A stretch of 43,621 nt of DNA from a virus, in the IMG/VR virus record IMGVR_UViG_3300030333_002853, positions 1 to 43,621 of that record. One strand, written 5' to 3'. The notes beneath the pieces are model-generated. The model was given only the letters and a program-made list of their open reading frames with translations, did not search any database and was not told where the DNA came from. Below, in pieces: positions 1 through 43,621 of this stretch (the first letter of the stretch is position 1; the number at the start of each line of letters is the position of its first letter). A program made the translations under genes and the position numbers.

Positions 1-1
1 T

Positions 2-2281
2 TGTCGGACAGAACTTCTCATGAGTCAAAACTTCAGTAGGGGACTAGAGAATGAGTATCTAGTTCCCTATATCTCATTCTCAACCAATCCTCAGAATGGT
101 GTCATTGCAGGTGGAGGAACTACTACTCTGACTGCAGTTGCTGCGGCTTCTACGGGTATTGGATATTTTAATTATAGATGGTATCAGGATGATGTATTGA
201 GTGGTGGTATAACAACAGCATTGTCTGGAGTTACTACTACTAGAAGTTATACTTTAGATTATTCTGGTGATGGTAGTACAAGAGTTGTAAATTATAAAGT
301 CAGTGCTGAATGGGTTCCAGATAATCCAGATTTAATTGTTTCTCATGGTACACCAGGTGTAGGTGCTACTGGTGTAGGTGTAGGACAATCTATTACTTGC
401 AATTCTCCATCAGGTGAGACATTTTCTAGTGTTGGTATAGTTAGTGTATCGCCAGCAATTACTGTTGGTATTGTTACTGTTGGGGTACAACCCTTAGGAT
501 TTAATACTTCTGCTTATAGTTTAGAAAGAACTCTTAGTGTTAATGCAACTATCTCTAATGGAGATAATGGTAACTTAGCATTCCAATGGATGAATGCGGG
601 TGCAAATGTTTCAGGAGCAACTTCAAGTTCTTATGTATTCACTCCAGGATATGTTGGACTTAATACATATACCTGTCTTGTTTCATATGCTCCTGATGAT
701 CTAGTTTCTTCAGTAACCAGTGATAGTATAACTGATAATGCTACTGATTTAACACAAACGATTAGATTAGAGTATATGCCAGCTGGGGGAGAAAAGGCAG
801 CAAGTAGTGCTGCATATGATGTTTATTCTGAAGATATTAATCTTGCTGATTATACTAGTGGATTTAAGATAGACCTTAATCATGTACAAGAAGTAATTAA
901 CACTGCTGGTTCACGTAATACATCAGTGTATGCATGGGATAATTATTATTATGTTAGTATGTTTGCGAGAGATGATGATCTTACTGTTGATTTAGAATTA
1001 GGTGGAGCAAAAGGAGATGCATCGTCTGGTTATTCTGGTGGAACTGGTGGATGGATGGTTTTGCAAGGAACTATGGATCAAAATAAAGAATTTGTTGGCA
1101 TTGCTGCTACAGGTGGAAAATCTACTAGTAGACCTGCCACTGGTGTTTATGAATTAGGAAGTGTTATTGGTATAGTTGGTAATGGAGGAAAAGGAGGTGC
1201 TGGTGGAGATGGTGGAGATGGTGGTGCAGATAGTGCTGGTGGTGTAAATGGTGGTGGATTTGGTAGTGGAGAATATTTTTCTGCCAATACATTACCAGCT
1301 GAAGGACAAGCAATGGTAACTGGAAATCAAGGAAGAGCATCCAGATGTCCTAAAGGAAGTAGTTGGTATCAGAACAGGTATGGTGCTTGTGAAACATTTA
1401 CTAGTAAACTTAGAGACCCTGATGGAGAAATATATCCTGTAGCTACTGATAGTAATAACACATCAATTGATAGAGGATTTAAAATTACTAATGATTATTT
1501 GACTAACGGAGCTCATCAAAGTACTGATGGTGAAGATGGTCATGGTGGATCCGGTGCTGCTGGAGGTGGTAATTCTACTGCTAGTGGTGGAGGTGGTGGA
1601 TCAGGATATTATGGGGGTAATTGGACTAAATTATCGTCAGAAACAGGTGGTAATGATGGATCAACTAGAACCTATACTTATGGAACATCTCTTACTCAAT
1701 CAGTAACTACTGATGGAACCAATGGTTATATTCGTATCTTTGGTAGGGGTGGTAGTGCTGGTAATAATCCAGTCATTACTACTAAAACTGCAAGAATTGT
1801 AAGGAATCCTTCTGCTATGCTTCCTCGTTCTGGTCTTTTCCTTGACTTATCGGATTGGGCTAGTACTGAAGAAGTATTAGTGAAAGGAATAGTTGATGCT
1901 ACTAATACAGGTTCTTTTGTGGTCCAGTACTTAACAAGTGGTGGTACATTCTCTTATGCTTTCCAAGGAAATAGTGACAAGTATTTGGGTAATATGGGAA
2001 CTACTGTTATGACTGTAGATAAAAATTCTAATCCCACGGATGGTGTATTGCAGTGGTTAACTGGTGGTTCTTATTATCAGTTCCGTAGTACAAACGATAA
2101 TGACCCTGATGTTGGTTCTGGAATTTATCAAGGTGGAGAAAATCAGGGAGGTACTGCTGGTGTAGCATCCGGTGGAGAATGGGATATTACACTTCATGAT
2201 AATGGACCTACTGGTGGTGATCTTAACACTGGTAGTCTTGCTGATTTAAGAATAAAGTGGAGTATTCAAGGCGAACGTTAA
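2..2281 (+). CDS. Ig-like / Gly-rich virion structural protein (N-terminus probably outside window)
   Basis: The first ATG is at 20, but the frame stays open to the left edge and no ribosome binding site precedes that ATG, so the gene probably starts outside the window. The visible part starts with two Ig-like beta modules (YRWYQDD near residue 55; LAFQWMNAG near 190, with a YTCLVSY strand), then a Gly-rich stretch at about residues 330-580 like that of the downstream Gly-rich adhesins. A C-terminal domain of about 150 residues has a short SGLFLDLSDW motif. It is the first visible gene of the fibre array. A role as a fibre or baseplate-associated virion protein is inferred from composition and context; I do not recognise a named family. 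Confidence 0.75.
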   Translation, partial: CRTELLMSQNFSRGLENEYLVPYISFSTNPQNGVIAGGGTTTLTAVAAASTGIGYFNYRWYQDDVLSGGITTALSGVTTTRSYTLDYSGDGSTRVVNYKVSAEWVPDNPDLIVSHGTPGVGATGVGVGQSITCNSPSGETFSSVGIVSVSPAITVGIVTVGVQPLGFNTSAYSLERTLSVNATISNGDNGNLAFQWMNAGANVSGATSSSYVFTPGYVGLNTYTCLVSYAPDDLVSSVTSDSITDNATDLTQTIRLEYMPAGGEKAASSAAYDVYSEDINLADYTSGFKIDLNHVQEVINTAGSRNTSVYAWDNYYYVSMFARDDDLTVDLELGGAKGDASSGYSGGTGGWMVLQGTMDQNKEFVGIAATGGKSTSRPATGVYELGSVIGIVGNGGKGGAGGDGGDGGADSAGGVNGGGFGSGEYFSANTLPAEGQAMVTGNQGRASRCPKGSSWYQNRYGACETFTSKLRDPDGEIYPVATDSNNTSIDRGFKITNDYLTNGAHQSTDGEDGHGGSGAAGGGNSTASGGGGGSGYYGGNWTKLSSETGGNDGSTRTYTYGTSLTQSVTTDGTNGYIRIFGRGGSAGNNPVITTKTARIVRNPSAMLPRSGLFLDLSDWASTEEVLVKGIVDATNTGSFVVQYLTSGGTFSYAFQGNSDKYLGNMGTTVMTVDKNSNPTDGVLQWLTGGSYYQFRSTNDNDPDVGSGIYQGGENQGGTAGVASGGEWDITLHDNGPTGGDLNTGSLADLRIKWSIQGER

Positions 2282-2286
2282 AGTTC

Positions 2287-2294
2287 TATAAATA
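2287..2294 (+). promoter_or_regulatory. T4-type late promoter TATAAATA
   Basis: Exact match to the T4 late-promoter consensus TATAAATA, in the gap between the first gene and the stalk gene at 2326. A strong AGGAGG lies between it and the ATG. Confidence 0.8.
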
Positions 2295-2325
2295 ATAATG
2301 CAAACAGGAGGGACAGTGAACTCCA

Positions 2326-3051
2326 ATGGCGGTTAATAGGAATTTTGTAGTTAAAAATGGCCTTACGGTCAATACCAGTCTCCTGTTTGCTGATAGCACA
2401 AACAACAAGATAGGTATCGGTTCTACGCAACCATCTACCACTCTTGATGTTATTGGTGGAATTGCTGCTACCGACTTAAAATTATCTGGTATTAGTACAA
2501 TATCAGGTGCTATCTACGGTGATGGTGGTGTTGCTGCCATTCAAGTTGGAACTGGTATATCAATTGCAGGAATCACAACTCTCGCTGGCGGCGGTGGTAT
2601 TACCACAACCGGTGGCGATTTTTACGTTGGTGGTGATTTATATGTTGGTGATGATCTTGTATTTGATGAGTTATCTGGTAGAGAACTTTATATCTCTGGA
2701 CTGGGTACTATTAATCAATTTGCATCACAGACATTAAGTGTCAGTGGTGTTTCAACTCTCACTGGATTTACTACTACAGGTACTGACGTTTGGGTTGGTG
2801 GAGCCTTAACAGTTGGGGGTAACCTTGACGTAGGAGGCGATATCACTTATGATGAGGTTTCAGGTAGAAACATCAATATCAGTGGAATTGGTACTGTTGT
2901 TACCGAATTTAATGTCGGAACTGGTGGTACTGTTCTGTATGCTGCTCAAGATGGAACTATTCGTTTAGGTTCTGCAACTACATCCGCTACAGTGACATTA
3001 AATGGAGGATCTATTCCTTCAGTTGGACTCGTAATCGCACTAGGCGGTTAA
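2326..3051 (+). CDS. Tail-fibre-like stalk protein
   Basis: A 241 aa protein starting MAVNRNFVVKNGLTVNT, followed by IGIGSTQPSTTLDVIGG, the type of N-terminus seen on cyanophage fibre-like proteins. The rest is short beta repeats, such as a repeated GGDFYVGGDLYVGDDL / GGALTVGGNLDVGGD pattern followed by DELSGREL or DEVSGRNI, suggesting a trimeric beta-prism or beta-helix stalk. The start is supported by AGGAGG upstream and a perfect late promoter at 2287. It is probably a structural fibre or fibre-adaptor subunit; the exact place on the virion is unknown. Confidence 0.85.
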   Translation: MAVNRNFVVKNGLTVNTSLLFADSTNNKIGIGSTQPSTTLDVIGGIAATDLKLSGISTISGAIYGDGGVAAIQVGTGISIAGITTLAGGGGITTTGGDFYVGGDLYVGDDLVFDELSGRELYISGLGTINQFASQTLSVSGVSTLTGFTTTGTDVWVGGALTVGGNLDVGGDITYDEVSGRNINISGIGTVVTEFNVGTGGTVLYAAQDGTIRLGSATTSATVTLNGGSIPSVGLVIALGG

Positions 3052-3057
3052 TAAATA
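3050..3057 (+). promoter_or_regulatory. T4-type late promoter AATAAATA
   Basis: NATAAATA motif overlapping the stop codon of the preceding stalk gene, 20 bp before the next ATG (3078). Confidence 0.7.
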
Positions 3058-3077
3058 ATCTCAACACGTAAAAAACA

Positions 3078-3617
3078 ATGGCTGAGTCATTCTCAAATTC
3101 AATTACAAAAACAGTCGGAGTTGTTACTTCCTATACTGGTAGTACAATAGGTGCTGCTGGAACTTCTATTACAGTAACAGCAAACACTGGTATTGGAGTT
3201 TCTGACTTAGTTGTTAATAGCAACTTTACTGGTGGTACTAAGGTTACACAAATAGACGGAACAACAATTTATACTGACATTGCTTCAACGAATGAATCGT
3301 CAGCATCAAGTCAGGTTGTTAAGTTCCTTGGTGTTACTACAGTATATACTTCTGCTGCTGCAACCAAGAGTATCGTTATTGGTGGTACATTAACTAATAA
3401 TGAAAACGGTGCTATTAAAGTCTTTGTGGAAACAAGGGACTCATCTGCTGGTGTAGATGCGAATCTTGTATATAATGCTCCTATACCAGAGGGTTCATCT
3501 ATGATTATAAGTGATGCTGGTAAAACTGTACTCGAAGCAACTGATGAGCTTAGAGTCTATTGTGACACCAAGAATGGTGTAGATGTCAACTTCAGTATCT
3601 TATCGGGTGTTAGCTAA
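3078..3617 (+). CDS. Virion structural protein, small beta-rich fibre component
   Basis: A 179 aa protein rich in Thr, Ser, Val and Gly with no signal peptide or membrane segment. The first 80 residues have alternating beta patterns (GTSITVTANTGIGVSDLVV); the last 90 (TKSIVIGGTLTNNENGAIKV) resemble the small 112-136 aa proteins of the downstream cassettes, which also carry a stretch ending in V.P..S..I. The next gene starts in the stop codon (TAATG), so the two are probably coupled in translation. A late-expressed fibre component is inferred from context; no enzyme motif is visible. Confidence 0.8.
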   Translation: MAESFSNSITKTVGVVTSYTGSTIGAAGTSITVTANTGIGVSDLVVNSNFTGGTKVTQIDGTTIYTDIASTNESSASSQVVKFLGVTTVYTSAAATKSIVIGGTLTNNENGAIKVFVETRDSSAGVDANLVYNAPIPEGSSMIISDAGKTVLEATDELRVYCDTKNGVDVNFSILSGVS

Positions 3618-4549
3618 TGGCTGGGTATATTGGTAACAATCCATCAGATAGTTCTGTACGGATTGCCAGACAAATTTATACCACAAGCGGAATCACTAGT
3701 GATTTCACGTTTACTTCTGGGTACGACCCAGGATATATTGACATATATGTAAACGGCGAAAGGCAGACCGAAGGTACTAACTTCACTGCTAGTGATGGCG
3801 AAACATTTACCATTATGAATGGTGGTGTATCGACTGGATCTACTGTAGAAGCAGCAGCATATAAAACATTTAACGTTGCTACTGTAACTCTTGGTGAAGT
3901 AACTGACGTTGATGATTTAACTGTTAGTGGTTCTATTAATGCTGCTAGTGTTGTTGCAGGTTCTGCTGTAACATCTAATCTTTCTGGTATTAATGTATCA
4001 GGTGCTGTTACTGCTACTAGTTTTAGTGGTGATGGTTCAGGCTTGACAGGTGTTGCATCTACTGATAATATTACTACATCAACTCCTGCTGAATTCCAGC
4101 AGATTAATGTTAGTGGTATTGCCACAATTGGAGTAACAACGATATCAACTTCTGTTGCTGTTGGTGCTGCTGTTACAGTAACTGCTACTGCTATAACAAT
4201 TGACCCTGCGGTTACTTCTACAATTAATGGAGATGTTAATTTCCAAGGTGGTAACTATAATATTTCAAGGTCTAGAGCAAATAGTTCTATAGATTTTGAT
4301 GATAATGCTAAAGCACGATTTGGTTCGTCACAAGACCTAGAAATTTATCATAATGCTACGAACAGCGTTATTAATAACGCAGGTACCGGTGATTTATTAT
4401 TAACAGTTGGTGGTTCAACTATAGAAGAGGTTAATGCTTCTGGTATTAATGTATCAGGTATTGTAACTGCAACTAGTTTTGCTGGTGACGGTTCTGCATT
4501 AAGTGGAGTCGGTGGTGAGTTTAATATCACTTCTGGTCTATTCCTTTAA
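3617..4549 (+). CDS. Tail-fibre stalk protein, MAGYIGNNP type
   Basis: A 310 aa protein whose N-terminal about 90 residues (YIGNNPSD..., DIYVNGERQTEGTNF, ASDGETFTI) match the N-terminus of the gene at 20526, a likely attachment domain. It continues with stalk repeats carrying SFSGDGSGLTGV and SFAGDGSALSGV signatures, separated by a segment with FGSSQDLEIYHNATN, a motif common in cyanophage fibre proteins. It overlaps the previous gene by one base (TAATG) and lacks its own late promoter. It opens the first stalk / small protein / Gly-rich cassette. Confidence 0.85.
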   Translation: MAGYIGNNPSDSSVRIARQIYTTSGITSDFTFTSGYDPGYIDIYVNGERQTEGTNFTASDGETFTIMNGGVSTGSTVEAAAYKTFNVATVTLGEVTDVDDLTVSGSINAASVVAGSAVTSNLSGINVSGAVTATSFSGDGSGLTGVASTDNITTSTPAEFQQINVSGIATIGVTTISTSVAVGAAVTVTATAITIDPAVTSTINGDVNFQGGNYNISRSRANSSIDFDDNAKARFGSSQDLEIYHNATNSVINNAGTGDLLLTVGGSTIEEVNASGINVSGIVTATSFAGDGSALSGVGGEFNITSGLFL

Positions 4550-4555
4550 TAAATA
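4548..4555 (+). promoter_or_regulatory. T4-type late promoter AATAAATA
   Basis: NATAAATA motif overlapping the stop of the stalk gene, 21 bp before the ATG at 4577. Confidence 0.7.
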
Positions 4556-4576
4556 ACATTACAAAAGACAGTAAAA

Positions 4577-4984
4577 ATGACTCTCAAGAAGACACAATTA
4601 ATTGGAATTACCTCTGTGGTGGGTCTTAGTACAGTTGGCATTTTGACTGTCGGCGTTACTAATACTCAAGGTGGAGTAGGAATTGCTTCCACTTGCTACG
4701 TAAGAAGTGTAGTAATGCATAACACAGGATTGGGAACAGCGAGAGTTTCCTTATACATGAATGAATCTGCTGTACAGAACGCAGTTGCGACTGGAGTTAC
4801 AGCGAACAAGTTTTTAACAATTGACCTTGCAGCGAATGAGACCTCATTCTTTGAAGTTAATTACCCATTGGTAATGTCTAATTGGGGTGATACACTTTCT
4901 GTTGCGATAGATGCTCCTGATGCAGGAGGAACAGGAATTGGATCAATGGTCAACTTTATTGTGAATGGCGATACTGACGTATAA
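4577..4984 (+). CDS. Small cassette protein (135 aa) upstream of a Gly-rich adhesin
   Basis: A beta-rich 135 aa protein: VRSVVMHNTGLGTARVSLYMN, then FFEVNYPLVMSNWGDTLSV and a C-terminal FIVNGDTDV. It is clearly paralogous to the 112 aa protein at 21773 (VKSVLAHAGTG, FFEPSYPLVLDTTGDQISV, FIVTGDVES) and more distantly to those at 9401 and 16566. All four lie directly upstream of a Gly-rich gene. The fold looks like one beta sandwich or jelly roll. A cap, connector or chaperone for the Gly-rich adhesin is a context-based guess. Confidence 0.85.
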   Translation: MTLKKTQLIGITSVVGLSTVGILTVGVTNTQGGVGIASTCYVRSVVMHNTGLGTARVSLYMNESAVQNAVATGVTANKFLTIDLAANETSFFEVNYPLVMSNWGDTLSVAIDAPDAGGTGIGSMVNFIVNGDTDV

Positions 4985-4999
4985 TAGGAGGATTTAATC

Positions 5000-5980
5000 G
5001 TGGGTATTAAATCCAATAATCCAGCAGCATATTTTTTTAATATGTTTGGCAATACTGGACATGATGCTGGTAATCCAGCTCCTCATCCTTTTGGTGCAAG
5101 TGGTGGTATAACGGCGACTTACACTGATCCTACTGGATCTTATAAATCTCATACTTTTACTGGACCAGGTAATTTTATAGTTACTGGAGACCCTGCAACT
5201 GTTGATTATATTGTTGTTGGTGGTGGCGGTGCTGGTGGCAATTCTGTTTATGGTAGTTCTAATGGCGGCGGTGGCGGTGCCGGAGGAGTTTTAACTGGAA
5301 CTAGTTTCACCGTTACTGCACAAACTTATTCCATAACAGTTGGAGAAGGTGGTACGGGTAACCATCCAACAGGTACTGATGGTGGTAGTCCATCCGTATT
5401 TTCTACCGTAACAGCACAAGGTGGTGGTGGAGGTGGTTATAATAAAAACGCTACAGGTAATCCAGATCAAAATGGTGGTTCTGGAGGTGGTAGCTCATCC
5501 CATAACCCACCAGCACCAAATGGTTGGGGTTATGGAAATAGAGAAGTAGGTACAACTACACCAGCTCCATCTCAAGGAAATGATGGAGCATCTGGTTCAT
5601 CTAGTCCTCCAGCTTGGGGTTCTGGTGGAGGCGGTGGTGCTGGTGGTGTAGGTGGTGCTGCTTCTGTTAGTGTAGCAGGAGCAGGAGGAATAGGAGTAAA
5701 TAATGGTTATAGATATGGTCCTCCTACATCTGATCATCCAACTGCTGGTGATATTGGTTATGGTGGAGGTGGAGGTGGAACCAATTCAGGTGCTGGAACT
5801 CCAGGAGATCCACCAACGGCAGCGGTCCCCTATGGTGGTGGAGTAGGTAATTATAATGCTGATGGTAGTGATGGTGTAGATGGAAAAGGTGGCGGTGGCG
5901 GTGGAGGAAGTGGATATCCAACTGGCAATAATGGTGGATCAGGTGGTGATGGTATAGTTATAATTCGTTATGCTGTCTAA
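5000..5980 (+). CDS. Gly-rich adhesin-like protein, single unit, GTG start
   Basis: 326 aa. The GTG start at 5000 is set by AGGAGG at 4986-4991 with 8 bp spacing. The N-terminus MGIKSNNPAAYFFNMFGNTG matches that of the next gene. The unit follows the pattern seen in all Gly-rich genes here: YKSHTFTGPGNFIVT strand, DYIVVGGGGAGG, a long run of Gly clusters with Pro/Asn loops, and a closing GIVIIRY strand. This pattern belongs to a Gly-rich domain common in phage tail proteins. By analogy with the Gly-rich gp38 adhesin of Salmonella phage S16, it may form a polyglycine-II bundle at a fibre tip; this is inference. Confidence 0.85.
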   Translation: MGIKSNNPAAYFFNMFGNTGHDAGNPAPHPFGASGGITATYTDPTGSYKSHTFTGPGNFIVTGDPATVDYIVVGGGGAGGNSVYGSSNGGGGGAGGVLTGTSFTVTAQTYSITVGEGGTGNHPTGTDGGSPSVFSTVTAQGGGGGGYNKNATGNPDQNGGSGGGSSSHNPPAPNGWGYGNREVGTTTPAPSQGNDGASGSSSPPAWGSGGGGGAGGVGGAASVSVAGAGGIGVNNGYRYGPPTSDHPTAGDIGYGGGGGGTNSGAGTPGDPPTAAVPYGGGVGNYNADGSDGVDGKGGGGGGGSGYPTGNNGGSGGDGIVIIRYAV

Positions 5981-5983
5981 ATA
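5976..5983 (+). promoter_or_regulatory. Probable late promoter TCTAAATA
   Basis: CTAAATA variant of the late promoter overlapping the stop codon of the previous gene, 18 bp before ATG 6002. It matches the CCTAAATA class used elsewhere in this window but is weaker. Confidence 0.45.
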
Positions 5984-6001
5984 CATAAAAATGTTATAAC
6001 A

Positions 6002-8011
6002 ATGGGCATTCGTTCACAAAATAACCCTGCAGCATCTTATCTTGATAAGTGGTTAGCTACTGGTGTGGATGCTGGCATTGGAGATCAATATGGTCCTCCT
6101 ACTGGACATACTGCAACTGGTGGTATAACAGCTGATTATGTTGATCCGACAGGAGTAGTTTATAGATCTCATTCTTTTAAAGAATCAGGAACTTTTGAAA
6201 TAACTGCACTTTCACCCAGTGAACCTGCACACGTAGATGTCCTCGTGATTGGAGGAGGTGGAGGTGCTGGTAGTCAAATGCCTGGTTCTTCTCATGGAGG
6301 AGGTGGAGGTGGTGCCGGTGGTTTCCTTGAAACTCCTACTCATCCAGTTGCTGCAACTTCTTATCCCGTAGTTATTGGTGCTGGTGGTGCTGGATCCCAC
6401 AATCATCCTGATACTGCTCCCAGTCAAGGAGGAGTTGATACTACAGCATTTGGTCTGACTGCCGATGGTGGTGGTTTAGGTGGTGGTTCTGGTGCCAACC
6501 CTCCTGGTGGTAGTGGTGCATCAGGTGGTGGTGGAGGAATGGATACTGGTGAAGCTGGAACCACAGATCAACCTACACAAGGATATCCAGGTGGTGATGG
6601 TAATTGGAATAGTCCAGGGCCTGCAACAGGTGGTGCTGGCGGTGGTGGTGGTGCCGGTGCTGCTGGTTTAGCTGGTGGTATAGGTGGTACAAGAGCTGGT
6701 GGAGATGGTGGAGATGGAAAACAAAATTCATATAGAACAGGTGTAGCAGAATATTATGCTGGTGGAGGCGGTGGCGCAACTTATAATGCTCCTCCTGGTG
6801 CTGGCCAAGGCGGTCAAGGTGGTGGTGGAGATGGAGTTAATGATGGAGGAAACGGTCCTACTACTAAGTATCAATGGGGTAATCCTGGTGAGATGGGTAG
6901 TGGCGGCGGAGGCGGTGGTGGAGCTTCTGAAGGATTTGGTGGTAGAGGTGGTTCTGGAAGAGTAATAGTTAGATATCCAATCGGACAAATTCAAGCAGCT
7001 CCAGTTGCAAGTGGTGGAATAGTTTCTTATACTCCTACAAAAACTGTTCATACTTTCCAATCTTCAGGAACATTTACTGTAACTGATGGACCTCTTACTT
7101 GCGCTTTTCTAATCGTTGCTGGCGGTGGTGGTGGTTGCGGATCAGTTGTTTCTAGTGATGGTACTGCTGGTGGTGGTGCTGGTGGATTACTTACCAGTGA
7201 AACAAATCCTGTTAGTACTCTTTCAGAAAAAGCATTTGCAACAGGTGCTTATACAATGACGGTTGGTGCCGGTGGTGCTGCTCAAGGATATATGGGTGCC
7301 GTCTCTTATGGTCCCACATCTGCTGCAGAGACTTGGAGAGCAAAAAGTGGAGGAGATTCCCAAATGGGGCCTCCAACATTTGGTCCTGTGACTGAAATTG
7401 TTGCTGCTGGTGGAGGTGGTGGAACTCTAGGTGGTGCTCCAGGTATGCCAGGTGGTTCTGCTGGTGGTTCATCAGGTGGTGGTGGTGCTGGACCTGGTGG
7501 TGAAGGTAGTAAATATAATCCACAATCACCATACAACCCACAAGATGATGCTCCTAATCAAGGTAATGATAGTGGTCAAGGATCTGCTCCTCCTATAGCA
7601 AACTATGGTTCAGGTGGTGGCGGTGGATTTACTGGTGCTGGTGATCCTGGTGGAGACGGCGGCGGTGGAGACGGTGGTGCTGGTATAAATCTTTCTATAT
7701 CAGGAACTTCTACTGGATATGCCGGTGGTGGTGGTGGAGGTCGTGTTTCTCCTGCATCAACACGTAGTCCTATTGGACCTGCTGGTGCCGCAACTCATGG
7801 TGGTGGTGCTGGTGCTGGTGGAGTCGCACCGTATGTAAATTATGCTGGTACGTCTGGAACTATGAATACCGGCGGTGGAGGCGGTGGTGCTTCTGGTACT
7901 ACTGGTGGTGGACCTGATCCAGTAGTTCATCCAACCAATCAACTACAAGATAATAATATTGGCGGTGGTAATGGTGGATCTGGTGTTATTATCATTTCGT
8001 ACCCAACCTAA
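6002..8011 (+). CDS. Gly-rich adhesin-like protein, two tandem units
   Basis: 669 aa. The N-terminus (MGIRSQNNPAASYLDKWLAT) is paralogous to the preceding gene, suggesting tandem duplication. Unit 1 spans about residues 1-327 (YRSHSFKESGTFEI, HVDVLVIGGGGGAG, closing GRVIVRYP). Unit 2 spans about 330-669 (HTFQSSGTFTV, FLIVAGGGGGCG, closing GVIIISYPT). Both consist mostly of Gly runs broken by Pro/Asn/Ser loops, the likely variable ligand-binding surface. It has no signal or membrane segment. It is late-expressed and probably virion-associated. Confidence 0.85.
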   Translation: MGIRSQNNPAASYLDKWLATGVDAGIGDQYGPPTGHTATGGITADYVDPTGVVYRSHSFKESGTFEITALSPSEPAHVDVLVIGGGGGAGSQMPGSSHGGGGGGAGGFLETPTHPVAATSYPVVIGAGGAGSHNHPDTAPSQGGVDTTAFGLTADGGGLGGGSGANPPGGSGASGGGGGMDTGEAGTTDQPTQGYPGGDGNWNSPGPATGGAGGGGGAGAAGLAGGIGGTRAGGDGGDGKQNSYRTGVAEYYAGGGGGATYNAPPGAGQGGQGGGGDGVNDGGNGPTTKYQWGNPGEMGSGGGGGGGASEGFGGRGGSGRVIVRYPIGQIQAAPVASGGIVSYTPTKTVHTFQSSGTFTVTDGPLTCAFLIVAGGGGGCGSVVSSDGTAGGGAGGLLTSETNPVSTLSEKAFATGAYTMTVGAGGAAQGYMGAVSYGPTSAAETWRAKSGGDSQMGPPTFGPVTEIVAAGGGGGTLGGAPGMPGGSAGGSSGGGGAGPGGEGSKYNPQSPYNPQDDAPNQGNDSGQGSAPPIANYGSGGGGGFTGAGDPGGDGGGGDGGAGINLSISGTSTGYAGGGGGGRVSPASTRSPIGPAGAATHGGGAGAGGVAPYVNYAGTSGTMNTGGGGGGASGTTGGGPDPVVHPTNQLQDNNIGGGNGGSGVIIISYPT

Positions 8012-8024
8012 ATAAACCTAAATA
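8007..8024 (+). promoter_or_regulatory. Tandem late promoters CCTAAATA x2
   Basis: Two copies of CCTAAATAAA, exactly 10 bp apart (8007-8014 and 8017-8024); the first overlaps the stop codon of the Gly-rich gene. They lie 31 bp upstream of ATG 8055. Confidence 0.65.
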
Positions 8025-8054
8025 AAAGTAAACCATTACGAGAAATAAAAAGCG

Positions 8055-8498
8055 ATGGCTCATTTTGCAAAATTAGATGCTAACAACATTGTTGAGCAAG
8101 TCATTGTTGTGAGCAATGATGACATTAAAGACAATACAGGTACTGAAATAGAAAGTATCGGTGTTGCTTTTTGTCAGAAACTTTTAGGTGCTGATACAAA
8201 TTGGAAGCAAACCTCTTATAATGGTAATTTTAGAGGTAATTATGCTGGTATTGGTTATACCTATGCAACTAATGTAGCAACATTGGGTGTAGCTTCTACT
8301 GATGTTTTTCTACCTCAGCAACCTCATGCATCATGGAGTGTGGGAGTTAATACAGCATCTTGGTATTCTCCTCTTGGCAACCCACCTACATTAACAACGG
8401 CAGAAGTAACTGCTGGTAAGTATTATATTTGGGATGAGGACGCACATCAAGCAGATACTGCAAGTCCGAAGACCGTAGGTTGGGCAATAACAACCTAA
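8055..8498 (+). CDS. Conserved cyanophage structural-region protein, MAHFAKLD family
   Basis: A 147 aa protein beginning MAHFAKLDANNIVEQVIVVSN, a start I recognise from a conserved family of T4-like cyanophage proteins of unknown function found near structural genes. The middle is rich in Gly, Asn and Tyr (SYNGNFRGNYAGIGYTY); the C-terminus has GKYYIWDEDAHQAD. It has its own duplicated late promoter and a strong intrinsic terminator, so it forms a single-gene transcription unit between two fibre cassettes. No enzyme motif is evident; it is probably a virion or fibre accessory protein. Confidence 0.85.
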   Translation: MAHFAKLDANNIVEQVIVVSNDDIKDNTGTEIESIGVAFCQKLLGADTNWKQTSYNGNFRGNYAGIGYTYATNVATLGVASTDVFLPQQPHASWSVGVNTASWYSPLGNPPTLTTAEVTAGKYYIWDEDAHQADTASPKTVGWAITT

Positions 8499-8504
8499 AA
8501 ACAT

Positions 8505-8527
8505 GGGAGGTTCTTCCTCCCTTTTTT
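8505..8527 (+). terminator. Intrinsic terminator
   Basis: Perfect 6-bp GC-rich stem GGGAGG / CCTCCC with a TTCTT loop, followed directly by TTTTTT. It lies just after the stop codon of the 147 aa gene. Confidence 0.9.
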
Positions 8528-8531
8528 ATTG

Positions 8532-8539
8532 CATAAATA
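8532..8539 (+). promoter_or_regulatory. T4-type late promoter CATAAATA
   Basis: NATAAATA motif right after the terminator, followed by ACTAGAAAAAGT, close to the ACTAAAAAAGT leader found at other late promoters here; 17 bp before ATG 8556. Confidence 0.75.
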
Positions 8540-8555
8540 ACTAGAAAAAGTCGAT

Positions 8556-9374
8556 ATGTCAAGAGCAAGAGACTTAGCCGGTTTTTCAACCGCCACACTT
8601 GGAACCAATGATCTGAATGCAGGAATTGTAACTGCATCAGCTTATTATGGTGACGGTTCTCAGTTGGTTGGTGTTGGTGGAACTTGGATTGCTACTGCTG
8701 CTGGCATTCATACGACTAAAAATGTTGGTATAGGAACAACTAATCCTATTGGTGCTGCAGATTCAAATAATACTACTGTAGTTAATGCGGGTGTTGTTAC
8801 TGCCAACTATTATTATGGTGATGGTTCTAAACTAACTAACCTCCCTGCTGGATTAGGAACTGCTGTTTCTGCTAGTGGTGATGGATCTAAAATCTATTAT
8901 ACAGATAGAGTTTTAGATGTAGGTGCAGACCTTTCAATTGATGTACCTGCAACTGCTACTGTTGCATATACACAGTATCCTGAGATTGCTGTATCATCAA
9001 GTTATGATTTAACAATTGCAGATGGTGATGATCTTGTTGTTGATATTTTAGGTATTGGTACAACTGGTGCTCCTCAAACTCTTGCAGGTGGTGGTGGTAG
9101 AATACGTGCCGATAACTTTGTATCTAAAAATGGATACAATGCTCCAACATTTGCTAATGGTGTTACTGTTTCTACGGCTGCAACTGCTGGTATAGGAACT
9201 ATAACAACTTCAGTAGTTGTTGGTTCTGCCGTAACTGCTAACTCTGATGGTATTATAGTTGGTGGAGCAGTGACTGCTACAAGTTTGGTATATGGTAGTA
9301 CTGATGTCTCTACTGAACTGGCAACCAAAGCCACGACTGGCAAGGCAATTGCTATGGCAATGGTATTTGGATAA
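8556..9374 (+). CDS. Tail-fibre stalk protein, MSRARDLAGFST type
   Basis: 272 aa. After MSRARDLAGFSTATLG come stalk repeats: GIVTASAYYGDGSQLVGV, then GVVTANYYYGDGSKLTNL. A beta segment follows (DLSIDVPATATVAY ... DDLVVDILGIG) that resembles the C-terminus of the stalk gene at 20526. The C-terminal part is again stalk-like and ends GKAIAMAMVFG, much like the end of the 134 aa stalk at 16132 (GKAVGLAAFLG). It opens the second cassette, ahead of a small protein and a two-unit Gly-rich protein. A trimeric fibre shaft is inferred. Confidence 0.85.
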   Translation: MSRARDLAGFSTATLGTNDLNAGIVTASAYYGDGSQLVGVGGTWIATAAGIHTTKNVGIGTTNPIGAADSNNTTVVNAGVVTANYYYGDGSKLTNLPAGLGTAVSASGDGSKIYYTDRVLDVGADLSIDVPATATVAYTQYPEIAVSSSYDLTIADGDDLVVDILGIGTTGAPQTLAGGGGRIRADNFVSKNGYNAPTFANGVTVSTAATAGIGTITTSVVVGSAVTANSDGIIVGGAVTATSLVYGSTDVSTELATKATTGKAIAMAMVFG

Positions 9375-9377
9375 ATA
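9370..9377 (+). promoter_or_regulatory. T4-type late promoter GATAAATA
   Basis: NATAAATA motif overlapping the stop of the stalk gene, 24 bp before ATG 9401. The equivalent position before ATG 16566 has the same GATAAATA and a similar leader (TTACGGAG). Confidence 0.75.
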
Positions 9378-9400
9378 AACTTACGAGGACTTTTTAAGAC

Positions 9401-9811
9401 ATGGCAGCCCCAAATATAGTCAGTGTAGCAACCATTACTGGTGTTACTACCGCCATTGCCGGTGTGAGCACTGCAGGTGCTTTGGAAAGTGGTAAGTATG
9501 TAGGTGTAACAACTGTTGTTATCAATGCTGCTTCAAGTGGAAAGGTAATAAAGATCAATACTTTATCTGCAGCAGCAATTGGAGATACAACTGGTGCAAC
9601 GGTTTATATTTACGATATAGCAGCAACTCATATTAGTGCAGGTGCCACAGTTTCAGTTGGTACAACAGTAACTGTTCCTGTCAACTCTTTAGTTTCAATA
9701 ATAGATAAAAATAATTCAATATACTTAGAAGAAAATAAACAAATAGGTATTATAGGGCAATCTAACGCAGGACACTTAGATGTAGTCTGTGCTTATGAAG
9801 AAATTAGTTAG
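9401..9811 (+). CDS. Small cassette protein (136 aa), MAAPNI type
   Basis: A 136 aa beta-rich protein starting MAAPNIVSVATITG. Its middle and end (VVINAASSGKVIKINTL; NSIYLEENKQIGIIG; LDVVCAYEEIS) align by eye with the 122 aa protein at 16566 (LLANAASSNKLLKINSI; SPIYLEEGHSIRGG; LEVLICYDELDD). It is the second member of the small-protein family, each placed between a stalk gene and a Gly-rich gene. Its function is unknown; a structural connector or adhesin partner is plausible. It is followed by AGGAGG for the next gene. Confidence 0.85.
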   Translation: MAAPNIVSVATITGVTTAIAGVSTAGALESGKYVGVTTVVINAASSGKVIKINTLSAAAIGDTTGATVYIYDIAATHISAGATVSVGTTVTVPVNSLVSIIDKNNSIYLEENKQIGIIGQSNAGHLDVVCAYEEIS

Positions 9812-9823
9812 GAGGCCTGACTG

Positions 9824-11845
9824 ATGGGATTTATAGGAAAGAATAGAGGTAAAGCAATTTCAACTGGAGGTGGCGGCGGCTCTTTTAGTAGAGCAGATGT
9901 ATCATGGTTAGGTATTAATAGAACTCTTATTGGTGATCCTGGTGGTTTTAATGGTCATGTAGCAACAGGTGGTGTTGTTAATGATTATACTACTCCTACA
10001 GGAAAGGTCTATAGATCTCATACTTTTACATCTTCAGGAGTTTTTGAAGTAACAGAAATTGGTACTTATGATTCTGAAGTAGAATATTTGGTTGTTGCCG
10101 GAGGCGGTGGTGCTGGCGGAACATCTGGTGGTGGTGGTTTATATCATGGAGGTGGTGGTGCCGGTGGTTGTAGAACTAGTCTTGAAGGACACCCTGCTGC
10201 ATCTCCTACGAATTTTACAGTCGGTGTAGCTTCTTACACAATAACTGTTGGTGCTGGTGGTGCTGGTGGTGGTCAACCAGGTAATGAAAATGGATTTGAT
10301 GGAACTGATTCTGCGTTAGTTAATCCAACAACTGCTCCTGCAACTATTACTTCTACTGGTGGTGGAGGTGGTGGCCACCTTTATTCTGCTGGTAATAATG
10401 GTGGATCTGGTGGTGGCGGTGGATCAGGTAATCCACAATATGCTGGTGGTGAAGGTAATAATCCTCCAGTTAGTCCTCCACAAGGTAATGATGGTGGTGC
10501 AGGAAACTCACCTCCTCAATTCGGTGGCGGCGGAGGCGGCTGGGGTGCTGCAGGAAGTTCTAGTGATGCCAGTGGTGGTGCTGGTTTATCTTGTTTTATT
10601 GCAGGACCTCCTACTAATTCTCCGATAGGAACTCCATCTGGTCCTTCACCTGGAAGTGGTGGTGGATGGTTTGGTGGTGGTGGTGCTGGAGTTAGTCCTA
10701 CTGGTAATGCATCTGGTGGTGCTGGTGGTGGTGCCAATGAAGGATCCCCAACAGCATTGAACATGGGATTAAATGGAACACCTGGTACTGGTGGTGGGGG
10801 TGGTACTGCTCCAGGACCAACGGCTCAAAGAGGTGGTGCTGGTGGTAGCGGAATAGTAGCAATTAGATATCAAATAGCAGATACAGATACAAAGACAGCA
10901 AAGGCAACTGGTGGTGCAATAAGTTTTTATAATGGTAAGACCATCCATGCATTCACTAATTCAGGAACGTTAGTTACGTCTGGTGAGGCAATTCCTTCTG
11001 CAGAAGTCTTTATGGTTGCTGGTGGAGGCGGTGGTGGATTTGATGCTGCTGGTGGTGGAGGTGCTGGTGGTGTTAAATACAGACCTGATACTCCTTTAGA
11101 TGCAAGTACGACTTATACAATAACTATTGGTGGTGGCGGCGTTTCATCTGTTGCCCAAGATACTAAAGGATCTGATGGTAGTTCTACCGTCTTTGATGGT
11201 CCTCCTACAAGTAATCCTGGTATTGAAGTAAATGGCGGTGGTGGAGGTGGATCAAGAACTAGTAGTCCTGGTGAAGCAGGTGGCTCTGGTGGTGGCGGTG
11301 GTCGTCAAAATGGTACTGCTGGAGAGGCTAGTGGTAACCCAACTGAAACTGGATGGACTAATTATGGAAATGATGGTGGTGATTCCGGTAATAATTATGG
11401 TACTGGTGGAGGTGGTGCAGGTTCTCAGGGTGAAGACAATCCATCATATGATCCTATAACAGGTGTAGGTGGTGGTGGTGGTATTGGAATCCAAGCTCCT
11501 GCTACGTTCCGCAACCCTGAAGCTAGAATAGGTGGTTCTATAGACGGATCTTCAGATATTGCATGGGGATTTGCTGGAGGAGGTGGTGGTGGTGCTAATG
11601 CCGCTAACCCTGGTCCTCGTGGTGGCGGCGGTGGTCAAGGTGGAGGATGGAATAATCCAACCTCAACTATGTCTAGTGATGGACCTCATTATGGTGGTGG
11701 TGCTGGTGCTTATGATCCTAATGTATCTGGAACTAATGGTGAAAGATCAACCGGTGGAGGCGGCGGCGGTGGTAACAATAGTGGACCATACGCTAAAGGA
11801 TTTGAAGGTGGTTCTGGTATAGTCCTTGTAGCATATCCAACCTAA
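9824..11845 (+). CDS. Gly-rich adhesin-like protein, two tandem units
   Basis: 673 aa, preceded by GGAGG. Unit 1 spans about residues 1-350 (YRSHTFTSSGVFEV, EYLVVAGGGGAGG, closing GIVAIRYQI). Unit 2 spans about 360-673 (HAFTNSGTLVTSG, VFMVAGGGGGGF, closing GIVLVAYPT). The overall plan equals that of the gene at 6002, but the N-terminus differs (MGFIGKNRGKAIST), so the start domain is exchangeable. It contains many Gly clusters interrupted by Pro/Asn/Ser loops. It is a late virion adhesin candidate in the second cassette. Confidence 0.85.
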   Translation: MGFIGKNRGKAISTGGGGGSFSRADVSWLGINRTLIGDPGGFNGHVATGGVVNDYTTPTGKVYRSHTFTSSGVFEVTEIGTYDSEVEYLVVAGGGGAGGTSGGGGLYHGGGGAGGCRTSLEGHPAASPTNFTVGVASYTITVGAGGAGGGQPGNENGFDGTDSALVNPTTAPATITSTGGGGGGHLYSAGNNGGSGGGGGSGNPQYAGGEGNNPPVSPPQGNDGGAGNSPPQFGGGGGGWGAAGSSSDASGGAGLSCFIAGPPTNSPIGTPSGPSPGSGGGWFGGGGAGVSPTGNASGGAGGGANEGSPTALNMGLNGTPGTGGGGGTAPGPTAQRGGAGGSGIVAIRYQIADTDTKTAKATGGAISFYNGKTIHAFTNSGTLVTSGEAIPSAEVFMVAGGGGGGFDAAGGGGAGGVKYRPDTPLDASTTYTITIGGGGVSSVAQDTKGSDGSSTVFDGPPTSNPGIEVNGGGGGGSRTSSPGEAGGSGGGGGRQNGTAGEASGNPTETGWTNYGNDGGDSGNNYGTGGGGAGSQGEDNPSYDPITGVGGGGGIGIQAPATFRNPEARIGGSIDGSSDIAWGFAGGGGGGANAANPGPRGGGGGQGGGWNNPTSTMSSDGPHYGGGAGAYDPNVSGTNGERSTGGGGGGGNNSGPYAKGFEGGSGIVLVAYPT

Positions 11846-11848
11846 ATA
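11841..11848 (+). promoter_or_regulatory. Late promoter CCTAAATA
   Basis: Overlaps the stop codon of the Gly-rich gene and is followed by the recurrent leader ACTAAAAAAGTCATA; 18 bp before ATG 11866. Confidence 0.65.
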
Positions 11849-11865
11849 ACTAAAAAAGTCATACC

Positions 11866-12636
11866 ATGTCAAGAGTAAAGGTAAATGAAATAACCAATAA
11901 GGTAGCGACTGGGCCAGTTGATTTCCCAGACGGTATCACTGGTGTTGCCTTGACTGTTACGGGTAACGTAACTGTTGGTGGTACGATTATTTCCGAGGAC
12001 ACAACTAACGTTGATAGTGTTGGTTGGGTTACTGCTCGTAGTGGATTAAACGTAGGACCTCCTGCTACAGGTATTGGTGCTACTGTTCATTCCAATGGTA
12101 ATGCAGTATTTGCTGGTATTTTAACTGCTTCAAGTTTTGAAGGTGATGGATCTGCTTTAACTGGTGTTATATCTGGTGTTGATATTAGGTCTGGTGGTTC
12201 ATTTTTAGGTGCGGGTGTTACTGATATTAACTGGGCCTCAGGTGCTACAGTAACTGCATCTGGTGCTGGTGCTACTGTTACAATTGCTGCTGGTATTACT
12301 ACTACGTCAGCATATTCTCAAAGTGGTATGATTACCTTGAACTTGGGTTCAGGTAATGCACATGAAATTACGTTGGCAGCAGGTATATCTACATTCACAG
12401 TAACAGGTGGTACAGTAGGAGAATCACACTCACTAATTGTTACTCAACCATCATCAGGTATTACAACAGTAGGATTTGCAACATATTTCTTATGGCCTTC
12501 GGGTTCTCCACCAAATATGTCAAAGGCAGCAGCATCGTCTGAAATTGATATGGTGACATTTGTTGTTAAACAAGAAACCCAAACAGGAACAGGAGTTACT
12601 CAACTACTTGCCAGCGCAGGACTTGATTATCAATAG
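11866..12636 (+). CDS. Tail-fibre stalk protein paired with a giant lectin-like tip
   Basis: 256 aa, starting MSRVKVNEITNKVATGPVDF. It has the stalk module GGTIISEDTTNVDSVGWVTA / SSFEGDGSALTGV, then SGGSFLGAGVTDINWASGAT and a C-terminal domain with TVGFATYFLWPSG. That C-terminal half closely matches the stalk at 25087 (SGGSFLGAGITAINWDSGAT; TVGFSSYFLWPGG). Both genes lie directly upstream of a giant lectin-like gene, so this C-terminal domain may be the docking or folding module for that tip type (inference). Confidence 0.85.
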   Translation: MSRVKVNEITNKVATGPVDFPDGITGVALTVTGNVTVGGTIISEDTTNVDSVGWVTARSGLNVGPPATGIGATVHSNGNAVFAGILTASSFEGDGSALTGVISGVDIRSGGSFLGAGVTDINWASGATVTASGAGATVTIAAGITTTSAYSQSGMITLNLGSGNAHEITLAAGISTFTVTGGTVGESHSLIVTQPSSGITTVGFATYFLWPSGSPPNMSKAAASSEIDMVTFVVKQETQTGTGVTQLLASAGLDYQ

Positions 12637-12649
12637 GGGGAATAATTAA

Positions 12650-15600
12650 ATGTCTATATTGGCGACGAAGACCCCTCTGAGTTTAAATCAGAACCAGGAT
12701 CACTTAGTTAAAGGTAGCACTTCCTTTAGTGTTGCAGATAGTTCATATATTAGTAAAACTTTTAGTAGTGCTGGTAATAGAAGAAATTTTACTGTATCTT
12801 GGTGGAGTAAAACTAATAGAGTTTCTGGTGGTGGTCAAAGTCAATTACTTACTGCTGGTGCTTCTGGTAGTGAATTATTTCAATTGTCGTTGGAAGGTAA
12901 TGCTAAAATAAATTTTGAATGTACTGCAGGTGGTTCTACTTCAGCAAGATTTTATACACAACAAACTTTTAGAGATCCATCTGCTTGGACACATTTTCTC
13001 CTTTATATTAATACAGCTCATACGACCAATACGGAGCGTATGAAATTTTATATTAATGGTTCTCAAGTAACAGATTATGATACTGATATTGTTGCAGTAA
13101 CATATCCTACCGAGAACATGAAGTTCTATTGGATGAATAGTCAAGAACATAATGTTGGTAAAAGAACTTATAGCAGCACATATTCTGATTTTGAAATAGC
13201 AGAGTTATATTGTATTGATGGACAACCTTGTGATCCCACAGCATTTGGATTTACAGATCCAAAATCAGGAATTTGGGTTCCTAAGAAGTTTGATGTTAAT
13301 GATATTTGTACTTTAAATGATGGAACTACTTGGAGCAGTCAACTTAGTGGAACTGCTCAAGGAAGTGAAACTCATGCAGAAATGTTTGATGATATAATTA
13401 ACCCTGCTGATGGTGGTGCTGCTGATGTTGGATATTGTATGCCGGATTATGGTCAAACTATAACGTGGACATTACCTACTGGTGGCATTACTGCCAAGAC
13501 AGACCGTGGTATTTGGATGTGGATGAGGCGAGAAGAGAGTGGAAGTTCTTCTGCTGCAACTGTTACTGCTAATGGAGTAGATATTACAAGTACAGTTACT
13601 TCACAAGTTAGTGCTAACAGTCAAGCATGGGTTAAGATAAAAGATAAGGGAGAAGTTTTAACATCATTTACATTTAATAATACTGGTGCTGATGCTTGGA
13701 ATTTCTTTGCTTATAGAGTAGGTGCAGTTAGTGTTGATGGATGTATATTAAAGGATGGTCTTGGTTCAGCAGCTACTGCTGGTTGGGGAACCAATGGTTT
13801 TTATTTACCAATGGATGGTACTGGTTTTAATAGTTCTACTTTGGGTAATGCTACTAACTTGATTGAAGATCAGAGTCCTAATAAAAGTAATTGGACTGCT
13901 AATAATACTCCAATATGGTCATTGGATAGTCCATCAGGTTGTCGAAATAGTATTAATAATAACGTTGGTGTAACAACTACTAATTTCCCAGGAAGTTATT
14001 GTACAATGAGTGGTTATGATTATTATGATGGATTAACACTTTCACATGGAAATTTAAAAGTTACATCAACTTCTGGCGATAGACATGTAAGAGCTACTCA
14101 TAGAATGCCATCTACTGGAAAATGGTATTGGGAATGTTTGGCAACTACTGTTGCAAGTAATAGTTATCTTGGAATTGGTGTATATTATAGAACAGGAAGT
14201 TTAACTGCTGCTGCTATTGCTACAGCACAAGGAAGATATGTTACTGCTTCTGGATTAAAAGGTGGTAAAGGTGGAGCAACTTCATCTTATGGAGGTGGTT
14301 TTGATGATGGTGACCTTATTATGGTTGCTGTAAATATGGATGAGGGAACAATATTTACTGGTAAGAATGGTGCATGGTTTGATAGTGCTGATCCGGTTAC
14401 TAATGCAAATCCAATGTATAGTGATTTAAGGTATGCATATGATGATATGGATTGGTATCCTTGCTGTAATAATTGGCAGGATGGAAATACCTCAGAATTT
14501 AATTTTGGACAAAAACCTTTTGCTTATGCTCCACCTAAAGATTTCTTACCTTTATGTTCTCAGAATATGCCAGTTCCAGGATCTGTAAGTCCTGATAAGT
14601 ATTTTTCTGCTAATATTTGGACTGGTAATGAAACTGCTGGTAGAATAATAACAACTGGATTTAACCCAGATTTAATTGTAGGTAAGGCTAGAAATGATAC
14701 TGGTAACTGGTACTGGACTGATAGTGTTAGAGGATCTAATAAGTTTGTTTATAGTAATGATATGTCTGAAGAGACAACTACTGCTAATATAATAAACATA
14801 GATGACAATACTCCAGATGGTTTTAAATTAGGTTCATCTGGAGTTATTAATGGAACAAGTTCTTATAATTATGTTTCATATTCTTGGAAAGCTGGTGGCA
14901 GCAAAAACACCTTCAATGTTGATGGTGTAGGTCATTCAGCTGCCTCTGATGTTGGTATGGATTCTGCTGCTCTGAATAGTACTACTATTAATGCATCTCA
15001 AGTTTGGTCTGGACTTTTCACACTAGCTTCTGGTAGTTTTGATCAAGCAATAGCTAATGCATTTAATGGTTATCTATCAGAAGGTACTAGAGCAAGAACC
15101 AGTGGTAACCAAGTATTGATTACAATGACTTTATCTACACCAGTGACTGTTTCATCATCAGTTAAAGTTATTGGAGAAACTGGTTACGAGTCAACGTGTA
15201 CTATAACTGTTGGTGGTACTACACATACTTCATCTGTCGGTGATTCTCATACTTTTTATGTATCTGGAAGTTTAACTCAGATGACCTTAACAAGTAACAG
15301 TGCCAGTGGTAGAACTTATATGGAGGGTATGTTTATTGATGGTAAGGAACTTGTAGATAGTGATATAACTTATAATAGACCATCAATTTCTGCTACTGGT
15401 GCATCAGTGGGAACTAACCAAGGTTTTTCAATTGTTAAGTACACTGGGACAGGATCTGTAGGGTCAATAGCACATGGTCTTGGTAAGAAACCTGCATTCT
15501 GGTTAATAAGGAATTTAGATAATACTGGTGGTAGTTTAGATTTCCCTTTATATCATGACTGGTTGGGGCCCCAAAAAATGATGAGATTTAATAGTAATGT

Positions 15601-16105
15601 TGAAGCAATTACTAAATCTTCAATTTGGAATGATACTAGACCAGATAACCATGTTTTAACTATTGGTACTGATAGTGATTGTAATATTGATGGTGAGGAT
15701 TATATTGCTTGGATATGGGCTAATGTGGAAGGAGTTCAGCATTTTGGTGGATATCAAGGAAATGGAAGTGCAACTGGTCCTATGGTATGGACAGGATTTA
15801 AGCCGGCTATGGTTATAATTAAGAGAACAACAAGTGGATCTACTAACGATTTTGTTTTATTTGATAACAAAAGAGATTTAGTTGATCCTTGTCATCATAG
15901 ATTAATTCCTAATACTAATGGAGCAGAAAATGATACCTCTTCAACATCCGTAAATAGAATTGATTTCCTTTCTACTGGATTTAAGATATGGAATAGTGGT
16001 GATGCTTGGAATAATAGTGGTAGTGATTACATTTATATGGCATGGGCTGCTAATCCATTTGCAAGTTTGTATGGAGTCTCTTCTACAACACGAGATGGTG
16101 CTTGA
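12650..16105 (+). CDS. Giant multi-domain tail adhesin (LamG-like, SPRY-like)
   Basis: 1151 aa. Domains by eye: LamG/ConA-like beta sandwich (about 25-205; RRNFTVSWWSKTN, MKFYINGSQV); a beta module (about 262-370; ends VDGCILKDG); SPRY-like domain (about 465-625; TGKWYWECLATT, YLGIGVYY, GDLIMVAVNMDEGTIF); and a C-terminal region (about 650-1151) with repeated GFxPDLIVGK / W.TDSVRG and HGLGKKPAFWLIRN motifs known from a large group of phage tail proteins. An extra beta module at about 770-907 interrupts this C-terminal region. Carbohydrate binding is suggested by the folds. It follows its stalk gene by 13 bp. Confidence 0.85.
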   Translation: MSILATKTPLSLNQNQDHLVKGSTSFSVADSSYISKTFSSAGNRRNFTVSWWSKTNRVSGGGQSQLLTAGASGSELFQLSLEGNAKINFECTAGGSTSARFYTQQTFRDPSAWTHFLLYINTAHTTNTERMKFYINGSQVTDYDTDIVAVTYPTENMKFYWMNSQEHNVGKRTYSSTYSDFEIAELYCIDGQPCDPTAFGFTDPKSGIWVPKKFDVNDICTLNDGTTWSSQLSGTAQGSETHAEMFDDIINPADGGAADVGYCMPDYGQTITWTLPTGGITAKTDRGIWMWMRREESGSSSAATVTANGVDITSTVTSQVSANSQAWVKIKDKGEVLTSFTFNNTGADAWNFFAYRVGAVSVDGCILKDGLGSAATAGWGTNGFYLPMDGTGFNSSTLGNATNLIEDQSPNKSNWTANNTPIWSLDSPSGCRNSINNNVGVTTTNFPGSYCTMSGYDYYDGLTLSHGNLKVTSTSGDRHVRATHRMPSTGKWYWECLATTVASNSYLGIGVYYRTGSLTAAAIATAQGRYVTASGLKGGKGGATSSYGGGFDDGDLIMVAVNMDEGTIFTGKNGAWFDSADPVTNANPMYSDLRYAYDDMDWYPCCNNWQDGNTSEFNFGQKPFAYAPPKDFLPLCSQNMPVPGSVSPDKYFSANIWTGNETAGRIITTGFNPDLIVGKARNDTGNWYWTDSVRGSNKFVYSNDMSEETTTANIINIDDNTPDGFKLGSSGVINGTSSYNYVSYSWKAGGSKNTFNVDGVGHSAASDVGMDSAALNSTTINASQVWSGLFTLASGSFDQAIANAFNGYLSEGTRARTSGNQVLITMTLSTPVTVSSSVKVIGETGYESTCTITVGGTTHTSSVGDSHTFYVSGSLTQMTLTSNSASGRTYMEGMFIDGKELVDSDITYNRPSISATGASVGTNQGFSIVKYTGTGSVGSIAHGLGKKPAFWLIRNLDNTGGSLDFPLYHDWLGPQKMMRFNSNVEAITKSSIWNDTRPDNHVLTIGTDSDCNIDGEDYIAWIWANVEGVQHFGGYQGNGSATGPMVWTGFKPAMVIIKRTTSGSTNDFVLFDNKRDLVDPCHHRLIPNTNGAENDTSSTSVNRIDFLSTGFKIWNSGDAWNNSGSDYIYMAWAANPFASLYGVSSTTRDGA

Positions 16106-16106
16106 T

Positions 16107-16114
16107 TATAAATA
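16107..16114 (+). promoter_or_regulatory. T4-type late promoter TATAAATA
   Basis: Perfect late consensus followed by ACTAAAAAAGTAATAC, 18 bp before ATG 16132. Confidence 0.85.
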
Positions 16115-16131
16115 ACTAAAAAAGTAATACT

Positions 16132-16536
16132 ATGTCTAGGGTACGATCCGACAAATTTACTAACAGAGCTGCTACGGGTCCTTGTTCCTTTACTCATGGC
16201 ATTCATGCAATTGAAGCCACTGGTGTTGGAATAGGTGTTTCTCTGGGATATGGTGGTTTAGTTGCAGTTGGTGCAACTATTAGTGGTAATCTTTCTGTTG
16301 GTGGAACTCTTACATATGAAGATGTTCAGAATGTAGATTCTACTGGACTTATTACTGCTCGTAGTGGTATTAAAATAGGACAACCAACTGGTGTTGGTGC
16401 TACTTTTAATCCTGTTGGAGATTTGGTAGTTGCTGGTATTATTACTGCAGCGAGTTATTATGGTGATGCTAGTACTATGGATAATGCAGGTATTAGTGCT
16501 GGTAAGGCAGTAGGTCTTGCTGCTTTCTTAGGATGA
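16132..16536 (+). CDS. Short tail-fibre stalk protein
   Basis: 134 aa, starting MSRVRSDKFTNRAATGPCSF, the same N-terminal type as the stalk at 11866. It carries one stalk module (GGTLTYEDVQNVDSTGLITA, then GQPTGVGATFNPVGDLVVAG and ITAASYYGD) that is nearly the same as a module in the gene at 21243, and ends GKAVGLAAFLG like the stalk at 8556. It is the shortest stalk of the array, looking like a minimal version with internal modules missing. It opens the third small protein / Gly-rich cassette. Confidence 0.85.
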   Translation: MSRVRSDKFTNRAATGPCSFTHGIHAIEATGVGIGVSLGYGGLVAVGATISGNLSVGGTLTYEDVQNVDSTGLITARSGIKIGQPTGVGATFNPVGDLVVAGIITAASYYGDASTMDNAGISAGKAVGLAAFLG

Positions 16537-16542
16537 TAAATA
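16535..16542 (+). promoter_or_regulatory. T4-type late promoter GATAAATA
   Basis: NATAAATA motif right at the stop of the short stalk gene, 24 bp before ATG 16566. Confidence 0.75.
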
Positions 16543-16565
16543 AATTTACGGAGATTTTTTAAACC

Positions 16566-16934
16566 ATGGCTGCACCAAATATACTAAGTGCTACATCAAT
16601 ATATGGAAAGCAAGTTGGTGCTGCACTTGACACCACAACTACTACTTCGTTGCTGGCAAATGCTGCTTCATCAAATAAACTTTTAAAGATTAATTCTATA
16701 ATTGTAGCAAACGTAGATGGTTCTTCTTCTGCTGATGCAACAGTGTCTTGGTATGATGGAAGTACAGATTATCATCTAGCAAAGACTGTGGCAGTTCCTG
16801 CTGATTCTACTTTGGTTGTAGTAGGTAAAGATTCACCAATATACTTAGAGGAAGGACATTCTATAAGAGGTGGTGCTAGTGCTAACAGTGACTTAGAAGT
16901 TTTAATTTGTTACGACGAATTAGATGACGCTTAA
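16566..16934 (+). CDS. Small cassette protein (122 aa), MAAPNI type
   Basis: A 122 aa paralogue of the protein at 9401 (shared MAAPNI start, NAASSxKxxKIN, IYLEE, C-terminal CYDEL/CAYEE). It is beta-rich with no membrane segment. It is followed by TAATAGGAGGAT, almost the same ribosome-binding context as before the Gly-rich gene at 5000, showing that the small protein / Gly-rich pair moves or duplicates as a unit. The molecular role is unknown; it is a late structural protein by context. Confidence 0.85.
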   Translation: MAAPNILSATSIYGKQVGAALDTTTTTSLLANAASSNKLLKINSIIVANVDGSSSADATVSWYDGSTDYHLAKTVAVPADSTLVVVGKDSPIYLEEGHSIRGGASANSDLEVLICYDELDDA

Positions 16935-16949
16935 TAGGAGGATCTAAAA

Positions 16950-17978
16950 ATGGCACAAAGATTCTTAGGCGGTATATTTGGTAATACAGTACCATCAACA
17001 GCAGATCAACCTGATATTAGTGGTGTGTATGATTTGAATGGGCAATATTATATGTCCAAAGAAGGTGGTTGGGAAGCAACTTTCTCTGCCACTGGTGGAA
17101 CTACAGTAGATTATAATAGTAAAAGAATTCATATATTTACTTCATCTGGTAGTTTTGTTGCAACTGGATTGCCAGGAGATTGTGAATATGTTGTAATTGG
17201 TGGTGGCGGCTCAGGTGGTCGTGCCAATGGTGGTGCTGGTGGTGGTGCTGGTGGATATCGTACTGATACAGTTCCAGGTGTATCCGCTGGAACTTATGCT
17301 GTAACTATTGGAGCAGGTGGTAATTATCCTGGACCAAATCCAAACCCAACCAATGGTAAAGTTGCTGGTTCTACTACTACTTTAGCATTTCCTTCTTCTA
17401 TCGCCGCTGATGGTGGTGGAGGAGGTGCAGGTAGTGATATAAGTGACCCATTCTCTGCAGGTGGTGCTTCTCCTGGTAACGGTTCAGGTGGTGGCGGTGC
17501 AAGTACTGGAACCCATACTTCCAGTGGTGGAGGTAGTGGATCATATGGTAATAATGGCGGTCCAGGTTCAGGAAAACCAGGTCCAGGTTCATATAGACTT
17601 GGAGGTGGCGGCGGTGGTGCCGGTGGTTCTGGTGCTGCTGGAACTGGTGGAACCAGTGGAACAGGTGGAGATGGAGGTACAGGAGTTGAATTCCCCACAA
17701 CATTCCATGCTCCTGGATTACCTGTAGGTGATCCTGGTCCTAACGGTAGTGCATACTGGGCTGCTGGTGGCGGTGGCGGAGGAAGTCAAGAATCTGCTAC
17801 TGAAGTTGGTGAAGGTGGTGGACCTGGTGGTCCTTATGCTGGTGGTGGAGACGGTTCTGGTCCTGGTACAGGTGGTACAGATGGTGCAGCAAACTCTGGC
17901 GGTGGCGGCGGCGGTGCTGGTAGTAACGGATATGGTGGTGGCGGTCCTGGTTTAGTAATGATTGCTTATCCAATATAG
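16950..17978 (+). CDS. Gly-rich adhesin-like protein, single unit
   Basis: 342 aa, with AGGAGG upstream. The N-terminus (MAQRFLGGIFGNTVPSTADQ) is followed by IHIFTSSGSFVAT, EYVVIGGGGSGG, long Gly runs with Pro-rich loops (PGKPGPG type) and closing GLVMIAYPI. It is the last gene before the early-type oxygenase island. Many Gly-Pro and Pro-Gly steps make it a conceivable substrate for the prolyl-hydroxylase-like enzyme encoded just downstream (inference only). Confidence 0.85.
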   Translation: MAQRFLGGIFGNTVPSTADQPDISGVYDLNGQYYMSKEGGWEATFSATGGTTVDYNSKRIHIFTSSGSFVATGLPGDCEYVVIGGGGSGGRANGGAGGGAGGYRTDTVPGVSAGTYAVTIGAGGNYPGPNPNPTNGKVAGSTTTLAFPSSIAADGGGGGAGSDISDPFSAGGASPGNGSGGGGASTGTHTSSGGGSGSYGNNGGPGSGKPGPGSYRLGGGGGGAGGSGAAGTGGTSGTGGDGGTGVEFPTTFHAPGLPVGDPGPNGSAYWAAGGGGGGSQESATEVGEGGGPGGPYAGGGDGSGPGTGGTDGAANSGGGGGGAGSNGYGGGGPGLVMIAYPI

Positions 17979-17980
17979 TA

Positions 17981-18009
17981 TTGACACTTCTTGTGATATG
18001 ATATATAAT
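17981..18009 (+). promoter_or_regulatory. Perfect sigma70-type promoter (TTGACA-17-TATAAT)
   Basis: TTGACA at 17981-17986, 17 bp spacer, TATAAT at 18004-18009, directly after the Gly-rich gene and 23 bp before ATG 18033. It is a host-type early promoter in a late-promoter region. Confidence 0.85.
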
Positions 18010-18032
18010 ATCACTGAATACATTATTCGAGT

Positions 18033-18653
18033 ATGGCATTACAGAGTGTATGGTATTACACTGACCTTCCTGAGAAGGTGGTGGACCTTGTAGAATCAGA
18101 TTTAGCAGAGAATTTTGATAATCAGATGGCCGACTCCAAGTTACATGGAGATTCGCTGAACAAAGAGAAAAGAAATTCACAAAATGCATGGATACCTACT
18201 ACTCATTGGGTAGGTGGATTTGTGTGGCATTATATACAGAGAGCAAATAGAGAGAATTTCCTTTATGATTTAAGGTGTATTGATGGTGAATCAATGCAGT
18301 ATACCAGATATGATGTAGGGCAATTTTATGGATGGCATAATGATGCAGGACTTTCTACACAATATAAACCAGTATCTGTTGGTAATCGTCAAGATGGATT
18401 AGCACAAGATTTTGTAAATGAAAAAATTGAGATGATAAGGAAATTATCATTTGCTTTGCAACTTTCATCTCCTGATGATTATGAGGGTGGTAATGTTCAA
18501 TTGATTGATGAAGCAGGTAATACTTATGTTGCACCTAGAAAGAAAGGTACTATAATATTATTTGATTCAAGAACACAACATAGAGTTCTTAAAGTAACTA
18601 AAGGAACACGTAAGTCTATCGTTGGATGGACTGTCGGACCTCGTTGGAAGTAG
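18033..18653 (+). CDS. 2OG-Fe(II) oxygenase, prolyl-4-hydroxylase / PKHD-like
   Basis: 206 aa, close to the usual 200-230 aa of small PKHD-type hydroxylases. The Fe(II) facial triad is visible as H102-x-D104 (FYGWHNDAG) and H183 (DSRTQHRVLKV), with R193 (GTRKSIVGWT) placed to bind the 2-oxoglutarate carboxylate. An ALQLSSPDDYEGGNVQL strand precedes the distal His, as in P4H-type enzymes. The reaction would couple 2OG decarboxylation to hydroxylation of a substrate, often proline; the target is unknown. It is the first gene of a three-oxygenase operon under a perfect early-type promoter. Confidence 0.9.
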   Translation: MALQSVWYYTDLPEKVVDLVESDLAENFDNQMADSKLHGDSLNKEKRNSQNAWIPTTHWVGGFVWHYIQRANRENFLYDLRCIDGESMQYTRYDVGQFYGWHNDAGLSTQYKPVSVGNRQDGLAQDFVNEKIEMIRKLSFALQLSSPDDYEGGNVQLIDEAGNTYVAPRKKGTIILFDSRTQHRVLKVTKGTRKSIVGWTVGPRWK

Positions 18654-18662
18654 GAGGTTATT

Positions 18663-19400
18663 ATGGCAGAACAAATGACTGAACTCCAGTTAGCATTTCA
18701 GGAGAAACATAATACTGGAACTGCATGGACAAGGAATGAAAAGTTTGAAAAGAATGGGTATCTTGTTATAAAAGACTTATGGGATCCTGAAGAACTTTAT
18801 CATCCTGTTCCAGAACTACGTGGACAAATAAATTATTGGGATGATAATCCAGAGCATTTTAACCATAGTCCTGTTGAAAATCAAGTAGAAGGTTCAGTTG
18901 CAAGGTATTGGCATCCACAGTATCGTAAGATTCATACTGGTGTTAGGAAGAAGTTAGAGAAAGAACTTGGTAGAAAATTATATAATACTTATTATTATGA
19001 TAGGTTTTATTTTCCTGGACAGGCTTTAACTAAACATGCTGATAGAGATGCTTGTGAAATTTCTGTTACTATTCACGTTAGCACTAATCTTCCTGATAAC
19101 TTAAAAGATTGGGAAGTAAAGATTAAAACACCTGATAAGTATACAGATGATAAGAAAACTGCTGTTCTTGTTCCTGGTGAAGAACGTGCTTGTGTATTAA
19201 ATCCTGGTGATGGGATGGTATATAAAGGATGTGAGAGACCACATTGGAGAGATCCTATGCCTGGTATTCCTAAAGGTAAGAAGAGTAAGAAGTTATTTGG
19301 TAAAGCACCACAACAAGAACAGTATTACCATCAAATCTTTTTCCATTATGTCTTACAGGATGGTCAAAGAGCTCATTGTGCATGGGATAGGGCAAGATGA
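18663..19400 (+). CDS. Putative 2OG-Fe(II) oxygenase-like protein
   Basis: 245 aa, with AGGAGG 5 bp before its ATG. FEKNGYLVIKDLWDPEEL is the N-terminal pattern of phytanoyl-dioxygenase-like and related 2OG enzymes. H125-x-D127 (TKHADRDACEISVTIHV) is a good metal-binding HxD, and a late His such as H194 (CERPHWRDP) could complete the triad. A Lys-rich loop (GIPKGKKSKKLFGK) follows, then HQIFFHYVLQDGQ. The substrate is unknown. It overlaps the next gene at ATGA, so translation is coupled. Confidence 0.75.
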   Translation: MAEQMTELQLAFQEKHNTGTAWTRNEKFEKNGYLVIKDLWDPEELYHPVPELRGQINYWDDNPEHFNHSPVENQVEGSVARYWHPQYRKIHTGVRKKLEKELGRKLYNTYYYDRFYFPGQALTKHADRDACEISVTIHVSTNLPDNLKDWEVKIKTPDKYTDDKKTAVLVPGEERACVLNPGDGMVYKGCERPHWRDPMPGIPKGKKSKKLFGKAPQQEQYYHQIFFHYVLQDGQRAHCAWDRAR

Positions 19401-19951
19401 GGGCCCCTCTTTTTGAATTTCCTTCTTATCAGTATGAAATAAGTGATTGGGATTTTAAAAAGAAAGGGTTACTAGATAGAATTAGATCTAGTGAGTTTAT
19501 ACGCACTGAACTCCAATCTTTTGAGACTGATAGACTAACTAATAATAAATCATATGTAAGATATCTTGAAGAGTTCTTGCGTGATGAATTATTTGAGTTT
19601 TGTAATGAAGCACAAGTAACCTGTAGCATGACAGATGCTTGGGTTGTCCGTTATGAAAAAGGTGACCATCAAACAGTCCATAATCACCGTGGATGGGGAT
19701 TTAGTGGTATAATATATGTGGAGTTTGATCCTAAGGTTCATACTCCTTCTTGTTTTGTTGCTCCGTGGCAAGAACCAAGAACTGATACTACATCTTTAGC
19801 ATCTCCTGGCAATGTAAAGGAGGGAACTATGTTTATATTTCCCAGTTATACTTTACATTTTGTGAAACCAAATCAAACACGGAAACGTCGTACAGTTTTG
19901 TCCTTTGACCTTTTACCAGAATGTCCTGTTCATCAAAGTATGAAAAATTAG
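19397..19951 (+). CDS. 2OG-Fe(II) oxygenase superfamily protein, HxH type
   Basis: 184 aa. DAWVVRYEKGDHQTVHNHRGWGFSGIIYVEF carries H95-x-H97, and MFIFPSYTLHFVKPN carries H154, followed by R165 (RRTVLSFDL). This order matches a phage-rich group of 2OG-Fe(II) oxygenase-like double-stranded beta helices in which the proximal motif is H-x-H. The start overlaps the preceding stop (ATGA). It is the third oxygenase-like gene in a row; three different subtypes next to one another argue for different substrates or steps rather than simple duplication. Confidence 0.8.
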   Translation: MRAPLFEFPSYQYEISDWDFKKKGLLDRIRSSEFIRTELQSFETDRLTNNKSYVRYLEEFLRDELFEFCNEAQVTCSMTDAWVVRYEKGDHQTVHNHRGWGFSGIIYVEFDPKVHTPSCFVAPWQEPRTDTTSLASPGNVKEGTMFIFPSYTLHFVKPNQTRKRRTVLSFDLLPECPVHQSMKN

Positions 19952-20499
19952 TTGAGTACCTTAAGACTCACTATACATACCAATTAAAATTAAATAATTT
20001 TGATGTTGGTAACAACGAGAACTCTGAAGCCTCAATCAAACGTAATGTCTACGGACAAATCATGGAGTTTGTTGAGAATTTAGAAACACAAGAAGAATTA
20101 AAAGAAAAACAAAAAAGCAATCTAATTCCAGTAGATTTTTCTATGAATGGAGTTACTACTCTTGGAGCAGCAGATACTGCTGGTGCTGTAGCAGCAGATA
20201 CTATATCTCTTAACTTTAATACTGATCCAAATGTATTTGGAACAGCAACTACCTATCCAATTACATTTGGAAGTAGTAGTGATACTGATACCCTTAATTT
20301 TGGGACTCCTATTCCTGGTGGAATGGGTGAAGATCACATCTCATTTAATTTAACTGATTCTAAAGTAACAGAAGCAAAGAATGAAACTGAGTGGAAGGAT
20401 TTTTTCAAACCATCAAAAGACCAACCACCATATTATGAAGACGACTTTGGTTTAGTTGCTGGAGATATAAATCTTTCAACTGAGAAGGATGATAAATAA
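19921..20499 (+). CDS. Unrecognised protein ending the oxygenase operon
   Basis: 192 aa, overlapping the previous gene by 31 bases. Residues 1-70 are predicted helical and charged (YEKLVEYLKTHYTYQLKL; QEELKEKQKSNL); the rest is low-complexity, acidic and rich in Thr/Ser/Gly, ending DINLSTEKDDK. I see no catalytic motif, signal peptide or membrane segment. The N-terminus could be an adaptor; the middle (DSSSDTD-like, FGT repeats) is probably disordered. A late promoter overlaps the end of the gene, which closes the island. Confidence 0.75.
   Translation: MSCSSKYEKLVEYLKTHYTYQLKLNNFDVGNNENSEASIKRNVYGQIMEFVENLETQEELKEKQKSNLIPVDFSMNGVTTLGAADTAGAVAADTISLNFNTDPNVFGTATTYPITFGSSSDTDTLNFGTPIPGGMGEDHISFNLTDSKVTEAKNETEWKDFFKPSKDQPPYYEDDFGLVAGDINLSTEKDDK
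20491..20498 (+). promoter_or_regulatory. T4-type late promoter GATAAATA
   Basis: NATAAATA followed by ACTAAAATCC, overlapping the end of the 192 aa gene and 28 bp before ATG 20526. It restarts late transcription of the fibre array. Confidence 0.75.
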
Positions 20500-20525
20500 C
20501 TAAAATCCTCTAGGCCTACGTCAGT

Positions 20526-21242
20526 ATGGGATATCTTGGTAACGAAAATACTATAACGGGGACGCAGAATAGCAAGCGTATTGTTGTTGAGGCTACTCCT
20601 AACCAAACAATATCCACCGTAACTGGTGGATATACAATTGGTCAGTTAGATGTATATCGCAATGGTGTAAAACTTGTTGATGCTGAGGACTATACTGCAA
20701 GAGATGGTTCCAGTGTTACTTTTATTAATGCACTGTCAGTAAGTGATGATATAGAGTTTGTAGTCTTTGAGAACTTCAACGTTGCTAATGCAATGGGAGT
20801 TAGCGGAGATCAAACTCTTGCTGGTAGTTTAGATGTAACTGGTATTGTAACTGCTCAAAGTGGTTTCAATATTGGTATTCAATCAGGTGGACAAGTTATT
20901 AATGCTGGTGCAGCAATAACTACCATTAATTTTGTTGGTACTGGTAATACATTAATTTATAATGCTGGTACTAACAGTGTTGATGTTGCCATTGCTGGTG
21001 GAGGTGGAGGCGGTGTTGGTACTGCCATTAATTATGCTGATGGAGAGAAATCACCATTTACTTTTATTGATGCATACCAGACTGTTGATGCTGATTTGAA
21101 CTTAGATGCTACTAATGCAGGTGCATCTACATCCTTTGTTGTGTCTGTTGTTCCAAATGTTGAGGTTTCTAGTGGAGTTGCTGTCACAGTTGGATCCGGT
21201 AAGACTATGGTAATTGATGTACTACAGATCGGAGAACTCTAA
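20526..21242 (+). CDS. Tail-fibre stalk protein, MGYLGNEN type
   Basis: 238 aa. The N-terminal about 90 residues (IGQLDVYRNGVKLVDAEDYT, ARDGSSVTFI, VFENFNVANA) match the N-terminal domain of the 310 aa stalk at 3617 (DIYVNGERQTEGTNF, ASDGETFTI, FNVATV). A short stalk section (GSLDVTGIVTAQSGFNIG) and a C-terminal beta domain (ADLNLDATNAGASTSF ... KTMVIDVLQIGEL) follow. Here the attachment and stalk halves seem divided over two genes, since the next gene (TAA directly followed by ATG) carries the GDGSGLTGV stalk end. Confidence 0.85.
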   Translation: MGYLGNENTITGTQNSKRIVVEATPNQTISTVTGGYTIGQLDVYRNGVKLVDAEDYTARDGSSVTFINALSVSDDIEFVVFENFNVANAMGVSGDQTLAGSLDVTGIVTAQSGFNIGIQSGGQVINAGAAITTINFVGTGNTLIYNAGTNSVDVAIAGGGGGGVGTAINYADGEKSPFTFIDAYQTVDADLNLDATNAGASTSFVVSVVPNVEVSSGVAVTVGSGKTMVIDVLQIGEL

Positions 21243-21746
21243 ATGGCAACCTTACGAGTAACTAATTTAAGAGGACGTACTAGCAACGTAGCACCTGATT
21301 TACCTGATGGTGCTAATATTACAGGTTTTGCCACTGCAACAAATGTAAATGTTTCGGCTGGTGTTACTGCTGGTATAGGAACCTTTACAACTTCAGTGGT
21401 AGTTGGTTCTGCTGTTACCGTTAATGATCAAGGTGTAATTGCTGCTGGTATTATAACTGGTAGACAATTTAGTGGTGATATAATTGGTGTTGCTGCTACC
21501 TTTAGTGGCGATGTTTCAGTTGGCGGTACTTTAACCTATGAAGATGTAGCAAGAGTAGATGCTACTGGACTTAGTACCTTTAGAGAAGGTATAAATGTAG
21601 GATCACCTACTGGTGTTGGTGGAACATTCAACCCTCAAGGAGATATTTCTGCTGGTATTGTAACGGCAACTAGTTTCTCTGGTGATGGATCAGGTTTAAC
21701 AGGAGTTAGCTCCTGGGATTCTTATGACTCTTGGTTATACAATTAA
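21243..21746 (+). CDS. Tail-fibre stalk protein
   Basis: 167 aa, starting MATLRVTNLRGRTSNVAPDL directly after the stop codon of the previous gene (zero spacing). It contains GTFTTSVVVGSAVTVND, GGTLTYEDVARVDATGL and GSPTGVGGTFNPQGDI, the same module order as the stalk at 16132, and ends SFSGDGSGLTGV plus WDSYDSWLYN. It belongs to the fourth type A cassette. It is probably a trimeric stalk that docks to the small protein and Gly-rich partner downstream. Confidence 0.85.
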   Translation: MATLRVTNLRGRTSNVAPDLPDGANITGFATATNVNVSAGVTAGIGTFTTSVVVGSAVTVNDQGVIAAGIITGRQFSGDIIGVAATFSGDVSVGGTLTYEDVARVDATGLSTFREGINVGSPTGVGGTFNPQGDISAGIVTATSFSGDGSGLTGVSSWDSYDSWLYN

Positions 21747-21748
21747 TT

Positions 21749-21756
21749 CCTAAATA
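21749..21756 (+). promoter_or_regulatory. Late promoter CCTAAATA
   Basis: Followed by ACTAAAAAAAGAAATC, 17 bp before ATG 21773. Confidence 0.65.
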
Positions 21757-21772
21757 ACTAAAAAAAGAAATC

Positions 21773-22111
21773 ATGGCACTGACAAGAGGAAAATTATCAA
21801 ACGTGGTGGTGGTAGGTGCTGCCTCGACTGCTGGTATAGTCACATGTGCCAGTAGTAAGAAAGTATATGTAAAATCAGTCCTTGCTCATGCAGGAACTGG
21901 TGCTTCAACATCTGCAGATATATATTTTATTCCTAACGCAGGAACAGCAACTTCTGACACACGCATAGCGAGAATGGACGTGTTAGCAGGAGAAACAGTA
22001 TTTTTTGAACCTTCATATCCACTAGTATTAGATACTACAGGGGACCAGATCAGTGTTGGTGCTGGTGCATCTACCTGTAATTTCATAGTAACTGGCGATG
22101 TGGAGAGTTAA
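21773..22111 (+). CDS. Small cassette protein (112 aa)
   Basis: A 112 aa paralogue of the 135 aa protein at 4577: VKSVLAHAGTG, SADIYFIPNAG, then FFEPSYPLVLDTTGDQISV and FIVTGDVES. It is beta-rich and predicted to form a single compact domain. It has its own late promoter and is followed within 3 bp by a Gly-rich gene, although here without the strong AGGAGG seen at the other copies. The role is unknown and a structural role is inferred. Confidence 0.85.
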   Translation: MALTRGKLSNVVVVGAASTAGIVTCASSKKVYVKSVLAHAGTGASTSADIYFIPNAGTATSDTRIARMDVLAGETVFFEPSYPLVLDTTGDQISVGAGASTCNFIVTGDVES

Positions 22112-22114
22112 GTT

Positions 22115-23245
22115 ATGGCTCCTCTTAAGACAACTTTAGGTAGAAGTGTAGGAAAACTTATAGAGTCTTTTCGTGGTAGGGATGCTATAGGTACTCTCAA
22201 ACTTAATAGTACTATAGTAACAAACAGAAAGGTAACAGAGGCCAGGTTTGATGTGAGTGGGGGAACGGAAATAACTTCTGGTGATTATAAGTATCATGTT
22301 TTCACTTCGACTGGTTCTCTTACATTAACACAAAATGGATCTGGTCTTTTCAGTACTCTTAATCCAGATAATTCAGGAAATTTTGATTATCTAGTTATTG
22401 CTGGTGGTGGCGGTGGAGGTGCTACTCGTGCTGATGGAAATGGTGGACGTGGTGGCGGTGGTGCTGGTGGTGTAAGATCTAATGATCCTAATTATCCTCG
22501 TGCTACTCCTGATACTGCGTTAACTGCTCCCGCTGTTGGTACCCCCTATACTTATACTGTAACTGTCGGTAGTGGTGGTGCTGCTGCTAACCTTCCTGGT
22601 GGTCCTCCTCCAACACATGGTGGTAATGGTCAAAATAGTTCAATAATAGGTCCCGACCATCCTGGTTCTGGTGGAGCCGGTGGTGTAGTTGCAACTGGAG
22701 GTGGTGGTGGTACTGTATCACCTGGACAAGCTTCTGGTGAGGGTGGTTCAGGTGGTGGTGGTGCATATGGTACTCTTGTAGAAGGAGAAGCAGTTGCATC
22801 TCCTGACGGTTTAACTCCTGATGCTCAAGGTTATGAGGGTAATGTAGGACAAGGTGCTGGTGGTGGCGGCGGTGGATCTGGTGGTACTTCTTCTCCACTG
22901 TCAAACAATGGTGGTAATGGTGATCAATTCCCAGAGTATCCTGGTCCCGTTATTAGTCCTGCCGTTTCTCCCCTCTCACCAGAATGGCTTACTTCTGTAG
23001 GTCCTACCGGTTACTACGCTGGTGGTGGTGCTGGTGGCGGTGGATATTCATCGAGTACCGGTGGCGGCGGTGGAGACGGCGGCGGCGGTAGTGGTTCTGA
23101 TTATGGTAGTAATAATGCTCCTGCTGATCCTGGTGTTAATTACACTGGTTCAGGTGGTGGTGGTGGATCAGGTCCTGCTGGTGGTAATTTTAATGCTGGT
23201 GATGGTGGAAATGGTATTGTGATAGTTAGATACAAATATCAATGA
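22115..23245 (+). CDS. Gly-rich adhesin-like protein, single unit
   Basis: 376 aa. A distinct basic N-terminus (MAPLKTTLGRSVGKLIESFR) precedes the common unit: YHVFTSTGSLTLTQNG, DYLVIAGGGGGGA, long Gly runs with Pro/Ser loops, closing GIVIVRYKY. It is the fourth Gly-rich locus. Different N-terminal heads fused to one conserved unit suggest modular exchange between loci. Late expression comes from the promoter upstream of the small protein. Confidence 0.85.
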   Translation: MAPLKTTLGRSVGKLIESFRGRDAIGTLKLNSTIVTNRKVTEARFDVSGGTEITSGDYKYHVFTSTGSLTLTQNGSGLFSTLNPDNSGNFDYLVIAGGGGGGATRADGNGGRGGGGAGGVRSNDPNYPRATPDTALTAPAVGTPYTYTVTVGSGGAAANLPGGPPPTHGGNGQNSSIIGPDHPGSGGAGGVVATGGGGGTVSPGQASGEGGSGGGGAYGTLVEGEAVASPDGLTPDAQGYEGNVGQGAGGGGGGSGGTSSPLSNNGGNGDQFPEYPGPVISPAVSPLSPEWLTSVGPTGYYAGGGAGGGGYSSSTGGGGGDGGGGSGSDYGSNNAPADPGVNYTGSGGGGGSGPAGGNFNAGDGGNGIVIVRYKYQ

Positions 23246-23263
23246 TTACTTACACTATACCTT

Positions 23264-23271
23264 CATAAATA
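23264..23271 (+). promoter_or_regulatory. T4-type late promoter CATAAATA
   Basis: Followed by ACTAAAAAGTAATAC, 17 bp before ATG 23288; the same leader stands at 16107 and 25063. Confidence 0.8.
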
Positions 23272-23287
23272 ACTAAAAAGTAATACT

Positions 23288-24166
23288 ATGTCAAAGTTAC
23301 AAGTTGACACTATTGTAGATAAGGAGGACGTAAGCGCACCTACCCTGAGTAAGGGTGCTATCGTTACAGGTGTCACAACATCTACTTCTTTTGCTGGTGC
23401 TTTAACTGGTGACGTAACTGGTAATATAACTGGTAATCAGTCAGGTGGTTCAATTAATGCAACAACAGGAGACTTTAGTTCTGCTGTTACTGCTTCCACT
23501 TCTGTTGTAGTTGGTTCTGCTGTTACTAGTAATGCTGATGGTATAGTTGCTGCTGGTATTGTTACTGCTGGAACTTGTTTTAAAACTGGTGACGGAGTAT
23601 TTGGGGCTGGTATTGGTGCAACTATAACTGGTGCTGGTGATGCAGTATTTGCTGGCATATGTACTGCTCCCACATTTGTTGGTGCTTTAACTGGTAATGT
23701 AACTGGTACTGCTGATTTAGCATCAGGACTTACAGGAACACCAAATATTACAGTAGGTTTTTCTACTGTCACAGGATTTGATAGTAATGCATTGTTACGT
23801 GAGAAATGTAACGTAACTGCAGGTAAGTTAAGCGATAATTTGACAATTAACCTTGATAATGGTATGGTTCATCTGTTTACAACAGCAGAATCAACCACTG
23901 CCGTTCCTAATATAATGTCAACTGTTGGTATTAATACACAGATGGGAACAGGAGATACAATTGCTGTTACTCTTGTTACAACAGCAAATGCATCAGCATA
24001 TTGTACTGGTATACAAGTAGATGGTATTGCTGTAACAGAGAATTGGATTGGAGGTTCTGCACCTTCTGACGGAGGAAGTAGTGGAGTAGATATTCATTCG
24101 TTTAATATAATAAAAACTGCAAGCGAAACCTTTACAGTTATCGGCAACCAAAGTAAAACTTCTTAA
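23288..24166 (+). CDS. Tail-fibre stalk protein
   Basis: 292 aa, starting MSKLQVDTIVDKEDVSAPTL, the same N-terminal class as the stalk at 25087 (MSQINVDIIRSRTG). It has short repeats GDVTGNITGNQSGG and GNVTGTADLASGLTGTPNI, modules TTSTSFAGALTG and GAGIGATITGAGDAVFAGI, and a C-terminal domain of about 110 residues (NLTINLDNGMVHLF ... FTVIGNQSKTS) that looks like a divergent version of the folding/docking domain of the stalks at 11866 and 25087. It pairs with the tip gene directly downstream. Confidence 0.85.
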   Translation: MSKLQVDTIVDKEDVSAPTLSKGAIVTGVTTSTSFAGALTGDVTGNITGNQSGGSINATTGDFSSAVTASTSVVVGSAVTSNADGIVAAGIVTAGTCFKTGDGVFGAGIGATITGAGDAVFAGICTAPTFVGALTGNVTGTADLASGLTGTPNITVGFSTVTGFDSNALLREKCNVTAGKLSDNLTINLDNGMVHLFTTAESTTAVPNIMSTVGINTQMGTGDTIAVTLVTTANASAYCTGIQVDGIAVTENWIGGSAPSDGGSSGVDIHSFNIIKTASETFTVIGNQSKTS

Positions 24167-24178
24167 TTGGGTTTAATT

Positions 24179-25048
24179 ATGAGTAACATGTGGTATCCAA
24201 AACAAAAACCACTTTTAGGTTTAACTGGACTAGGTGGTGGCTCTGATAGTCTTGGATTCGTTGGTGCAGCGAAGAATAATGATGCAGGGAAATATACATC
24301 AGATACAGGTAGTCTTTGCCAGCATTTTTATCAATTGGGTGTCAACACTGATACTAGCGGATATGGTGGTACTGATGTTGGTTCAAGTGCTGGTGGAGCC
24401 TATGCAAGAGATTTAGTGTTAAATGATACAAGTAATGCAGGAACTCCTATGTCAACCGTAGGAAATATGCCACCAGGTATTGCATATGCTCGTCATTTAT
24501 CTACAACAGCTGAAGCAAATAATTTTTGGAAATCTGATGATAAGGCTTTTGGATTTTCTGGAAATTATTGGTTTATTCAATTCTTCTTTTATCCTACAGG
24601 ATCTATAGGTAATCAATCATCAGGTTGGTGGCAACCTTTTAAACAAGGTTATACTGGAAGAACATATGTTAATGAATATTGGGTAGATTATAATAATAAT
24701 TCTAGATTTGATGTTTCAGCAAGTGATTATAATTCTAGAGCAGAGGAAAATACTGCGTGGTTTAGTGATATGCCAGCTATTGATACTTGGAATTTTATTA
24801 GATTTGGAAAAGATTCTTCTTCCTTTAGGACTGAGTATTGGACATGGGATGGAAGTACTTGGACTGAAAATGTAGATCAATCAGAATCAGGTTATAATGT
24901 TGCTGGTCCTGAAGGTATTTCTGATAGTGAATATCTTTACTTCTGGACTGGTGATAGTAACAGAGGGCAAACTGGATATGTAGCTAACATGTCTCAAGGT
25001 AGTGATAATATATGGGGTGAAGGTGTTCCTACAGGAGTTGTACCTTAA
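24179..25048 (+). CDS. Probable fibre tip / adhesin protein
   Basis: 289 aa from ATG 24179 (MSNMWYPKQKPLLGLTG). A TTG twelve bases upstream is possible but less likely. It has no Gly runs; it is rich in Trp, Tyr, Asn and Ser (NYWFIQFFFYPTG, YWTWDGSTWTENVDQ), a composition typical of carbohydrate-binding beta sandwiches. It follows a stalk gene, in the same position the giant lectin-like proteins take in the other two type B pairs. I do not recognise a named domain. Confidence 0.8.
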   Translation: MSNMWYPKQKPLLGLTGLGGGSDSLGFVGAAKNNDAGKYTSDTGSLCQHFYQLGVNTDTSGYGGTDVGSSAGGAYARDLVLNDTSNAGTPMSTVGNMPPGIAYARHLSTTAEANNFWKSDDKAFGFSGNYWFIQFFFYPTGSIGNQSSGWWQPFKQGYTGRTYVNEYWVDYNNNSRFDVSASDYNSRAEENTAWFSDMPAIDTWNFIRFGKDSSSFRTEYWTWDGSTWTENVDQSESGYNVAGPEGISDSEYLYFWTGDSNRGQTGYVANMSQGSDNIWGEGVPTGVVP

Positions 25049-25062
25049 GTGTTTAATTCATT

Positions 25063-25070
25063 TATAAATA
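25063..25070 (+). promoter_or_regulatory. T4-type late promoter TATAAATA
   Basis: Perfect late consensus followed by ACTAAAAAGTAATA, 17 bp before ATG 25087. Confidence 0.85.
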
Positions 25071-25086
25071 ACTAAAAAGTAATAAC

Positions 25087-25938
25087 ATGTCCCAGATCAA
25101 CGTCGATATCATAAGAAGCCGAACAGGTACAGCGGCAACCTGTGATAAAGGCCTTGTGGTCAGTGGTGTTACTACTTCTACTAGTTTCACTGGTGATGTT
25201 GTTGGTAATGTAACTGGTAATGTAACAGGAAATGCTACTGGGTTAAGTGGTACTCCTGATATTGTAGTTCAAAATATAACTGGTGTTGGTGCTACATTTA
25301 CAGGAACAGTTAGTTATGAGAATATACAGAACTTAGATTCTGTTGGTATTGTTACTGCACGTGGTGGATTAAATGTTGGTGCTCTTACTGGCATTGCAGC
25401 AACGATTGATACTAAAGGGGATGCTCAACTTAATAATATAAGTGCTGGTATTATAACTGCTACTAATTTTGATGGTGTTATCACTGGTGTTGATGTTAGT
25501 TCAGGTGGATCATTCTTAGGTGCTGGTATTACTGCTATAAATTGGGATTCTGGTGCTACTGTGTCAGCATCTGGTGCTGGTGCTACTATAACTATTAGTG
25601 CTGGTGTTTCTACTGAAGCAGTCACTGCGAGTGCTGGAACTGATGCGAATATAAACGTAGGTTCATATCAAGATCATAAAGTTACTGCAACTGGCATATG
25701 CACAATTACATGCCAAGGAACAGCAACTGAAGGTAATTCACATACAATGAGGATTGTTAACTCAGGTATTGCAACTGTTGGGTTTAGTTCATATTTCTTA
25801 TGGCCTGGAGGTTCTGTTCCTACACTTTCAACGGGGGATGGTGAGATAAGTATGATATCATTTACTGTTCAACGAAGTTCGGGAGGCACAGGGATAGCAA
25901 CGCAACTCTTAAGCGGTGCTTCTATTAACTATAGTTGA
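25087..25938 (+). CDS. Tail-fibre stalk protein paired with the 1883 aa tip protein
   Basis: 283 aa, starting MSQINVDIIRSRTGTAATCD. It contains a run of four GN-x-TG repeats (GNVTGNVTGNVTGNATG), then TGVGATFTGTVSYENIQNLD, GIVTARGGLNVGALTG, SGGSFLGAGITAINWDSGAT and TVGFSSYFLWPGG. The last two modules match the stalk at 11866 almost block for block. Both precede giant lectin-like genes. It is late-expressed and probably the trimeric shaft of the fibre tipped by the next protein. Confidence 0.85.
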   Translation: MSQINVDIIRSRTGTAATCDKGLVVSGVTTSTSFTGDVVGNVTGNVTGNATGLSGTPDIVVQNITGVGATFTGTVSYENIQNLDSVGIVTARGGLNVGALTGIAATIDTKGDAQLNNISAGIITATNFDGVITGVDVSSGGSFLGAGITAINWDSGATVSASGAGATITISAGVSTEAVTASAGTDANINVGSYQDHKVTATGICTITCQGTATEGNSHTMRIVNSGIATVGFSSYFLWPGGSVPTLSTGDGEISMISFTVQRSSGGTGIATQLLSGASINYS

Positions 25939-25948
25939 GGTAAGATAG

Positions 25949-28900
25949 ATGGCCATTAATCAGCAATCTATCACCGAAGACAGAGCATCGGGTGCTCAGG
26001 TAATTGAGGGTAGTACAACTTTTAACTCTGCTTTAGGACAATATTTAAAAAGAACTCCTTCTAGTAATGGTAATCAACGTACTTGGACCTACAGTGTTTG
26101 GATTAAGAGAGGAATTGGTACCTGGGGTACTACTGATGAGATGCATCTTTTAGATGCCAAAACTAGTGGAACTAAGAATTTTTATGGAATCTATATTGGT
26201 GGAAATAATGATGGAGATAAAATAAGTTATTGGGAAACTCATGATTCTGGGGGTACTACTTATTATTGGGCTAAACAACCTGCTAATCAACGGGATTTTC
26301 AAGGATGGTATCATCTAGTATTTAATTATGATACTACTCAATCAACTAGTTCAGAGAGAATACGGTTTTTTATTAATGGTGTAAATAATGGTCTTGAATC
26401 AGAAAATCCTAGTTATCCTTGGCCTGCTGAAGATTATCAAGGGGCAGTAAACTCTTCCGATGCTAATCATATGATTGGATCCTATGAGGGAGCCCGTGCA
26501 TTTAGTGGACAAATGTCAAATATACATTTCCTTGATGGAGTAAGACTGGATGCATCACATTTTGGATATACAGATCCATTAACAGGAACTTGGAGACCTA
26601 AGACTTTTACGGGAGATTATCAGTCTAATGGTGTTAATACTTTTACTTCAGGAACTGGTGGTTATCCTATTTTAAACACGAATGGTAATGGAACTGCAAC
26701 TGCTAGTGGATATAGAACAGATAAGAATCCTTCTGGAACTGATGTATCAAGTTATCTGTCTTTAGCAATACCTGGTAGTGGAGGTTCTATTGCAGATGTT
26801 TCTGCTGATGTAAAAGGATCTGGTTCTAATAAGTCAATATCAGCAGATAATGGAGACCCTAGCACTTCTACTACAGAATCAAATTGGTATGGAAAGTCAG
26901 TCCACCTTGATGGAGATGATTCATTTACTTGTGGAAGTGGTAGTGACTATGCTGTGGGAACTTCTGACTTCACAGCAGAGGGTTGGTTCTGGTTTAACTC
27001 CAGTGGTAGTAGTCAGTGTTTAATGGAATGGGATAATAATTCTTCTGCAACAGGTTCTCCTAGTGGTAGAAGTGATGGAGGTCAGTGGTATTATTCATCA
27101 GGTGGTAACAAACTACACTGGTATCAAAACTCTTCTAATTTTGCAACTGGTACCACTATAACAGCACAAGAATGGACTCACTTAGCAGTGGTGGTGACTG
27201 GTGGTACTATGAAGTTTTATAAGAATGGAACTGAATCTGCAAGTAGTAGTTATAGTCTTGATTTAGGAAATACTGATGGAAACTTAAGAATTGGTTTACA
27301 GGGTGGTACATTTTTTAATGGATATATAAACGATTTTAGATTTTATAAGGGTGTTGCTAAGTATACTTCAGCCTTTACTCCTGCTCCTAATACTGGTGGT
27401 ATTAATAGTTTCTATCTTCCTTTGGATGGTAGTGGACCAATATGGGCAGACCAATCAGGACTGGGAAATAACTGGACACCTACTAATGGTTTACCTACTA
27501 CAACTCAAGTAGATAAAGCAACAGGTGCATTACCTGTTTATAATACTCAAGCGGGTGGTAATATAATTGCTTCACCTACTATTAGAGGACAAGCAGGTAT
27601 TGCTGTTACTGTATATAATCCTACTGGATCTCAAAATAGATATTATTTTGATGGGGTAGAGGCACCCTCTTATAATTTTGCAAGAGGTCAGAATGTAACG
27701 TTTGATTTGAGTGATAGTACTGTTGCTACTCATCAATTAAAGTTCTCTACAACATCGGATGGAACTCACGGTGGTGGTTCTGCATATGATACTGGAACAG
27801 CATATGGATCAGTATCCGCAGGTTCAGTGGGTGCTGCTACAACTATAACTTTCCCACATGATGCAGAGAATACCTTATATTATTATTGTGTTAATCATTC
27901 TGGTATGGGTGGATCAGTTGGACTGACTACAGATATACAGAGAGCAGATACTTATGCATCTAATTGTGTTCTTGCTGTCCCTTTATATGATGTGGAAGAT
28001 GGTACATCTTGGGAAGATGTAAGTTATAAAATGAATCCTAATAGTGCTGAGAAGACTATTACTGATAATGGAGCAAGATGCAGGAGTGGATACTGGCATA
28101 ATTATGGTAGGGGTTGTTATTTTGATGCTAGTAATGATTATGTTTCTATTGCTAGTGGTTATGCTGATCTTGGATTAGGATCAGGTGCTTTTACTATTGA
28201 AGGATGGGCTTACACTGGTACTGATGGTACTGCTAATCAAGTAATCATAACTTCACAACGTTATTATCAAGGTGGATATGATGGAAATTGGATTATAAGA
28301 AGAAGTAATAGTAGTCAGTTATTGTTTGGTTCTTTTGATGGAACTGGTAATGATGAATCCAATCAATTTACATGTGATTTTTCTAAGGATCGTTGGCATC
28401 ACTTCGCATTTGTTAGAAATAGTACTGGAACTAATGGATGTACAATGTATGTTGATGGTATTGATTGTGGAAATATGACTCTTAGTAAATCCTTAGATGA
28501 TGGTAATGCCAGTGGCATTTATATAGGTAGTGAACATAGTTCTGGTCCAGGAGATAATCTTTGGGATGGATTTATACAGGATATACGTATCTATAAAGGA
28601 GTAGCAAAATATACTTCTTCATTTATACCAGCATCTCCTAGACCTGCGGTTCGTTTATATAATCCAGGTTCTTCTTATAATAAACTTTTTAAACAACCAA
28701 CTTGTGGTTCTGTTTGTTTTAATAGTAGTAAAAATAATGATTTGTCATTCCCTGATAGTTCTGATTGGGATTTAGGTAGTAATGATTGGACTGTAGAGGG
28801 TTGGGTTTTTCTTACCAAGGATACTCAGTGGATGGCATTCGCATCTCAATCAGTTTCATCCGCAACTTCTGATTCTGCTTTCTACTTTGGAGTTGGAACC

Positions 28901-31600
28901 TCAGGAATTCATTGTTATGTATCAACTGATGGTAGTAGTTGGAACACAAACTTCAATTCTCAAGGTAGGATGAAGACTGAATCTTGGTATCATGTGGCAT
29001 TCACACGATACAGTAATATGATTCAGGGATATATTAATGGAAAATTAGTAGGTTCAGCAAGTTTTAGTGGAACAATTTATAATTCTGGTCGTACTTTACG
29101 TATAGGTACTCAGAATGGTTCAGGTGGTATGGATGGTCTCATATCTAATTTCCGTTTTGTAAATGGAACAGCACTTTATCCAAATCAAGAATTTACACCT
29201 TCGACTGAACCTCTTACAACAACAAGTCAAGGTGCAACTGCTTCTGAAGTAAAACTATTATGTTGCAATACTTTTGATGTTGTTGGTTTAACTACAGGCC
29301 CTTCTAGTGCTGTGAAGACTGGAACTGCTTTTAGAGATAGTACAACTGCTACTCGGAATTGGGATCAATCAAGTACAAGTTCATCAAGATCTAATGCATT
29401 AGGTCCTGATGATATATTCTGGGTAGATTTAGGAGAGACTGTAACTCTAAACAATGTAACATTTGATGTTGATTCTACTGCTGGAACTAATTTATCTTTA
29501 ACCAATTTCCAAGTATTCTATTCAGCAGCAAGTGATTCATATGGTAGTGGTGTTTGTTATACTGGTGGTGGATGTGGTGGTGGAGAGGTAGATGCGAGTG
29601 TTGGTGGTCCTATTAGTGGTGGAGCATCAGGTGAGGCGGTAACTAACACAGTAACTTTTGACTTTGTTTCTTCTAGTGTAACACCTCCTACAGGTATAAG
29701 ATATGTTGGTCTTACTAATGGAAGTGGTAGTTATGGAGGTTCATTAACATATTATAATGTTAGGGTCAATACTGCAGCGGTTACTACTTCTGCCTCTACA
29801 ACAATGCCTTCAGCAACGGCAGGTAATCCCTTTGATAATGATGTTGATTTTTATCAAGCAGAATCAGCTAGTTATGCTACGTGGAATCCCCTTGATAATG
29901 AATGTGGTAATTTAGGAGAATCTGGTTTAAAAGGAGGAGTTGCTGGTACTGCTGGTTGGAGATTCTATCGTGCTACTACACCATTGAATACTGGTAAGTA
30001 TTATTGGGAATTATATGATATTGGAGGAGGATGGGCTTCCACAGATGGATCTAATGGTTATATGACTGGATATTGTCTTGATTCTACTGGATTTGATATA
30101 GATGGTCAAGATCCTAATAGTAATTCTACAGGATTATGGGGAAGACAACATACTCAAAGATATACAAATAATAGTAGTAATTCCGTTACTACTGAATTTG
30201 GATCAACTGCGGCTTATTCTTGTATTGCATATGCTTATGATGCAGACACTCAGAAGTTGTGGACTTCATATAATGGAATGTGGGAGTGTGGTGGTAATCC
30301 ATCCGAAGATAAGATTCCTACTTGGATAAATGTAACTGCTGGTGGTTATCCAATGGGTGGTAGTTATGGTTCTTCAATATATGTTTATGCTAATTTTGGA
30401 CAAAAACCATTTAGATACCAACCACCTAGAGGATTTGGACCAGTATGTCTTTCAAATACAAAACGAGCAGGAAATGCAACACCTAGCAATGCGATGGGGG
30501 TTGTGAAATGGACAGGTGATGGAAATTCTCCTAGAAAAATTGAAGGTTTTGATTTTCCACCAGATTTAGTAGTGTATAAGGAAAGGAGTGAAGCACGGGA
30601 TTGGCAGTGGTATGATACTGTTCGTGGAGTTGGACCTGCTAAGAACTTAAGTTCAAATACTGATTATGCTCAAGATTCTAATGATGATACACAGTATGGA
30701 TATACTTCAGCATTTAATCATAATGGATTTACTTTAACAGATGGAACTGCTGGTGGAAATGGTAATATTTACACTAATAAAAGTGGTGAGACATATGTTT
30801 CATATTGTTGGAAAGCAGGGGGAAATAAGAATACATTTAATATAAATGGTGTAGGATATGCAACTGCTGCTGCCGCAGGACTAACTGGTGGAGATATTAC
30901 TCCAACTGGTGCATCAATAAACACTGAAGCAGGTTTTTCTATTATTAAATATGTTGGAACGGGTAATGATGGAGATACGGTAGCTCATGGATTAACAAAG
31001 GAGCCTGCATTTGTGATAGTGAAAAAATTTGAGGAATCAGGAAATTGGGGTGTTTATCATCAGGGATTGAGTGCTAATACTAAGGTACTGACTTTGAATA
31101 GTACTAATGCTGAATTTACACCTACAGACAAATTTTTCACTTGGTCTAGTACTACAACAGATCTTCTTGGTTTAGGTTTTAATACTATCACTAATGATAA
31201 TACTGAAGGTACGGTTGCTTATCTTTGGGCTGATATTCCTGGAGTACAAAAATTTGGATCGTATGTAGGAAATGGAGATTCTTCTAGTGGTGTATTTGCT
31301 GGATTGGATTTCCGACCTTCACTACTAATAATAAAGAATATTACTGACGCTGGTGAAGGGTGGGTTCTTTGGGATAATGTAAGACAAACTTATAATAATG
31401 GATCTACTACTACTATCTTGTATCCTAATACTTATCAAACAGAAGGTGATGATAGTAATGATTGGGATATTCTATCAAACGGTATGAAGTGGAGATCAGC
31501 AGGAAATATGACTAATAAAGATGGTAGCACTTACATCTATTGTGCTTGGTCCGACATACCTTTACATAACCTGTATGGTGCAGCAGGTGTTGGAAGATAG
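25949..31600 (+). CDS. Giant multi-domain tail adhesin (four LamG-like, cupredoxin-like, SPRY-like)
   Basis: 1883 aa. Domains by eye: LamG/ConA-like at about 20-205, 315-480, 720-900 and 920-1090 (each with FT[AI]EGW or similar, MKFYKNG / MYVDGID, closing GVAKYTSxF-type strands); a cupredoxin-like module at about 550-660 with H595, C647, H650 and M653; a discoidin-like module at about 1125-1270 (FWVDLGETVTLNNVTFD); a SPRY-like domain at about 1310-1500; and a C-terminal region (1515-1883) with GFDFPPDLVVYKERS and W.YDTVRG motifs shared with the 1151 aa protein. Multivalent glycan binding at a fibre tip is the likely role (inference from folds). It is the last gene of the late array. Confidence 0.9.
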   Translation: MAINQQSITEDRASGAQVIEGSTTFNSALGQYLKRTPSSNGNQRTWTYSVWIKRGIGTWGTTDEMHLLDAKTSGTKNFYGIYIGGNNDGDKISYWETHDSGGTTYYWAKQPANQRDFQGWYHLVFNYDTTQSTSSERIRFFINGVNNGLESENPSYPWPAEDYQGAVNSSDANHMIGSYEGARAFSGQMSNIHFLDGVRLDASHFGYTDPLTGTWRPKTFTGDYQSNGVNTFTSGTGGYPILNTNGNGTATASGYRTDKNPSGTDVSSYLSLAIPGSGGSIADVSADVKGSGSNKSISADNGDPSTSTTESNWYGKSVHLDGDDSFTCGSGSDYAVGTSDFTAEGWFWFNSSGSSQCLMEWDNNSSATGSPSGRSDGGQWYYSSGGNKLHWYQNSSNFATGTTITAQEWTHLAVVVTGGTMKFYKNGTESASSSYSLDLGNTDGNLRIGLQGGTFFNGYINDFRFYKGVAKYTSAFTPAPNTGGINSFYLPLDGSGPIWADQSGLGNNWTPTNGLPTTTQVDKATGALPVYNTQAGGNIIASPTIRGQAGIAVTVYNPTGSQNRYYFDGVEAPSYNFARGQNVTFDLSDSTVATHQLKFSTTSDGTHGGGSAYDTGTAYGSVSAGSVGAATTITFPHDAENTLYYYCVNHSGMGGSVGLTTDIQRADTYASNCVLAVPLYDVEDGTSWEDVSYKMNPNSAEKTITDNGARCRSGYWHNYGRGCYFDASNDYVSIASGYADLGLGSGAFTIEGWAYTGTDGTANQVIITSQRYYQGGYDGNWIIRRSNSSQLLFGSFDGTGNDESNQFTCDFSKDRWHHFAFVRNSTGTNGCTMYVDGIDCGNMTLSKSLDDGNASGIYIGSEHSSGPGDNLWDGFIQDIRIYKGVAKYTSSFIPASPRPAVRLYNPGSSYNKLFKQPTCGSVCFNSSKNNDLSFPDSSDWDLGSNDWTVEGWVFLTKDTQWMAFASQSVSSATSDSAFYFGVGTSGIHCYVSTDGSSWNTNFNSQGRMKTESWYHVAFTRYSNMIQGYINGKLVGSASFSGTIYNSGRTLRIGTQNGSGGMDGLISNFRFVNGTALYPNQEFTPSTEPLTTTSQGATASEVKLLCCNTFDVVGLTTGPSSAVKTGTAFRDSTTATRNWDQSSTSSSRSNALGPDDIFWVDLGETVTLNNVTFDVDSTAGTNLSLTNFQVFYSAASDSYGSGVCYTGGGCGGGEVDASVGGPISGGASGEAVTNTVTFDFVSSSVTPPTGIRYVGLTNGSGSYGGSLTYYNVRVNTAAVTTSASTTMPSATAGNPFDNDVDFYQAESASYATWNPLDNECGNLGESGLKGGVAGTAGWRFYRATTPLNTGKYYWELYDIGGGWASTDGSNGYMTGYCLDSTGFDIDGQDPNSNSTGLWGRQHTQRYTNNSSNSVTTEFGSTAAYSCIAYAYDADTQKLWTSYNGMWECGGNPSEDKIPTWINVTAGGYPMGGSYGSSIYVYANFGQKPFRYQPPRGFGPVCLSNTKRAGNATPSNAMGVVKWTGDGNSPRKIEGFDFPPDLVVYKERSEARDWQWYDTVRGVGPAKNLSSNTDYAQDSNDDTQYGYTSAFNHNGFTLTDGTAGGNGNIYTNKSGETYVSYCWKAGGNKNTFNINGVGYATAAAAGLTGGDITPTGASINTEAGFSIIKYVGTGNDGDTVAHGLTKEPAFVIVKKFEESGNWGVYHQGLSANTKVLTLNSTNAEFTPTDKFFTWSSTTTDLLGLGFNTITNDNTEGTVAYLWADIPGVQKFGSYVGNGDSSSGVFAGLDFRPSLLIIKNITDAGEGWVLWDNVRQTYNNGSTTTILYPNTYQTEGDDSNDWDILSNGMKWRSAGNMTNKDGSTYIYCAWSDIPLHNLYGAAGVGR

Positions 31601-31603
31601 CGT

Positions 31604-31621
31604 GACAGTTTAAGAACTGTC
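31604..31621 (+). terminator. Hairpin after the late array
   Basis: Perfect 7-bp inverted repeat GACAGTT-TAAG-AACTGTC just after the last adhesin gene. No T-run follows, so an intrinsic terminator is uncertain; an RNA-stability hairpin is possible. Confidence 0.45.
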
Positions 31622-31630
31622 TCAGGGGGG

Positions 31631-31659
31631 TTTACAAGCGTCTTAGAAGAGGTTATAAT
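31631..31659 (+). promoter_or_regulatory. Sigma70-type promoter (TTTACA-17-TATAAT)
   Basis: TTTACA at 31631-31636, 17 bp spacer, TATAAT at 31654-31659. It is the first early-type promoter after the late array. Confidence 0.75.
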
Positions 31660-31727
31660 ATAACTGTTAATAAAATGCTTATGAAATTATTATTTGTAAT
31701 TTCTGGTGTTTGGTTTCTTCACTGGTC

Positions 31728-32168
31728 ATGTCGTATTCCCTTTCTTTTGTTGGATATAATCAGCGGCGGAAACTCACTAGGGATGTCGTTGACTGGTTTA
31801 TCAATCACCAAAAACTTAACAGGTTCAATATCTTTATTGACATAAATGACAGACGTTGTAGAAACACTGATGGAAACAACGGGACCTGTGGAATCTTGGA
31901 TGACTTACATCGTCCAAGAGAATTTGAGATAGAAATGGACAACATGCAGGATGATGAAGAATACATCTCAACCCTGTTACATGAACTCACCCACGTTGAG
32001 CAGAGAGTTAGAGGTAGGCATCAGTATCGTGTAGGTTGGAAAGATTACTCAAAATGGAAAGGTAAGAAAGTCGAGGATGATATTCCTTATGACCTGTTAC
32101 CTTGGGAAGTTGAAGCGTATGCACAAGAAGAGAAACTGACCTGTGAATATTTGAAAACCCTGTTGTAA
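31728..32168 (+). CDS. HELTH-motif metallopeptidase-like protein
   Basis: 146 aa from ATG 31728 (an in-frame TTG at 31710 is possible). TLLHELTHVEQ holds H85-E86-x-x-H89, the zinc-binding and catalytic motif of gluzincin/SprT-type peptidases; PWEVEAYAQE (E127 or E130) downstream could provide the third ligand. FEIEMDNM forms the usual edge strand before the helix. The protein is small, without a signal peptide, so action in the host cytoplasm is expected; substrates are unknown. It is transcribed from the TTTACA-TATAAT promoter at 31631. Confidence 0.8.
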   Translation: MSYSLSFVGYNQRRKLTRDVVDWFINHQKLNRFNIFIDINDRRCRNTDGNNGTCGILDDLHRPREFEIEMDNMQDDEEYISTLLHELTHVEQRVRGRHQYRVGWKDYSKWKGKKVEDDIPYDLLPWEVEAYAQEEKLTCEYLKTLL

Positions 32169-32235
32169 TTTGATAACTCACCTAGTATAACTTTAAAAAT
32201 TCGAGACCTGTTGATTTTCCTTTGCCCTGTTGATT

Positions 32236-32370
32236 ATGACTCAAACAAACGAACCACCACTTCCAAAACTTCCTAAACTGTTAGATAGGATCATCCGTAG
32301 TAAAGAGAAGTGGCCTAAAGAAGATGATGATAAACGTGAAGAATATGATAAGATTCCATCACGTTATTAA
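32236..32370 (+). CDS. Small hypothetical protein (44 aa)
   Basis: ATG 32236 encodes MTQTNEPPLPKLPKLLDRII and continues with a highly charged tail (KEDDDKREEYDKIPSRY). The Pro-rich start and charged helix are protein-like rather than random. A probable terminator lies 19 bp downstream. I do not recognise a family. Confidence 0.6.
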   Translation: MTQTNEPPLPKLPKLLDRIIRSKEKWPKEDDDKREEYDKIPSRY

Positions 32371-32388
32371 ACCCACATAATACTGATA

Positions 32389-32412
32389 AAAATACCTAAT
32401 CAGTGGTATTTT
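32389..32412 (+). terminator. Probable intrinsic terminator
   Basis: Perfect 8-bp stem AAAATACC / GGTATTTT with an 8-nt loop; the 3' arm itself ends in TTTT. It is AT-rich, so of moderate strength. Confidence 0.5.
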
Positions 32413-32415
32413 AAA

Positions 32416-32423
32416 AATAAATA
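32416..32423 (+). promoter_or_regulatory. Possible late promoter AATAAATA
   Basis: NATAAATA motif 24 bp before ATG 32448. It may be chance in an AT-rich gap. Confidence 0.4.
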
Positions 32424-32447
32424 TATTCAGTACGGGATTGAAAGATC

Positions 32448-32654
32448 ATGCCCCTGACTCACTACACAGTCGGTTATCACGACACACAAAATCATCATTA
32501 TGAAATATGTGAATATGCAAAAGATTCTTATGATGCAATAAAAAACGCAAAGGAGGATATTCTTTATTTAAAAGAACATCCTTCTTTTATTGATTATTGC
32601 ACAAATAACTCTGGATTAGAATATTTAATGGGCGTAGTTCCGATGGGAAGATGA
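32448..32654 (+). CDS. Small hypothetical protein (68 aa)
   Basis: 68 aa: MPLTHYTVGYHDTQNHHYEI, a His/Tyr-rich beta start, then a charged helix (YDAIKNAKEDILYLKEHPSF) and a short tail. It resembles small cyanophage proteins of unknown function. No metal-binding motif is clear despite five His in the first half. It is bounded by a terminator upstream and a perfect early promoter downstream. Confidence 0.7.
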   Translation: MPLTHYTVGYHDTQNHHYEICEYAKDSYDAIKNAKEDILYLKEHPSFIDYCTNNSGLEYLMGVVPMGR

Positions 32655-32662
32655 CATTAATA

Positions 32663-32691
32663 TTGACAAAATTACTGATTTGGTGTATAAT
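32663..32691 (+). promoter_or_regulatory. Perfect sigma70-type promoter (TTGACA-17-TATAAT)
   Basis: TTGACA 32663-32668, 17 bp spacer, TATAAT 32686-32691. It drives the GTG-start gene at 32725. The spacer end TGATTTGGTGTAT recurs at 38148. Confidence 0.85.
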
Positions 32692-32724
32692 TTTTGTATC
32701 ACTTGGTAATTTATACTTTCTAGC

Positions 32725-33990
32725 GTGAATTTGCCTGAACAAATTGTTAGTTTTAACTTCGATATTATCGAGGGTAAAGTGTACACTGCATTTTTATATC
32801 AGTACACTAATTTAGAAAATAACAAGAAATACATTGGTATACATAAGGGTACAATATTAGACGGTTATTGGCACTCTTCCACTTGTAAAAAGTTTCATAG
32901 TGTAACATCTAACTGCGAAAGTAGGTTAGATTATACTATACTAGATTATGGAGATTACGATCAAATGAGAAACTCTGAACACTCAATTTTATCATCTGTT
33001 GATGCTATCAACAACGAAATGTATTACAATAAATCTAATGGAAGTCCTGCATTTCCAGAGGTTAATGTTAACGACTGTATGAATTTCGTTGCTAAGTATA
33101 AAGAAGGGGCCTACAATGTTCCTGATGAAGATGTTAATCTTCATGCAGATATGGATAGGTATCAGACAAGAACTAAGGATGATGATGCACAACAAAAGTA
33201 TATTAAACAGTCAGTAGATGAGCAGTTAGGTAGTACAAAACTGTGTGACCCTATTTTAGTATGGGAAAATGTAAATAAGGGTACTGATAGAACACCAGAT
33301 CAGAGAATTAACGGAAATCATACAGTTTTTGGAGTTAAAGATTCTAAGCATGGTAATACTGTACCAGTTGCAAGAGTACCAGAAAGTGTATGGAAAGAGG
33401 AGTATAATTTCTCAGAACTTGATAAACAATTCATTGCACGATTATTAAACTCTAAGACTAAAAAGAGGAGAGTAACTAACAGTGACGATGACATAATTAA
33501 GGGCCTGATTGATAGTTTCTACGACCATAATATCCCAATAGATTCTAAAACAAATGAACTGCAATTAGCAGCATTAAATTATAACAAGAGTGAAAGAGAT
33601 AAGTTTATAAATGCTGCTAAAAAGAGAATCAATAAGGATAAGTTAAGGAGTTCAAATTTAGTATGGTGTAATTACAAAGCACACCCATTTAAGTCTAGTT
33701 TAGATGCACAAGTAGAGGATTTTAGGAACGATAAAACTATATCTTTCTCTGCATCTTCCGGAATGTCTGATAAAGTACTTGCTGAAATATTCAGACATTT
33801 TGAACAAATAAGGAAGAAATATAACATGGTAGTTGTTATTCACCATCCTAACGAAAAGTATGAAGAATCATGGAAAAGTAAGGAACAACCAGGATTACTT
33901 AAGGTGCTAAAATTCTATAATGAGGAAACAAATAGAAGCGTGAGATTCTATGAAATGCCTACAACAACATCAGACGGGTCATCTACGTGA
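32725..33990 (+). CDS. GIY-YIG-like / ParB-like fusion protein
   Basis: 421 aa with a GTG start; no in-frame ATG occurs before residue 81. The N-terminal about 100 residues look like a GIY-YIG nuclease core: FLYQYTN (Y25/Y27 in the GIY position), KKYIGIHKG (Y36-I37-G38), DGYWHSS and E85 in NSEHSILSS. Residues about 172-225 resemble the ParB/sulfiredoxin fold: DPILVWEN, RINGNHTVFGV, VPVARVPESVW. The rest (225-421) is charged and unrecognised, with FSASSGMSDKVLAEIF. A DNA nuclease, perhaps of homing or host-genome type, is plausible but unproven. Transcribed from a perfect early promoter. Confidence 0.75.
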   Translation: MNLPEQIVSFNFDIIEGKVYTAFLYQYTNLENNKKYIGIHKGTILDGYWHSSTCKKFHSVTSNCESRLDYTILDYGDYDQMRNSEHSILSSVDAINNEMYYNKSNGSPAFPEVNVNDCMNFVAKYKEGAYNVPDEDVNLHADMDRYQTRTKDDDAQQKYIKQSVDEQLGSTKLCDPILVWENVNKGTDRTPDQRINGNHTVFGVKDSKHGNTVPVARVPESVWKEEYNFSELDKQFIARLLNSKTKKRRVTNSDDDIIKGLIDSFYDHNIPIDSKTNELQLAALNYNKSERDKFINAAKKRINKDKLRSSNLVWCNYKAHPFKSSLDAQVEDFRNDKTISFSASSGMSDKVLAEIFRHFEQIRKKYNMVVVIHHPNEKYEESWKSKEQPGLLKVLKFYNEETNRSVRFYEMPTTTSDGSST

Positions 33991-34012
33991 CAGTTAAATA
34001 AGTGTCCTTTTT
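33989..34012 (+). terminator. Probable intrinsic terminator
   Basis: GACAGTT-AAAT-AAGTGTC stem with one G-G mismatch, then CTTTTT. It begins in the stop codon of the fusion gene. Confidence 0.5.
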
Positions 34013-34058
34013 AGATAAGTTTTGTTACATTTGGGGTATCTGTCAACCCTTTTGACCT

Positions 34059-34064
34059 TATAAT
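34059..34064 (+). promoter_or_regulatory. Possible -10 element TATAAT
   Basis: TATAAT 28 bp before ATG 34092. No good -35 is found at 16-18 bp, so it is weak or activator-dependent. Confidence 0.35.
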
Positions 34065-34091
34065 AGGGGAGTAGTCAACCAAAACTATTTT

Positions 34092-34418
34092 ATGCCAGTT
34101 AAGTCAGCATCTGCACCAGCAACACCACGCAAGCGCAGAACCCGCAAGACTTCAACCACTGCTTCTAAGTCACCAGCAACCAAGAGAGTAAATAAAACTA
34201 AATCACTCAAAGTTGCGATGACTGAAACACCAAAAGCAGAAACACTGACATTGAATGTTCCTGAGAAGGCAAAGGTAGAGACTCCAAAAACTCCAATTTT
34301 CAAAAAGTCTCTATTCAACGACTATCCTAGAGATGGATTTGCACTCTTTCTACTTCCACTTCTATTACTAGAGGCAGGAACCAAAGAACTTCTAAAATTA
34401 GCAGGGACACTCAAATAA
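34092..34418 (+). CDS. Basic histone-H1-like protein
   Basis: 108 aa. Residues 1-45 are Lys/Arg/Ser/Thr/Ala-rich with the flavour of bacterial H1-like proteins (TPRKRRTRKTSTTASKSPAT), followed by an acidic-basic linker and a hydrophobic C-terminus (GFALFLLPLLLLEAGTKELL, about 82-101) that could insert into a membrane or pair with a partner. It may bind DNA and condense or tether it; this is inference from composition. It is a monocistronic unit closed by a strong terminator. Confidence 0.75.
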   Translation: MPVKSASAPATPRKRRTRKTSTTASKSPATKRVNKTKSLKVAMTETPKAETLTLNVPEKAKVETPKTPIFKKSLFNDYPRDGFALFLLPLLLLEAGTKELLKLAGTLK

Positions 34419-34428
34419 CTGTCACACA

Positions 34429-34452
34429 AGACCCCGCAAGGGGTCTTTTTTT
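34429..34452 (+). terminator. Strong intrinsic terminator
   Basis: 7-bp stem AGACCCC / GGGGTCT with a GCAA tetraloop, followed by a T-run. Confidence 0.95.
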
Positions 34453-34483
34453 ATGGTATTGTGTTTTTAGTTAGAAAATTTTA

Positions 34484-35704
34484 ATGAACTTACGTCCTCA
34501 TCAGGAGCGTATAATTGAAACCATGAAACGCCAAGACAAGGGGCAAATCCTTGTCCCTACTGGCGGTGGGAAGACTTTATGTATGATTAAGGATGCAGAA
34601 TCACAGTTTAATAGTTGCAACTGGGGCATAATTAACAAGCAATGTGATAGAAAGACCATTGTAATAGTGGCCCCTCGTATACTATTAACGCAGCAATTAT
34701 GTGATGATTTTGTATCAACTTTAAACGTACATCCTATGCTCCAGTATAAAGTATTGCATGTACATTCTGGCAATACTTCATACGATACTACTACAAATGC
34801 AAATAGAATAGGTAATTGGTGTGATGAGAATTACAGGTTTAATAAGTTAATCTTCACCACATATCATTCCTTAATTCGTATCATGCAGTCAGAGATTAAG
34901 GTTGATACAGTATACTTTGATGAAGCACATAACGCATGTGGGAAATCATTTAGTGCAGGAGTTGTGTTCTTTGGTGCATACTCTCCAAGAGTATATTTCT
35001 TTACTGCTACACCTAAACACACCACAAATAAGTATAAGTTAGGTATGAACAATACCAACATATTTGGTGAGGTTATATGTCAAGTACCTGCACCTGAATT
35101 AGTAGAGAATGGATATATTTTACCACCCAAATTACAAGTCACGCAGTTAGATAAGAGAGATATTAATAGGCCTGATAGACATTATTATGAGGAAGATGCA
35201 GACATAATATTATCACATTTGGATAAGCATTGTGTTAACAAATTATTAGTTTGTGCTCGTAAAACATCACAGATAACTAATATTATAAGTCAGAGTAAGT
35301 TAGTAACAGAATTATATGGAAGAGGATTTAATTGGATGTATATTACTGCTAAAACAGGAGCAGTTATTAATGGACATAAAGTTAGTAGACAAACTTTCTT
35401 TAAAACTATAAACAAATGGGGTAAAGATCATACTAAATTCGTGGTGATTCATCATAGTATATTAAGTGAAGGAATTAATGTTATAGGTCTTGAATCAGCA
35501 CTATTTCTTAGAAGTATGAATTATATTGATATTTCACAGACTATAGGACGTGTAATTAGAAAGGGAAAACCTGAAAAGGTCTTTGGTCTAGTATGCGTAC
35601 CGGTCTATGACAAGGTGGGCATCTCTACTGCTAAGAAAGTTAGTGCTGTAATTGATACTACTTTCTACAAAGGAGAACCAGCGGTATCGTGTGCCACTCG
35701 TTAA
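34484..35704 (+). CDS. SF2 DEAD/DEAH-box helicase
   Basis: 406 aa. The superfamily 2 motifs are in order: LRPHQ (Q7), Walker A VPTGGGKT (K30), VIVAPRILL (Ia), YFDEAHNA (DEAH 146-149), FFTATPK (III, 174-176), HHSILSEGINV (V) and SQTIGRVIRKG (VI, arginine fingers R356/R359). The length is shorter than T4 UvsW (about 500 aa) and the C-terminus is compact, so it is a UvsW-like or generic phage DEAH helicase rather than a clear UvsW orthologue. Likely roles are recombination, branch migration or transcript unwinding. It follows the terminator at 34452 with no obvious promoter in the 31-bp gap. Confidence 0.9.
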   Translation: MNLRPHQERIIETMKRQDKGQILVPTGGGKTLCMIKDAESQFNSCNWGIINKQCDRKTIVIVAPRILLTQQLCDDFVSTLNVHPMLQYKVLHVHSGNTSYDTTTNANRIGNWCDENYRFNKLIFTTYHSLIRIMQSEIKVDTVYFDEAHNACGKSFSAGVVFFGAYSPRVYFFTATPKHTTNKYKLGMNNTNIFGEVICQVPAPELVENGYILPPKLQVTQLDKRDINRPDRHYYEEDADIILSHLDKHCVNKLLVCARKTSQITNIISQSKLVTELYGRGFNWMYITAKTGAVINGHKVSRQTFFKTINKWGKDHTKFVVIHHSILSEGINVIGLESALFLRSMNYIDISQTIGRVIRKGKPEKVFGLVCVPVYDKVGISTAKKVSAVIDTTFYKGEPAVSCATR

Positions 35705-35729
35705 AGTGTCCACTATTTCCCCCACTACT

Positions 35730-35750
35730 CCTAATATCGGTTATATTAGG
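35730..35750 (+). other. Perfect inverted repeat in the 236-bp gap
   Basis: CCTAATAT-CGGTT-ATATTAGG, 8-bp arms. It lies 26 bp after the helicase stop. It may be a hairpin or a dimer-protein binding site; no T-run follows. The rest of the gap (35751-35930) holds no ATG-started ORF of note. Confidence 0.5.
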
Positions 35751-35940
35751 TACATGGGAAACAAAAGCGGTTTCTTTCTAGTCTGACAAGGGCATCCAAT
35801 GGGCAACATACATCCATTTTTGGTTAGGAGTTGCAACAATCATTGAATGTAAGACCCTAGAAGCAGACACATGATGAAAGAGTAATGCACTGTCCCCGCC
35901 TTTTGTTTCTCTCACCAATTCTTTATACTCAGGAGGTTAA

Positions 35941-36303
35941 ATGGTTCGTTCAGTATCAACAATTGAACTCATTGAGGATGAAAGATTAACACCTTCTCAA
36001 TTAGTTGAGAAGAGATCTGTTGCATTAATTAATGCACTCGAAGACAATTATGATAGACAATATCCTAATAATACTATTCAACCAAAGAGGTTTAAGTTAG
36101 AATTAGGACGCAAATACTGGAAGATTAATGAAACTAATGGCGGAGTACATGCTTTCATTGATAGAAACAATGGAAACGTATTTAAACCAGCAAGTTATAA
36201 ATCACCAGCAAAACACGTAAGGTATAATTTGTTAGATGAATCATCATTTAATAATTGTATATCAAATGCAGATTGGGCCGGCGGTTATTTATACTTAAGA
36301 TAA
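35941..36303 (+). CDS. Conserved phage hypothetical protein (120 aa)
   Basis: 120 aa, with AGGAGG 4 bp before the ATG. The C-terminal half (GRKYWKINETNGGVHAFIDR, NGNVFKPASYKSPAKHVRYN) is a pattern I recall from a conserved family in cyanophages and other marine phages: a strand pair with V.AFID...G.V.KPAS. Its function is unknown. The N-terminal half is a charged helix. It follows a 236-bp gap that may hold its promoter or a leader. Confidence 0.8.
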   Translation: MVRSVSTIELIEDERLTPSQLVEKRSVALINALEDNYDRQYPNNTIQPKRFKLELGRKYWKINETNGGVHAFIDRNNGNVFKPASYKSPAKHVRYNLLDESSFNNCISNADWAGGYLYLR

Positions 36304-36363
36304 CAAATTACAGTCCTGAGTATGACTCTAAACTGCTCAAGTGTACACCTCATTCTTATTATC

Positions 36364-36483
36364 ATGGCATTTCAATCACAAGACAACGATCTACTTTTTG
36401 CATTGGAAAATGCAGACAATGGTAATCAATTACTAGACGCAATTGATGCTTATGTTGATGGTCAAGTACAGGAGGTTGAATAA
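36364..36483 (+). CDS. Small acidic hypothetical protein (39 aa)
   Basis: ATG 36364 encodes MAFQSQDNDLLFALENADNG and an acidic tail (DAYVDGQVQEVE). The AGGAGG inside its 3' end serves the next gene, as in other strings of tiny cyanophage ORFs. Confidence 0.6.
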   Translation: MAFQSQDNDLLFALENADNGNQLLDAIDAYVDGQVQEVE

Positions 36484-36489
36484 CAACAA

Positions 36490-36648
36490 ATGACACACAT
36501 TGCCAAAATTCGATATATTGATGAGCAAAATCGTTCTCATTTCATAGAAATAGAGAGTGATGTTGCAGATCGAAGACATATTGAAGAATTGGTCAGATGT
36601 CGCTACCCTGCTAAGGAAATATACTTCCAAAGCGTACAGGTTAGGTGA
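36490..36648 (+). CDS. Small hypothetical protein (52 aa)
   Basis: ATG 36490: MTHIAKIRYIDEQNRSHFIE then a helix (DVADRRHIEELV) and a final strand (KEIYFQSVQVR). It has a beta-alpha-beta look. It is preceded by AGGAGG at the end of the 39 aa gene and closed by a terminator 31 bp downstream. Confidence 0.6.
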   Translation: MTHIAKIRYIDEQNRSHFIEIESDVADRRHIEELVRCRYPAKEIYFQSVQVR

Positions 36649-36658
36649 CACACTCAAC

Positions 36659-36677
36659 CAGTTGACAAAGTGGCACA
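36659..36677 (+). repeat. 19-bp direct repeat, copy 1
   Basis: CAGTTGACAAAGTGGCACA, identical to 38110-38128. It contains TTGACA but has no -10 at a normal distance; it lies between a gene end and a terminator. Confidence 0.7.
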
Positions 36678-36679
36678 CT

Positions 36680-36702
36680 AAACCCCCATTTGGGGGTTTT
36701 TT
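36680..36702 (+). terminator. Strong intrinsic terminator
   Basis: AAACCCCC-ATTT-GGGGGTTTTTT hairpin with a T-run. Confidence 0.95.
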
Positions 36703-36729
36703 CGTGTATATTAGAAGAGTAGAGAAATT

Positions 36730-36933
36730 ATGAAAATTATGCAAACCATGTTCAACGTAAACAACAAGGAGATCTCACATAAAGATCTCAACACTGTTAG
36801 AGATTTCTTTACAGATGAGCAATGGGATTGCATCTACGATGCAGTTTCAGAGTACAAAGATTTCCCAGAAAAGGAAGAAATAACAAGAGATACTCTCTCT
36901 GTTATTAATCAAGTATTCACATCATCTTACTAG
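36730..36933 (+). CDS. Small hypothetical protein (67 aa)
   Basis: 67 aa: MKIMQTMFNVNNKEISHKDL, then a helical acidic body (DEQWDCIYDAVSEYKDFPEK) and TRDTLSVINQVF. The pattern resembles short helical phage proteins of the inhibitor or adaptor kind, but there is no family I recognise. A -10-like TATATT at 36707 precedes it, right after the terminator. Confidence 0.7.
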   Translation: MKIMQTMFNVNNKEISHKDLNTVRDFFTDEQWDCIYDAVSEYKDFPEKEEITRDTLSVINQVFTSSY

Positions 36934-36945
36934 GAGTTATTAACA

Positions 36946-37074
36946 ATGAGTTGCTTACAAAATGAAATGATTCTTGAGAACATCTTTGAAGAAGTTCTTG
37001 CAGAATATCCTCAATTTGATGAGGAACAATGCGAGTCTATCGCAAAACAAAGATTCGAGGATATGTGTCAGTAA
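36946..37074 (+). CDS. Small acidic hypothetical protein (42 aa)
   Basis: ATG 36946, preceded by TAGGAG. MSCLQNEMILENIFEEVLAE plus an amphipathic acidic tail (EEQCESIAKQRFEDMCQ). It is similar in style to the 40 aa protein at 38607. Its 3' end forms the 5' arm of the terminator at 37057. Confidence 0.6.
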   Translation: MSCLQNEMILENIFEEVLAEYPQFDEEQCESIAKQRFEDMCQ

Positions 37075-37094
37075 TTGATACTATCCTCTTTTTT
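37057..37094 (+). terminator. Strong intrinsic terminator
   Basis: 13-bp stem with one bulge and one G-T pair (outer arms GAGGATA / TATCCTC, inner GTGTCA / TGATAC), 5-nt loop, then TTTTTT. Confidence 0.85.
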
Positions 37095-37120
37095 CTATTC
37101 ACTTTTATTATGAAATTCTT

Positions 37121-38116
37121 ATGAAAAATCTACACATCACACACCCTGAAGATTATACTTTTGATGGCAAAGTGGCCTGTCAAAATGTTATTGAAATCAT
37201 GCGATCTGTGATGGATGATTTCAATCAAGAAGATAATGTTGTGTCTGTTAAGTATGATGGAGCACCTGCAATTGTGTTCGGTACAGATAAAACAAATGGC
37301 AGGTTCTTTGTAGGCACTAAATCAGTATTTAATAAAGGAATTAAGAAGATATGTTATACAAATGATTGTATTGATTATTATTACTCATATAAGGATAATC
37401 TAGCACATATTTTGAAACTTTGTCTCAAGTATTTGCCTAGAGTTAGTGGAGTTTATCAAGCAGACTTTATCGGCGTAGGTGATGGCAATTTGAATGAATT
37501 TACACCTAATACAATAACATATAAGTTTGATAATCCTCCAACTGAAGATATTATTATGGCAGTACATACTTGCTACGTTGGTGATAACTTTGATGATATG
37601 ATTGCAGTACCTCAATCATCACTAACTATGCCAGGGTTAAATGTAAAATGGGTTGATGGCACAGTTTATTATAATGAAGAGCGTATAATTGAAGAAGCAT
37701 TTAAATATTCTATGGATGCAATCATTGACCAATTAGAGATAATGAATGATGATGATTTCCCCGTCTTTAAGACTAAAACAGCAAAGACACAGTTAATGAA
37801 ACTAATCAACACATATATTCGTGAGGGAAGAATACTTAATGCAGAGGATTTAAGCAAAGAAACTGGTATTAACTACAGAGTATTTGAACTCTATGAGTTA
37901 ATAGCAAATGCAAAAGAAATCCTTATTAATAGATTCTTACCTTGTGAAAGTGTTGAGTGTTTTGTTAACAACAGGCCTGCTAATCATGAGGGTATTGTTA
38001 TACATCATTGTGGAATTGCATCCCAAGATGTAATTAAATTAGTGAGGAGATATGAGTTCTCACGTGCTAATTTTAGCAACATGAAGTTTCAAAAAAGACC
38101 AGTTGGGGTCAGTTGA
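37121..38116 (+). CDS. Ligase-like nucleotidyltransferase-superfamily protein
   Basis: 331 aa. The covalent nucleotidyltransferase (DNA/RNA ligase, capping enzyme) motifs are visible in order: motif I VSVKYDGAPA (K44-x-D46-G47, K44 the expected AMP-lysine), GRFFVGTKS after it, VYQADFIGVG in place of motif III, NHEGIVIH (E290-G291) as motif IV and VIKLV (K306) as motif V. Such proteins form a conserved but uncharacterised phage family. There is no OB-fold or zinc finger of a classical DNA ligase; a long helical insert lies at about 185-270. A polynucleotide ligase or adenylyltransferase is likely, the substrate being unknown. Confidence 0.8.
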   Translation: MKNLHITHPEDYTFDGKVACQNVIEIMRSVMDDFNQEDNVVSVKYDGAPAIVFGTDKTNGRFFVGTKSVFNKGIKKICYTNDCIDYYYSYKDNLAHILKLCLKYLPRVSGVYQADFIGVGDGNLNEFTPNTITYKFDNPPTEDIIMAVHTCYVGDNFDDMIAVPQSSLTMPGLNVKWVDGTVYYNEERIIEEAFKYSMDAIIDQLEIMNDDDFPVFKTKTAKTQLMKLINTYIREGRILNAEDLSKETGINYRVFELYELIANAKEILINRFLPCESVECFVNNRPANHEGIVIHHCGIASQDVIKLVRRYEFSRANFSNMKFQKRPVGVS

Positions 38117-38128
38117 CAAAGTGGCACA
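38110..38128 (+). repeat. 19-bp direct repeat, copy 2
   Basis: CAGTTGACAAAGTGGCACA at the stop of the ligase-like gene, identical to 36659-36677. Confidence 0.7.
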
Positions 38129-38135
38129 ACAAATG

Positions 38136-38163
38136 TTGAAAGCGGTGTGATTTGGTGTATTAT
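38136..38163 (+). promoter_or_regulatory. Probable promoter (TTGAAA-16-TATTAT)
   Basis: TTGAAA 38136-38141 and TATTAT 38158-38163. The stretch TGATTTGGTGTAT before the -10 also stands at the perfect promoter of the fusion gene at 32725. Confidence 0.55.
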
Positions 38164-38215
38164 AAAGGAGTGGGAGAGATAACCCCACATTTGACCTTTA
38201 TTTCTTTTTACTTTC

Positions 38216-38563
38216 ATGCGTAAAATTGAAAAGCAAATGAACTTCGCAATCTCTAATAAGAGTAATTGGTCATCATCAAATACTCAAGTTAGTTACAACG
38301 AAAATACAAATTGTTCATCTGTTTATCTACATGGTCACAACATTGCAACTGTAGATCATAACACTCAAGCGGTTAAATTGTCCTCATGTGGATGGCAAAC
38401 AGTCACAACAAAAAGCAGACTAAATGCTATTTTACAAGAGGTAAAATACGGTTGTAGTGTATTCCAAAAAAACTGGAATTGGTATCTAAGAAATGATAGA
38501 AAGTTCGTTGATTTTGTTGACGGAATGATATTATTAGATACCTATTCTCTAGAGGTTGCTTAA
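38216..38563 (+). CDS. Conserved cyanophage hypothetical protein (115 aa)
   Basis: 115 aa. MRKIEKQMNFAISNKSNWSS, VYLHGHNIATV, TTKSRLNAIL and a C-terminal NWYLRNDRKFVDFVDGM form a recurrent pattern in small proteins of cyanophages (both T4-like and T7-like) with unknown function. The order strand - YLHG - AT - strand - SRLNA helix suggests a small mixed fold. It has its own promoter and terminator, so it is expressed as a single gene. Confidence 0.8.
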   Translation: MRKIEKQMNFAISNKSNWSSSNTQVSYNENTNCSSVYLHGHNIATVDHNTQAVKLSSCGWQTVTTKSRLNAILQEVKYGCSVFQKNWNWYLRNDRKFVDFVDGMILLDTYSLEVA

Positions 38564-38582
38564 CACTAAGCACCTCTTTTTT
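38551..38582 (+). terminator. Strong intrinsic terminator
   Basis: 11-bp stem with one bulge (AGAGG-TGCTTA / TAAGCA-CCTCT), ACAC loop, then a T-run. It overlaps the 3' end of the 115 aa gene. Confidence 0.9.
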
Positions 38583-38606
38583 CTGTCCTTTATTATTCTT
38601 TTTATC

Positions 38607-38729
38607 ATGCAATCTTTATCACAAAATGTTTATGAAGACATCCTACAAGTTTGGGTAGGTAACACCGAGCACGATGATTTTGACATCGGTTGTGAACTAT
38701 TTGCAACTGTAATTGAGGAGGTTAATTAA
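38607..38729 (+). CDS. Small acidic hypothetical protein (40 aa)
   Basis: ATG 38607: MQSLSQNVYEDILQVWVGNT, then an acidic second half (DDFDIGCELFATVIEEVN). Its end carries GGAGG for the next gene. It opens a run of four tiny coupled ORFs to 39212. Confidence 0.6.
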   Translation: MQSLSQNVYEDILQVWVGNTEHDDFDIGCELFATVIEEVN

Positions 38730-38731
38730 CA

Positions 38732-38869
38732 ATGAACACCACAATTCGCTACTGTTTCCCTGATACTCAAAAATACAGATTGATGTCCTTCAGTACATAT
38801 GAACAGGCATTAAAATGTATTGAATTGTTTAAACAAATCGAAGTAAAAGCGGAGGTTAAAGTATCATGA
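38732..38869 (+). CDS. Small hypothetical protein (45 aa)
   Basis: ATG 38732: MNTTIRYCFPDTQKYRLMSF, a beta start, then a helix (YEQALKCIELFKQI) and a strand (EVKAEVKVS). It is preceded by GGAGG and overlaps the next gene by four bases (ATGA). Confidence 0.6.
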   Translation: MNTTIRYCFPDTQKYRLMSFSTYEQALKCIELFKQIEVKAEVKVS

Positions 38870-39045
38870 AAACTTTTAATTTACGCACCAGACAGGAACT
38901 AATAGGCAATAATCTTATGGAGGTTGTTGATGATTACCCCGATCAATTACGTGTTGTTATTGATGAATTAGTATCACACCTTGATAACAATCAGTTAGAT
39001 CAAATTGAGGATCTAATTGTTAATAACTATGGGGAGGAAAACTAA
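38866..39045 (+). CDS. Small hypothetical protein (59 aa)
   Basis: ATG 38866: MKTFNLRTRQELIGNNLMEV, followed by an acidic helix (QLRVVIDELVSHLDNNQLDQ). ATGA overlap with the previous gene and GGAGG upstream support the start. Unknown function. Confidence 0.65.
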   Translation: MKTFNLRTRQELIGNNLMEVVDDYPDQLRVVIDELVSHLDNNQLDQIEDLIVNNYGEEN

Positions 39046-39047
39046 CA

Positions 39048-39212
39048 ATGAAAAACGTTAATCGTTACACTAGAGCAGGAAAGAATGGTAAGCAAATTAC
39101 ATGTCCTAAATGTAAAGAATCGGCCTGTGTTTATCATTTCTCATGGTCAGCAATTACATGTCAATTGTGCCAAGAAAGTATAAACAAAGAAGAATGGATT
39201 ATACCAGTCTAA
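39048..39212 (+). CDS. Zinc-ribbon small protein (54 aa)
   Basis: ATG 39048, with GGGGAGG in the end of the previous gene. It has two CxxC pairs, CPKC (19-22) and CQLC (39-42), spaced as in a zinc ribbon, around a VYHFSWSAITC strand. The N-terminus MKNVNRYTRAGKNGKQITCP is one I recall from conserved cyanophage proteins. It may bind nucleic acid or a host protein; the role is unknown. Confidence 0.75.
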   Translation: MKNVNRYTRAGKNGKQITCPKCKESACVYHFSWSAITCQLCQESINKEEWIIPV

Positions 39213-39224
39213 TTATTACTATTT

Positions 39225-39256
39225 CTCGGTAATCTTCCGAGGCAGCGGATTTTTTT
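39225..39256 (+). terminator. Possible terminator region
   Basis: CTCGG-TAATCTT-CCGAG hairpin (39225-39241) and an alternative TCCG-AGGCAG-CGGA hairpin (39236-39249) right before TTTTTTT. The second has only four base pairs. Confidence 0.45.
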
Positions 39257-39313
39257 CTATTCGAGATGCGCTGCGCCCATTATAAACAACTGTCCCACAA
39301 TCCTTCAAACAAA

Positions 39314-39496
39314 ATGTCAGAAACTTCACCACAATTGCACGAAGAAGCAATTACTGTCCTAGACACAATTGAAGATACTGTTGAATACTTATGCGATGAA
39401 AACTTGCTATCAGGTGAGAAAGTATGGGTGATGATTAGCGCACTATGTGATGCTAAACTCGCACAATTTCCCCTAGAATATGACAACGAGGATTGA
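39314..39496 (+). CDS. Small conserved hypothetical protein (60 aa)
   Basis: 60 aa from ATG 39314 (MSETSPQLHEEAITVLDTIE). An in-frame ATG at 39266 would add 16 poorly structured residues and is less likely. An acidic two-helix protein: TVEYLCDENLLSGEKVWVMI then SALCDAKLAQFPLEY. I recall similar small cyanophage proteins with ETVEYLCDENLxSGE. The start of a perfect early promoter overlaps its stop codon. Confidence 0.75.
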   Translation: MSETSPQLHEEAITVLDTIEDTVEYLCDENLLSGEKVWVMISALCDAKLAQFPLEYDNED

Positions 39497-39521
39497 CATA
39501 TTGTGCGTTCTGATATATAAT
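39493..39521 (+). promoter_or_regulatory. Perfect sigma70-type promoter (TTGACA-17-TATAAT)
   Basis: TTGACA 39493-39498, 17 bp spacer, TATAAT 39516-39521, 25 bp before ATG 39547. The layout is near-identical to the promoter at 17981 (both have TGATATATAAT or TGATATGATATATAAT). Confidence 0.85.
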
Positions 39522-39546
39522 TTACATGTGACCAATTGCCCTCGTT

Positions 39547-39873
39547 ATGTATGAACCAGAAGTCAATGATTACGTCATTTGGAAGAGACCGAATTCAGAA
39601 AATGTTGATGAGGGTTGGGTATACTTTAAAGGAGATAAATGCAGCAAGGATATTAACAACAACTGTCACCCAAGATACTTAACAATAGAGACAGGAATTA
39701 GACTAAAACCAGAGTGTGAAACTACCGACAAATTACAACTCAAAAAATGTAAATTAGAACACAAATATATCCATACATTGTTATTATGTTATGAACAAGA
39801 TTGGTGTGATCTAAAGTATGTCAAATCAAGAGAAAATGCACACTCAACTGAATATTTTCGAAGGGCAATCTAG
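39547..39873 (+). CDS. Conserved phage hypothetical protein (108 aa)
   Basis: 108 aa. MYEPEVNDYVIWKRPNSENV, DEGWVYFKGDKCS, TIETGIRLKPEC, HTLLLCYEQDWCDLKYVKSR: a small beta-barrel-like pattern. I recall cyanophage proteins with the same YEPxVNDYVxW ... GWVYF ... LLCYxxxW order; the function is unknown. It is early-expressed from a perfect promoter. The next gene overlaps its end by 56 bases. Confidence 0.8.
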   Translation: MYEPEVNDYVIWKRPNSENVDEGWVYFKGDKCSKDINNNCHPRYLTIETGIRLKPECETTDKLQLKKCKLEHKYIHTLLLCYEQDWCDLKYVKSRENAHSTEYFRRAI

Positions 39874-40084
39874 CGGCCTGATTAACAACAATCCAACACA
39901 AGATTGGGACGGTTTGATTTATACTTTCTGTTACACCAGTAAGGATAACTTAGTCAACGGATTTTATCAGACATATTGTATAGATTCATGGGGCAAATTA
40001 AACACTGTAATGTTAATGGAATTGTTCAAAGATTACAACTATTCGATAACAGTTAGAGAGCATGATTACCGTCCCCTTGAGTAA
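39818..40084 (+). CDS. Hypothetical protein (88 aa)
   Basis: 88 aa, overlapping the previous gene by 56 bases. MSNQEKMHTQLNIFEGQSSG, then IYTFCYTSKDNLVNGFYQTY, a Cys/Tyr-rich beta core, and MLMELFKDYNYSITVREHDY. The internal ATG at 39836 (M7) would give a shorter overlap. No recognised domain. It ends at the hairpin preceding the long non-coding segment. Confidence 0.65.
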   Translation: MSNQEKMHTQLNIFEGQSSGLINNNPTQDWDGLIYTFCYTSKDNLVNGFYQTYCIDSWGKLNTVMLMELFKDYNYSITVREHDYRPLE

Positions 40085-40099
40085 CAACAACTCAGGGGG
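40072..40099 (+). terminator. Hairpin, possible terminator
   Basis: CCCC-T-TGAGT / ACTCA-GGGG stem (9 bp, one bulged T) with an AACAACA loop. It overlaps the end of the 88 aa gene. The following GTATTTCTG is only moderately T-rich. Confidence 0.45.
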
Positions 40100-40105
40100 T
40101 ATTTC

Positions 40106-40232
40106 TGTGGAAAACTATCATTTTCTGTGGAAAAGTACGTAAATAAGTATTATAAATGGTTATTTAAATATAAAAGCGTTGTTTATATCGTTTTCCACAA
40201 GTGTGTGTAAAAGTATTAAATAGTGTGGAAAT
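40106..40232 (+). promoter_or_regulatory. Cluster of four DnaA-box-like sites around an AT-rich segment
   Basis: TGTGGAAAA at 40106-40114 and 40126-40134 (20 bp apart), its reverse complement TTTTCCACA at 40191-40199, and TGTGGAAAT at 40224-40232. TTTTCCACA is, as I recall, the preferred DnaA box of cyanobacteria. The segment 40138-40190 between them is very AT-rich. No ORF covers 40085-40461. It is a candidate replication origin or DnaA-controlled element. Confidence 0.5.
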
Positions 40233-40289
40233 TAGGGGTTGAATTGTTGTTATAAATGTCTTGTTAATCGTGCTGAGGTTTAGTGATCT

Positions 40290-40333
40290 TAGCGAGCATA
40301 ACATGGAACGGAGTTCTTGTCAACAACTCGCTA
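40290..40333 (+). other. Inverted repeat TAGCGAG / CTCGCTA
   Basis: Perfect 7-bp arms (40290-40296 and 40327-40333) around a 30-nt loop that holds a smaller GAAC / GTTC hairpin. It is possibly structured RNA or DNA in the non-coding segment. Confidence 0.4.
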
Positions 40334-40334
40334 C

Positions 40335-40440
40335 ACGGTTTGTAACACTTAACCTGTTTACAGTTGTTATAATATAGTGACATTACGGTTTATAACACTG
40401 TGGGGGTTGCAATTTACCCTGTTATCAGTTATAATTAGTA
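40335..40440 (+). repeat. Imperfect tandem duplication with two -10 elements
   Basis: ACGGTTTGTAACACT at 40335 and ACGGTTTATAACACT at 40385 (50 bp apart), each followed by CTGTT..CAGTT and TATAAT (40368-40373, with an extended TGT; 40430-40435, with TTGCAA 17 bp upstream). Probably two promoters arising by duplication; the second reads into the gene at 40462. Confidence 0.55.
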
Positions 40441-40461
40441 TTGACAATCTATCGAAGAGTT

Positions 40462-40674
40462 ATGTACACTAACTCAGGGTCTAATTTACGCAAGATTCGT
40501 GTTACTTTAGACTTCGAAGTTGATGGCAATTCTTTTAATCCACATCAGATCAATTATCACTCACTATTTGATATAAACTCTGATGAAGAGAAACTAACAA
40601 TTACCATCGAGGATTTGTCAGTTGATATTGACACTTTATGGGAGCAATCTTATGGCCTAAATGATAACAATTGA
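40462..40674 (+). CDS. Small hypothetical protein (70 aa)
   Basis: 70 aa from ATG 40462 (MYTNSGSNLRKIRVTLDFEV); a TTG at 40441 overlaps the promoter region and is less likely. A beta strand start, then acidic LFDINSDEEKLTITIEDLSV and DTLWEQSYGLNDNN. Unknown function. It is driven by the TTGCAA-17-TATAAT promoter in the duplicated block. Confidence 0.7.
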   Translation: MYTNSGSNLRKIRVTLDFEVDGNSFNPHQINYHSLFDINSDEEKLTITIEDLSVDIDTLWEQSYGLNDNN

Positions 40675-40698
40675 AATACACAGTTATTAACATTTAGA

Positions 40699-40727
40699 TT
40701 GACAGATTAGCAGTCTTATGTTATAAT
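40699..40727 (+). promoter_or_regulatory. Perfect sigma70-type promoter (TTGACA-17-TATAAT, extended -10)
   Basis: TTGACA 40699-40704, 17 bp spacer, TATAAT 40722-40727 preceded by TGT. It reads into a 155-bp leader before the cupin gene. Confidence 0.85.
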
Positions 40728-40732
40728 CTGAT

Positions 40733-40831
40733 ATGGCAGTATTGCGGGTTTCGTTGATGCCGTCCCCCGCCGTGATGCGTTTTAAAAAAGTACCTAATGC
40801 TAACCTACAAAAGTCTGCTTTTGACATATAA
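40733..40831 (+). other. GC-rich leader segment / possible 32-codon ORF or small RNA
   Basis: Locally GC-rich DNA in an AT-rich region. GCGGG (40744-40748) can pair with CCCGC (40766-40770). An ORF of 32 codons (MAVLRVSLMPSPAVMRFKKV...) starts about where transcription from the promoter at 40699 should begin, so it would be leaderless. Real peptide, structured leader of the cupin gene or small RNA cannot be told apart here. Confidence 0.35.
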
Positions 40832-40882
40832 AATTTCTCGCTAATATTTTTCTATATAAAAAACCCCGTCCAATATTTTTTT

Positions 40883-41221
40883 ATGTACAGATTTTTTCGC
40901 CCCTGGGGATTTTATGAAGACCACTTTCAGGATGAAGGTTATAGACTAAAGAGATTAGTAGTCAAACCCCATCAGAGATTATCATTACAATATCATAAGA
41001 AAAGATCAGAACATTGGGTATGCGTCCAAGGACATGGTAAAATAGTATTAGGCGAAGATACTCTCAAAGCCTATCCTGGTAAATACTTCTACATTCCTAC
41101 TAACGTAATTCACCGTATCATAGCAGAAGATGATGAGTTAGTCATCATTGAAGTTCAGACCGGTGATGAATGTATAGAAGAAGACATCACTAGACTGGAG
41201 GATGATTATGACCGATGTTAG
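40883..41221 (+). CDS. Type II phosphomannose isomerase-like cupin
   Basis: 112 aa, the size of one isolated cupin domain. RPWGFYEDHFQDEGYRLKRL, VVKPHQRLSLQYHKKRSEHW, VQGHGKI, YIPTNVIHRI and VIIEVQTGDECIEEDITRLE-DDY follow the type II PMI/ManC C-terminal domain almost step for step; H38, E43, H44 and H77 are the likely metal ligands. It would interconvert mannose-6-phosphate and fructose-6-phosphate, or act on a similar sugar. The fused nucleotidyltransferase domain of ManC is absent. It heads the glycan cluster. Confidence 0.9.
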   Translation: MYRFFRPWGFYEDHFQDEGYRLKRLVVKPHQRLSLQYHKKRSEHWVCVQGHGKIVLGEDTLKAYPGKYFYIPTNVIHRIIAEDDELVIIEVQTGDECIEEDITRLEDDYDRC

Positions 41222-41420
41222 TTATCACATATATTCTAGAGATGAAGTCCTCTTTCACAGTTTAAGTGAAGAGGATTTTAAAGTAAGATGGGATATGTTG
41301 AATAGTCTAGTAGGTACTGGTACAGATTTATCAGCAGTATCAGATTTAAGTTATGAGAAAGTATCATCAGGTATAGGGGGAGCACCTAGTTACGGACCTG
41401 ATATTGAACCTAGTTACTAA
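41208..41420 (+). CDS. Small hypothetical protein (70 aa)
   Basis: Start ATG 41208 (MTDVSYHIYSRDEVLFHSLS) chosen because GGAGG at 41197-41201 is at good spacing; ATG 41202 touches that site. It overlaps the cupin gene by 14 bases. A charged helix (EEDFKVRWDMLNSLVG) precedes a Ser/Gly/Pro-rich tail. It resembles small proteins next to glycan or oxygenase genes in cyanophages; unknown function. Confidence 0.75.
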   Translation: MTDVSYHIYSRDEVLFHSLSEEDFKVRWDMLNSLVGTGTDLSAVSDLSYEKVSSGIGGAPSYGPDIEPSY

Positions 41421-41974
41421 TGTCACATAATCATATTGAAATATACGATAATTCTTTAAATTTAAAAGAATGCGAAGGTATCATAGACTATTTCGAACAA
41501 TCAGAATATAAGAAAAAAGGCGTTGTAGGAACTAAGAATGTTAATAAAAAATATAAAGAGAGTACAGATCTACCGATGTGGCTTAGTAGACAAGATTTAT
41601 TAACTAATAGAGTAATAGGTAGAGCATTAAGTATAGGTGTGGGAAAATATAAAGAGAAATATCCAATGTTATCTGAAATGAGTTTATGGAATGTAGCTCA
41701 AGGTTATAATATTCAAAAGTATACTGAAGGTGAAGGATATTATATTATGCATTGTGAGCATGAATATCCTAACGTTGATAGAATCATGGCATGGATGATT
41801 TATTTGAATGATGCAAAATGTGGTACTAGATTTTATTATCCTCGAAGAGATATAAAAGCAAAGAGAGGAAGGTTAGTTATATGGCCTGCTAGTTGGACAC
41901 ATCCTCATTCTGGTATTACACCTAATAGAGGTATAAAGTATATTGCTACTGGTTGGTTTTGTTATGTCCCTTAA
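41420..41974 (+). CDS. 2OG-Fe(II) oxygenase, HCEH type
   Basis: 184 aa. YNIQKYTEGEGYYIMHCEHE contains H111-x-E113, an HxE variant of the usual HxD metal motif; RIMAWMIYLND, GTRFYYPRRDIKAKRGRLVI, WPASWTHPHSGITPNRGIKY and IATGWF complete the jelly roll. The distal His is H161 or H163, and R170 or K173 could bind 2OG. It is a well-represented P4H-like phage family; the substrate is unknown. It overlaps the previous stop by one base. Fourth oxygenase-like gene in the window, of another subtype than those at 18033-19951. Confidence 0.85.
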   Translation: MSHNHIEIYDNSLNLKECEGIIDYFEQSEYKKKGVVGTKNVNKKYKESTDLPMWLSRQDLLTNRVIGRALSIGVGKYKEKYPMLSEMSLWNVAQGYNIQKYTEGEGYYIMHCEHEYPNVDRIMAWMIYLNDAKCGTRFYYPRRDIKAKRGRLVIWPASWTHPHSGITPNRGIKYIATGWFCYVP

Positions 41975-42122
41975 AGATCATATAGGTCCTAAGAAAGATT
42001 GGGATGATAAACAATGGTTAGAATATGCCTGGGTACAGAGACATAATCCTTGGATAAGTGAGGAAGACCGTCAATATTGGGTTGATAAAATAAAAGAATT
42101 GGTTGACAAAACACATATATAA
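41964..42122 (+). CDS. Small hypothetical protein (52 aa)
   Basis: ATG 41964, overlapping the oxygenase gene by 11 bases. MSLKDHIGPKKDWDDKQWLE, then WVQRHNPWISEEDRQYWVDK: five Trp and high charge in 52 residues, clearly protein-like. Unknown function. Its 3' end contains the -35 of the next promoter. Confidence 0.7.
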   Translation: MSLKDHIGPKKDWDDKQWLEYAWVQRHNPWISEEDRQYWVDKIKELVDKTHI

Positions 42123-42132
42123 CGTGTATAAT
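42103..42132 (+). promoter_or_regulatory. Sigma70-type promoter (TTGACA-18-TATAAT)
   Basis: TTGACA 42103-42108, 18 bp spacer, TATAAT 42127-42132, 22 bp before ATG 42155. It overlaps the end of the 52 aa gene. Confidence 0.75.
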
Positions 42133-42154
42133 GAATGTGATGAGTTAATTATTC

Positions 42155-42931
42155 ATGGCAAAAGGATTTACTGTAAAAGCATCTGCTCCTAAGAAAAAGA
42201 AAGAGGCAGAGTGGGATATAGATGCTATCAAAGCCAGAATGAAAGGAAAGAAGATCGTCTTCTGTCTCCCAGGCAGAGGATGTTCTTTTGTCTTTTTAAA
42301 GGCATTCGTTCAACTCTGCTTCGACATGGTTCAAAATGGAATGAGTATCCAGATCAGTCAGGATTACTCTTCTATGGTAAACTTTGCTAGATGTAAGGTA
42401 TTAGGTGCTAATGTATTACGTGGACCTAATCAAAAACCTTGGGATGGTAAGTTAGAGTATGACTATCAATTGTGGATTGACTCTGACATCGTATTCTCTT
42501 CAGAAAAGTTCTGGCAGTTATGTGATCTTGCCGTACCTGCTGAAGGTGACGAAAAACGTATCGTTGCTGGATGGTATGCTACTGAAGATGGTTCAACTAC
42601 TTCTGTTGCACACTGGTTGGAAGAAGATGACTTCCGTAAGAACGGTGGTGTTATGAATCATGAAACAGTAGAGACTATCTCTAAGCGTAAGAAGCCTTTC
42701 ACCGTAGACTACACAGGTTTCGGTTGGGTCATGATTAAGAATGGTGTCTTCGAAGATGAGAAGATGTCTTATCCTTGGTTTGCTCCTAAGATGCAAGTCT
42801 TTGAATCCGGTGCGGTTCAAGATATGTGTGGAGAGGACGTTAGTTTCTGTTTAGATGCTATTGAAGCCGACTACGAAATCTGGTGCGATCCTCGGATACG
42901 TGTTGGACATGAGAAGACAAGGGTACTTTAA
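42155..42931 (+). CDS. Glycosyltransferase-like protein, DXD type
   Basis: 258 aa. After a Lys-rich start (KKKKEAEWDIDAIKAR) comes a GT-A-like fold: KIVFCLPGRGCSFVFLKAF, SMVNFARCKVLG, YDYQLWIDSDIVF with DSD 109-111 as the metal/nucleotide-sugar DXD, VDYTGFGWVMIKNGVF, and GEDVSFCLDAIEADYEIW before a final RVGHEKTRV (H252). It probably transfers a sugar from a nucleotide-sugar; acceptor unknown (phage protein, host surface or DNA). It is followed directly by a basic 46 aa gene. Confidence 0.8.
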   Translation: MAKGFTVKASAPKKKKEAEWDIDAIKARMKGKKIVFCLPGRGCSFVFLKAFVQLCFDMVQNGMSIQISQDYSSMVNFARCKVLGANVLRGPNQKPWDGKLEYDYQLWIDSDIVFSSEKFWQLCDLAVPAEGDEKRIVAGWYATEDGSTTSVAHWLEEDDFRKNGGVMNHETVETISKRKKPFTVDYTGFGWVMIKNGVFEDEKMSYPWFAPKMQVFESGAVQDMCGEDVSFCLDAIEADYEIWCDPRIRVGHEKTRVL

Positions 42932-43072
42932 ATGGCAAAATCCAAAGGAGTACTAGGGAACGAGCAATTAGAAGCGAGACCCAAAAAAACTCGTCAAGGA
43001 AGAGGCAAGCATACGAAATATGCCGCCTCTTCTCGGAACAAAGCACCTAAGAGATACAGGGGACAAGGATGA
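42932..43072 (+). CDS. Small basic protein (46 aa)
   Basis: ATG 42932 directly after the stop of the glycosyltransferase gene. MAKSKGVLGNEQLEARPKKT, then RQGRGKHTKYAASSRNKAPK and RYRGQG: strongly basic, resembling a ribosomal-like or nucleic-acid-binding tail. I recall similar short proteins in cyanophage genomes. It ends in an ATGA overlap with the FkbM gene, so translation is coupled. Unknown function. Confidence 0.7.
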   Translation: MAKSKGVLGNEQLEARPKKTRQGRGKHTKYAASSRNKAPKRYRGQG

Positions 43073-43621
43073 TTGACTATGAACTAATTAACGAGAAACT
43101 CAAAAGCGGATTAACACTCCGCTTTGATGTAGGTCTCTCTTTTAATATGCCCAACGCTACTAAATGGTTACGTGATGACCCAAACGTCTATGTTATTGGA
43201 ATCGAACCACATCCTAATAACTTTAAATCTTGTTGCTCGCACCTGGAGACTCTCGATGCGGGGGATAGATGTTACCTTATTGAAGCTGCTATTTCTGATG
43301 TCGGTGAATCCAGAGACCAAGATTTCTACGGACTTAGTGGCGATCCTGGCACTAGTTCTCTTTGTAGACCAATTGGAAGATTTGAAAACCTCGTTGACAG
43401 GGTATATTCCGTCGAAACTATTAGTTTAGCATCAATTTTAGATAATTTAAATTATGAAAGGGTAAATGTACTCAAATGTGACACTCAAGGTAACGATTTA
43501 AACGTACTTAAGAGTGCCGGAGACCATTTAAAGAACGTAGATTTCATTTATGCGGAGTATGATGAGTCTGAAGACTATGAAAATGCTAATACAGGTGAAG
43601 AATTAGACCAATTTTTAGAAG
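43069..43621 (+). CDS. FkbM-family SAM-dependent methyltransferase (3' end outside window)
   Basis: 184 codons visible, open at the right edge. MIDYELINEKLKSGLTLRFD, RFDVG (motif I, lacking the usual longer Gly run), YVIGIEPHPNNF with E46 as the SAM-ribose acidic residue, AAISDVGESRDQDFYG, and VNVLKCDTQGNDLNVLKSAG (135-151), the marker motif of the FkbM family. It would O-methylate a sugar or similar small group. The adjoining glycosyltransferase and PMI-like cupin support a glycan role. Confidence 0.85.
   Translation, partial: MIDYELINEKLKSGLTLRFDVGLSFNMPNATKWLRDDPNVYVIGIEPHPNNFKSCCSHLETLDAGDRCYLIEAAISDVGESRDQDFYGLSGDPGTSSLCRPIGRFENLVDRVYSVETISLASILDNLNYERVNVLKCDTQGNDLNVLKSAGDHLKNVDFIYAEYDESEDYENANTGEELDQFLE

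Follow-up and report, generated by a model that had tools for sequence, protein, structure and literature searches.

The question that this locus raises is what a small protein encoded between a fibre stalk and a glycine-rich (Gly-rich) protein does. The window, i.e. the whole analysed stretch of 43,621 nucleotides (IMG/VR record IMGVR_UViG_3300030333_002853), contains a row of cassettes with the gene order stalk, small protein, Gly-rich protein. In the following, genes are named by their first position; all lie on the plus strand.

Fibre cassettes in the window

Cassette 1 comprises a stalk of 310 aa ending in ITSGLFL (3617..4549), a small protein of 135 aa (4577..4984; phrog_20100, E 5e-39; 67% identity to gp32 of Synechococcus phage Bellamy), a Gly-rich protein of 326 aa with one unit (5000..5980; Pfam Gly_rich_2, 1.8e-15; phrog_2295) and a second one of 669 aa with two units (6002..8011; Gly_rich_2 in two stretches; phrog_2295). 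The stalk of cassette 2 (8556..9374, 272 aa) ends in ATTGKAIAMAMVFG, its putative docking tail TGKAIAMAMVFG being encoded at 9336..9371; a small protein of 136 aa (9401..9811) and a Gly-rich protein of 673 aa (9824..11845; Gly_rich_2, 7.9e-26) follow. Cassette 3 has a stalk of 134 aa ending in SAGKAVGLAAFLG (16132..16536), a small protein of 122 aa (16566..16934) and a Gly-rich protein of 342 aa (16950..17978; phrog_2295, 2.4e-42). Two stalks open cassette 4, the first of 238 aa (20526..21242; Bellamy counterpart gp35) and the second of 167 aa, ending in SYDSWLYN (21243..21746), and are followed by a small protein of 112 aa (21773..22111; phrog_20100, 6.6e-24) and a Gly-rich protein of 376 aa (22115..23245; phrog_2295, 1.5e-40; Gly_rich_2, 4.7e-19).

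An earlier reading, made from the sequence only, had described these four cassettes as modular fibre units with different Gly-rich tips, which may together form a multi-receptor system. Its coordinates and lengths were all correct, and the modular arrangement is supported by our analysis. Its scope needs two corrections. First, a fifth small protein (3078..3617; phrog_26609, E 2.2e-65; type B family model, 32 bits) lies between two stalks, one ending in SIPSVGLVIALGG (2326..3051) and the other being stalk 3617. Second, a stalk is followed by its next protein without any small protein at least three more times: 11866..12636 directly precedes a non-Gly-rich DUF7483 protein (12650..16105; Pfam DUF7483, 8.8e-73), 23288..24166 precedes 24167-25048, and 25087..25938 precedes 25949-31600.

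Families and predicted fold of the small proteins

The two subfamilies proposed from the sequence are real on alignment. Proteins 4577 and 21773 (type A) share 35% identity (blastp 2e-13), and the phrog_20100 profile matches both over their full length. Proteins 9401 and 16566 (type B) share 34% identity (4e-10) and belong to one large family, whose model they match with 181 and 117 bits, respectively. This family is strongly conserved, with a mean column identity of 55% and invariant residues. The two types match each other at profile level only (hhalign P 9e-5, probability 59%), and phrog_26609, the type of 3078, is also matched by two members of the type B alignment. A lack of significant similarity among the small proteins, named in the sequence-only reading as what would overturn it, is not what we find: identities within families are 34–35%, and the families are linked by their profiles. 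Since viral contigs yielded one relative for 4577 and none for 21773, the case for type A rests on seven instances.

Searches against PHROGs returned only families of unknown function or labelled ‘virion structural protein’, and no known connector function. A PDB sequence search with the type B profile gave no significant match. Pfam matches of the small proteins (SRP54, PapC and others) were weak, below cut-off, and were disregarded, and S-CREM2 gp84, annotated ‘tail fibre attachment’, was ruled out as a homologue at 1.7 bits. Some relatives are annotated ‘putative lectin’, sugar binding being a matter of annotation only. One family member, S-CBWM1 gp15, has no fibre gene nearby. One protein encoded by S-SKS1 reads as a natural fusion of a stalk with two domains of the small type.

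AlphaFold predicts the small protein with confidence as an all-beta sandwich, and gave no folded model for the Gly-rich part. Fused models, built as read-through fusions, placed neither the tail nor the tip confidently against the small protein. Foldseek matches of the small protein included a fibre chain of Agrobacterium phage 7-7-1, weakly (E 5e-3), and Ena subunits were among the best fold matches; we claim no homology to the latter.

A conserved stalk tail is paired with the small gene

In stalks that precede type B small proteins, conservation centres on the final ~12 residues, TGKAIAMA[IM]VFG. It is 1.1–4.0 bits per position over the last 12 residues and mostly below 0.4 bits before them. 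In the window, 9401 is preceded by a type B tail and 16566 by a divergent form of it. Stalks of type A end in ...ITSxLF or ...DxWLY, and the stalk of the 3078 type in ...LGLVIALG. A search limited to open full texts found no phage paper on the tail motif.

Viral contigs were chosen solely by DNA encoding GKAIAMA. A type B small gene lay immediately 3′ of 112 of the 114 testable C-terminal tails, and the same held in bacterial assemblies for six out of six. Conversely, of the 126 ORFs lying immediately 5′ of a small gene, 72% had a tail-like end, compared with 8 of the 1409 other ORFs. The pairing of tail and small gene is thus near-obligate, and the window follows the same rule: stalks 11866, 23288 and 25087, which serve as internal controls, have no tail and no small protein. 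Tail and small protein also covary. Their similarities correlate with r 0.31 (partial value 0.32, permutation p 0.001), compared to r 0.02 for the neighbouring stalk body and the small protein.

The part downstream of the small gene is variable

All five Gly-rich proteins of the window match phrog_2295 (E 2e-84 to 1.5e-40); Pfam Gly_rich_2 scored above cut-off for 5000, 6002, 9824 and 22115, 16950 not being listed. A PDB sequence search with the Gly-rich profile gave no significant match to any solved structure. Among relatives, the gene 3′ of the small gene encodes a Gly-rich protein in 87 of 193 cases and a different tip or another stalk in the rest. A head of the GG[IV][IL]G type occurs in 43 of 115 genes directly after a small protein, as against 26 of 1139. 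The head of the next gene, taken generally, shows some correlation with the small protein (r 0.23). Gly-rich genes are in turn followed by a phrog_7759-like gene in 44 of 66 cases. In some phages such a gene, and not an obvious next fibre part, comes after the small gene.

The sequence-only reading had also taken a shared ribosome-binding context as a sign that small and Gly-rich genes are linked. The shared TAATAGGAGGAT at 4982 and 16932 consists only of a stop codon and a Shine-Dalgarno sequence, and with 22 occurrences of AGGAGG on this strand of the window the context is generic. Stop-codon readthrough from the small into the Gly-rich gene was considered and rejected: in the window all four junctions keep the reading frame (chance 1 in 81), but in relatives just 41 of 150 do.

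Cassettes in related cyanophages

Four cassettes also stand in a row in the corresponding region of Bellamy (Kyanoviridae), gp29–gp44. Three carry orthologues of the small proteins in the window, and a chance origin of the cassettes is thereby excluded. Identity between orthologous small proteins is 51–67%; in the comparison that included controls, it is 54–68% (shuffled control 22–24%), and the similarity of the tips is near the composition control. Bellamy lacks an ortholog of the 16566 cassette and has an additional A-type small protein (gp37), and no small protein precedes two of its Gly-rich proteins, gp51 and gp54. The Bellamy cassette proteins are annotated merely as hypothetical proteins or tail fibre.

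In S-SCSM1, gp26, gp27 and gp28 are a stalk, a distant relative of the small protein and the next fibre, respectively, and all three are recorded as virion proteins. Absence from virions, the other outcome that was to count against the sequence-only reading, is contradicted for this distant relative only. The small protein of S-SCSM1 lies between two stalks, as 3078 does between 2326 and 3617.

A candidate fibre joint and its alternatives

We consider it probable, at roughly 60%, that the small protein acts as a joint within the fibre, holding the docking tail of the stalk and carrying exchangeable tips. The stalk would end in a short hydrophobic docking tail specific to its class (type B, type A or 3078 type), and the beta-sandwich protein would bind this tail and seat the N-terminus of the next part, be it a Gly-rich tip, a tip of another kind or another stalk. 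With the tail read by the joint and a seat for the next part, stalks, joints and tips could therefore be recombined. Cassette 1 would then be a chain of two stalk-and-joint units that ends in tips, with cassettes 2–4 as shorter arms of the same design. The Gly-rich proteins are probably receptor-binding tips. Physical docking is inferred, as are the order of parts and the stoichiometry within the fibre, and the evidence for contact between tail and small protein is entirely genomic.

An assembly chaperone that acts on stalk or tip and does not stay in the mature fibre (compare T4 gp38 and Pam3 gp25) would also be small and encoded directly 3′ of a fibre gene, and the hydrophobic tail could be its binding signal. 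Pam3 gp25 is required for fibre folding and is not found in virions (PMC9608196), whereas S-SCSM1 gp27 is recorded in the virion alongside gp26 and gp28. Fibre chaperones such as Tfa and Pam3 gp25 combine a beta-sandwich with a C-terminal helical trimerisation domain; compared with the description of gp25, the modelled small protein lacks this domain. Together with the natural fusion in S-SKS1 and the phrog_7759-like gene after Gly-rich genes, a better chaperone candidate, this makes a chaperone unlikely.

Slightly less probable still is a lectin-like receptor-binding head of the stalk, with the next gene encoding a separate fibre. The ‘putative lectin’ annotations, the missing tip gene in some phages and the structural match to phage 7-7-1, whose long tail fibre ends in a triple jelly-roll (PMC12796354), would fit such a head. 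However, the strong conservation of the family is unlike that of receptor-binding heads, the small protein lies between two stalks in both S-SCSM1 and the window, and genes after it share a recurrent head motif.

The sequence-only reading had each small protein serve a partner Gly-rich tip. This fits the presence of a small protein in all four Gly-rich series of the window and, to some extent, the correlation with the next head. As an exclusive rule it is largely refuted, and we regard it as improbable: fewer than half of the small genes precede a Gly-rich gene, Bellamy gp51 and gp54 do without a small protein, the 3078 type precedes a stalk, and it is with the tail of the preceding stalk that the small protein is strictly paired. 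That tail and small gene are simply co-inherited neighbours without contact is compatible with the purely genomic nature of the evidence, but is very improbable, as it leaves unexplained both the natural fusion and the focus of conservation and covariation on the final 12 residues of stalks whose adjacent sequence varies freely.

Comparison with known fibre systems

In the long tail fibre of T4, gp35 connects successive segments (gp34-gp35-gp36-gp37). A fibre joint would resemble gp35 as a protein between successive fibre segments, and the gene order and virion records of S-SCSM1 are consistent with this. The small proteins differ from gp35 in being far smaller and in having several copies in each genome, and their PHROG matches revealed no sequence homology to it. 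As putative tips, the Gly-rich proteins would resemble the glycine-rich distal receptor-binding domains of T2/S16-type gp38 adhesins and of Pam3 gp24 (PMC9608196, PMC12892980), the latter combining a TNF-like with a Gly-rich domain (PMC9608196). The complex described for S16 is one of gp38 with the gp37 trimer itself (PMC12892980), whereas the window encodes a separate small protein between stalk and tip. The jelly-roll domain of 7-7-1 gp015 belongs to the stalk protein, at the end of a beta-helical stalk (PMC12796354). In F-ENA endospore fibres, short hydrophobic hook peptides dock on the trimeric fibre subunit (PMC11952670); those are N-terminal hooks of a homopolymer, while the putative docking tails are C-terminal and belong to a different protein.

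Implications for phage fibres

More tentatively, and with somewhat less than an even chance, the joint may be part of a general plug-and-socket standard, in which each class of tail is matched by a class of beta-sandwich joint in unrelated phages, stalks and tips are exchangeable between phages, and one virion carries several tips. The users of this standard would be cyanomyoviruses, pelagiphages and freshwater phages, along with phage-like stretches in bacterial assemblies.

Tip exchange is a known mode of phage fibre evolution, and how unrelated parts come to fit lacks a clear account. This fit would have a concrete explanation in a conserved tail of 12 residues that is matched by a small joint. 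A likely role would be assigned to a large small-protein family without a Pfam model, and the tail is an easily searched signature: in metagenomic phages, mostly devoid of fibre annotation, it points to both the joint and the fibre part that follows. If the model is true, the joint lets different tips mount on different shafts across many unrelated viruses.

Cassettes and small-protein families

The cassette gene coordinates proposed in the sequence-only reading agree exactly with open reading frames, and the series of stalk, small beta protein and Gly-rich protein genes is indeed present four times in the window (3617-23245). The two proposed subfamilies of small proteins were likewise recovered. 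Type A comprises 4577 and 21773 (bare numbers denote gene starts), both matching phrog_20100, and type B comprises 9401 and 16566, neither of which has a significant PHROG match. By blastp, the type A pair shares 35% identity (2e-13) and the type B pair 34% (4e-10), and a signal between the two types came from profile comparison only (P 9e-5, probability 59%). All five Gly-rich proteins of the window (5000, 6002, 9824, 16950 and 22115) match phrog_2295. A fifth small protein, missed earlier, lies at 3078-3617 between two stalks; it matches phrog_26609, as do two members of the type B alignment.

The nearest isolate found for this 43.6 kb virus record is the T4-like cyanophage Bellamy, which carries a corresponding series at gp29-gp44. 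Its orthologs of 4577, 9401 and 21773 show 67, 51 and 51% identity, respectively. These three orthologs show that the cassette arrangement is old and has been maintained. The small-to-Gly-rich junctions are in frame in 4/4 cases in the window (4577-23245) versus 41/150 in relatives, and the shared reading frame is therefore probably due to chance.

Stalk ends and the adjacent small gene

The type B stalks 8556 and 16132 end in ATTGKAIAMAMVFG and SAGKAVGLAAFLG, respectively, which resemble each other. Stalks preceding type A have ITSGLFL or SYDSWLYN at their C-terminus, and the stalk preceding 3078 terminates in SVGLVIALGG. Stalks 11866, 23288 and 25087, where the next gene is another large one and no small protein intervenes, also lack such endings.

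The type B family model was built from loci retrieved by protein similarity. As an independent set, we used viral contigs chosen solely by DNA encoding GKAIAMA. This motif was C-terminal in its reading frame in 116 cases, and a B-type small gene was immediately next in 112; two of the four exceptions had no room at the contig end, which leaves 112/114 testable cases. Six places were found in bacterial assemblies with a longer tail pattern, all with the small gene next (6/6). Among the similarity-fetched loci, a tail-like end was seen in 72% of the 126 ORFs that immediately precede a small gene versus 8/1409 other ORFs.

In aligned stalks, the last 12 residues carry 1.1–4.0 bits per position, and the preceding positions mostly below 0.4, rising just ahead of the tail, in an alignment whose register is set by the tail itself and thus somewhat favours it. 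Small-protein divergence correlated with that of the tail (r 0.31, or 0.32 as a partial value controlling for the stalk body; permutation p 0.001) but not with that of the neighbouring stalk sequence (r 0.02); the permutation leaves phylogeny in, with the stalk body as internal control for linkage. One exception to the stalk link is S-CBWM1 gp15 (6001-6396 of its locus), a B-type protein that is annotated as 'putative lectin' and has no fibre genes in its vicinity.

At the opposite end, the short stalks 11866, 16132, 21243, 23288 and 25087 share the start MSxLxVNxIxNR, a kind also found in Bellamy gp36, gp39, gp42, gp50 and gp53, and 8556 and Bellamy gp49 share a different start, M[ST]RARDLAxF. 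These starts are possibly the docking segments at that end of the stalk.

The part after the small protein

The proposal that each small protein is dedicated to a partner Gly-rich tip was not borne out. A Gly-rich gene follows the small protein in 87/193 cases; elsewhere the next gene encodes another kind of tip, a phrog_7759-like small protein or one more stalk. Moreover, two Gly-rich proteins of Bellamy, gp51 and gp54, lack a small protein. A short head motif of GG[IV][IL]G type, close to the N-terminus, was present in 43/115 genes directly after a small protein versus 26/1139 others, and because of this enrichment the next part may, judging from sequence, have its own docking segment.

When window proteins are globally aligned with their Bellamy counterparts, identity is 54–68% for the three paired small proteins (shuffled control 22–24%) and 42–49% for the tips (control 33–43%). 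A connector would be expected to show just this: a joint that is conserved and tips that diverge. Complete Gly-rich proteins from the tail-selected loci cluster at lengths of about 300, 600 and 880 aa, suggestive of chains with one, two or three units; a three-unit chain could form a pseudo-trimer.

Predicted structure and presence in the virion

Read-through fusions (small plus Gly-rich protein from the window; tail, small and Gly-rich protein from one fetched locus) were modelled with AlphaFold2. The small protein is predicted with confidence to be a beta-sandwich (block pLDDT mostly 92–98), and the fusions gave no confident placement of tail or tip. The first ~10 small-protein residues, including the invariant M1, P4 and N5, have a pLDDT of ~58; this N-terminal arm could itself be a docking segment.

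Foldseek against viral models matched many phage proteins of 100–130 aa, including an S-TIM5 virion structural protein, a 368-aa S-SKS1 protein that reads as a stalk followed by apparently two small-type domains, and the S-SCSM1 virion protein A0A6M2ZHP5 (TM-score 0.89 to the target). Matches in the PDB were weak and general (Ena endospore fibre subunits, nucleoplasmin-like cores, phage tail needle knobs, a pentameric phage capsid protein and a 7-7-1 tail fibre chain) and reveal neither partner nor ligand.

By length (112 aa), name and organism, A0A6M2ZHP5 was equated with S-SCSM1 gp27, a distant small-protein relative (20.8 bits with the type B model). It lies between the long tail fibre gp26, ending in ...VTPFILALGGN, and the next fibre, gp28. 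All three (3/3) have virion-protein records, and mass spectrometry has been used to determine the virion proteome of this phage (PMC9602691). Such a stalk, small protein and fibre series within the particle, here for a distant relative, is what a joint requires and argues against a chaperone that is released from the mature fibre.

Neighbouring genes and signals

Six exact copies of ATAACTARAAA lie on the plus strand shortly before the starts of stalk or small genes (8537, 11846, 16112, 21754, 23269 and 25068). With up to one mismatch there are 12 matches versus 4.4 expected, a number reached in 0/100 shuffles, and strings like it are found ahead of several fibre genes in Bellamy. The motif does not resemble a Shine-Dalgarno sequence and might be a late promoter or a signal for translation. 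A 147-aa phrog_7759 protein is encoded at 8055-8498; its relatives come immediately after a Gly-rich gene in 44/66 cases, and it is a candidate chaperone for Gly-rich tips. Genes for 2OG-Fe(II) oxygenases lie beside cassette 3 (18033-19951; Pfam matches for 18033 and 19397). Such a gene is found within 3 kb downstream in 16/53 Gly-rich cases versus 5/48 others, raising the question of whether these enzymes might hydroxylate the Gly/Pro-rich tips.

Proposed mechanism

Most likely, the stalk, presumably trimeric, would present its C-terminal tail, which would be bound by the small beta-sandwich, perhaps via its own conserved N-terminal arm, and the small protein would then seat the head of the next part. 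A structural precedent for such docking is the solved F-ENA spore fibre, in which short hydrophobic hook peptides dock on a trimeric fibre subunit (PMC11952670). T4 gp35 offers a functional parallel; sequence homology between it and the small proteins was not detected. Several tips would plausibly give access to several receptors. The small protein should best be read as a stalk-bound joint in use well beyond Gly-rich tips, a widespread kind of fibre connector with a sharp and testable signature.

Follow-up and report, generated by a model that had tools for sequence, protein, structure and literature searches.

Why should a T4-like phage carry a cluster of cyanobacterial DnaA boxes? With a helicase loading system encoded by T4 itself, a need for DnaA is not obvious. 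The accessible part of PMC3016281 likewise gives the T4 helicase loading system as self-encoded. The relatives of the window (the whole stretch of 43,621 bp that was analysed) are T4-like cyanophages, assigned to the Kyanoviridae where classified. We lean towards reading the element as an early cyanomyovirus replication origin, T4 oriE-like and primed by transcription, to which host-DnaA boxes would have been added repeatedly.

Positions 40106-40232 hold a total of five boxes, three exact copies of TTTTCCACA and two copies with one mismatch (Table 1). The cluster described in the initial annotation was confirmed and is stronger than stated there: the four boxes listed are all present, and a fifth at 40204-40212 (TTTTACACA) had been overlooked. 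Over the whole 43,621 bp the exact word occurs only three times, always in the cluster, where shuffled sequences lead to an expectation of 0.88, and boxes are not equally frequent elsewhere; one-mismatch boxes show no excess in the whole window (15 observed versus 20 expected). First-order Markov simulations of the window (n = 3000) never placed three exact boxes within 94 bp (0/3000) and placed two in 4/3000, which bears out the earlier argument that 9-mers this close are unlikely by chance. The 20-bp period proposed for the direct boxes was found inside the left pair and likewise inside the right pair. Also, a 28-nt block with the box pair is duplicated on either side of the AT-rich core, with 75% identity. 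This core is the AT-rich stretch noted earlier between the boxes: 118 of the 43,561 60-mers of the window are equally or more AT-rich. In stability, the lowest 60-mer of the element takes rank 63 among the 43,561. The boxes flank it inside the longest gap between plus-strand ORFs, and the longest non-coding segment claimed previously corresponds to 40085-40440 (356 bp), the longest stretch free of plus-strand ORFs of at least 40 aa.

Table 1. Features of the element and of its borders (positions are those of the window).
Feature	Positions	Strand	Basis
DnaA box 1, exact TTTTCCACA	40106..40114	-	word search
DnaA box 2, exact TTTTCCACA, 20 bp from box 1	40126..40134	-	word search
DnaA box 3, exact TTTTCCACA, inverted	40191..40199	+	word search
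DnaA box 4, TTTTACACA, one mismatch	40204..40212	-	one-mismatch search
DnaA box 5, ATTTCCACA, one mismatch, 20 bp from box 4	40224..40232	-	variant enriched in relatives
AT-rich core, candidate unwinding element	40137..40190	.	60-mer at 40141 = 48/60 AT; low stability; aligned in relatives
Leftward sigma-70-type promoter TTGACA-N17-TATGCT, TG before -10	40295..40323	-	10/12 consensus positions
Conserved start region of presumed leftward transcript, GCTAAGATCAC...	40253..40294	-	alignment of leftward elements
Terminator-like hairpin, left border, end of upstream ORF	40073..40099	+	10-pair stem, weak T run
Possible rightward promoter TTGCAA-N17-TATAAT of next ORF	40407..40435	+	10/12 consensus positions
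Next ORF, 70 aa, right border	40462..40674	+	phrog_12516, E 9.5e-12

The boxes sit on a conserved scaffold, made of a leftward promoter and the AT-rich core, which the initial annotation had missed. The promoter is directed at the boxes and at the core, antisense to the neighbouring genes. On the minus strand, the aligned elements have in common TTGACA-N17-TA, mostly with TG before the -10, followed by the GCTAAGATCAC... start region; the AT-rich core aligns across relatives, box-bearing and box-less alike. A count of the leftward promoter in 26/38 elements is biased because the profile seeds were picked by that motif, and the unbiased count is 30/62 loci: a plain motif search of 62 loci gave 32 TTGACA-N17-TA matches, 30 of which, in 30 loci, are the conserved leftward element. 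A second promoter type, TTGACA-N17-TAAG, was read by eye in S-PM2, S-SM1, S-ShM2 and Syn1, with a degenerate form in Syn9. The boxes lie mostly 70-260 bp downstream of the leftward promoter. The leftward strand holds no conserved ORF (the longest one from an ATG measures 0-77 aa depending on the locus, with a median of about 19), and an Rfam search of the element matched no family. At the left border, the hairpin is the only terminator-like site in 39500-41500, where shuffles expect 0.7, and it could exclude rightward transcription from the element. In the alignment, the start region (ATCACAAGACCTAGAAGGATTTAAAGG-like) is present as iteron-like tandem repeats in some relatives (L060, L024, L046 and L082).

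To examine relatives, 80 IMG/VR loci were fetched via the neighbouring protein GC102 (window 42155-42931), so that the boxes had no influence on the choice of loci. In the 143 kb situated up to 2.8 kb upstream of the GC102 gene there are 72 copies of TTTTCCACA versus 5 in the remaining 524 kb, and 4 of these 5 form one cluster barely past the 2.8-kb cut-off. The element profile matches 52 of 85 loci (the 80 fetched, the window and four named phages); the 33 loci without a match are partly short contigs, and many loci are cut by contig ends. Three loci (L049, L087 and L088) give no profile match although 6 kb upstream are present, and two (L034 and L043) have boxes without a profile match. The 38 elements analysed, all of one neighbourhood type, were obtained from the 40 that reach 350 bp, after removal of near-copies. 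In these non-redundant elements of ~430 bp, TTTTCCACA was found 52 times in 16.3 kb versus 10 times in 411 kb of flanks; it is the commonest of all 9-mers there, 52 copies against an expectation of about 0.4. Concerning the conservation of the boxes, 23/38 elements have at least one exact box and 17/38 at least two, but the distribution is patchy, with none in 15/38. Spacing is conserved as well: direct neighbour boxes (within 60 bp) are 20-22 bp apart in 13 cases out of 16. The one-mismatch variants enriched in relatives are TTATCCACA, ATTTCCACA, TATTCCACA and TTTTCAACA; tolerated variants preserve the 3' end, only one change being seen at the last two positions. When mapped on a tree of the neighbouring protein, the possession of at least two boxes switches about ten times; well-supported branches force five or more of these changes. 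The 15 box-less elements show no excess of degenerate boxes. From these repeated changes and the lack of leftover degenerate boxes, the boxes come out as an optional addition to a scaffold that stays constant.

Among 19 complete cyanomyovirus genomes, which contain 69 exact boxes versus 41 for the reversed word, clusters (two or more boxes within 50 bp) were found in eight: P-TIM68, S-SM2, Syn9, S-PM2, S-SM1, S-ShM2, Syn1 and DSL-LC03. All of them are positioned 5' of gp25-gp6, and in seven of the eight genomes the cluster lies between the T4-GC 36 helicase and gp25; in DSL-LC03 the T4-GC 36 helicase was not found. The other 11 genomes, including Bellamy, Sf-FS3, P-SSM2, P-SSM4 and P-HM1, have no cluster. 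A DnaA_C domain (PF08299), searched as a mark of a phage-encoded DnaA, was found in 0/19. The element is situated 2.7-7.9 kb 5' of gp6 in five named cyanophages, and its candidate positions in cultured phages are 58.1 kb in S-SM2, 52.6 kb in Syn9, 19.2 kb in S-PM2 and 52.8 kb in S-ShM2.

The host side was approached through a phage PsbA search, which led to 12 genomes and then to 61 of one family, from which the dnaN loci were taken; four short loci were dropped, leaving 37 (21 low-GC and 16 high-GC). In the low-GC loci, TTTTCCACA is present 22 times in the 9.2 kb upstream of dnaN versus 0 times in 78 kb elsewhere, with at least one exact box on the dnaN side of 17/21 loci; in the high-GC loci it is present 5 times in 7 kb upstream of dnaN versus 0 times in 59.5 kb. 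Thus, TTTTCCACA marks the dnaN side of picocyanobacterial chromosomes. According to the accessible part of PMC4674748, the same word is the experimentally studied DnaA box of S. elongatus, Anabaena and Cyanothece, and Prochlorococcus is cited there as having no box near dnaA; the boxes reported here are near dnaN. The earlier identification of the phage words as putative cyanobacterial DnaA boxes is well supported by their conservation, their location, their degeneracy pattern and their identity with the host-origin word. The ranks of box variants in phages and in host origins were not significantly correlated (rho 0.22, p 0.27). DnaA-trio-like runs, detected with a simple TAN-run scan, occur in 22/37 host loci versus 1/38 phage elements, so the phage element has no unwinding module of the oriC type; DnaA-trios are also absent from 15% of bacterial genomes (PMC8287927, accessible part). 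On the low-GC picocyanobacterial dnaN side (L327-L355), we also observed TTTTCCACA together with CTACTACTA runs resembling DnaA-trios.

Among known systems, T4 oriE offers the closest likeness. The cyanophage element and oriE share an early-type promoter, antisense to structural genes and 5' of gene 6 (-7-8), and direct repeats in its vicinity. The T4 annotation places oriE at 79355 in the (-) direction and gives its primer RNA as complementary to the gene 5 transcript; we found a sigma-70-like site, TTGATG-N17-TATAAT, on the oriE strand near 79355. The accessible part of PMC3016281 describes for oriE an early-mode promoter and repeats of unknown role, and for oriF and oriG a promoter plus an AT-rich unwinding element; the term 'DnaA' is absent from its main text in that part. 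By motif match, the cyanophages have an early host-type promoter antisense to, and 5' of, the gene 6-7-8 block, and AT-rich, easily opened DNA lies downstream of this antisense promoter. The two differ in that oriE lies within gene 5, at a distance of 1.7 kb from gene 6, whereas the cyanophage element is intergenic. No DnaA box cluster was found in T4, where the nearest pair of 23 TTWTNCACA sites is 438 bp apart, nor was a box cluster found in KVP40. The succession of a promoter and an openable AT-rich stretch also recalls T4 oriF, ori(uvsY) (T4 side from PMC3016281, accessible part). However, the promoter of oriF is a middle promoter carrying a MotA site, and oriF is located in the interval from uvsW to gene 25, while the cyanophage uvsW is elsewhere. 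The helicase gene left of the element was considered as uvsW, and the element as the uvsW-25 interval of oriF; both were rejected on the position of the T4 UvsW orthologue, which is elsewhere in 19/19 cyanophages. The argument from oriF was therefore dropped, oriE being the closer match. In P-HM1 (GU071101, 114945-116352), the UvsW orthologue occupies two overlapping frames instead of one, owing to a frameshift, a sequencing error or a real split.

The cyanobacterial oriC resembles the element in having TTTTCCACA boxes, the same 9-mer, adjoining AT-rich DNA, and differs from it since the phage element has no DnaA-trio runs and no dnaN or dnaA neighbour and has a conserved promoter at its edge. 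Of the traits of a bacterial oriC, a cluster of species-type boxes was thus found by sequence, but neither a DnaA-trio nor a DnaA of its own. The datA locus of E. coli is a DnaA titration site, a cluster of boxes outside the host origin. The phage element has in common with it several clustered DnaA boxes outside the host origin, and differs in that its boxes are tied to a promoter and an AT-rich core at a fixed place of the genome. The lytic Pseudomonas phage vB_PseuGesM_254 has an origin predicted by Ori-Finder, an AT-rich stretch with DnaA boxes (PMC11512268, accessible part), so DnaA boxes in lytic phages are not new as such; that case is a single unrelated phage, for which the accessible part of the source describes no comparison of relatives and no conserved antisense promoter. 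The 120 viral contigs retrieved by the box-pair pattern (L089-L208) also contain TTTTCCACA boxes in direct pairs, with 12 or 21 bp as frequent distances. As 70 of these 120 match neither cyanophage profile, some being of high GC, box pairs alone are not diagnostic, and clusters of DnaA boxes may be widespread among unrelated phages.

On the oriE-like reading, the host-type sigma-70 promoter would fire antisense, away from the gp25-gp6-gp7 block, and the leftward transcript would cross the openable AT-rich core, giving an RNA primer or an R-loop. The DnaA box clusters of the window and of about half of the relatives, with direct pairs about two helical turns apart, flank or adjoin this core. 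Host DnaA bound to them might help to keep the core open, might halt the transcript or make it pause, or might link firing to the host replication state; as a side effect, DnaA would be drawn away from the host oriC. The evidence is at the level of sequence (boxes, enrichment, conservation, promoter motif, AT-rich core, no phage DnaA found, host-origin word), and from it we infer that DnaA binds, that the promoter is active and that the element works as an origin. The replication origin proposed in the initial annotation is a candidate supported by its anatomy only: as in T4 oriE, an early promoter on the antisense strand leads into AT-rich DNA. Because 15/38 elements are box-less and 11/19 genomes are cluster-less, DnaA is not essential to the scaffold and would be accessory: the core origin could work without DnaA, which would have been added as a helper or a timer. 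Besides these box-less cases, the lack of DnaA-trio runs and the helicase loading system of T4, two further observations weigh against the oriE-like reading. The promoter is a consensus match whose exact conserved form is present in 30/62 loci only, and the box pair of P-TIM68 is right of the leftward promoter, while S-ShM2 and DSL-LC03 have second, right-hand clusters just 5' of the rightward ORF. More tentatively, it is possible that T4-like lytic cyanophages have repeatedly recruited host DnaA to a conserved antisense-transcribed origin, where the boxes would both help to open or time it and strip DnaA from the host oriC, so that the start of phage replication would be coupled to the replication state of the host.

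The right-hand clusters of S-ShM2 and DSL-LC03, together with the usual position of the boxes downstream of the leftward promoter, would suit DnaA acting as a transcription regulator that would repress, activate or road-block the leftward RNA or a rightward early gene, the element then not being an origin. We regard this as unlikely, since no target is obvious on a leftward strand devoid of conserved ORF (0-77 aa) or Rfam family, and since the AT-rich core between the box groups is left unexplained. About as unlikely, if not slightly more so, is a DnaA trap, by which the rising number of phage copies would soak up host DnaA and shut the host oriC, with no role in phage replication. In its favour, there are 3-5 boxes per phage copy here against at least two exact boxes in only 5/21 low-GC host dnaN-side regions, and the presence of boxes is optional among relatives. 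On the other side, a trap would be free to lie at any place of the genome, but all clusters are 5' of gp25 beside the same promoter and AT-rich core, and the box spacing is constrained to about two turns.

It is also conceivable, but improbable, that the boxes bind another phage or host protein, such as a phage initiator with its iterons, whose site equals the DnaA box by coincidence. Repeats of unknown role exist in T4 oriE (PMC3016281, accessible part), and the non-significant correlation between phage and host variants goes in the same direction. Against it, the commonest 9-mer, obtained without bias, is the cyanobacterial DnaA box studied experimentally (PMC4674748, accessible part), the same word is enriched at host dnaN, and no phage DnaA domain was found. 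Chance clustering in AT-rich DNA, with which the lack of excess of one-mismatch boxes over the whole window would agree, was rejected on the comparison of relatives and on the simulations: three boxes within 94 bp never arose in the latter, and 52 boxes stand against about 0.4 expected in the 38 relatives. We hold it for very improbable.

In the open-access papers searched we found no report of where cyanomyovirus replication starts, nor, among the titles and the openings of abstracts listed, any report of DnaA boxes in cyanomyoviruses. The element gives a precise place to look for the replication start in cultured cyanomyoviruses. If host DnaA binds there, T4-like cyanophages would rely on host initiation to a greater extent than expected from the T4 model, and the box-less relatives would be natural controls for the contribution of DnaA.

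Other features of the window were observed. At 40699-40840, a non-coding stretch that is conserved and ends in CTAACCTACA comes after a perfect TTGACA-N17-TATAAT promoter. This stretch is present upstream of the GC102 gene in 34/38 loci, with 37 occurrences in 428 kb; it has no Rfam match and is possibly an early non-coding RNA or a leader. The ORF list includes very glycine-rich, paralogue-like long ORFs at 5000-11845, 16950-17978 and 22115-23245, which probably encode fibre or adhesin proteins. Also, a small ORF at 40883-41221 weakly matches phrog_7851, a PHROG of cysteine dioxygenase (E 1.6e-5).
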